From NCBI GenBank assembly GCA_025602915.1, contig JAHLJZ010000010.1, positions 124,001-188,000 on the forward strand: DNA of 64,000 nucleotides. Direction: 5' to 3'. A program made the translations under genes and the position numbers. Under the pieces are notes generated by a model. The model had not been told where the DNA came from, did no database searches, and was given only the letters and a program-made list of their open reading frames with translations. This stretch comes from Paraphysoderma sedebokerense (taxonomy: Eukaryota; Blastocladiomycota; Physodermatomycetes; Physodermatales; Physodermataceae). Shown here piece by piece: positions 1-64,000 of this stretch. Within the stretch, counting starts at the first letter, position 1; each line of letters starts with the position of its first letter.

Positions 1-93
1 AATTAACCGAGCCATTTCATTGGTCAGACAATCCCCAGCCACGCGCATATCAATTTGATCATCGTCGTGATTTGCTCGTCCGAATTCGGCCTT

Positions 94-100
94 TATAAAA
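94..100 (+). promoter_or_regulatory. TATA box of the DPBB gene
   Basis: A TATAAAA motif lies about 120 bp upstream of the ATG at 217, a plausible core promoter distance for a fungal gene with a short leader. The assignment rests on motif and position only. Confidence 0.5.
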
Positions 101-216
101 CCTGCATATCCTCTCTTTTACCGGAATACCATTCGGCCTTTGGCATCAAATTAACAGAATTGCAATATTTATTGGTTATCTCATTACTCACCCCTGGTTT
201 ATGATTGAATTCAAAT

Positions 217-1293
217 ATGAAATCTCAAAGTTTATTTTACGTGGTGTCACTTGCTGCCATCGGGTCGGCGTATGCCAGAAATACATCAGAGGCCAGCATA
301 TTTAATACAGGCCATGCCGCGGTAATGAAATACAAAAGCAGATTATGGAGAAGAACTGGCGGAAGTGGTGAAGGGTAAGTGCTCTTTGAGATTGAAACTT
401 TTATGTTATTAAAGCCGGCATCAGAGATGTCGCTTCTTCGCCATTCGGTTTTTCAATCTTAAACATGATTATATTCTAACCAAATCTTTAGAACTTTCTA
501 TGACCCAGGTTTAGGTGCTTGCGAAGTGACAAACAGCGGTAGTGATTTTATTGGTGCAATGGTTAGTGTCTTTTACTTAGTGGCAAAAGTCGCTGCCTTA
601 TTTGGGTTACTAACCGAAGAACTCTTATCACCTCAGAACCACATAGACTTTGGCACCTTCCCGCGGGCTTTGAATTCGCCTGTTTGTCATTCCTGTGTCA
701 ACGTCTGTGGGTCCAAGGGCTGTCAGATTATTCAAATTACTGATAAATGCCCAGGATGCAAGAAGGGAGATTTGGATTTATCTCCGGTAGCATTTAAAAA
801 AATAGACGACCCAGACAGAGGGCGGGTAAGAATCAAGTGGACATACGTTGAATGCGATAGCGGAAAGGAATTGCCAGGACCTAAAGCGGGAAAACCGAAT
901 TACGGTGGCAATTACCCATCAAATGGAAAAGGAATATCAAATAATCCGCCGTCCAAGAATCCTGCAAAGAAAGATCCCAAAGAAGAGACTGAAAAAGAAC
1001 CTAAAGAACCCCAAGTACCATTGAATCCGCCATCACCGCCAGCTAACTCCACTAAACAACCGAATCTTCCACGCAAAAGAGAGACGCCAACGTTAGGCAA
1101 ATCGCCTTTCGCATTTCCTATTCCGTCCGAAACGCCTGAACCGCCTCCTGAAGCGACTGAGAAGAGACCCAAATCAATTTTGGACAGTTTTGCGTTTAGA
1201 GTACCCACTCCGGTGAGTGGTGCCCAAAGCCATGACACGTTTCTCTGGGGTATCTTGACAACTGGAGCAGGAATGGTCGCTTTCGCCGTCTAG
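217..1293 (+). CDS. Secreted DPBB (barwin/expansin-like) protein with GPI-type tail
   Basis: Three exons fit: 217-374, 492-561 and 637-1293 (294 aa). The start gives a clear signal peptide (MKSQSLFYVVSLAAIGSAYA). After the first intron the protein reads GTFYDPGLGACEVTNSGSDF, then a cysteine-rich block ending in DKCPGC...DLDLSPVAF, which is the double-psi beta-barrel signature shared by RlpA, barwin and expansin-like proteins. A long Pro/Lys/Glu-rich linker follows, and the last residues (FLWGILTTGAGMVAFAV) form a hydrophobic tail typical of GPI attachment. The second intron (562-636) is 75 nt, a multiple of three, has no in-frame stop and carries a TTACTAAC branch site; removing it joins DFIGAM to NHIDFG as expected for the family. 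Fungal relatives are linked to wall loosening or act as stress- or host-induced secreted proteins. No pollen-allergen-type second domain is seen, so it is not a full expansin. Confidence 0.85.
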
Positions 1294-1399
1294 AAATACT
1301 TTATCACTTTAATATGTAATATAATTTGACACCAATAATGTATCATAAAAAATTTCCTGTATTCGTTTCCGGAAAACTGAATACAATTTTGTTACAAAG

Positions 1400-2137
1400 T
1401 TAACGTTGTCGGGACGTTTCATCCGTCCAAATGTCGTGTCCTGTCAATTTCACAGAATATTTCCAGTCTAGCTTCTTCACATTCTCTTTAACTAAGGTTT
1501 CTGTGATACCTTTCCCAACTATACGCAACTCCTTTGTGTCAAAATCAACCATTACGCTCTTCACATTTTGTAGATGCTTCGTTAAATATGATTTTACCCG
1601 ATTCGCACATCCTTGACATGATAAACCTGTAATCTCGAATACATACACTTCGTAATCTGACTTCTCCGGCATCAAATGTGTCTTCTCTGAGTTCAAGCTT
1701 GTGATTACCTCAGGAGAGACTTCTTTCCAGTTCAAGAATGGCACGTTTTGCATCACACTGTTGACAAAGTCATGGCGGGTCATATTGGTAATATCCACGC
1801 CATTACGATGATTTTGAACCAACGTATCAAGGGATGTCAACATAAGGCAAAATAATATTAACTTCCACGTCCTTTTCAAACCATACTTCCACACTTGGTA
1901 TGATAAGGAAGCAACAGTGAAAGATAGCAGATAAGGTTTGTACGGAGTAAATACTGAGCCACCGACAGACGAGGAGATCGAGAATATGTTGAGTATAAGC
2001 TGGATAGTGCAGCAGGATGAACACAGAAGAGTGGATAGCAGCGGGAAGAGGGACGACAGTTTGGAACGGTTCTGTTGAGATGTCTCTGATTTAGAGGAGC
2101 AGCAAGGCTTGGTTGGTTCCGGTTTCTCCGTGGCCAT
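1400..2137 (-). CDS. MerT-like membrane domain fused to a heavy-metal-associated (HMA) domain
   Basis: One uninterrupted 245-residue frame. The N-terminal half has a hydrophobic segment with a Cys pair (C42-C43 in CSSCCTIQLIL), then a stretch like TPYKPYLLSFTVASLSYQVW and a third hydrophobic segment. This layout matches bacterial MerT mercuric transporters (CC in helix 1, then PYRP-like and a second helix). The C-terminal 75 residues are an HMA domain with metal motif GLSCQGCANRV (C174, C177), like MerP or CopZ. The whole resembles bacterial MerTP-type fusions that hand metal ions across a membrane; the metal here is not known. It is one of very few genes in the window without introns, which fits a recent gain or retrocopy but does not prove transfer. 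It is divergent from ZRSR with a 162-bp gap. Confidence 0.65.
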   Translation of the reverse strand: MATEKPEPTKPCCSSKSETSQQNRSKLSSLFPLLSTLLCSSCCTIQLILNIFSISSSVGGSVFTPYKPYLLSFTVASLSYQVWKYGLKRTWKLILFCLMLTSLDTLVQNHRNGVDITNMTRHDFVNSVMQNVPFLNWKEVSPEVITSLNSEKTHLMPEKSDYEVYVFEITGLSCQGCANRVKSYLTKHLQNVKSVMVDFDTKELRIVGKGITETLVKENVKKLDWKYSVKLTGHDIWTDETSRQR

Positions 2138-2299
2138 TTAGAATCCGAATGCTTTTTGGATTAGTGCCGGATTTCTCGTATTGAGTGTGTGTATAAATAA
2201 ATATAAATAGATATGAATATGAAATGGTGTAACTGAGTTCCGGAATCCGGATGCGAGAGACTGAAATTTTGCCTTACGCACGTGCACGTCTAAGGCCTG
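2138..2299. promoter_or_regulatory. Divergent promoter between MerT/HMA-like gene and ZRSR
   Basis: The two start codons face away from each other across 162 bp. The stretch holds AT-rich runs (ATAAATAAATATAAATAG near 2192-2209) that could serve as TATA elements for the minus-strand gene. No specific operator was recognised. Confidence 0.4.
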
Positions 2300-4795
2300 A
2301 TGAAGGTCTGTGTTTTCTACAATCAGCCTATGGATACATCGTCTTCCTCGCAATCCCCATCTTGCAGCAATTTAAACAACGACAATGAAGCGGGCAGGCC
2401 AACAGATATAGCTGAAAGCGCCGTAGAAAGCCCACAAATTGATAAGGCGGACGGCCAGATGCCGCCAATGACATACAGAGAGAAACGCAAGCAATACAAG
2501 AAAATGCGAAGGAAAAGATTACGGAGAGAGTTGGCATTGCTGAAGGAGGAGGTTGAAGAGAGATGTAAGAATTTACCGACTTTCAATGTCAAATCTGTGC
2601 AATTCGCAAGAATCCAAGATGTCTGACTCCATCACTTCAGTGTCGAAAGATCCGGTTCATCAGGCTCGATTGCTTGCTCAAAAGTACCAAGAAGAGCAAG
2701 AGTAGTAAGTTCAGTTTGATTCTGTTACTGCTTCATTTCAAAGTTGTAACCGTTACCTATCTTCGTGCCGATCCAGTGAAAAAGCAAAACGGATTTGGGA
2801 ATTAAAGGAGAAGCAGGCCCATTTACAGTTGTTTGTTCGCAATGCTAGAGAGGAAAAACGATCCAAAAGCCAAAAAAGGACGAAGCTGAAGGTTCAATTC
2901 TATTTTTCATTGTCCGTTGATGCCTTGTTCGGCTACCGTTGACCTCGTAACAATTGAATTAGACACCCTCGACAACCAAAACTTTTGTCCCTGGGGTCTG
3001 TACTTGCATCATTCTTTAATCCTTGCAGTTAAGGCCTACTAACTTCGAATATGTAGCAAATCATTCCATCCAAAGTTGACCCATCAATCATGGCAAAGTC
3101 CATTCCTACTCCGTCGCCACCCTTCGAGCCATCACATAATCCTACCATCGATACAAATAAACCAACCACCACTTCTTTAGCATCTCTTAAATCTACTATC
3201 GCTACACTCATCTCGCCTGGCTTGGGCACCTCCTCAACTTCGACGAACACAATAACCTATCCTCCAAAATTCACCCCGATATCTTGTCCTTTCTATCAAA
3301 AAACTGGCGCATGCCGCCATGGAGACAAATGCAATCGAAATCACGAATACCCAGTTTCGAGTTGCTGTATTGTAATCAAGCATATATTTATGTTGGGTGA
3401 TCATGCCAGTACTGTAGACCGAGCAACCCATGTTTCGAGAAAGCAGAGAAAACTGCTGGAAGATGAAGACAAATATTTTTTCGAGGTTTGTTTTGATATT
3501 TATGTTTCAACGCTGCAGGATTCTCGCCGCCTGGTTGTTTCTTTGGCATGAAGCACAGTGGAATATAAAAGGATATCCTTTTCGACCGGAGAATGTTTGA
3601 TCCTTAATTACATATGTCCACACTCTCCGTGGCTGAAGGATACTTAGAATCGTTAGGAGCGGATAATGTTGATTTATGCTGTTTGGTTTACCAATCGTAT
3701 CCTTAATCCTGTGTCTGCTGATATACTTTTTCGGATTCAAAGACAGGCGATAGATTGTTGTCAGATTATTTCTGATGATTAAATGTAATCTTAACCATTA
3801 TCCTTGACTTTTTATTGCAGGATAGTGATGAAGAGAAAAGTAAAGCCAGTTCGCCTTCGGCGACAGAAGACACCGTGTGTGATAGTACCAATCGGTCAAG
3901 TTTGATTCATTCGGATGGGCAGACAATTGACAAACCCCAAATCGAAACGCCTACCGTTGAAGGGGCCTACAAAGAATTCTTTGCCGAGTTTTTCTCTGAG
4001 TTTGGTACTTATGGACATGTCATTGACTTCAAGGTATGCATTCTCCTTCTGCCGCCCTTTCCTACTTGGGAAATTACATTGCTATATTAAATGTATCCAC
4101 ATATCGCGATTAGGTGTGCTCGAACCTCTCGCCACAGTTGAAAGGTAACCTTTATGTCTTATTTGAGACCGAAGAAGAAGCAGTAAAAGCGTGGAGCGCT
4201 TTAAACGGAAGGTTCTATGCTGGTGCTGAGTTGCTACTCGAGTATTCGCCAGTCAGAAATTTTAGGGAGGCCACGTGTGGTACGTTTATCAGTAAAACCT
4301 ACTGCAATCATACATTCCGGTTGCAATAATACTAAATAACTATTATTTCGATTGGTTTCATCCTCAGGGTTGTTTCTTCAACAGCAATGTCCCAAAGGGA
4401 GCTATTGCAATTACTGGCATCCGTTCGCAAATCCAGTTGCGTTTGCTTCTGATTTACCTTCGCAGGAGCTTGTCCCTGGCACTGGGTTTAAGTATCGTCA
4501 ATTGAATGACTCAGACGACAAAGACCGAGATTTAGAGCGGGGGGACTACTCGTCCAGGAACCCCAATGCTGATCGGTCTGGCGCTAGATCCCGCCAATCA
4601 TCATCGGCCAGGAACGAGCGGTCGAAGCGCTCTTATAGTAGAAGAAGTAGGAGTGTAAGTAGGGAGAGAGAAAGGGAGAGAAAGAAAAGACGAAGAAGCA
4701 GGAGTAATAGCCGGAGTGGACGCCAGGAAGGAAACAGGAATTCACGGACACAGTCTTCATCAACAGAAAAAGAAATGAAGGGCCGAGAACGGTAG
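2300..4795 (+). CDS. ZRSR2: U2AF35-related minor-spliceosome factor (ZRSR2/Urp type)
   Basis: Seven exons join in phase: 2300-2564, 2641-2704, 2777-2891, 3057-3485, 3821-4033, 4114-4279, 4368-4795 (559 aa from the first ATG; a second in-frame ATG at 2330 is an equally good start). Order of parts: basic coiled N-terminal region (YREKRKQYKKMRRKRLRREL), CCCH finger CPFYQKTGACRHGDKCNRNH, a U2AF-homology RRM (FFSEFGTYGHVIDFKV...GNLYVLFETEEEAVKAWSAL), a second CCCH finger (CGLFLQQQCPKGSYCNYWH) and an Arg/Ser-rich tail with RSRSVSRERERERKKRR-type runs. This architecture and the long charged N-terminus separate ZRSR2 from U2AF1, which starts directly with the finger. ZRSR2 recognises the 3' splice site of U12-type introns. 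The donor at 2892 (GTTCAA) is weak and that exon end is the least certain. Confidence 0.9.
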
Positions 4796-5039
4796 TGCTA
4801 GCCTGTCTGAAATGTGAATAGCTCTGTAGTATAATTGATTCATTAAATCACAATGACCGCTTATTCCGTCCTTCATATTTGTTTACTTCGTCGTGTTCTG
4901 AGTAAAATGCAGACGTGTTCCGCTTTAGGCTTCAAGAACCACCAGCAGTCTCATCCCTGGTTCCGGCACTACATCTAGCTTTCCGATTCCATCGCATATC
5001 CTCATATCAGCAATAGACTTAAATTCATAGTCCAGAAGA

Positions 5040-6730
5040 ATGAGTGCACTAACATCAAGCTCCCCTCTTGCATTTGTTCAACACTATCATCCCAGTTATC
5101 AAGGTAACGTATCCAGCGATTTACTGTTCGAAGTTGGGTTTACCCTTCAATGATAGTAGAACCATTAGAACCATTGCGTTCTAATTTCTTATCTTAAAAT
5201 GAGGGGATGGCTTAATATTTTACAGACCCGGCAGTAGCTCCTTATGGTAGTCGTAATTGAATCGTTCTCATGTCATACCATTATCCCTTCATTGTGAATG
5301 CTCGAACGATTTGTTGCACGGAACTTGCGTTTATCACAATGTATAATCAGTACTTCATGCTAACAGCTGTATGCTATTCGCTTTTGTATTCATTCTACAA
5401 ACATTCTGGCTTCTCGTCGCCCTTCGATCATTCCAATTGACGTTTCCTCTGCTCTACGACTCACTTTCGGTTCCTCCCTTCCCTTCCGTTTGCCAAACTG
5501 TCAATACAAATGTAATTACATAATCCACCAAACTGAAATATACAGTAACCACTTATCGTGATGAACCTATCATTGAGTCATCACGCCATCGATCGCGGAA
5601 AACTCAGCTAGAATTATTTCATGTTCTTGCTACATTGGAAGTCTTGGTCGCAAAAGAATCTGGATTAACGGCTATGGTAATTTAGGCTTATAATTTTTTG
5701 CTTGATCTGCTTACTGTGTAAATGTGTCGGGTGGGACCGATCCCTTTAGTATCACACTTCCATCCACTCGCGTTTTGGTATTCGGACGATAATTACCATT
5801 CAATCACTCACTGACCACCAATTCTCAGCTTGCAGAAACACCACCATCAACGCACGATTCAGTTACCACCCGCGCTAGCTTGACTAAAACGCAGGGAGAG
5901 ATTACCCGAGTTTTGAATAGTACTTTAACCAATTGGGAGATTTGGAAGAATGATTTCGGTGGTGTTGGAATTGAGGTATTTATCAATGTTTCTATTATGT
6001 AGTGAAAATCGATTCACGTTTACTGATGATTAGTTGATTATCAGTCATTCCTGCGCTCATCGTTGCTCTTAACCATCTATCCAAAGGCCTGCTCGAAATT
6101 CGGAGCATCTGGCAGCACAGGAGAGAGCGAGAAAGTTGATATGAAGTGTATGTAGTTAGTCTTCTCTCCTCATACTAATCAAGAATGCTATTATCTCTAT
6201 GATAGTCTGACAATAGTTTCCATGTCTTTAGCGTATCTTCAATCAATGACCGTCATGAATCAAATTGTGACTTTATCCTTGCAACTACGAGAGGATGTTA
6301 ACTTAACAAACCACAAGTATATGGCTCACCAAATCGCTTTATTATATGTGAGTCTTCCTTTTATTTATTGCCTGAATTAATCTCCGCTCACTCCTACTTT
6401 TACTATAGCAATCTCTATCCGGTGCGAAAGATGAATTGAAAAAGCAGTTCCGACCAAGAATTGAATCACAATTTGATAATATCAAGGCCACTTGCTCCGC
6501 CACTCCTGATCCAAAACTGACTTCAGAGCAGGTAGAATGGTAATCTGACTGGCACCGTCGTATCTTATTCTCCCTACTTACTTTCTGACGCACTATTTGG
6601 GACCATCTATTCACTAATCCGTAGGTTGAAGACTCTCACGACTGATATCTTGACGGCGACTCTATTTACTTCAAAACCTCTCACAAATTCCGCCGGCGCA
6701 ATGACAAAGTTTTTGTCCTCCTTAAAATGA
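5040..6730 (+). CDS. Unrecognised 8-exon gene, 272-residue helical protein
   Basis: Eight exons join in phase with consensus splice sites: 5040-5103, 5226-5246 (21 nt), 5546-5676, 5829-5975, 6045-6147, 6232-6347, 6409-6539, 6625-6730. The product starts MSALTSSSPLAFVQHYHPSY and ends KFLSSLK. It is mostly predicted helix with several conserved-looking blocks (LELFHVLATLEVLVAKESGL, NWEIWKNDFGGVGIE, YPKACSKFG, KYMAHQIALLYQSLSGAKDEL). There is no signal peptide, membrane segment or motif I can assign. It reads like the stacked-helix subunit of a larger complex, but that is only an impression. Exon 2 keeps frame whether included or skipped, so it could be alternatively spliced. Confidence 0.7.
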
Positions 6731-7318
6731 AATTACAGTGGAGAATTTCCTAGTTGCATGTTAAAATAAAATGTATAGTCTTCGTCAAGTTTGATTCCCG
6801 CTGATTTGTTAATGAGAACATTCTTAATGGAAACGTTGTTTTCTGCAAGTTGTTCGTAGAACTGCAATATTGTATTTGTTCCCACACCTCATATTAAAGC
6901 ACACATTCATAGAAAATGCGCTACTAGTAGGATTAGCTGGCTGCATTGGATGCATATGCATCAGGTGAGAGAACGCAATTTGATTTACGTTTTGTTTTCG
7001 GTTTCGAGATTTCGACCCCCAAAAATAAACGTTTGTATTATCCGGCAAAGTTGTCCAATAAAGGCTTGCGGACAGATTGTTCTTCCGTAGTAAGTAATTT
7101 TTTGAAACTTGTAACAACCCGCTGATTCACTTTGCGATGCGCGTACGGTTCGCGTTGCCCAGGGGGTGAATTAGCTTCCGCCACTGGTATTAATTATGAA
7201 GAGGAGTACTGTAGCTCTAAATATTCCGGATTGCTTGACTATCATCCGCCGCTTTCTCTCATAGATTTCGATACATTAGACACATAGAGAATTATAGAGA
7301 ATTTTAGAGACAGTCATT
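6731..7318. other. Intergenic, upstream region of GH31 gene
   Basis: AT-rich sequence between the unrecognised gene and the GH31 start. A 97-residue minus-strand frame inside (6824-7117) has no family features or good codon pattern. AGAGAATTATAGAGAATTTTAGAGA (7286-7310) is a short imperfect tandem repeat just before the start codon. Confidence 0.4.
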
Positions 7319-10141
7319 ATGCATCCTGTGGTGACATTGATTATTTTAGTTCTGGCTTTCTCTGAATTTCAAACGATCAATAGCCAAGAAGTCAGAACTC
7401 GTCGAGGTGGCGGGAACAAAGCAAGGTTACGATTTCCTGCAGGATCTTTGACTATAGCGGAATCAATCGCCAATTCCTCCTCACATTATCCGCCATCGTC
7501 AGCGAATCCCGCCAATGCCACTGGCCCTCGGATCCTCACATACACAATCGATCAATTCACTCTGAAAATCGACACTAATTATTCTCAATCGAAGATTGAA
7601 ATATATCATTCAGAGAGACTTTCCACATATTTTAAAACTATCCCGGGACAATCCTTTATCCTCGCAGCTGCCGGTCAAGACAGATTTAATGGTGAAAATG
7701 GAGTCTTTTATATCAATGACATTGACCGCGGATTTTGCGCTGATCAAAGCATTGACGAAATTAAGTTTGTTGAAAGCAACTCTCCTGCTAATGGATCAGC
7801 GAACGGTACTACTTCAACAGAATTGAGAATCAGCGGAAGTCTCAAAAATTCCAATGGCTGTAACCTGCAGTATAGTTTTATTTTGAAAGCCCTTTCCCGT
7901 AATCAGTTGTCATTTTCGATAGAACATAAGGCTGCGAATCCCCATCAACCGATAAAAATCAATGACACGGCAGAAGGGGTTGCTGAAGTGAAAAATTCAA
8001 CTGAAAATTCTGAAGGGTCAACAGTGTTGGGCAAGGATTATACCAAGACTTTTCTTAGATATCATGGGTCGTCAGATGACAGAATTTATGGCTTTGGTAT
8101 GCAATACTCACACATGAATATTCAAAAACAAAGTGTCCGAGTGTACACCAGGTAAATCGTATTTGAACACCTCATTCTGGCGAAAATATACTAAAAGGTT
8201 TTTTAGGGAGAACGGTTTAGCTCGCGCCATCCTCCAAAATAAACTGGTAAGAATGCAATTATAGAGTCCGATCGATATCTCCTCACATGTTCTCTAACAG
8301 CATGTATTTATTATTTATAGCTGTCTTCCTTATCTGCCATTTTTCGAAAGAGCAATCCCGATCTTACCACCAGCATCGCTCTTACACCATATTACTTCAC
8401 TTCATCTCTCTTCTCCATGTTCATTCAAAATACCGAATACAGTGTTTTTGATTTCCATTCAAAAGATGTCGTCAAAATTAAAGTCACTTCCAACAAGGTC
8501 GAAGGAAGATTCATTTACGCGAAAAGTTATTTGGATATGATTGAAGAGTTTACGACATACGCCGGAAGAATGAAGCCATTGCCGTCCTGGACACAACAAG
8601 GGGCTATTGCCGGAATTCAAGGCGGTAGTGAAAGAGTGAGAAGTCTGGTTAAGACTTGTAAGGATAATGATGTTGCATTAGCTGGAGTTTGGTATGTTTC
8701 TCCGTTGAAGCAAAATGATTTGAACAATCAGCTGACTAGCGTACGTTTTCCTTTTTCATTAGGTTGCAAGATTGGGTAGGCAACCGACCTCAAAAAATTG
8801 GATCGATCACTTATGAACGATTGTGGTGGAATTGGGAATCTGATCAAAAGTTATATCCGGATTGGACAAACCTCATAAAAGAATTAAAGGACACTGGTAT
8901 TCGAACTATGGCATACGTAAATTCCTTTCTCGCCGATCCTGCAACAAAACCATCTGGGTTTAAAAGAAACTTATTTAAAGAAGCTTTGGAAAAGGATTAC
9001 CTGGTAAAGGTCTCAGTAAAAGGCCAAAATAAGACTTACTTCAGCTCTTCTGGTCCTGGTATTCAAGCTGGCTTGGTTGATTTGTTCAAACCGGAGGCGT
9101 ACAATTGGCTAAAGAATGTGATTGTTGAGCAGATGGTCAAAACAGGTGTCGACGGTGGCATGTTCGATTTTGGCGAATATTTCCCGGCCGACAGTAAATT
9201 ACCAGCGGATCAACGCGGAAGACATAACAAATACGTAGAACTGTGGGCAAAATTGAGTTCTGAAATCGCAGCAGAATATCCCGATTTTGTCCCATTTCAT
9301 CGCAGCGGTTTTACTCAAAGTCCAAGCTACGCAAGATTATTTTGGTCTGGTGATCATGTATGGAAATCAATTTCGTGTAAACAATCTGGGCAGAAAATTA
9401 ACTCATTGCTTTACTAGTTCCCAAATTGGCATGATCTGAACGGAATCAAATCGGCTGTTATTACGCACCTTACTTCCGGTTTCTCTGGTTATTCCCTCAT
9501 ACATGGCGATGTCGGCGGCTACTTCAATGTCCAGTTTTCATCATACTCTCTCGGCACCCGTAGGACTGTAGATTTGCTGCTCCGTTGGATGGAACTTGGA
9601 GTATTCAGCCCGCTGTACAGGACCCATGAAGGATCTGTGCCCAAGTCAAATGCCCAATTTTATACAAACAACAGTATGTAGCTGAAGTTTTCTCTAAATT
9701 ACAACTTACTTTGAACTAACTCTCTATGCATTTGACACGATAGAAACTTTGGCACAGTTCAAGAGGATGTCGCATCTGTTTAAGGCTATGGCACCGTATC
9801 GCCTAGAACTCATGGAAGAGGCTCACCGCAAAGGATATCCATTGATACGAGCCATGTTCTTACAGTACCCGTCCGATTATCAGGCTCCACTTTTGGACGA
9901 ACAATTTATGTTTGGCTCTGATATGTTGGTTGCCCCTATTCTCCATCCTAACATGAAGAAAGTACAAGTTTATTTGCCAAAAGGAGAGTGGCAGCACTTA
10001 TGGACGGAGAAGGTATACAGTTTACGAAGCGGAGAGAAAGTGGAAATTGAAGCACCAATTGGAAAACCCGTCGTAATGCTGTCCTACCCAGTCAAGCGCG
10101 AGAGCTTAAAGGGTCTAATCGAGTATGCCAGAAAGATGTAA
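7319..10141 (+). CDS. Secreted GH31 alpha-sulfoquinovosidase-like enzyme (copy 1)
   Basis: Six exons join in phase: 7319-8151, 8207-8246, 8321-8691, 8763-9357, 9418-9673, 9744-10141 (830 aa). A signal peptide opens the protein (MHPVVTLIILVLAFSEF). GH31 features run in order: YGFGMQYSHMN substrate-loop region, LQDWVGNRPQKIG, ERLWWNW, MFDFGEYFP with nucleophile D550, WSGDH with acid/base D612, and HGDVGGYF. Compared with E. coli YihQ (remembered sequence), R434, W437 and Y648 fall on R301, W304 and Y508, the residues known to bind the sulfonate of sulfoquinovose, and the D612-Y648 spacing of 36 equals that of D472-Y508. Expected reaction: hydrolysis of alpha-sulfoquinovosides released from plant or algal sulfolipid. 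Ordinary alpha-glucosidase activity cannot be excluded without assay. Confidence 0.85.
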
Positions 10142-10623
10142 AATATGATAATTGCTGTAAACAACTTGTCTTTAGACTGGAACAATTTACTAATATAGAT
10201 ATTCAATAATCTCATCTGCTTGCTCCCGTGAAAACGATATTCTTTTGCGCATACGATCGCAAGCATATTTCATGCGTTTATCAAATTGTCAGCGGGGAGA
10301 CCGAATTTTCAATCACGTGTACCGCTGCTTTCAAATTTTGCACGGGGGGAGGGGGACTAATACATCATCGACGAACGGTTATTATTGCGGAAAAACGAAG
10401 ATAATTCATCAATTTTTTGCAGTTTAGCTCATCCGTTATCGTTAATATAGGGGCTGTTTCTGTCTCTCCTCATCGACCGCTGTTTCTGGTAAAGTTAAGC
10501 GTCGGCGGGTTACGACGTTCAGTCTTTTGAATCACAGCCACATCTCCGAGTCGGCACGAAATTTTATATCCAGAGTACGCCAAAGGCATTGTCATCCTTC
10601 TAAAATTTAAAATTATTATTCTG
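10142..10623. other. Intergenic, upstream region of C2H2 gene
   Basis: About 480 bp with no coding frame of note. It includes a G-run (GGGGGGAGGGGG near 10343) and AT-rich sequence just before the ATG. I see no recognisable operator. Confidence 0.35.
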
Positions 10624-12138
10624 ATGCCACGACAAAAAAAGAGAAAGTCAACAGCGAAAACGTCGGCGGCGACGGAACCATATCCGTCTCAGGATCTCGA
10701 CCAAAATGACACCCAAGACTCTTTACAGACGCAGTTGATGGCTGCAGCCCCCCAGTCAGTGCCGATATCGTATGTTTCCGATGAAGAAAAACAGCACCAA
10801 CAGGCAATAATGTATCATCAACCACCTCATCCGTATTATCACCCGAATGCCATACATTCGCAGCAACCAGCTATGGAAACGCCCGAAGGGTCGAATGAGA
10901 CTGGGGTACCATTTACCTGTACTATCTGTGATAAATCATTCTGGAGAAAATATGATTTCAAACGGCATGTCAGGATTCATACAAATGAGAGACCTTATGT
11001 TTGTCCGCGGTGCGAAAAAGGCTTTACACGAAAAGTGAGTTCCAAGGATATCGGATATTGCTTTTTTGCTGGATACTGACTTTAACAACTGTCTTAGGAT
11101 GCACTAAATCGACATTTGCAAGCGAATACTAAATGCGCTCCAATCGGTTCAAAGGGCGAGGCCGCAGAAGAAGAGATAAATGAAATTTTATCAGCTCCGA
11201 AGCGATCAAGAAAACCGAAAAATTCTAAATCATCAGATCCTTCGAAGGCAACTTCGGCGACATCATCCGTTTCTCCAAATCTAAGAGCTGCTATGCCAAC
11301 TTTATCTAACGTATCCCTCCATCCGTCGCCAAACCCTCATGAAATGATGGCTCGACATGCTGACGGCCGGACAGTTGTAACGATGCCACTCCCACAACAG
11401 TTTGCTGCCCAACCTCATGGATTCCATCCGACAGCGTATTTCCCCCCATATCAGCAATTTAGTTACGGTTATCCCCCAAATCCACATTTAAATCATCCAG
11501 GGTCGTCCCCACCGCAGCCACAATCACGCCAAATGCCGACCACGATTGCATTCCAACCATACCCACATCCTTCTTTCGCTCATCCACATTCAAACTCTAA
11601 CTCCTCCCCACATAACAACCCAAACCATCTAGTCGCACCTGCGAGCACTGCCCTACAAATGAATCAATCTGAAATTGACCCATCAAATCTCGTTAGAGAC
11701 AATGACAGCAATCAGGACTTATCACAATCTCAAGCGAATCTGTCTCAATTACTCCATGCTGTGCAATATTCGTCCGGAGGTAATCCTGCCATAAATTACA
11801 GCAGTTCGTCCGACTCCGAAGAGTACCAAAGGTTACCCAATTTGCAAAGCATTCCAGGCGTGAATTATCAAAATATCGGCTTATTGTCAACCTCCATTTC
11901 TGCGACGTCAACGGGTGATGCGAACGATGGTGCAGGTACAGAAGTAATGGAGAATCCAACTGACACTGGTGGAGGTGACACCGCGACCAATAGCGGAAAT
12001 CAATATGTGTTATTGAACAATTCGGAATCGCAGGAGTGGAACCAGAACTCGGAATTTGTAAATTTGGATGATAGTAATGATCCGTCCAAAAATGAGTTTA
12101 TCAACGATGACCGAAGTCAGGAGGATGATGAAAGCTGA
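10624..12138 (+). CDS. C2H2 zinc-finger transcription regulator
   Basis: Two exons, 10624-11034 and 11098-12138 (483 aa). The N-terminus is basic ([12 protein letters not shown], a likely nuclear signal). Two adjacent C2H2 fingers follow: [21 protein letters not shown] with linker TNERPYV, then [11 protein letters not shown] joined across the intron to [13 protein letters not shown], whose last ligand is Cys rather than His. The long tail is low-complexity (His/Pro/Asn/Ser-rich) and ends in a very acidic Asp/Glu/Ser segment that could activate transcription. Paired fingers of this kind are common in fungal stress and carbon regulators (Msn2/Mig1-like), but the target cannot be told. It lies next to GH31 copy 1; a regulatory link is only a guess. 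Confidence 0.85.
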
Positions 12139-12511
12139 CGGTTCCGTTAGTGGATTAGGCTGGGGTAAATCGATAAAGAAAGGCTGATATTGACACGGGA
12201 CGGGAAACTTGAATGTTCTATTCTCTTGCGAGAAATGTTGCAGCATAAGGAATATTACTGTGAAGAATGCAGGAAATTCATGCTTTGTTTGTACATTGAA
12301 GGCAAACTATGATAAGAGACAGCAATTTCGTGATGGTACCGTTTATTCTAGTTCTTATTTGAAAATCTTATCTGATACCGAAGAAAAATTATAATTTGTA
12401 ATATGCCGGAAACCTTGGTGGACAAAGAATTTTGTATAATTGGGGCGACACGTTTAAATGTCGCACGTGTAATAAAATTTTATACTTGCGATTTGATTAG
12501 GCATCTCTATT
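12139..12511. other. Convergent 3' flanks
   Basis: About 370 bp between two genes that end towards each other. AATAAAATTTT near 12470 on the + strand is a polyadenylation-like signal. No gene is seen. Confidence 0.35.
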
Positions 12512-14646
12512 TTACAATATGATATCTCCAACTTCAATTTTACAAACACTAAGACGCTGAATCTGCGTAGGACTGCTTGGCAAAGAGGGTCTTAATTTTA
12601 CCCACCGCACCAACTCAAGATCACTAGTGGAGCAGGTTACTTGAATTGTCATATAAAGATTCGTGGATCGAGTGACAATCGGCGTTGTACAAGAAACCTT
12701 TATAATTCAAGTTTTCACACGAAGTATGTTAATAACAGAAAAGCATTTAACGCAAGGCCTGGAAATGAAAAATAATATTGGCAACAACTGGAGTACTTAC
12801 CCAGTCGCTTGCCCCAAATGGATTTGATTGAGACGAAATTAAAATTCGAAGAGAAAAATATTCTCTATGATTGCGAGAGATCGCCGTACTGTGCTCCGCT
12901 AACATGGTAAATTCAACCTTAAGACTTGATGGAGACTGATTTACGGCTACTGGCTTGGTGAACTGTAACGCGACATAGTCATTTTCGTCTGGCGCTAAAG
13001 GTACACCAACAATATTAACTGTGGAACGAAAAAATCTATACCAGACTTATCAAACTAACCATTTCTAGAAACCCAACAACTTTCTTCTTCTCCGTCAACC
13101 GCATTCCAATATCCAGATTTTGTAAATTCTTCAATTCGAGGATACCCTTCGGCATACCGTCTTTCGTCGAGAGTTGGAATGTTCTTTATTGTAAATGGAG
13201 AGTACGTGACCGAGTCTGGCGAAGGAAAATTCGAGAGAGAACTGTAAAAGAGACACAGATCATTGTGACACGGAGAACTAAAGGGAGTATGAGAAAATTG
13301 ATGTATTATATACTAAATGTAAGGAGTAGAAGCATACCGGGCATGCAGCGATGAAGAAAATGGTATAGCTTCTGTGGAAAACATGGGGGATTGCTTGCTG
13401 GGTTGAGATAAGTGGGTGTGCATGATTGATGCGGCAGATAGCTGTTTTAGCGGAAGCAGATAATTAATATGCCATACAAGTAGCAATCGAAGGATTCAAC
13501 GGTTGATTGCATGAGAAGCGTACCATATATCGAAATACGATTTCCATCGAGTCGTTTCTATCACTCCAAGCATTGGGTTGAGGTAACGGCTTCAGCCTAC
13601 TCGTCAATTGAAATGGATATCGATTTGTGAATATTGAGAAGAAGATATCAATGTTAAGATATTTCTCTCGTGGGATCTCCTTCGATAATTTGCCCAAATG
13701 TTGAAGAAATGCCTGAACAAGTGTTTGTGAAATGAAGGAACCAGTTCCAATCCAGGTAAATCCAGTGTGGAGGTTTATGTCTGAATCAACAATAACGTTC
13801 CTGATCAATAAGATGCAAACATCAATGATAAGTAGGCTGTAGTTACGACACCTTTGTTCACGAACATCCACCTCTGATGTTCTACATGTATTTCAGGTAT
13901 CGTATTTGTCCAGATTCCGTCAATGGGTATATCTGTACGCGGATCCATGGGTTCGTTTTCCGCATCAATGTTTCCGTCCTGCAACCAATGCTCCGCCTCT
14001 GCTTCTTGTTTTCCGGTAAGAAAATTTAAATATAAACTTCGCATATACACGTTCAACCAATCATCGTCTTGGAAGTAGCAGTAGCGGTATTTCGCCAATG
14101 AACAGGCGAGGTATTTACCAAAATCGTGTAAGTTTACCAGCGAATTGTAGATATTAAGTGGGGTCACTGATGGAAAGTCCTAAAAAACGACAATAAATTG
14201 ATCTATGTCAGCCAGGAACTAGTACGCAGAATGATCGATGCGGACGTGAGCACAGGCAAAATTACCTTAGTAGACAATTCCATCATCTGATTATTATTCC
14301 ATATTATAATTTCTTTGATAAAAGTGTACCTGTTGAGGTGCAGTACAATTTTTCGGAGGTTATCTTTTCGTTTCCAGTTCAGTAGAACTGCAGTTACTGG
14401 TTCTAACGGTACCCCATAATCATTCTCGTGAATGGAACTATTCCGTTTGCTCAACTGAGGCGTTGGGGATAGTACTTTTAACATTTTCTGATCATTCCTT
14501 AAATCATTTGAAGGATACAATTGGTAGAAGGTGGCGAAGGTAATGAGAATCAGCAGGAGCGAGATGATTTTGCTTCTTCTTCGTAGCGATCTCGACAGCA
14601 ACACAATAAAATATGCAGCTGAGCAGCATGCAAATAAATACAGCAT
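12512..14646 (-). CDS. Type II membrane glycosyltransferase, GT64/exostosin-like
   Basis: Seven exons on the minus strand join in phase: 14266-14646, 13852-14179, 13524-13780, 13338-13441, 13060-13241, 12801-13018, 12512-12697 (551 aa). The N-terminus holds two hydrophobic stretches (MLYLFACCSAAYFIVLLS and IISLLLILITFATFY), giving a Golgi-type anchor. The catalytic part starts AVLLNWKRKDNLRKIVLHL and contains KEIIIWNN, a layout like the GT64 domain of EXT/EXTL proteins. The metal motif is CYFQDDDWL, followed by NLHTGFTWIGTGSF. A C-terminal region of about 200 residues, with FTMLAEHSTAISRNHREYF and DLELVRWVKLRPSLP, is beta-like and unassigned. Membrane-bound fungal proteins of this kind exist but their sugar and acceptor are not known to me. 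Confidence 0.75.
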
Positions 14647-14903
14647 GTTTTACTGGCAATTGAGTATGGGCATGAGTTCTTCAGCGGATATGGAATAATG
14701 AGAGAGATATGGAAAGATCGTGCGGCCTGGCAGAGACGGAATTGGCTCATGCTCGGTGCGTGTGTCTGTTCGGCCACCGAAATTACCAATTCCACACACC
14801 GCACTCCTCTGCCATAATCAGTTCCACAGATGTAACATGGGTATCTATATAGGAAATACAGCTTGTAGCATGGGCTCTTCATCCTCTAACTTTGTTTGAT
14901 TAG
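14647..14903. other. Divergent region holding the unresolved MED12 5' end
   Basis: The glycosyltransferase starts leftwards at 14646 and the first firm MED12 exon begins at 14904 with an acceptor (TTTGATTAG). A short first coding exon of MED12 must lie here and supply one base of a split codon; several ATGs exist but I could not choose among them. Confidence 0.4.
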
Positions 14904-17900
14904 GAGCCCATGACCTATACCCCACACGACCTGACCAGGAGGAAGACCAGCTAACCGATACCACCATAAAGTCCGGATTCACCAACAAGCTTATAATTGA
15001 GGTACAGATAATTGGATGGCGTCTAAAGCTATGTTTTGTGCCGAAATAACTGACAGAGTCGATAATAGAATGAGTCGTTTTCGGGGCACGACATGATATA
15101 TGACCAGTTGCATGATCCGAATGTATTCAAAACTTTGGGCGAATTCCTGGTCGATATCCTGGAGCTTCAACAGAAAGCTAGTGTGGTTTCAGGGTGATTC
15201 TTGACTTTTTTGCTTGCTCATTCACCCCGCTGCAGAATTTTAACCGCTTATCAAATCGATATATGATATATAATGTTTCTTCCTAGGGAAACGGGGTTTA
15301 AACCGCCGGTTCGATATCCAGTCAATGAAAATGTAAAAGAAGCTTGGTTTGAGGACTTGGCTTCTGGATTTGTCCCCCTCAAACATCTACAAAAATCAGT
15401 TCCTCATGGGTATGTTGGAAAAACAGCTGACCCTCTAATTGTTCAATCGGTAATTCCATCTGACATTCACCGAAAATAACCTAGATACAAGGGAGAAAAA
15501 TTGATAGAAACGTTAGTAACGAGGAAGGTTCCTATTAAGAATGCGATTTGGGCGATTCGGGTTATTGGCGTGAATGAAATGGTGGGTCATCTTAGTGGAC
15601 TGATCAGTCAACTTTTTTGAGATTACAACTTGATTTTATTCAGCAAAACACCCGAACGCGAAACCTCACCGCTTCGGAATATAGCCAAGAGTGGACTAGT
15701 ATTTACACTTCATATTTACGTAAAATGATGTCTGAGATTACTTCTTCCAAAGCTTCAAGCTCGACGAGTTCGAACAATGGGAACTCATTCCACGGCCAGC
15801 AAGGGCGCCATCCGACGTCAGATCAAGGTTCATTGAAAACCCAAGATATCATCAAAGACTCTTTAGAACTATCATCAACATGGTCTTACATATTAAGACT
15901 GACATTTCTGCAATATCATGAAAACCTACTGGATCACAGGCTGTTTCTAAAATGGATGCTCGATTTTTGTAAAAAAATCGTTGAAGCTTTTACATCATTT
16001 GCGAACCTTTCTTCCCCAGCGTCGAACAATGCGAATTCGGCATCTTTTTTTCGCACTCCTTCCAGTAAAAATACCCCTTCCGCATCTCAAATGAATACTT
16101 TATCCCAACCTCAATATCAAGAGCAGTTACAGCAGTTGTTATTACTGATACCATTCCTGGAGAACTTTCTACATGAAATTGGAAGAAGCAGGGCCTTAAT
16201 GAGGATTTTGATCGATTCAGCATTGGAGACTTTGCAAGTGCTAAAAGGATTGGCTACATTTTGGGAAACTACTCTTGTGGAGGTGAATGATGAAAAGGAG
16301 AAATACCGTCCGTTTAGGACCATGGTACACTTTTTGGATCGTCGTTTGAGTAGTCTATTGAAGGTTATTATTTTTCTTGATTTGGTTAAGCTTTCAGTTC
16401 TCTGACAATACTGCTCAACTAATCATCCAGACAACAGTCGTGCAGTTCCCTGATCTTTGGATTTGCCCAAAGTCCTGGTCCACTTTTGCATCAGAAACTC
16501 TTGCATCTATCTTAAGCGATCCGGACTTTTCATCTGACATCGCCTGTAACGATATAGTGGTGGAGCAAAAGCGCATGCCAGATCAATTATCTCACTCCAT
16601 TAGGCAGAGAAATGACTCCTTAATTACGGGAATAATTGATGTGCCTACGTTTTCACCTTGGCCTGAAGCATCTCATTTCACGTCGAAATTGTCACAAGCT
16701 GCCAATTTTCATTCAAACAATGCATCACTACCGCGCATGCATAATCGAAACCGCAGTAATTCTTCATTCATTGACGAAGTCATATTTCAACACCCTATTG
16801 ACTTGTCGCTTATGGATGATGTGAAGTATCAGACAAACTTGAGCAAGCTTGCAAGCGAGCTGGTCGATCAAGGAATAAGAAGCAGAGCTCCACCGAAAGA
16901 AATTGCGGATGATCCCGGTACTAGTGCTTCTTCTGATCAGGTGCCGGCTAAGATAGGATCCAGATATGAGATTTATTATCATTGTCTGTCGTCACCTATG
17001 ACAGACATGGCTAGTCCGTCGCATCATCTCTCAAATTTCCATTCCGCAATCAGTCATTCGGCCTACTTCCCACAGTACCATTTCCGCAGGATGATATTTG
17101 GTTTGTGTCAATGGGCAGTCACTTGTAATCGAAGCGGTGATCACAGGGTGTTCCTGGTTTCTGCTGTTTTGTCCCGATGGGTGTACGGGGCGGACGAGAT
17201 TGCATCTGATAACAATACGGAAAATTCCAAGGCGGATAAGGTCAAAATGAATCAAGCTTATACCGCTGCTGCCAAAAATAAGGCAGGAGATGAATCAACA
17301 GTTGACTTCAAATTGCAGAAAGAACTTGGGTTCAGGAAACACGAAATCCAGGAAGCCCTGATGCAATTCTTAGACATGTTCATAGGAGAAAAGGGATCGG
17401 AAAATGAAGGTGAGAAAGAAGCTGCTTACTATCTCCATTCAAGTAAACGAATTTATTGGCGTTTTAATTAACAACGGGATCCTTCGTTTCTGTTGTATGC
17501 GCATTTTATTAGAGTATACAAATGTTACTCACTTATTTGGAGAACTGATTCGCCTTGAAGTATTCAATTATTCATTATATTGTTCTCGTCTAATATCTCG
17601 TGGTGATTGCAGGGCGCAGGATTCAGAAGCCGAAGTAAGTCATGGATTACCATTCATTTTCGCTCAATCATTGACTCAACCATCTTTTGCTAACATTTCT
17701 GTAGATAAATCACCTGCATCGCTTTTACCTTCAGCATATACCTCTATATCATCCTAAACCTCATCATCTCACTCAACGCAAAATGATACTTTACGGTCTT
17801 AATGGCTCGGACGATCCGGATCATGTTACTTTGCACCACATCAAAGAAGGGATCATACGAAAACTTCCATATCTGTTCAATCCCAGCTCGAAGCTTGGCT

Positions 17901-20900
17901 CCCCAGAGAATTATGCTCGAACCCCATACGGAACTTGGAGAGCATCAGGTCAGAGTCCATTCTCTGTGGGCTTTTCTCCCCAATCTGTCTCTTCTCCGTT
18001 CTCTCCTCCCCCGATGACTCCACATGGATACACTGTGTTGTCAGGATCATATGATTCTCACGCAGCGGGACATTCCCAGTCTTCACCGCTTCCTCAACCT
18101 GTTGCTTCTCCATCGTCCACATTTTCGGCCCCTAGTGCATCACATAATGGCAACCTCCCCATTCCTGATCCCGGCGATCTGATCGCTCCGCTGAAAGATG
18201 ATCCCTTAACTGACTATCCTCTTGAAAGATTGGATTCATCGCTTTCAACTTCATTATCGACGTGCGGACGGTATACTCAAATTAACCTAACATTCTCTTG
18301 GCTGAAAGGTGTTGTCAAAAACTTTGTTGTAAAACCGATGGTGATTAGTAAGCACAATTGGAAGGTCATGACTACACCCGGCAATTCGTTACTAAATGTT
18401 CGCCAATTTTCGACTGTGGTGAGAGTGATGGAAGTCGCTCGAGATTATGGCACGCTGATAGATGTTGGTTTTCCCGCTCTCAAATAGTTTTTTCCGGCTG
18501 TTTATTTACTTAAATCTTTTGGCCGGTAGTTAACCAAATGGCTTATGCGACATACTTCAGATCCTCAGATGTATCCATATATTGTAGATACTTTAAGACG
18601 CCATCAGACCATATGGATCTGCATGGGCGAAGCTATCGATATTTGGAACGTTTTGATCGAGAAGGTAATACAGAATGGCGCGAAAGGGACAAATCCGTAT
18701 GTCGAGACTAATGCTTTGTTTCTTCACACCGTACAATACAGCATATGAGGTTGAAAAAGAAGAGCACCTTCAGCAGGGAGATTTTGAGCTATTTAGTTGA
18801 ATTGAAAGATACGGTACCCATTGACATCGATGCCACAACTATTCAGCAATTGCAGGCGGACGTCAAGACGTTGCAATCTGTATGTCAAAATCGTTTGCTT
18901 TCGTCGTGAAGTTAGTTGGCTTTGTCTGTGGCTATGGCAGCCCCGATTAACCTTAGCGTACATTAGGTTTATACGCGGAGCTCAAATCCTCACGCGCGCA
19001 TCATTCCTCATCCAAACACGCTACTGGATGAACTTTCTCCACTCACAAATATTAACGTCAATCCTACACAAATTACTTCGGCTCTTTGGTCGAAGTATCT
19101 CCAGCGCCCGAATAACGAGGCCATCACGAAGATCGTCGAAGCGATATTCGAAATCACGAGAAAATGCAGGCAAATGGCACCAGTGGATGTTGATTTAGGC
19201 GTTGGATTTATTGATTTGAGAGTCAAAATTTGCAACATTGCGGTTGTATTAAAGGAATTAAATGAACGGACTAGCTTCATGGTTTCCAATGTTGTGATGA
19301 ATGTTTTACTCAGAACGTATGGCTTGATAGATTCGTCATCCCCGATTTCTCCATCATCAAGCAAAGATACTAAAATGGCTCCACCGACTTCTCGAGCTTT
19401 GGTATCCAATAAGTCAACGACAGCTCCACCAATCGCACCAGAACTATATAATTCGCATGCGACATGGTTTATCACTCTTCTCTCTATACTTGTATCAAAA
19501 GATGTTATGTCCTATCAGGATTTATTCGGTAAAACAGGGCTGATTACACAGTTGCTTAGCGGGATCATAGGTCCTGTGGTATCCTTAGCCTCTGGCCCTT
19601 TTGGTAAAGAGGTTGAAAAGAGCAAATCAAAAATGAGAAAGCTTGACAAAGGGAAAGAAAAGCCAGAACGAAAATTACAGGATTTATACTTATGCAGAAA
19701 CTTGATGGGCCTATTAAAAATGGTTTTATTGGGGAGCGGTTGGACAGGTAATGATGTTAGCAATGTTGAGGACAATTTGTTCCTATCTATTCAGGTAAAT
19801 TCTCCGTCCGGTTATCTCTACGCCGATGTGGCTCATAGTAAATTTTGAACTTCGCCAGGAATTGCAAACTTTAACAACAATTCGATCGAGAGTATACAGC
19901 AGTAGAGAATCAATAGCGCATATGTTCCAATTGATAGGCTTGCTGGGTCAAGTTGAGGTTTCGTTACAATCGTTTGCAGCGTCCTATGCAACAAATGTCC
20001 CTACCTCTTCGTCTGAATTTTCCGAATCATCCCCCTTGACAGTTACTGGAGTTATAGATTTGGTTTCGAATTTACGCCGAAAAATACTTGTGGAATCATG
20101 GTTTAGAAACTACTGTCTAAGCGACCTTAATTGGTGCTATGAATGTTTTTACTTCAATCACGAAGGAATTGGAACGGCGAATGTCAATTCTCGAGTTCGA
20201 CTGAAATTGATCGAGAGCGCACAGATTGTGGGGTTGGGCAGCTATGGTACGTTTTGATTACCATGCTTCTGTCTATCTGTGTCGAATTCAACATCGCCAC
20301 TGAACGTTACACGAACTCTTCGACAGATCATATAACCTCTCAGTCGCCTGAAGTTGGGCTTCGTTCTTTCGCGGTCCTAAAAAATGAAATAATTTATTAC
20401 TTGAGCAGGCTTGATACTTGGATAGTCGATCGATGCAAGTTCGGTTTGCGCTTGTTAATCGATGAATTAGTGTACAGTGTGCCTGAGGAAGTAGACAGTG
20501 CATCATCCATGGTAGTTGAGTCGATATTGACATCTGAACCGAACTTGCTTCTTAACCAGAAAAGCGAGCAGTTAGTTCGAGAGTTTGTAAAATTTATTTT
20601 CGATGAGGTTTTGCCCGATGAAGAAATCAATCTTCGGGTTCTGGGTAGTATTGCTGATGTCTGGGACAAGAGGGTCAGAAACAAGGTAGATTTTGAACTC
20701 TCCACCGGCCTTGAGAAGCAATAGAAGGTTTGCAGGACGACTGACTGATACATACTCTTAAATAGCTAATCGTGCATGCTGTTGAATTGCTCGAAAAATC
20801 TATTGGTTCTCCCTTCGCCGATTTCGTTCAAGTCTCAAGCGACGCTTCCAACGTCGCATATGCGCAGCGCTTTCATACTTTTGTATCTACTCTACTAAGA

Positions 20901-22315
20901 GAATATTTGAGTGCGGCTGACAAAACCAGTCAAGTGCACTTCGTATCCAAATTATGGTCGTTGATTGAAATATTTAAGCAGAATTACGAGGTAATGTTTC
21001 CGCTTGTGAGATTCCGATATCGGGGAAAAGCTCAATGACATAAGACGTTTAAATTTCCAGGTTTTCGTGGTGATGGAGTCCTGCGATGTGTCTTTTGAAC
21101 TTGCCAGCGATACATTCATAAAGCTTGATAGGAACTTGGTATTATGAACTTTGAATTGTCTCGATTTAATTGATCTGACGAGGATTCCATTGCTATAGGA
21201 CAACTGTATTTCTTACCTTCGAACCGAGCGATTTGGGAATGGGAATGAATCAAACCGTCCCACAGTTATGACGGAGGCAGACGATGATATTGGCCTCCGC
21301 AAATCGCCCATCACTCTAGAAGGCCTACAACTAAAGTATTTGGCATCTCGTTATAAATTAAAATAAAGGTTTGGGCGCCGACATTAACAATACCTATCCG
21401 TTTCTTTCATCAGGGTGATGCTATTAATTCATTTATTGGTACCATGTATACCGATAATCCTGAGCAATGTAAATGAATGTCGAACCCTTGATTGGGTAAT
21501 TGCATTGGTTCAAATGCTTGGTGTATGTTTCTTTTCCATTCTATATTATCTAATGTGAGCAATCTGAAATGACACCAGCAACCTGTAGAATCCGATTACT
21601 CATCAGAACGGGAAGGCCGAGTCTAATTTCGACTTAGTTTTAGACGTTGCATCGTATCTTATTGACGGTTCGTTAGCTAACCTATCCATGACATTATGAG
21701 TTGTATGTGAACTCCGGCTGAATTAATACCTAATTTAATATTACAGAAATACCGAAAGAGTTGCGAAATCAACTTTTGAATGAATTAAGGGTATGTGAAA
21801 TCTATCTTTCCAAGTATTTGCGGTCAACGCGTTAACGTTTGTACCAATAGAACATTTCGTCCAAGCTCATTGTGACACCCACATCTTCATCAAGAATTGA
21901 AAGAATTCTTCCATTTTCGGTTAAAAACTATTACAATTCCCTATTACCATCCCTTCCTTCTGCCTTTTCTTCGTCACTTCAAAATGATAGTTTAAAACCA
22001 TGGAATTGGCTGGAAGAATGCACAGACACGGTAGTCAATACTTCGTCCACTAACAATGTGATAGTCTCAGGCACTCCTATTTCATTGGCGATGTTTGGAG
22101 CTACAAAGCTGAAGAAGGAATCAAATACTTCCTATGTGAGGTATGTAAAGAATAGGATGGATGAATGGGTCCAGAATGAGCCGCGTGAGGGAGGAGATAT
22201 GATGGATACAGAGATGGGTGAAGCTGTAACGGTTGACAGTATCGGAACGGAACAGTTCACTGTGACACCGAGTAAAAGGAAGGCGGATGATATTGTGGAT
22301 TTAAGTCACATGTAA
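14904..22315 (+). CDS. MED12: Mediator kinase-module subunit MED12
   Basis: The conserved N-terminal Med12 block is present: LGAHDLYPTRPDQEEDQLT with the first residue from the missing exon, then the IKSGF...WFEDLASG...VPIKNAIWAIR pattern. The LCEWAV-type domain carries RMIFGLCQWAVTCNRSGDHR, and the end carries PWNWLEECTD and TPISLAMFGATK. Resolved exons: 14904-15001, 15069-15193, 15287-15409, 15485-15581, 15644-16363, 16398-17409, 17513-17634, 17705-18463, 18569-18664, 18742-18879, 18967-19794, then several to a last exon ending at 22315. Exon borders between about 20100 and 21870 are not settled. MED12 activates CDK8/cyclin C in the Mediator kinase module and acts in the nucleus. The 7.4-kb gene is of normal size for the family. 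The first exon lies just upstream. Confidence 0.9.
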
Positions 22316-22437
22316 ATAGTCAAACCCTTTTCATTCCAAAGCCGTGTTAATGACAGCAAAAAGAGTATGACAAATAATTGGCGCCAACTATATGACGCAT
22401 AATAAATTTATAACATTTACAACACCCACCCGCTATG

Positions 22438-23426
22438 CTACGAAGATTGCCAACGCTCCCATATTTCATTCAAGCCAACCTTCACTCGATCCATTACACT
22501 AGTCGGAGAATCTAACGCTATAGTTTTAAAAATGGGTAGGTTAATACCAAACATGCCAATAACAGAGGAAGAACACTTAAACCCGTACCAGGACGCACAT
22601 CCACATAGAATACAGGGGTGTCACCTTCATCGGGAGCAGAGTAATAGTCGATGATGTATCGCACTTCCTTTCCACAGCGATCTATAACCCAATCATGACG
22701 GTCAAAAGGTCGAGGTGTACTGAAGTGCCAATATCAATTGTTACCCCGCTACGAATAGGCGCAAAAAGGTAGGAAGCCCTAATATCTGAAGCAGAACTTA
22801 CCCATACACCCAACCGTGAATTCTTGCTTTCGGACTGAGTTCATTAGGTCGTCCGCGTAATTTTAATAATTTGGGCCTTTCGCATTCGCTGGATTCAATG
22901 CAGATTGCAAAGCAAATTGTGGCTCACATTAATCACGAATTCTGGCTGATCAATTAAACAAGTTTAAGTAATCTTACTTTCGATGCATTTCCTCCCATTT
23001 CAAAATTTCACGCCAACAATTTTCGTTCAACTCATTATGTATATCCACCATAATATCAATTTCCTGTTCTGGAGTTTCCCATCCTTTCCTTTTGAGAGCG
23101 TTATAAAATTGCTGTGGAGAAGGGTAAACCCAAACCGGATCACTTGGGGTTTCTTCCCCACCCCGGGGAATCGAGCTGGGGGCCCTTTCAGTTGACAACT
23201 TCGACTTCTGACCCGGTGCCGGTGACTGAGAGAGAGTTGGCATCATGTTCAGCGGATTAATGTCTTTGGATTCGGAGGAGGAGGGCATAGAGTCATGTTG
23301 AACGGGGCATTTCGATATTGAGGGTTGTGAGTCATGAGAATGAGGAGCTTCACTGTTCGATGGTGGCTGCACCGGAGCGGAATTAGAGTGTTGAACAGGA
23401 CAACCAGATCTAGGAATTGACGACAT
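22438..23426 (-). CDS. HCCS: Holocytochrome c synthase (cytochrome c heme lyase)
   Basis: Four minus-strand exons join in phase: 22978-23426, 22802-22888, 22589-22719, 22438-22517 (248 aa). Two CPVQH heme-regulatory motifs lie at residues 9-13 and 40-44, followed by NPLNMMP and the signature block [20 protein letters not shown], then [20 protein letters not shown]. Later exons give [33 protein letters not shown] and FYVDVRPALDSP, all hallmarks of the family. The enzyme attaches heme to the CxxCH cysteines of cytochrome c in the mitochondrial intermembrane space. A longer in-frame start exists at 23510, but the one at 23426 matches the usual N-terminus. It is short but complete. Confidence 0.95.
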
Positions 23427-23901
23427 TTGGTCTAATGATATACGTTTAATATCGATTCGCACAAGTCCTATTAGGCAGCACGGGTCTTCAATCGATGTTT
23501 TCAGTGTCACGCGAATGTCGCTAGTTGACGATGCGGGTCGTTCCTTGAGGATACCATCGGAAGGACGAATAAAGAGAAGAGTCCTTATTATCTGTCAACT
23601 TGCAGCGTTGAGTAGAAATTCTGCATATGTATAACAGATCTGCTGGCTGAATAAAGCAACTAAATTGCGGTTCTTAAGGATCTGGCCATCTCCTGTCTCG
23701 AGTGTACTTGGATCGTGTGGGCCATTCAGCACACCTCATATTCGCACTGAACCTTTCTTTTAGACCTGGTTCTCCGGATGCTCTTACACATTCTTTCTTT
23801 GTCTTTGTCCGTATCCACTTAATTCTAATTGCAGCGATTCTAATATAATTTCAAGAAGTAGGACCAGTCGACTAAAGGAAATCGTTCGTATCTAGGAGTT
23901 C
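23427..23901. promoter_or_regulatory. Divergent promoter of heme lyase and kinase genes
   Basis: The two genes start back to back across about 475 bp. I see pyrimidine-rich stretches before the kinase start (TTTCTTTCTTTGTCTTTGTC near 23792) but no clear TATA box. Confidence 0.35.
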
Positions 23902-26121
<2,220 letters not shown>

Positions 26122-26305
26122 TCAGCCAATTACAATGTACAGCATTGAAGTTTGCGATGTCCGGAGTCGGCATTCGTAGAAAGTCGCAATTCGTCATCTT
26201 GTCAGTGTTCATGTCAACCATTCGCCACTCATTCATGTAAATAATTTCAATAAATTGCATTTTTATTAATGTTCGTTTCATGTTTAATGCATCTAATCCT
26301 TACTT

Positions 26306-27519
26306 TCAATCTTTCCGTATTCTATCTTTCAATTTTTTCAAAACTTCTTTCCGATCCAGTATCCTAACAGCATTTTTACTCCATACATAACTTAAACCAC
26401 TCCACACAGTTGTTATACCAACTAAACCTTGCAGCCAGAGTAAACCCGGATGCCCAACAAACTCGAATACTGGTGAAGAAAGAGCTGCACCCATTAAACC
26501 AAGTTGCAGGGCTGTATTGATTTTTGAGACGAGGGTCGGGTGGACTTCAGCCGACGGAAGCGAAAAGTCAAAATATCGGGTCAAGGTTTTCTATTAAAAT
26601 GATTTTAATCAGTTGGATCCATTTATAAGAGTATTGACACACTAATGAAACTTACAGGCGGGGGTAATGAGATGTATCGGTAATAAAATGATGCCAATAT
26701 TAACCCTGCGTCTCTTCCAAGAATAAGGGCCGCCAATGGAACTATTCGAAGATGGCAACTGTTAATCACCTAAAAAGTTGCGAGGCATAAATCATAATAT
26801 CGAATGTAAGAACTCACCAGGAATTAACTCCACATATCCCAACGAAATTGTCAAGGTCGTCATTAATACTTTGTCGGCCAATGGATCTATAATTGATCCA
26901 ACGAACGATTGCATATTGTACCGACGGGCAATATATCCATCTAACTGTATCGTCAAAAATTAGAATTTGAGCCGTCCTTGCTGTTGAATATGGTATTTAT
27001 ACGATAAACCCAAGGTATTCTTACCAGATCTGTAGCTGATGCAAACGCAAATAGTCCTAAAGCCGCTTCATAATGTCCCGCTGTAACAAAATAACCCAGA
27101 AATGGTGAGGCAACTAATCTCGAGAATGTTAATAGATTTGGGATTGTGTATAGATTTTCTCGAACGGAAGATTCTTTCGAAGAATCCGCTGAAAAAGGTT
27201 TTTCCTGATCCTTTGACGAATTTGTGAGTGTGGATGGCGCCTTTTCATCGATTTGTTCTTGATGCGATTTTCTTTGAGGTAAAGTCTGAAAACAGCGAGA
27301 TGATAAGTTGATATAAAAAGCATTGCACCTCGAATTAACCTTATGTTGGAATAAAAGGGAAGTGCTTGAAAGTGAGGAATGTAAATTTGAAGTAGTGGAC
27401 GGCCGGAGTGGATGATATTGTCGAGATAATCGGGGAAGTTTAACTGTCCTTATGGATTTGCATACTCTATTGATGATGCTTATACCACATAAAGTTTTAG
27501 CTGAATGTGATATCGACAT
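26306..27519 (-). CDS. CRD1: Mitochondrial cardiolipin synthase (CDP-alcohol phosphatidyltransferase)
   Basis: Minus-strand exons 27025-27519, 26818-26944, 26656-26741 and 26306-26590 join in phase (330 aa from 27519; a longer start at 27582 is possible). The N-terminus is rich in Arg, Ser and Leu, fitting a mitochondrial targeting sequence. The catalytic CDP-alcohol motif is formed across the first intron: DLLDGYIARRYNMQSFVGSI followed by IDPLAD, matching D-x2-DG-x2-AR-x8-G-x3-D-x3-D. Later blocks ILGRDAGLI, SFYYRYISLPPP and RYFDF are typical of cardiolipin synthase rather than phosphatidylglycerophosphate synthase. The enzyme joins CDP-diacylglycerol and phosphatidylglycerol in the inner membrane. 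A further 54-nt in-frame, stop-free intron may lie at 27286-27339. Confidence 0.92.
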
Positions 27520-28282
27520 ATCTAAGTATACTCTTTGGTTTATGAAGTGAAAGCAGATAAGCGAATTTTTTCCATGTTTCAAAGTGCTGCCAAGCTACGA
27601 TCAGCTGGCGCCAAATTGCTCAAAACTTGTTCATTCGCGGAATTAAAACATCTATTCTCCATTTATTTCAGCCTCCCACTATCGGTTTAGATAATTTTTA
27701 CAATTAAAAAAAAGATATCAAGTTGACCTTCAGGTCCACGTATGATGATAAAAACAAGCTAAGAATGTTTGGTTGATTGATCTCTACGAAAACAAGGAAA
27801 ATTTGAAATAAAGCAATTTTTAAGTTTTTGAGCGTCCTGAGAGATTAGCCCAAATAAGCACACAAAGTAATCAATTACAACATTTTCTGGTAGCCAGAGT
27901 TCAGTCCACGGGTTATTCCGTGATGCATTTTCGTAGGGGTTTGTAACTGAACATGGATTTTTGTATTCAATTTGTATCACACCATACAGCGATATTGTCC
28001 TCATATTGTGACAAATAATTCTCAATTTGCAAATTTTGACTTGGGTGCACCGTAAACTGAATGAAAATGAAAGGAAAACGAAAATTCCACATTACTTTCA
28101 TGAGGCCGACATCTCAGTAATATAAATCAAATTAGCACACAATGCTTTCAATTTATGCCAACCGATAAGGTGTATCCGTACATTGTTGTCGGTGGGTGCG
28201 TTGCAATCGCGTCAGCATAAACGTTGCGTGTCAATGGTTATATAAGAAGGGATCTTGGTGTCTACGAAACCAATATGACAAA
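27520..28282. other. Intergenic region upstream of the ART-like array
   Basis: About 760 bp, AT-rich, with only short frames that show no family features. It holds the promoters of cardiolipin synthase (left) and of the first ART-like gene (right). A TATATAAG box sits at 28239-28246, about 40 bp before the ATG. Confidence 0.45.
28239..28246 (+). promoter_or_regulatory. TATA box of ART-like gene 1
   Basis: TATATAAG lies about 37 bp upstream of the chosen start codon at 28283. It supports that start, because earlier in-frame ATGs at 28196 and 28233 would lie upstream of or next to the box. Confidence 0.5.
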
Positions 28283-29461
28283 ATGATGATACTTTCTCAT
28301 TGCTTGATTCTTCTATTGATCGTTGAATTTGGTGGTGCAGTGCTCTACAAGAATCTTGGTCCAAAACAGAAGGCACGCCGAAGAAATGCCATTTTGACCA
28401 GTCCAACTACATCTGGTCTTTTGACTCCGATGTCTCTTGACAGTAAGTATAGATTTTTTGTGCAATGGGTGATATTTTTGTCGAATATTTGTAGCATGTA
28501 ACAAAAGTCAAATGCTAACTATTCATATGACTTTTATGCTCTCTAGATCCTATAACACCGCCGAATTTTGGTCAAACATGCCCTGCTAACCGTCGCCGAC
28601 TTCTTTCAACCGAAGTCACAATGCAGGACTTGCCAAAAGAACTTCAGTTAGAGAATGAAATGTGTGTCACGCTTTTAGGATATCACGGTAGGCTCTGTAA
28701 TCAGTCAATATTGCCAGGAACGATCTAACCGCTCTACCGATGTAGGTACTTGTGGAGCAAAGAACGCGAAGTCCATAGAAACAGGAATCCGTCCTCAACC
28801 GCTTGAGGGACCCAACCACAACCCGCAATTAGGGCAGGGCTTCTACATTACACCAGGTAAAGCTAATCTTTCAATATAAAAAATTCACAAACGCATGAGA
28901 GCTAATTTAACTTGTCGCAACAGCTTTCGAGGACGCCCAAGGATGGGGAGAACGAGGTATTTACCTTCAACACCTAAGAGGCACATGTACAAATTTCTTA
29001 CGTATTAATCATATTATTTTAACTCATTCATAGCTTGTGGAGATAGAAAGTTACAGGAGAAAGCGTCTGTCTGTGCGATCTACATGGAAACCGGTGCATT
29101 CAACACTCTTCCCAAACTGTTTGTCCCTCGAGAAGTAGAACAACGACTGCCCACACCGCTTCGATTATGGGGCGATGTTAACAATATTGAAACTTGGAAA
29201 AACCATCACGGAATAACAGGAGATACCCTGTTATTCTCTTTCATTGATTTTAGCCATGAGAATCTCCCCGCCAGGGCTAGAATGGCCCTTCGCCAATGGC
29301 AAGTTGTGGTTCCGAATAATCAATTGGGTACATTGATTGCGAAGTGCTCAGATACGTTGGATACCGCGCCCGAGCAATTGTGGGATGAATTGATTCCTGC
29401 GGCATGGAATGTCAAAGGGAGATTTAGGAAGAAGGATGCATCAGACATACTCGCGAGATGA
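28283..29461 (+). CDS. Secreted ADP-ribosyltransferase-like protein, array copy 1
   Basis: Five exons join in phase: 28283-28442, 28547-28687, 28746-28856, 28924-28956, 29034-29461 (290 aa). A signal peptide is present (MMILSHCLILLLIVEFGGA). The core reads LLGYHGTCGAKNAKSIETGI, then LGQGFYITPAFEDAQGWGER. The order YHGT...SIE.GI...GFY(L/I)T...A..WG is what is seen in ADP-ribosyltransferase-fold families such as PARP-like DUF3990 proteins, with His and Tyr of the H-Y-x triad visible. A third acidic or polar triad residue cannot be fixed by eye (a candidate region is LRQWQVVVPN). The C-terminal half holds VCAIYM and FVPREVE blocks shared with the two copies downstream. The frame is whole. Function is unknown; a secreted effector, competition or self-wall role are all open. 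Confidence 0.7.
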
Positions 29462-30061
29462 TTTCCTTTTGCGAAACATGCAATTCCTCCGTCTAAATAC
29501 ATGATGGGTAAATGAATGTCATCAGATCACATGCTTTATAATTTTAGATTTATGGCTTTGTAGATAAATGTGGATATATACATATAAAATTCACTGTCCT
29601 TCAAATTTTTAGGGAAGGGTCATAGGGCCATCAGATGAGAAAGAATATAAGCACATTTTTTATGAGTTTACGTAGTAACACCTTGGAACATTACCCTGAT
29701 TTAGTCTCAGAAAGAAGCACATAATTTGGCTGCTTTGGCAACGGTTTATTATGGTCGATCGAAGGATCTTTAAAAGTGTGCATTACCGCCAATAGGTATT
29801 GAGCAAAACGGCAATTTATATCTCCACAATGATAAAAAAAAGTAATGCTATTCGTAGAAATTTTAGCCTTCCATTCGGAAATTTATCCGCGTGCAAAACG
29901 AGCTAGTAGCGCGATTAAACTAATTATGGCTATTGTTTTCGAAAATTGACTTGGTCGCTACACAATGCAGTATAATGGGAAATAATTACAGTCAGCCTGC
30001 TTTCCGCTGTCCAATTACATATAAAGAGACCATCACTCCGTTCTATGCTGTGAAAATCAGC
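29462..30061. other. Intergenic between array copies 1 and 2
   Basis: About 600 bp of AT-rich sequence without a supportable gene. The promoter of copy 2 ends it, with TATAAAG at 30020-30026, about 36 bp before its ATG. Confidence 0.45.
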
Positions 30062-31160
30062 ATGAAGGCACTTGCTGCTGCACATCTACTATTCTTACTT
30101 TTCCTTTCCACCACTTCAGCGAAACTGTATGACAGCCTCAGCCCGGCAGACAAGTCGCGAAGACTTGATGCCATTCGCAAGTACAGTCTTCCACGCCTTC
30201 CTACCCTGTCACTTAAAGGTATTGATGAGGCACAATAAAAAATACGCCAGAAAATACTGATCAAGTATAAATTTCGTTCATAGATTCCCCACCTCCTCCC
30301 CTACAATCACGGAATGGACAATGCTCATTTGACCAACGGCGGCGACTGTTGACTTCAGCCATACAAATGACGGAACTGCCTCCTGAGTTTCAACTGAGTA
30401 CTACTGAATGTTACATGTTCTTAGGTTATCATGGTAAGGCAGATCCCGTATTTTTGCTTAAAGTAGACATAGTTTGCTGATTATTCTTGGTTATGGTTAG
30501 GGACGTGTGGTACGAAGGCAGCAGCTTCCATTGAAGTCGGAATCCGCCCTCAACCTCGAACCGACCCAAATCATCGATCCCAACTCGGCGAGGGCTTCTA
30601 CTTGACACAAGCTTATGAAGACGCCAAAGAGTGGGGAGAAAGAGGTATGGACCTACCTGTCAACTCTTGATTTTTGTATTTCAAACTTATCTTGTTTATT
30701 AGCGTGCGAACTCGGTGGCAAGGCCAGCACTGAAACACCCTCCGTTTGTGCTATTTACATTAACGGAGCGACATGGATGTATAGCAAGAAATTATTCGTT
30801 CCTCGTAGAGCTAATTTCCAACAACCTCCAAAACTTGAAAATCTATGGTGGGATATGCCAAATATTGAAAAGTGGAAAAGACATCACGGAATACTTGACG
30901 GGCAGGATTCGATACTGTTTTCATTTATTGATTTCAATCACGCAGATTTTCCCGACGTTGCGCGTAAAGCCCTTCGTCAATGGCAAATGCTAATTCCCAA
31001 TGGAAACTTGATGGGAAACATAACAGCTAAATGTTCTACGGCCCCACTGAATCCGCCTGAGAATAATTGGGATGCATTGATTGACGGTGAATGGCAAGTC
31101 CAAGGACGGCGTCGTCAACACCGTAGACCCCAAACAGGATCTCCTGTTCATGATGAATAA
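30062..31160 (+). CDS. Secreted ADP-ribosyltransferase-like protein, array copy 2
   Basis: Four exons join in phase: 30062-30218, 30284-30433, 30501-30644, 30703-31160 (302 aa). The signal peptide is MKALAAAHLLFLLFLSTTSA. The core is MFLGYHGTCGTKAAASIEVG, then LGEGFYLTQAYEDAKEWGER, and the C-terminal half contains VCAIYINGATWMYSKKLFVP, LFSFIDFNH and LRQWQMLIPNGNLM. Each exon has exactly the same length as in copy 3 (157, 150, 144, 458 nt), so these two are the younger pair. Copy 1 has one extra intron, inside the segment GFYxT/AxEDA. The tail is basic (VQGRRRQHRRP). The frame is whole. Family and role as for copy 1. Confidence 0.7.
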
Positions 31161-31834
31161 TAGCCGCCCAAAGCATTTTGTAGGCGAAGAAATATGTATA
31201 GATGAATGTTCATGAGACTGTATAAAGATAAAAGACTACGCACATAAAAGGGAATCCGAAATCAAGTCCGCATAAAGACCTGGGATGTGCTGTCGGATTA
31301 TAATTTAATTATATGTAATCTATATTCATAGCATACATACCAATGACAAATGCCGCTAGATTAAGTACTATTCCAGCCGTATTTTTGCTACTTCCGCATC
31401 CCACAAGTCATGTAAGAGATAGCACTCGTTTCAGTCATTCTGTTCCGAGTAACCAATATCCTTCACACTAAGAATTGCGGAGAATTTGAGTTTCTAAATT
31501 CCGGTGCTATATGATATCTTTCTAAGCCTATCACTGACTTGCTCCGATTAATTATGGGCATTTTAGTATGAGATTTGTATGTGCGAGCCCGATAAGCATT
31601 TCGGCTTATGATACGTCCGCGATAGTAAGCCACTGTTCTTCGAGTCTTGAGATGCCTCGTATGCCTCTCATTGGACGCAATCACGTCCGATACATAATTT
31701 GGCTGTTGCGCTGCAAATATGACAAAGGCCCCATTAGCGAACTGCATAAAATTTTCTTTTATTTGCCCACATAAATCAAGGTGTTTGTCACTTTTTCAGC
31801 TCCGTAGCAATATTGAAAAAATACTTCAAAAGCC
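31161..31834. other. Intergenic between array copies 2 and 3
   Basis: About 670 bp; no supportable gene. It contains the first copy of a flank repeat (31609-31648) that recurs after array copy 3. Confidence 0.45.
31609..31648 (+). repeat. 3'-flank repeat, copy after ART-like gene 2
   Basis: TGATACGTCCGCGA, a short gap, then GTAAGCCAC, GTT and TTCGAGTCTT. The same string of blocks is found at 33069-33110, after ART-like gene 3, with only a few differences. It marks the downstream end of the duplicated unit. Confidence 0.7.
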
Positions 31835-32927
31835 ATGAAGAGATTAGCAATCCTTTATTTCTTGGTTTTACTTCTGAGTTGCACAGTTTCACCAAAACTA
31901 TACGACAGACTCGATCCGACACAAAAATCTCAGAGATATGATGCTATTCGAGGATACAGACTTCCAAAACCTCCGACTCTGTCGTTGGCAGGTATAAAAA
32001 TTTTATATTGCAAGATATTATCAAGATCTACAAGTTTTTAACTAAAATTTGGCCTAAGGTTCTCCTCCTCACCTACCGCAAGAAGATAATGGACAATGTT
32101 CGCTTGAACAGCGGCGGCGACTGTTAGGCGCGGCAGTACAATTGAGCGCTCTGCCCCCTGAATTTCAACTTCAGAGGGAGTCATGCCACATGTTCTTAGG
32201 TTACCATGGTAATTACGTGAATGCAGACCCTAGAGCGATGTAAGATATTTGTACTGAACCTGTTGAGTAGGGACGTGTGGTGCGAGAGCAGCAGCTTCGA
32301 TTGAACTTGGCATCCGCCCACAACCGCCCAGGGATTCGAATCATCGATCCCAACTTGGTGAAGGTTTTTACTTAACACAAGCATACGAGGATGCAGAAGG
32401 ATGGGGAAGAAGAGGTATACTTTATGCGTTCAGTTAATTCGTCGATTTCCAACTAATTTGTTGCTCTAGCTTGCGAGCTCGGTGGAACTGGGACCACTGA
32501 CGTGCCTGCCGTCTGTGCAATTTACATAGACGGAGCGGCATGGATGTACAGTCAGAAGCTTTTCGTTCCTCGTAGAGCTAATACCGGGCCATATTCCCAG
32601 GTAGAAGATTTGTGGTGGAATGGGTCTAAAATTGAAAGTTGGAAGCAGCATCATAGGGTAAACGGACAAGATACCATATTATTTTCATTCATCGACTTTG
32701 ATCACGAAGAATTACCTCCTGCCGCGCGCGAGGCCCTTCGTCAATGGCAAATGCTCATCCCCAACGGAAGCTTGATGGAAAAAATAGTTGCAAAATGTTC
32801 TACCTCCCCGCTTAATCCTCCCGAGAACGATTGTGATGCATTGATAGATGGGGAATGGGAGGTCCAAGGACGGCGTCGTCAACACCGCAGGCTTACAAGG
32901 GACTCACTAGTACATATTGAAAGATAG
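31835..32927 (+). CDS. Secreted ADP-ribosyltransferase-like protein, array copy 3
   Basis: Four exons join in phase: 31835-31991, 32059-32208, 32271-32414, 32470-32927 (302 aa). The signal peptide is MKRLAILYFLVLLLSCTVS. The core is MFLGYHGTCGARAAASIELG with LGEGFYLTQAYEDAEGWGRR, and the C-terminal half has VCAIYIDGAAWMYSQKLFVP and LRQWQMLIPNGSLM. It is the closest relative of copy 2, with identical exon lengths and the same basic tail (VQGRRRQHRR). The frame is whole. Changes between copies 2 and 3 lie mostly outside the YHGT and GFYLT blocks, which suggests purifying selection on the core. Confidence 0.7.
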
Positions 32928-32975
32928 CTAAGTAATTTGATGTATTACGATGTAAATTGCCCAGTATATATACAA
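32895..32975 (+). repeat. Array tail repeat, copy overlapping the end of ART-like gene 3
   Basis: Starts at ACAAGGGACTCA inside the last codons of array copy 3 and runs through ATTACGATGTAAATTGC to TATACAA. A diverged copy in the same orientation lies at 34814-34884, on the far side of the transposon. Confidence 0.65.
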
Positions 32976-33068
32976 GAATCAGATAAATGAAAATGCACAT
33001 AAATCGAAGTATCACAGTAGTATCACATAGCGGTGATGACAGACACCTCATTTTGTATGAATTTGTAT

Positions 33069-33110
33069 TGATACGTCCGCGACACCGTAAGCCACAGTTG
33101 TTCGAGTCTT
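33069..33110 (+). repeat. 3'-flank repeat, copy after ART-like gene 3
   Basis: Matches 31609-31648 (TGATACGTCCGCGA, GTAAGCCAC, TTCGAGTCTT) with a 4-base gap difference. It supports a duplication unit that includes gene plus downstream flank. Confidence 0.7.
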
Positions 33111-33225
33111 TAAAAAGGTATTTCGTTGGACACCCCGAACGGACAAGTAGGCACGCAAAAAATTCTCGTTTGGACATTGGCATGTCAATCTTCATAAAGC
33201 GTGCGGTTTTCTGGGGAATATCAAC

Positions 33226-34378
33226 ATGATCCTTGATGCGGCATCCGCATACATGCTTTTCTCAATTCTCTATAACGATGAAGAGACTTCCAGACAACAA
33301 CAACAACAACAAGATCTGGTTCGACGACGGAACCTCCAAGCTCTGACCCTTCTTAGAATCCGCAATACGATCCGCACTCGCAACTATCTCACAACTTCGG
33401 CTCTGCCGGATCCGAAAAATTCAGAATGGTACAATTTATATGAGAATGGGGAAGACGGGAATTTCATTAGTGTGACTGGTTTAAACAGAGAAGGATTCCA
33501 TTCGTTATTGAGGTTTTTTAAGCGAGACTATGTTATTCTCTCTGAAGGAAATCATAATGGAGGACGTCCTGCTAAACTCGAAAAACATATGGTTCTTGGG
33601 CTCGTCCTTCACTTCTACGCAACTACTGCCGATCTCAAATCGCTTTGTGTAATGTTTGGTGTACCCCCTTCTACTCTGTCACGCACCCTCACCAAAGCAG
33701 AAGTTGCTTTGAACCGATCGCTACGACGCATGCGAATGGCTTATTAAGTGGCCCACGTTTGAACAACAACGGGAATGGGCTCAACTGGTGGAAAGAAAGG
33801 AACCATTGATTACGCAGAAATGGGGGGTGATTGACGGCAAAAGTTACAAGGTCCAACGGCCAAGCAACAGCGAAAGGCAAACCGCATTAAACAATGGTTG
33901 GTTGGATACAGCCCTCGTCACCGGTGTGTTCTGCCTCGGTTGTGACGGCACTTTGGTCTGGGGGAAGCATAACTGTCCTTGGAGCTGGAAAGAGGATATT
34001 AGTTCGTTTGAGGAGAAGCTAATCGATTCTTCCTTGACTTTGCCGGGATATGGGGTAGTTGCAGACTCTGATTTTCCCTGCAGCGATCCCATGGTTGAGC
34101 AAATTGTGACCCCGCTCAAGGAGCATGAATTTACTGCTTTACCTGTTGAAGCTCGTCGTGGGGCGCGGTTAAGGCATAATGCTATTGTGTCTCTTCGTCA
34201 ATCAGTGGAGTGGGGAATGGATGCAGTGGACAAGGTGTTTAGAAGATTACAACAACCTTTACCTTACAATCCAGAAACAAGAGGGAGACGACTAGATAGT
34301 ATATATCGTTTGTACAATTTCCGAGTGCGAACTACAGGGATTTCTCAAATCAGAACTGTATTTTACGGAAATATGTAA
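33226..34378 (+). mobile_element. PIF/Harbinger-type DNA transposon, transposase remnant
   Basis: Two overlapping frames make up a DDE_Tnp_4-like transposase. The first (33226-33747) contains FISVTGLNREGFHSLLRFFK and a helix-turn-helix-like region (DLKSLCVMFGVPPSTLSRTL). The second, open from about 33700, contains WGVIDGKSYKVQRPSNSERQ, LVTGVFCLGCDG, YGVVADSDFPCSD and HNAIVSLRQSVEWG, giving candidate D, D and E catalytic residues. The frames meet near 33715-33740 with one apparent frameshift, so the gene is probably inactive. A CAA repeat (33298-33315) encodes six glutamines near the start. I could not find terminal inverted repeats or a 3-bp target duplication with certainty. Confidence 0.75.
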
Positions 34379-34413
34379 TCAAACTCTCTGTGAACGTTTT
34401 GACTAAGTCTCAT

Positions 34414-34680
34414 TCATTTTGCTGCTTTGACATATTCCTTCTTACCAAATATTGAACTAAGCATGAGGAGAAAACGTTTATGAGATTCCTCTCTTTCTTC
34501 TCTACGACGGTTTTCATCCTCCGCCTTTTCGTCTTGCGCCGTGATTTATCCTTTTCGCTTTCTCTTCTGGCCTGCGAATCTCGTCATCTTCACTTCGTCT
34601 GGTTCCATTTGGTTCTGCATCATCATCAACGCTATGAAATTCATTGACTTCGAGGATTTTTCTGCGAATGAAAGAGTGCT
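34414..34680 (-). pseudogene. Remnant of a Myb/SANT-like accessory gene of the transposon
   Basis: On the minus strand, convergent with the transposase, one frame reads FIRRKILEVNEF, DDDAEPNGTRRSEDDEIRRP and EEKAKR. A second frame continues with AQDEKAEDENRRREERE, then SHKRFLLMLSSIFGKKEY before a stop at 34414. Charged coil followed by a hydrophobic KRFLLMLS tail is typical of the second, DNA-binding protein of Harbinger elements. The N-terminal Myb part is not visible and the two pieces are in different frames, so it looks broken, unless an intron joins them. Confidence 0.4.
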
Positions 34681-34813
34681 CACTGGGTTAGCTGACCTAT
34701 CAATTGCTGCGTCCAAATTCACCGTTCCCTAGCCGTAGCAGAGAGAGTGCTAATGTCAGACTTGTTCCCATCATTGGAAGAGCTTCTTTGTTTACTTTTC
34801 AATACGGTAGGCC

Positions 34814-34884
34814 ACAAGGGACTCAATTGTACATATGGAATCTAAGTGTTTTATTACGATGTGAATTGCAAAGCACATATACAA
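34814..34884 (+). repeat. Diverged array tail repeat beyond the transposon
   Basis: ACAAGGGACTCA...GTACATAT...ATTACGATGTGAATTGC...TATACAA, in the same order and orientation as at 32895-32975. It reads as the last few codons and 3' flank of a further array copy whose body is gone. Confidence 0.6.
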
Positions 34885-35002
34885 CATAGACATGATTTGA
34901 AAGTATCACACGTATGAGTATGCTGGCGGATGAGTGGTTGACTGCAGCGTCCTTGCCGCCCAAAAAAGAAAGCGCCCATCTGTTCCAGCATCGATATTTG
35001 AA

Positions 35003-36587
35003 ATGCTCTTTCTTTCTCCTCTTTTCTTTCAGCTACTTCAATATGGCTGGATTCTATCCATTCTTCCACTCTACTTTGGCATTAGCGAAGAAGATGGACT
35101 ACGTCTGGGGCTCACATTCTCCGTTTTCTACTTTGTCAGAGAACTGATAGCGGCCTCCACTTCGAGGGGCGGCCTCAAACTCATAGTAAATTGACATTTG
35201 CGACTATCGTTGATTCAATATAACATTTCGACTGACTGATAATTTAGTCCATAAGCGTTCACCTTTTCACGATTCCGATTCTATTGCTGCCAATCGTCAT
35301 ACCGTTATCCGTGCAAAGATCCATCCCCTCGATCGCTCTATTCGGTTATATATATAAATCAGTTCTTCGACTGACGGCGCCGTTGTTGACAGTACTAGAA
35401 GGATTCGCGACCATTGTGGTCGTGAGATTTGTCGGCAAATACATCACCGAGAAGTTAGATGAAGAGGAAACCAACGATGGCGGACGAGCTTTTAAGGTGC
35501 GTTGTGGATCATTTGTATGGAACATGAGGTGATATATCTAACTTGTATATTGCTAGATCTTATTCCTATTATTCTCGATAATCTTGTACTGTGTCGACGT
35601 GTACATTTTGTATAACATCTACTCTTCTTCTAATCTGTCAACGATCACCGCATCACTATTGAGCTCCGTGATTACGACCATCCACTTTTCCGCCATCCTC
35701 ATTCGCCTTCGAAGCAATCTTGATTCGACAGTACCCCCCATAACAGACGATATTATACTGGTATGTCCATTGGTCTTTCGTGGAATTTCTATTTTCCTTC
35801 GGCAGCCTTAGGCTCGCAAAAAGGAGTCCGTGGACCATCAGCTTTCTTCTTTCCAACTTAACCTGACATCATGCGATCTTACATTTGCTTATCTCATCTC
35901 TAGTTTGCGTACCTCGTGATGAATGTTTTCTTAATGTCATATTCATGGCAAGCACAACCTAAAGTCGGTAGCTTTTCGGCTATGGAAGGCATTGCTGGGA
36001 ACTTGAAGAAGATGAGCACGTAAGTTGTCTTTTCTTCCCGGGCATCATAATACTTACTTAACTAAATGATTTGTCGGGTTCATACATTACGATTGCGATT
36101 CTATCTTTAAAGGCCGAGTTTAAATGATTTGTTCGACTTAAGTCAACTGGCCGCCACGTTATATCGCCTTCTAGCATATTGCATTCAATCTCGTCTACTC
36201 TTTGACGTTTCAATGATTATATCGTTACTATATCGAACTGTCATCTTTTCCTTAGCTTTACTCGTCATTAAAAGATTAAATGAAAGCGATGACGTTTACT
36301 ATGAACAAAGTGACCAGGTAATTTTTTGTTTGAAAGAACCTCAACGGAAAGACAGCTCATGTGACGTATTTTCGTATTATTCAATCATATCTCTCTTTAC
36401 TTAGACCCCTTTTTCTCTGAGTCTCTTGCAAATTTTCGTAAAGCCTGCTGTGATAGCTTTCTACACTCATTTTTTGCTCATTCATTTCAATTATATGGAT
36501 GATTATAGTGTAGCATGGAAGTGGATAAATATGTTCTCAGTCTTGGCTATGAATATTATTTATGGATTTGTGTCAGTAGAAGAGTAA
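35003..36587 (+). CDS. ICE2: ICE2-like ER membrane protein
   Basis: Six exons join in phase: 35003-35185, 35248-35496, 35557-35760, 35904-36019, 36113-36317, 36405-36587 (379 aa). The protein is almost wholly membrane segments, starting MLFLSPLFFQLLQYGWILSI, with LLTVLEGFATIVVVRFVGKY in exon 2, a block that matches the LLEGFC region of fungal ICE2. Exons 3-6 add further hydrophobic helices and FAYLVMNVFLMSYSW. In yeast ICE2 shapes cortical ER and links lipid droplets to ER; here it is some 110 residues shorter than the yeast protein. Assignment rests on overall pattern and the LEGF block, not on a strict motif. Confidence 0.7.
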
Positions 36588-36789
36588 TAAGCAACCAGCT
36601 ATCAAGTATAAAAATAAACCATATATAAGCTTGAATCGGCGTTAAACATTGTCTAAATGATGCTACGATGAGCTGGATATTGTATAATACATAGATTCTA
36701 AGTTTCTTCCATTTCTAAGTAGCACACCCATAACTCTATGGATTCCGAGTATTCTAATAATCTAACAACCTTCATGCATACATACACGC

Positions 36790-38483
36790 TTACTCCCTCA
36801 ACTCAGATGCTTCAACATTCATCCTGCTTTCTCTTTTCTTCACTGCTAATTCAAAATGAGTATGCAGAATCTGGTTATATTCTTCCGACTTTTGAACAAG
36901 CACTGCGTGTCCAACATCCTCAAATATGTAAAGTGGAGCGGCTAAGGCTTTGGCGATGCTTATACTATTTTTGTGGCTGATTAGCTATTAGTAAAATGAA
37001 AATAAAAAGAAGAGAATAAGAAAGGATCATTTTCAAGGTAAGTAAGGACGAACTCGGGTTTAAAGGGAAGTGAAAGAAAGGTCAAGCTCACGCACAAAGT
37101 CATCCGTTCCGGTGATAACTACAGCTGGAATACCACATGATTTGATAATTTTTAACTCTTTTTTTGATATATAATGGGTTATTACAGCGTGCAATTGTCC
37201 TTTAATGCCGTCAATGGATTGAAGAGGCGTAGACGAAAGATTTTGATAATGAAACTAAAAACAGCGAGAGCGTTGGAAGAGCAGAGCATCAATTAATTGG
37301 AAAATCAAGGAGGACGCAACGAGAGTATGTAAGCCCAGAAAGATTGAAGAAGTAAATACTGGTTAAAAATATATCGCAAAGTAATGGTGAATTGAAAAAC
37401 TATAAGTACCTCATACAAATACTCTTTCCAAGTTCGTACCCCGTCTGGACACTTCGATTTTAGAAATTTCTACAATTATAAAAAAGAAAATTAGAACTGA
37501 TACAGTGTTAGCACGGAAAGGAGTAGTAACATACCGGAGGATAGAGTATTCGTAGTATATTTCGAGTTTTGGCAGCGAGTACGTCTTTCTCCAGTAACAG
37601 ATTGATTACGCCTCGAAGACCAATAAATTGTCCGCGAATCTGTACCATTTGAATCCATATTAATGAGATGTTCGTTGCTCAATAATTTGGGGCAATGTGT
37701 ATTGAATTTACTCACCGGCACAACTCCAAGACCAGCTTGGGTTGATGTAAGTGTAAGGGACACGGTGGCCCATGGAAAAGCGAGTGCAAATTTCTGTGCA
37801 ATCATACCTCCTAGAACGCATAAAGTACGGTATAGAAGCATTAAATACATGTCTTTGATTTTTGTGTTAAGTTGGCAACTGAAGTACAAACCCATTGACA
37901 CTCCAACAATATGAGCGCTATTCCATCCCAAATGTTGCATTAGCTCGTAAGCGTCCATTGCCATTTCGGCGGTACTATATATTGTGTTCCACGATTGAGC
38001 ATCTCGGAATTGAAATCCATACACTCAATTCAAATGACAAGAAAGAGAACAGAACATACGTATAGCGACTGGGCGGACTTTCACTCTTACCGACACCTCT
38101 ATTGTCAAAGGTAACGGCTGTGAAATTTGGAAATTGGGAAAAATAATCGGTCTACAATTCGTGTATAAACATTTTATATGAGTTGAAAAGGGTCAAACAT
38201 GACAGCGGTTGCATAGGTGGGTTCATACAAGTTTTCTGCAACTTAAATGGCAAACTTCAAGGCTCGAAATAAACTGAGTAGATGAAGTACAAAGTCATAA
38301 ACCACTAACCTGTAGTTTCCAGCCATGGCCGGTTGCATTTAAACCCATAATAAATAGTATCCTATGCTTATTCTCTTCTGACTGAACGATTTCTTCATCG
38401 TCAACAGGATTCTGGCAATGATGAATTTCGTAGTAAATTTTCACAGGCCGTCCTTGCTTTTCACCGACAGTTGCATATGGCAT
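36790..38483 (-). CDS. Alpha/beta hydrolase
   Basis: Eight minus-strand exons join in phase: 38310-38483, 38060-38151, 37892-37974, 37716-37810, 37535-37639, 37410-37469, 37096-37254, 36790-36984 (320 aa). Features in order: ILFIMGLNATGHGWKLQ (oxyanion region), TFDNRGVGKSESPPSRYT, nucleophile elbow GVSMGG with the serine in SMG, VVITGTDDF with the acid, and DVGHAVLVQ with the catalytic His. No signal peptide is seen, so it is cytosolic or mitochondrial. Proteins of this type include epoxide hydrolases, esterases and lipases; the substrate cannot be told. It is convergent with ICE2. Confidence 0.85.
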
Positions 38484-38829
38484 CGTGCTATATTAATTAT
38501 TGAATGAGTGCGAGGAATCTTGACTAAAAGCACAGATAACCGAACTACCAAATAAAAGATGGAAACGGTTGAATTTTCTATTTTAAGCAGAGAGCGCCAA
38601 GCGGGCGTTGAATGTATCCACCATGTTGGCGCGAAAACCGAATTTCAGATTTTCAGTGTAACCAGAATTGATGTCCAGACAGATAATATAACAGCAAATT
38701 ATCATTGCGACAATTTGATATAAAACGTGCCAGCAGAACTGATGATCTAGCATTTTTGTGATTTATCTTTGATATGGCCATTCCTTTCATTGTTTAGTTA
38801 TCTAAAGTCGTCTATTAGTCTATTCTATA
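38484..38829. other. Upstream region of hydrolase, downstream of GH31 copy 2
   Basis: About 345 bp between two minus-strand genes. AT-rich; GATATAAAAC near 38728 lies on the + strand and is not obviously usable. No gene is seen. Confidence 0.35.
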
Positions 38830-41656
38830 TTACAGCGATTTCGCAAACTCAATCAACTTTCTCAAACTTGATTTCGTTACAGGATACCTCAACAACACAA
38901 TGGGTTCGCCTATTGGACTCTCGAGTTCAACTGTCTCGCCTTCGATCGATTGATGTACTATACCACTCCATAAATGTTGCCAATAACCCTTCGGTAGGTA
39001 CACTTTTACTTTTTTTGCAGCAGGATTCAGTGCCGGGGCGACCAATACGTCTGATCCAAACATAAATTGCTCTTTCAGTGCCGCCGTGTTCTCGTCATTT
39101 GGGAACTGCAGAAACATTGCGCGAATGAGCGGATACCCTTTCTGCGCCGCTTCTTGCATCAGTTCCCGTCGATAAGGCGCCATCGCCTTAAATAAAAGTG
39201 ACATCCGTTTAAACTGATTGATTGTTGCTAAGTCGAAAGAAACAAAAATGAAAGGTTAGCGGAAATTTCTGGCGTGGCCGCATTAAACCAGGTGATAAGT
39301 AACGGAATACCTTCAGTATTGTAAAATTGAGCATTCGACATGGGTATCGAGCCTTCGTGTGTTCTATACATTGCGCTAAATACACTGACTTCCATCCACC
39401 GAAGGAGCAGCTCAGCTGATCTTCGAGTACCCATAACGTATGATAAGAACTGGACATTAAAGTAACCACCCACATCAGAGTGTGTCAAGGAATATCCTGC
39501 CATTCCCGAAGTCAATTTAGAGATGACTGACGACTTTATCCCATTGAGATCATCCCAATCTGGAAACTGTAATGACAAAAAATCAGTGATAAGAAAGCAC
39601 ATTAGCACAGGATATAATAATGCAAAGTTTGGAACTCACATGATCCCCAGTCCAGAATAATTTGACGTATCCCGGGCTTCGTGTGAACCCACTTCGATGA
39701 AACGGTACGAAATCCTTGTATTGGGTGGCGATTTCAGAACTCAATTTTGCCCACAACTCCACATATTCATTATGTCTTCCTTTTTGATCTTTCGGTAAAC
39801 GAGTATCTGGCGGAAAATATTCCCCAAAATCAAACATGGCGCCATCCACCCCAGATTTTACCATCTGCTCAATAATGAGTTTTTTTAGCCATTGATAGGC
39901 TTCTGGATTAAACAAATCGACCAACCCAGCCTGTATACCGGGTCCAGAAGAACTGAAATAGGTTTTGAATTGACCATTTTGTACAATCTTGACAAGATAA
40001 TCATTCGCTCGAGCTTCCTCAAATAAATTTCGACTGAATCCGGATGGTTTCGTAGACGGATCGGCAAGAAAGGAATTCACATATGCGAGTGTCCTAACCT
40101 TCTTCTTTTTTAGCTCTTGAACAAGATCCGACCAATCAGGATAGAGTTTTCTATCCGACTCCCAGTTCCACCATAACCGCTCATAGATAACGGACCCTAT
40201 TTGTTGGGGACGATTTCCAACCCAGTCTTGCAGCCTTAGCATTTCTGAAGTCAGCACTAGAATAATCTAGTCGGAGAAGATATCTGTACATACCAAACGC
40301 CTGCCAAAGGGATTCCCTTCTCTTCACATAAATTCACTAGTTCTCTAGTTCTCTCACTTCCACCCTGTATACCTGCAATCGCGCCCTGTTGTGTCCAATC
40401 AGGTAAGGGCTTCATTCGCCCGGTATAGCTAGTATATTCTTCAATCACACCTAAGTAATCTTTGGCGTAAATGAACCGTCCTTCGACGCGGTTGGAAACA
40501 ACCTTTATTTTTACAGTATCTTCGCCATGAAAATCAAACACACTGTACTCATTATTCTTTAAGAACATTGAGAACAGAGAAGAGGTAAAGTAGAACGGAG
40601 CCAGGGCGATACTGGTGGTAAGATCAGGATTGCTTTTACGAAGAATAGCGGACATTGATGATAACTGTCAAGCATTTGAAATCTTGTTAGAATTAGGGAG
40701 TACGATTGTAATCCAAGTAACAGTATATTACCATTTTATTCTGCAGAATTGCTCGTCCTAGTCCGTTTTCTCTTTGTAGAGTGCATGGAATCAGTATTCA
40801 GAAAGAACATTAAAAATTTAAAAAATGCTTACCGAGTGTACACTCTGATACTTTCACCTTGAAGATTCAAATGTGTGTATTGCATTCCAAACCCATGAAT
40901 TCGATCACTTGAAGCACCATAGTACGTCAAGAAAGTCTTCGTATACTCTCGATTAGAATTCCACTTCGGTTGCGAGTTTCTGCCTTGACCAGTATCAGCC
41001 CTGGAGTCATCAGTCATCGAAGTCTCAGTGTTACTAGGGCTATGCTCTACGGAAAATTCTAATTGATTCTTAGAGACTGCTTTCAGCACGAAGCTGTATT
41101 TTAAGTCACATCCCAGATCATTTGATAGTTTCCCCGTCACTTCGAGTTGAGATCCCCTAGCTACACTACGAATATTTTCAATCGTCTGATTTCCACAAAA
41201 TCCTAAGTCGAAATCATCAATGAAGTATAAACCGTCGTCACCATTGAATACATCGTTGCCGTATGCTGCGAGAATGAAGGATTGTCCAGGGATCGTCCTC
41301 CAGTATGTTTCGTCGGGTTGATCGGAATGCGTAAGTTCGAAATATGGTTTCTTTTGATCGTTCGTGTCCACTTTGAGCACGAAGTTTCCTATTTTGTACT
41401 CTTTCCTCTGCTCTGAGGTTGAAGCGGATGCCGATGAGGAGGATGAAGCAGGAGAAGCTGAAGGCGCGCTTGAAAATGATATTGATCCAGACGGTATTTT
41501 CAAAATTGCTTCGTTGGTTTTACCATTTTTACCCACAATAATGTCTGCTAGTACACTTTCGTCTTTAACACAGCTGTTTATGATCAGCGTAATGTAAAGG
41601 AACAAAGACCAAGACCATACTGATTTGGTCGTCATAAAATAGTGGACACAATTCAT
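38830..41656 (-). CDS. Secreted GH31 alpha-sulfoquinovosidase-like enzyme (copy 2)
   Basis: Six minus-strand exons: 40833-41656, 40732-40771, 40294-40664, 39640-40234, 39311-39566, 38830-39227 (827 aa). Exons 2-6 have exactly the lengths of copy 1 (40, 371, 595, 256, 398 nt). An N-terminal hydrophobic segment (VWSWSLFLYITLIINSC) acts as signal peptide or anchor. Motifs are LQDWVGNRPQQIG, ERLWWNW (R431, W434), MFDFGEYFP (nucleophile D547), WTGDH (acid/base D609) and HSDVGGYF (Y645), so the sulfonate-reading trio of YihQ is also kept here. Copies 1 and 2 look about three-quarters identical in the catalytic part. The serine/alanine-rich stretch after the signal (SSAPSASPASSSSSASAS) differs from copy 1. 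Confidence 0.85.
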
Positions 41657-42638
41657 TACGAGAGATGACCAAACATTTTGCAGTGTCGGGGTATCGAATA
41701 TATAAATGAGTTCTGGCGATTAAAAAAACTATCGCACCAAAGTATGAACTATTGTAGCGTTACCATTACAGGAACATGCTGCATCAAATATAATAGCCGA
41801 CAACCGGCCACGGCTTGGAATGGAAATAAACTTGGCACAACAATGCACCAGGGATGTACTTGGAAGCGTGCATTCACTTGAACGACGTATTGTTCATAAA
41901 ATCAGATTGTCTCAACGAAGGTGGGGTAGCGGTGGGGTGAAACCACCATCACTTCCCATCTCACTTAGTGCTATGCTTGCCACCAAGATTACCTCGATTA
42001 GCCTAGGGACGGCGTTGTGCTACTGGCAGCATTAGGGTACGGCAATACGCCACATGGTGATATCTTTGGAATTTGGTACAAACGACCCATATGTTCCGAA
42101 ATTTCATTACATCATACTCAGAGAAGTACCCAATAACGAAATGAGACTGATTCGCTTCGGATAAATAGACAGGCTTAAATATGACTATAATATCACTCGG
42201 TGACGACTGTAATATTTTGATATTGTGATCTGCTTCCTCGATGATGTCCACTCGATTGAAACATCCGTGATCCAAGACAGGCAACCAAGCATTGGCAAAA
42301 TCTCGAGAAGAAGCATTGGCAAAATTTCGACTGATTTATTGATTCTTTTTAAAGAAGGTATATTGCAGAATAAAAAGAAATGGGTAATATTCTGTTCTAG
42401 TTGTAGTCATCAATTCAAAATTACTGGTTCGGGCTCATCATACTGGAAAGCGAAAGCATAGTCCCATAAACTATCTACAAATAAAAAGATTCGAACAATA
42501 TTTATAATCGCTATTCATTTGATCATTCTTGTCCATTCTTATAGGCATTCGCAAATCTCGGTGACTACGCCATTTGTGCACTCTGCAGATACAAAACTTG
42601 AAGGCGGCATCAACCATCAAATTAAATGATAGAGCCAA
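41657..42638. other. Long intergenic region with small repeats
   Basis: Almost 1 kb with no supportable gene; frames of 60-90 codons show no family features. It holds the upstream region of GH31 copy 2 and two short direct repeats (42287-42330 and 42620-42653). Confidence 0.4.
42287..42330 (+). repeat. Short tandem direct repeat
   Basis: AAGCATTGGCAAAAT(C/T)TCGA occurs twice with a period of 24 bp. It differs at one base, so it is probably a recent slippage duplication. Confidence 0.7.
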
Positions 42639-42653
42639 TTAAATGATAGAGCC
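42620..42653 (+). repeat. 17-bp tandem duplication at the end of the WD-repeat gene
   Basis: AATTAAATGATAGAGCC is present twice without interruption. The stop codon of the minus-strand WD-repeat gene (42639-42641) and its last codons lie in the second copy. Confidence 0.8.
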
Positions 42654-44583
42654 CTGAGGGAAACTTCGCCGACACATTGTGTCTATGTCGTACTCCAGGA
42701 CACTTGTTTCAAGACCTGCAGTATGAATGGCAAAATAGTCGGTTAAAATTGCAAAAAAAGGACAAGCATCACCGAAGCAACACTGATCAATCGACCGAGA
42801 GCACATACCAACAAAGCAGGTTTTACTATCAGGTGTATACGCTATTCCAGATATGTGCAAATCTGTATTAGGCGGAGCAACACGCACAACATGCCGTTCA
42901 TTGAATGTTCGGGCGTCTACGAAATGAACGTATGACACATGCTATTCGACGAGGGGCGAGATATTAGTAATTTTTCAAGTTGAAATGCGAATGACGAAAG
43001 GCATTTGATGGAATCATGAATGATACCTCGCTAAACATAAGTAAATCTATCGACCCTGCTGGAGAGAACTTAACACATCTGGCTGCGCCTTTCACTTGTG
43101 GTCCCTAGAAGCTAATATCAGCAAAAGTGATGACGAGACACCGAAAAGGAAAAGGAGTGTTAAATAAGCACCTGTACTGTGGGGATTTTCGCCAGTTTTT
43201 CGCTGCTTCTGATGTCCCATACACTAACATAACCATCTTGACTAGCAACCGCAAACTTGTCTGAGGAGTGATTCCATGCACACGAAAATCCAGAGTCGTT
43301 GGTTCCTATAATAATGAATTGAGTTAGTATTTTGAAAGATCAAAAGCACGACAAAAACAAGTGTGAAAACATTATATGAAAGTAGGGAAAAAAAGGGCAT
43401 ATATACCTGTGTAAGTCCCGATACGTTGATACCCTGTGTTACTATTGACATCAAATAAGAAAACTTGATTTGTATCGCCCACAGCGCACATTTTACGTCC
43501 ATCGGGACTGACGGCGACTACAAAAGTCAAGAGCAAAGAGTGTTAATTCGGGATCATTCCGGCTCACAATAAGAAGAATGGCAGTAAATTTACCGTAATT
43601 TACAGCCGTCGGTAGCGAAATATTAGCAATCCTCTGTAGCGCGGGCAGCGAATACACTTTTATACTTTCGTCATTGTTACATACTAATAACCGTGTGCCA
43701 GTTGGATGGGAAGAGATACACAAAGCGTTATTGATTGACCCCCCGACCGAGGTGTGCGCATACCTGAAATAATGAAACGCGAGTCAATATGTGAAATCCT
43801 TGAATTCAAAGGGAAAGAACGAAAAGTAAAAATACCAGTTACTGGATAACTGTCGCACCATCAACTGCGATCGCTGGCCACCCACGGCTAAATATCCGCA
43901 ACTAAATATGCATAATCAAACCATATTCAATACGAATATATAGATTATCATAACCGAGTTTAGCGTCATATCAAGTACATACCCGGTGGTCATTGATGTG
44001 GGCGGAAAGGTCAAATCCTTCATCACTGGTATGACCTATTAAAAACCGTCATCAGAATCAGAACACCATCTTGCCATATTGCATTTTGACCATTAGTCCA
44101 CTCGACAAAGCTAAAAGCGAACTGCTTCAACAAACCTGTTTGGTGTCTGTGTTGTATAAATTAACATTGTTCGAATTTACATAGATGAATTCTTTACGGC
44201 TCGAAGGACATGCAATTAGATCTCGCAGCTGCCTATATTTCATAATCCATAACAAGAATCAACCACAGAAAGGAAATTTGAACGATAGCCATCCGAAATG
44301 CGCAGAAAAAAAAGGAAAGGAAGGTTAATGTTAGAGCGAGTGAATACTGGCCGCATTTGTATGTCACTTCTTCATAAATCATCTGTTCCAAAATTTCGTT
44401 CCATGTAGGTCTTTCAATTATCCACACATTAATTCGGCTCCAATAATGCATCCAAGCACATGTAACAGCAAAAATCTGTATTTCTATAGCGTACTGCATC
44501 ACGCCGGCCTTCCCGGAAAATCTAGCACTTTCATGCGTATAAGATACCACCTCCCGCCACCCATTAATGTACTGATAGAACAA
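42639..44583 (-). CDS. WD-repeat protein, SPAC2A9.03/DUF2415-like
   Basis: Minus-strand exons that join in phase: 44348-44583 (start of this one uncertain), 44136-44232, 43983-44035, 43836-43901, 43594-43763, 43407-43517, 43172-43305, 43027-43104, 42809-42941, 42639-42715. Blocks include QLRDLIACPSSRKEFIYVN, GYLAVGGQRSQLMVRQL, VAVSPDGRKMCAVGDTNQVF, SGFSCAWNHSSDKFAVASQD and GYVSVWDIRSSEKL, the repeat pattern of fungal beta-propellers like S. pombe SPAC2A9.03. The intron at 42716-42808 is 93 nt, in frame and without stop. The true start codon lies at or above 44583 and was not found. A role beyond a protein scaffold cannot be given. Confidence 0.7.
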
Positions 44584-44722
44584 AGAAATAGAAAACAGAG
44601 ATTATAAAGGATAAGAATAAAATGCAACAAACCAATGCTGTATCGTAGACCGTTGAGGATGTTTCCTTGGTATCGGCTTTACAAAGACGGCGTCGTCTCT
44701 AATTTCGTTTCATTCATTCACC

Positions 44723-45089
44723 ATGTTGAGAGAACGAGATAAACCAAATCCAGCAAAACGGTACAAGAATTATGGGTATGACATGATCGATTTGGACAGG
44801 TATGTGTTCAAGTATGACCGTTTCCAGACATTTTCGTTTTACCGGATGACACCAAAGATAATAGTATTCCATAGCATGAATAGAAACAAAATAGATACAG
44901 AGAAATCGCGATAGGTAAAGTAGAGAGCCCAGAGTTTGTAAGGGGATTATGCATTAGTATATTTTTGAGGTAGCGAGGGATAGGAATGGCTAGGGGACAA
45001 CGATGAAACGGGACAGAGGAAATTACCGCATAAGCATTGGTATCGTCATTTTGCAAAGGCAGGAGAATTGTATAAGATATACTGTATAA
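44723..45089 (+). CDS. Possible small three-exon gene, unrecognised
   Basis: Exons 44723-44799, 44901-44969 and 45017-45089 join in phase with a good first donor (GTATGT), giving a 72-residue basic protein that starts MLRERDKPNPAKRYKNYGYD and continues MIDLDREIAIGKVESPEFVR. No domain or signal is seen. It lies between two minus-strand genes. The middle and last introns are short, and nothing but the tidy frame supports it, so it may be chance. Confidence 0.25.
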
Positions 45090-45355
45090 ATAGATCGAGA
45101 GGAGGGTTGTGTGCGACTGATGGCGAGGACAGAGTGCAAATTATATACATATATAGACGGATGTCGAATGCGACACAAGTCCGATTACAATTGCGGAGCG
45201 CACCACATGATCAATGGCCGACGCGGCAGGTGACCTGCTCATGATGGAATGATGATATCCGAACATCTCTTTCACTTATGATTTCCCCAAAAGCATATGT
45301 ACATTTCTATTCCTGATATCTTACAACTATCCGTGTCCATCTACAACGCATGATG

Positions 45356-48300
45356 CTACCGCTTGGGATTGCCTTCCGTCAACTCTCCCACACAGTGGTG
45401 TCCGCATCCTGTGGGACAGCTACTACATCCTTGGAACCAAGTTTGCAAACAACTCAAATGTCCCCCGTGACTGCATGATTGACACCATACGTAGAGTCCT
45501 TTTACTGGACGGTGACTGATTTATTGTATATGTCACAAGAGGTTGAAATTTCGTTAGAAAAAAAAGTAATAAAGGGCATATTAAATAAACAAAACGGACC
45601 ATAAGGAGCAAGTGTTCAACAGCTTCGTACATTTCTCGCAATACCAGTAACTTCCTTTTGAATTCATTAGCGGTTTAAAACAATTGTTACATGTGGTATA
45701 AATAGTCGTCGATTCCTGTTTGGGCACAAGTTTTGCCGTGTCAGTGGCGCGGCTAATTGCATACCAGAATCAAAAATTCGAAACGCGTCAATATTTCAAG
45801 TAAATGACACAAACCTGATTATAGGCACGAACACTAGCTATTGTACAAGAAGACATTACTGCTGCTGCTGTAGACCATAACTTGAATCGATGTAATAAAT
45901 CTGCAATGAGTGACAAGGAAGACAGACACTCACGATTGTCAGCTTTGCAATTTTACAGACATAAGGTCGAGAAATCAAGTGAAAATCACAAACATACCGA
46001 TATATGAGGAAAACCATTGTTCCTCTAATTTTTCCAGACTAGCACTGAGCTTGAAGGATTTTAAATTATTTCGTAGGACCAAAAGCACAGTGACACACAT
46101 CTGAACATCACCCTTTTTATTCATATCACGTTAAGGTAACCAGCGAGATGGTAGATTTTATGTGGTGTGAAATGGGGAGGCAGGTAGACAAGTTAGAAAA
46201 CATAGTGACGATGCTGACACTGAGGTCGGAAAAATAAGAGATTTGGCCGTACCTGATTTGCATAATGCATTAACATTTCTTCCACCATCTCTTTAGGATC
46301 CCAATCTTCTCCTACCATTCCACCTATTCCTTGGAATTCCTGCCGTACCTCCAATCTATTGTCGACACTGCCATACCGTGTTCTTCCACCTAGATCCAGT
46401 CCCAGACCGACATCAACACCAAATCCATCGTCGAGTTCTGGCACCAGTCCTAATGTTATTACGTCATTATTCAGAGTTGTTATCCTGTCTACACCACCCC
46501 TGAGCACTAATGGGGTTTCTACTCCTGGATCAGCGACTACACCGCTTTGAGAAGATAATTGTGGTTGTCTTGAAGACAGAGAGTTCGATAAGAATGACGT
46601 AGATGTCGAACTCGGACTATTAACATTGATAGAAGGCGGAAAATCGGAATCTTGATAGAAGCTATCAGAATCATTTGACGGTGTATGAGCGGATTGGGAA
46701 CGCATGGCCTGCTTATGTGATTCGGTCGCATGTATTTTAAGGTAACAGACGACAGCAACAACAAATTTCCATCCAGAGCCGTTAGAAAAAGCATAATCAA
46801 ATCGCCATCAAAATACTTCACGAAATGAATTGACTGACCTTTCCTTCAAACCCGCTAATTCTCCGTTGTCCCTCTTGTCTTGTCGGTCTCGCAATTCCAC
46901 TTTCGCCACCATATATATAGCTATTATTTTGTTCTGGTCGTTGTAAACTCTTCCGATTTGATGAATTTAGTGAAGGATCGTGTGGTGGATTAGCAGCAGA
47001 AGGTGCAGACGAGTAGAACATAGCCAACAATTTCCAAGATTCGGCTGTTCGATAATGTCCACAATTCCAAGCTACTTGGGAGTTGCTTTCACAAGTTTTA
47101 ATGAGGCGTAATGTTGTTGCCCCACTACCTTTAGTCTTGCTTGCTGAACTGAGCTCGTGTTGTGTGCGATAATAAGTTTCGTTTTCTGAATCTCCCTTAT
47201 CCGCAGATGCATCGGAAGTTAGATCTTCGTCATCAGAGCCAAATCGGTATCCTAATGCCATGAGGATAAAGCTCTGGGAGTCGAATACTCCCGTCGATAG
47301 AGTGATTGTTTTCTGTTTGGGTTTGTAGAGTTGAGGCTTGATGTGTAGAGACAGATAGTTATGTGAAATCAGTCATTCCGGACAGATACAATTACTTGAC
47401 ATAAACAGAGCAACCGCTTCGAACAATAAAAGTGCAGGAAACCAACGGTACGCACCAAAGTCTCCGGTACTATTCTTTCTTGAGGTTTATTTTTCTGTAG
47501 GCGACGGGCAAAGAGAGACGGGGACATGATATTTGGTCTGGATCTACAAAAATCATATGTTAGTTGAGATTATTCAGCTGACTACGCCATTTCTTGAGAT
47601 CTCAAAAATCAATGGGACTGTTTGATGGCTAAGATGCGATAAGAGGAAACTTACCCTTCCATGCCTTCACCGACGCTACCGCCTTCATCCACGGCTATCG
47701 TTAAATCACCATAGCCATTCCATCCGACCGCGCTTTTACTCACTTCTCCTACAGGTCTTGTGGCACCTCTTATATAACTTTTGACGAAGTATTTATCTTT
47801 CCCTACGCTCCACAGCGTTTCTGAATCATCCCATAGGAATCCAGTGGTCACATTGTCATGAACGTCTAATGAATACTGCGGTATGCACGGTCGCGACAAA
47901 TCGTACACGTGTATTCTGTGGTCGGTTAGTAAACTACAGGAGGCAATTTGGTAAGAGTTGAAAGACTGAGCGAGCTCCGAGGGCGACACAGAGGTAGAGG
48001 TCGCTGAAGGTGAGCTGTGCAAGTGAGGGTAAGACGGAGATGTTGATGAAGGAAAAGTTGAGGTGGAATTTGAGAATGAAGGTCGCCAAGAAATTCGTGC
48101 GACTGATGCTATAGTTTGGATATAGTAGATGGGTTTGCGGGTGTCAGACTTCATGTCCCATATCTTTATCATTTTGTCCCGACCACCCGAAGCTACCAGT
48201 CGACCGTCGGGGTGATAGTCTACTGTCAGCGCCAGACCATTGTGAGCGTTAAGTTTCCGTTCGTAGAGGGAGGGATTGCGAATATCCCATCGCTGCAGTG

Positions 48301-49385
48301 GTTATAGGGTCAGATATGCTGAAAGTAGGTGGTGAGTACTAGAACGAAACAAAGGTACGTACCTGGATGGTTCCATTTTCGAAAGCGGCTGCAAATTCGT
48401 ATGCAAATGTGGGACTAAATTGTACATCACGCACACTCTCAGCTTTGCCTTCGAATGTATGTCTTGCGAAATTCTTTGCTCGTAGATCCTTTTCAAGAAC
48501 AGTGTCAGCCATCAAATGTGACTCGTGGACGAGAAACTCCATTATTAGAAGTTGAGAATTCAATGAACGAACCCATAACTTCAAAGTCCCATCCTGACTG
48601 GCGCTCAATAGCAAAATGGGTTCTGTAGGGTGAAATGTTACTCTATTTACAGCCCTCGTGTGTTCATTTATAACTCTCTCCAATTTCTGTCCGGGTTTTT
48701 GAAGATCCCATATTACAATCGCACCATTTGTGGCAGCTGTCGCAATTGTGAATTTTGCATCTGGTTGGAGACCGAACAGAAGGAAATTGCACAAGGAGAC
48801 AGAAGATAGAGAAGAAGAAGGATTGATGTAAAAGTATTAAGAGTGATCAATACCGAATGAGATGATGTAGAAAGGGAAATAATGGGAAACCTTACAATGA
48901 TTACACCATTTTACGTCGTTACTGCTAAAATTCAAGTTCAATCGAGATCCGATTCGGAGGTTCAGCACTTCCTTGACTTCGGTATCGGTGACACTGAGAA
49001 TTTTCAACACTGGAAAGGAGTGACATATTCCAAGATTTAGTTTAAAACATTTGCATAATTAACCCACATGCAATCACAAGCCTACCAGACGGATCTGGAA
49101 GGAAAAAACAACACAAAGAGGACGCAATCGAATGGATAACGGAATGTCACAACAACCTTCGCGACCTGCGACAACAACCTGATCTTTGTCAGGAGATGCC
49201 GATAATGCATTCAGTGCACCCCCAGCTTTGAGTTTTATAGGGTTCGTGTGAGCAGTAGAGGGGAGGTTACGAAACTCGACGGAGGAGGAAGAACTGTTCA
49301 GGGAGGACAAGGAAGACGTTGATAGAGGGCGGGAAGACGAGGGAAGGGATTGCTGTGGCGGTTGAGAGGAAAGTCTTCTGTTCAT
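45356..49385 (-). CDS. WDR24: GATOR2/SEA complex subunit WDR24 (Sea2 type)
   Basis: The first exon (49157-49385) opens [14 protein letters not shown] and ends at VVVAGRE, joined to VLKILSVTD. The propeller follows with [86 protein letters not shown] and [14 protein letters not shown], the exact order of WDR24. A serine-rich middle follows, then the zinc-binding end: [15 protein letters not shown] and [20 protein letters not shown] with [10 protein letters not shown]. An 84-nt in-frame, stop-free intron (coding VRSLNS if retained) splits KLW from DLRAKNF. The protein controls amino-acid signalling to TORC1 at the vacuole. Several middle exon borders are not settled. Confidence 0.92.
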
Positions 49386-49753
49386 TTCGTCGGGAATGTC
49401 ATTGTTAAAGTTGCATTTTGCGTATAATTGTGGACTGAAGAAAGAGAATTTAACTGGTAAAAGACGAGATGCGCAAAGAAGGCTCCTGACAGTTGGCCGT
49501 TGGAGGGCCGATGTGACAATTGGAAATTGACTTAAAAAAATAGGATAGAAGCAATAACCAAAAAATCTGTATATAATTATTTTTTCAAACTACCATTATT
49601 ATAGCATTAATAATGTAAACTGCATTGCTGTAATCCTCATTGCCTTATTTTTGTTGGGTAATGAAGTCAGGCCGCTCTTTGGCGCCTTCGCGGACTTTTG
49701 CCCTCCAACATCAGAGACATTCGTTCTTGTATCTACAATCAAAATAATCAATT
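49386..49753. promoter_or_regulatory. Divergent promoter, WDR24 and thyroglobulin-domain gene
   Basis: About 370 bp between two genes that start away from each other. AT-rich (ATAATTATTTTTTC near 49575). No certain TATA box. Confidence 0.35.

Positions 49754-64000: not shown

Follow-up and report, generated by a model that had tools for sequence, protein, structure and literature searches.

A candidate sulfoquinovosidase gene pair of the algal parasite Paraphysoderma sedebokerense within a fungus-wide GH31 clade

Whether a fungus can liberate sulfoquinovose from the sulfolipid of its host is the question raised by two GH31 genes in the window, the 64,000-nucleotide stretch of DNA analysed here as a whole. 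About ten billion tons of sulfoquinovose are produced per year, as stated in the abstract of PMC10755693. A passage of one review (PMC12890257) confines the known routes of its breakdown to bacteria, while a passage of another describes degradation as detected in plants and algae, with the eukaryotic enzymes unknown (PMC9594981). Among the matches listed in open-licence PMC, no report of an assayed fungal sulfoquinovosidase appeared. The protein of the first gene is 100% identical over 830 aa to a protein labelled Paraphysoderma sedebokerense (P0001), a parasite of green algae according to published abstracts, and the setting of plant or algal sulfolipid proposed in the initial annotation of this DNA fits an organism that lives on green algae.

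Copy A (7319..10141, plus strand, 830 aa) is composed of six exons at 7319-8151, 8207-8246, 8321-8691, 8763-9357, 9418-9673 and 9744-10141, and copy B (38830..41656, minus strand, 827 aa) of six exons at 41656-40833, 40771-40732, 40664-40294, 40234-39640, 39566-39311 and 39227-38830. Both spliced models are open from an ATG start to a stop codon and have GT-AG introns. The two models agree in the length of each of exons 2 to 6, and the proteins share 66% identity over 762 columns.

Alignment with Escherichia coli YihQ, taken from NC_000913.3, recovers the full set of residues abbreviated QQRWY together with both catalytic aspartates in each copy. In copy A, exon 3 (8321..8691, plus strand) encodes Q391 (YihQ Q262) within GIQGG, exon 4 (8763..9357) Q417 (Q288), R434 (R301), W437 (W304), the nucleophile D550 (D405) and the acid D612 (D472), and exon 5 (9418..9673) Y648 (Y508) within DVGGY. 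In copy B, the equivalents are Q388 in exon 3 (40294..40664, minus strand), Q414, R431, W434, the nucleophile D547 and the acid D609 in exon 4 (39640..40234), and Y645, again within DVGGY, in exon 5 (39311..39566). The claims of the initial annotation that both copies carry the equivalents of R301, W304 and Y508, retain nucleophile and acid and place the tyrosine at an identical distance of 36 residues from the acid are thus confirmed by the alignment. R301, W304 and Y508 are the sulfonate-binding residues of the YihQ structure, and in sulfoquinovosidases a Q/Q or a K/E pair sits beside the sugar, hence the wording QQRWY or KERWY. The fungal pair is of the Q/Q form, whereas relatives of the Agrobacterium sulfoquinovosidase (PDB 5ohs, 7ofx) have K/E at the two places. 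The E. coli alpha-xylosidase YicI shares the GH31 barrel and the catalytic aspartates with the pair, but its aligned letters at the Q, Q, R, W and Y places are S, K, a gap, C and F.

The comparison with GH31 subfamilies suggested by the initial annotation places both copies with YihQ in sequence scores, in the order of PDB matches and in fold. As blastp with YihQ gave E = 9e-103 for copy A and 7e-109 for copy B, the likeness is not due to chance; the copies score 321-337 bits against YihQ and 131-132 bits against YicI, and neither these bits nor the order of the PDB matches put an alpha-glucosidase or alpha-xylosidase subfamily first. The fold class agrees, the nearest solved folds to the predicted model being sulfoquinovosidases by global superposition only, and alpha-glucosidases score far below sulfoquinovosidases in sequence and in fold alike. 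The NCBIfam family NF007746, which bears the label alpha-glucosidase and which we take to be linked to YihQ, has a cut-off of 553 bits that is passed by copy B (558.3) and missed by 3 bits by copy A (550.1), with the E. coli control genome matching this family yet also staying under the cut-off. With E. coli YihQ itself (PDB 5aed, 5aeg, 5oht) the pair shares 31-32% identity, but it differs from the bacterial enzyme by about 70 extra N-terminal residues with a signal-like start, by its introns, by membership in a separate clade and by the lack of sulfoglycolysis neighbours seen in the window.

This clade is monophyletic with the window pair and comprises 76 sequences, those with names deriving from chytrids, Mucorales and ascomycetes, among them Penicillium, Aspergillus and Fulvia, with the same residue set as the pair. 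The arginine, the tryptophan, the tyrosine and the first glutamine are kept in 76/76 rows, against a background of 59 invariant columns among 660 well-filled ones, and purifying selection is evident. Some records of the clade are already named sulfoquinovosidase; in their source records, many of the named relatives bear the label alpha-glucosidase. The expectation that such an enzyme would be unusual was not borne out among fungi, kin with the same residues being spread across chytrids, Mucorales and ascomycetes. A transfer from bacteria into P. sedebokerense alone was rejected in view of the same spread.

In the best trees, all of which are quick trees, the fungal clade stands apart from a clade of YihQ and operon-linked bacterial enzymes, so that the substrate cannot be read from ancestry by itself. 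From a set of 120 proteins and 80 loci, the first tree drew on 24 proteins and 76 loci (L068 was left out as misframed, L044 and L063 as short and L038 for its broken frame), the later trees and the p-AU tests on 78 rows, for which 28 further Gln-type rows and P0105 were dropped and L101-L103 added; of the same 120 proteins, 54 entered the alignment for the model and 18 the one behind the genome scan. Holding the fungal and YihQ clades together gave a p-AU of 3.8e-5 with the Gln-type row L091 left outside and of 0.27 with L091, which branches beside the YihQ clade, included, in tests whose groups were named after the first tree had been seen. Since the rejection arose largely because L091 was left out, the statement that the two clades cannot be joined was dropped, and at a p-AU of 0.27 they may be sisters, which makes the sulfoquinovosidase reading slightly more likely.

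Many relatives of YihQ carry glutamine at the place of the sulfonate-reading arginine. These Gln-type proteins, found in bacteria, cyanobacteria, Haloferax and walnut, belong to a GH31 branch common with the fungal pair and keep the tryptophan in 19 of 19 rows and the catalytic aspartates in nearly all, but differ from the pair in having glutamine where it has arginine. The walnut protein is named sulfoquinovosidase-like, and names therefore prove little.

Both enzymes had been annotated as secreted, which held better for one copy than for the other. In a crude hydrophobicity scan, as opposed to a trained predictor, the N-terminal peak is clear in copy A (3.41) and weaker in copy B (2.49), and there are nine potential N-glycosylation sites in copy A and one in copy B. 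Judged by its signal-like N-terminus, copy A is likely secreted, whereas the hydrophobic stretch of copy B is a weaker indication that this copy may be secreted too. Unlike copy A, the named chytrid and Mucorales proteins of the clade have no clear signal-like start.

Gene neighbourhoods did not reveal a sulfoquinovose cluster in the window, among frames of more than 121 residues, ten of which were scanned with Pfam and the others inspected by eye. The neighbours are a DPBB protein, a kinase, a piece of a CDP-alcohol transferase, WD40 and Fringe-like genes and a piece of a DDE transposase. Directly downstream of copy B lies an alpha/beta-hydrolase gene that was considered as a candidate sulfolipase (E = 0.002, below Pfam's cut-off). 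Among bacteria, no yih-like gene was seen at E 1e-8 in the DNA available for any of 7 QQRWY loci outside the YihQ clade, one of which, L095, spans just 4.9 kb, and family scans of some of the genes at four of these loci, L082 (8 genes), L098 (5), L065 (3) and L071 (2), recognised no sulfoquinovose operon.

The fate of the freed sugar was addressed by the genome-wide search for breakdown genes that the initial annotation had called for, and among the few probed (YihS, YihT, luciferase-type monooxygenase, sulfonate dioxygenase) none was found. YihS and YihT, as probes without a positive control, and PF00296 gave no match in an assembly that may be incomplete, and PF07221 gave none either in the genome or in the E. 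coli control. Two TauD hits were set aside as probably carnitine-type, their N-termini resembling those of carnitine-pathway dioxygenases. With regard to sulfur need as a motive, the genome does encode an ATP sulfurylase and a protein of the PAPS-reductase family. As no breakdown gene was found among the few probed, release of sulfoquinovose for the fungus's own use is something we infer.

On balance, copies A and B are probably retaining GH31 alpha-glycosidases that cut alpha-sulfoquinovosides, with copy A probably secretory and acting on host sulfolipid, a reading in which we place reasonable confidence. The substrate would most likely be sulfoquinovosylglycerol, perhaps the sulfolipid itself; D550 would attack the anomeric carbon, D612 would give its proton to the departing glycerol, and R434, W437 and Y648 would form the pocket that reads the C6 sulfonate as in YihQ. 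At least copy A would probably enter the secretory path and act on chloroplast sulfolipid of the digested algal host. Against this reading count the position of the fungal clade apart from YihQ, the bacterial loci devoid of a recognisable operon in the genes covered, the NF007746 cut-off narrowly missed by copy A and the lack of a breakdown gene among those probed.

The same pocket could instead serve for another C6-acidic sugar, for instance the alpha-glucuronide carried by glucuronosyl diacylglycerol, a lipid found in plants as well as in some algae and fungi, so that the enzymes would not mainly be sulfoquinovosidases. The separation of the fungal from the YihQ clade, the retention of the clade in many ascomycetes and the lack of a breakdown gene among those probed speak for this, but the whole QQRWY set rather than arginine alone is retained and the nearest folds are those of sulfoquinovosidases; to our knowledge, no GH31 glucuronidase with such a pocket has been described, and we consider this substrate improbable. 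About equally improbable is an alpha-glucosidase of the YihQ-like branch that acts on neutral alpha-glucosides and keeps the arginine for stability or another contact: the many alpha-glucosidase labels among named relatives and the large group of relatives without arginine would agree with it, but the arginine is invariant in 76 rows and often glutamine in relatives outside, and both sequence and fold comparisons put alpha-glucosidases far behind.

A physiological version of the preferred sulfoquinovosidase reading, somewhat unlikely in our judgement, is that the fungus takes off the headgroup to gain glycerol or diacylglycerol but does not eat the sulfoquinovose, which would be left to bacteria nearby. 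With it agree the lack of a downstream gene among those probed in the genome, the presence of ATP sulfurylase and a PAPS-reductase-family gene and the report that bacteria of the alga are needed for infection by P. sedebokerense (PMC11797010). However, the absence of a few known genes leaves room for an unknown fungal pathway, and the bacterial role is not linked to sulfoquinovose, the text of PMC11797010 containing no word that begins with 'sulf'.

The residues and the fold suggest that the fungal clade is probably a eukaryotic sulfoquinovosidase family. Tentatively, it may represent an ancient fungal sulfoquinovosidase branch that became duplicated and secretory in P. sedebokerense, where it would strip the headgroup of host sulfolipid outside the fungus's own cytosol; as no known breakdown gene was found among those probed, the freed sulfoquinovose might go to an unknown fungal pathway or to the bacteria needed for infection. 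The split into Arg-type and Gln-type proteins offers a way to test the purpose of the arginine. As the candidate is fungus-wide and has the complete sulfonate-reading set, and as this algal parasite is amenable to axenic culture, the gap in eukaryotic enzymes becomes a simple enzyme assay.

The two GH31 genes of the window, copy A (7319-10141, + strand) and copy B (41656-38830, − strand), which the initial annotation had described as a duplicated gene, have six-exon spliced models that encode 830 and 827 residues; they lie in opposite orientation with 28.7 kb between them, exons 2 to 6 have the same lengths in both, and the introns are GT-AG introns of 55-83 bases. Alignment with Escherichia coli YihQ (NC_000913.3) finds in both copies R301, W304 and Y508, which we take to be the sulfonate-reading residues of sulfoquinovosidase, together with D405, D472, Q262 and Q288, and an acid-to-Tyr spacing of 36 in A and B alike; E. 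coli YicI, unlike A and B, has none of the five Q/Q/R/W/Y residues. The R/W/Y residues, the nucleophile and acid aspartates and the identical spacing are thus borne out, and the initial observation holds in full.

The two proteins are 66% identical (762 columns), and since pS is saturated at 0.837 while pN is 0.234, the duplication is, judged by substitution, old, and purifying selection has kept both copies. A P. sedebokerense database protein is identical to copy A across all 830 residues; with copy B as query, an identical entry was absent among the matches listed, the top match being the A protein (63%), and the public annotation that contains copy A possibly lacks copy B (38830-41656) or models it wrongly. 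An alpha/beta-hydrolase gene of several exons (36790-38483) lies immediately downstream of copy B, likewise on the − strand, and its Pfam match (E = 0.002) comes from a single scanned frame (37494-38024). On the + strand, 469-1290 encodes a double-psi beta-barrel protein (DPBB_1) that looks expansin-like, its tail rich in Pro and Ser and its end hydrophobic, and that may be a cell-wall protein; three like reading frames seen by eye at 29009-32924, the middle one of which (30606-31157) matches DUF5910, are perhaps a small local family expansion, and transposase-like frames at 33151-34375 include a DDE_Tnp_4 match (33713-34375).

A secreted, duplicated eukaryotic sulfoquinovosidase had been thought unusual, an expectation not supported by the homolog search (120 listed of 218 found). 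A quickly built 123-row tree places copies A and B within a clade of 76 rows (SH-aLRT 91), whose organism-labelled rows are, among the matches listed, all fungi, namely chytrids, Mucorales and ascomycetes; all 76 rows have R, W, Y and the first Gln, 75 of the 76 have the second Gln, and 59 of the 660 well-filled columns are invariant. Because this clade keeps the same residues, the fungal enzyme is no rarity of the P. sedebokerense genome and, as predicted from these sequences, is widespread. Beyond the clade, the R301 place holds Arg in 26/45 rows and Gln in 19/45. Records of Penicillium rolfsii, Fulvia fulva and Pseudocercospora fuligena among the matches listed are already labelled Sulfoquinovosidase, which proves little, as a walnut protein with Gln at this place (P0022) is also named sulfoquinovosidase-like. 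No Allomyces- or Catenaria-labelled protein was among the 120 matches listed of 218. The relative from Chytridiales sp. JEL 0842 (P0004; 1282 residues) carries a second Pfam domain, PF00282, a fusion or gene-model error, and Quaeritorhiza haematococci, a chytrid with a name that suggests Haematococcus, contributes a divergent sequence (P0105), which sits on a long branch within the fungal clade.

The best trees put the fungal clade outside that of YihQ. A constraint joining 15 fungal rows to 21 rows of the YihQ clade was rejected by the AU test without L091, a Gln-type row that adjoins the YihQ clade (p-AU 3.8e-5); once L091 is included, the joined tree is 9.8 log units worse and the test does not reject it (p-AU 0.27). 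On a 78-row tree the Arg/Gln place changed at least seven times. The fungal Arg may be either an ancestral or a regained residue, and its strict retention argues that it would have a use.

Among the best 80 of 574 bacterial and archaeal stretches encoding a relative, 24 carry Q/Q/R/W/Y, 53 Gln for Arg, two Arg with other changes, and one is misframed; the Gln-type group includes cyanobacteria (L045, L074) and, among plants, the walnut protein. Probing with eight E. coli proteins (YihN, OmpL, YihO, YihP, YihR, YihS, YihT and YihU; YihV left out) found yihO/yihP-like genes (E < 1e-100) at 8/24 Q/Q/R/W/Y loci versus 0/53 Gln loci, many loci being short-flanked, and all eight belong to the 17 loci within the YihQ clade. 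The split is not clean, because four Gln loci, all Pseudomonadaceae, carry a gene weakly similar to YihU (E 3e-20 to 2e-25), a member of a broad family, and Gln locus L084 has weak YihO/YihP-like matches (E near 1e-12). A Shinella plasmid relative with K/E at the two Gln places also falls in the YihQ clade; the annotation of its surrounding cluster presumably resembles a sulfo-Entner-Doudoroff set.

Both enzymes had been called secreted, by our crude measures (a ten-residue Kyte-Doolittle scan of N-termini and a count of potential N-glycosylation sites) a description that suits copy A, with a clear hydrophobic start (peak 3.41) and nine sites, so that at least copy A is probably secreted; for copy B, with a weaker start (2.49), it is weakened by the single site. 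In the named chytrid and Mucorales relatives the peak is 0.66-2.0; judged by eye, ascomycete N-termini often resemble signal peptides, but their scan values of about 0.8-2.9 overlap. Sites per protein number 10-17 in ascomycetes (n=10), 1-7 in chytrids (n=5) and 3-6 in Mucorales (n=5).

In the assembly (27.29 Mb, 195 contigs), NF007746 found no third YihQ-like gene, the E. coli control matching, but below the cut-off. Breakdown genes, for which a genome-wide look had been proposed, gave zero matches to YihS, YihT, PF07221 and PF00296, which is weak evidence because the protein searches with YihS and YihT lacked a positive control and few pathway genes were probed; within the 64-kb window no sulfoquinovose gene cluster was seen. 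TauD has two matches in the genome, the N-termini of which we take to resemble carnitine-pathway dioxygenases; the genome also has genes for an ATP sulfurylase and a member of the PAPS-reductase family.

According to PMC9594981, sulfoquinovose degradation is seen in plants and algae and the eukaryotic enzymes remain to be identified; PMC10755693 gives the NAD-dependent GH188 family plant and red-alga members and does not contain the word stem 'fung', and in PMC6690862 the GH31 proteins that zoosporic fungi possess are entered as alpha-glucosidases. Among the open-licence PMC papers listed, no report of a fungal sulfoquinovosidase assay appears. That copies A and B are part of a fungal sulfoquinovosidase branch is the most likely reading and a reasonably probable one, the predicted sulfoquinovoside substrate being supported by residues and fold rather than by a proven place in the clade of tested enzymes. 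In P. sedebokerense, a blastocladialean that parasitises green microalgae such as Haematococcus (PMC11797010), the pair is an old, inverted duplication.
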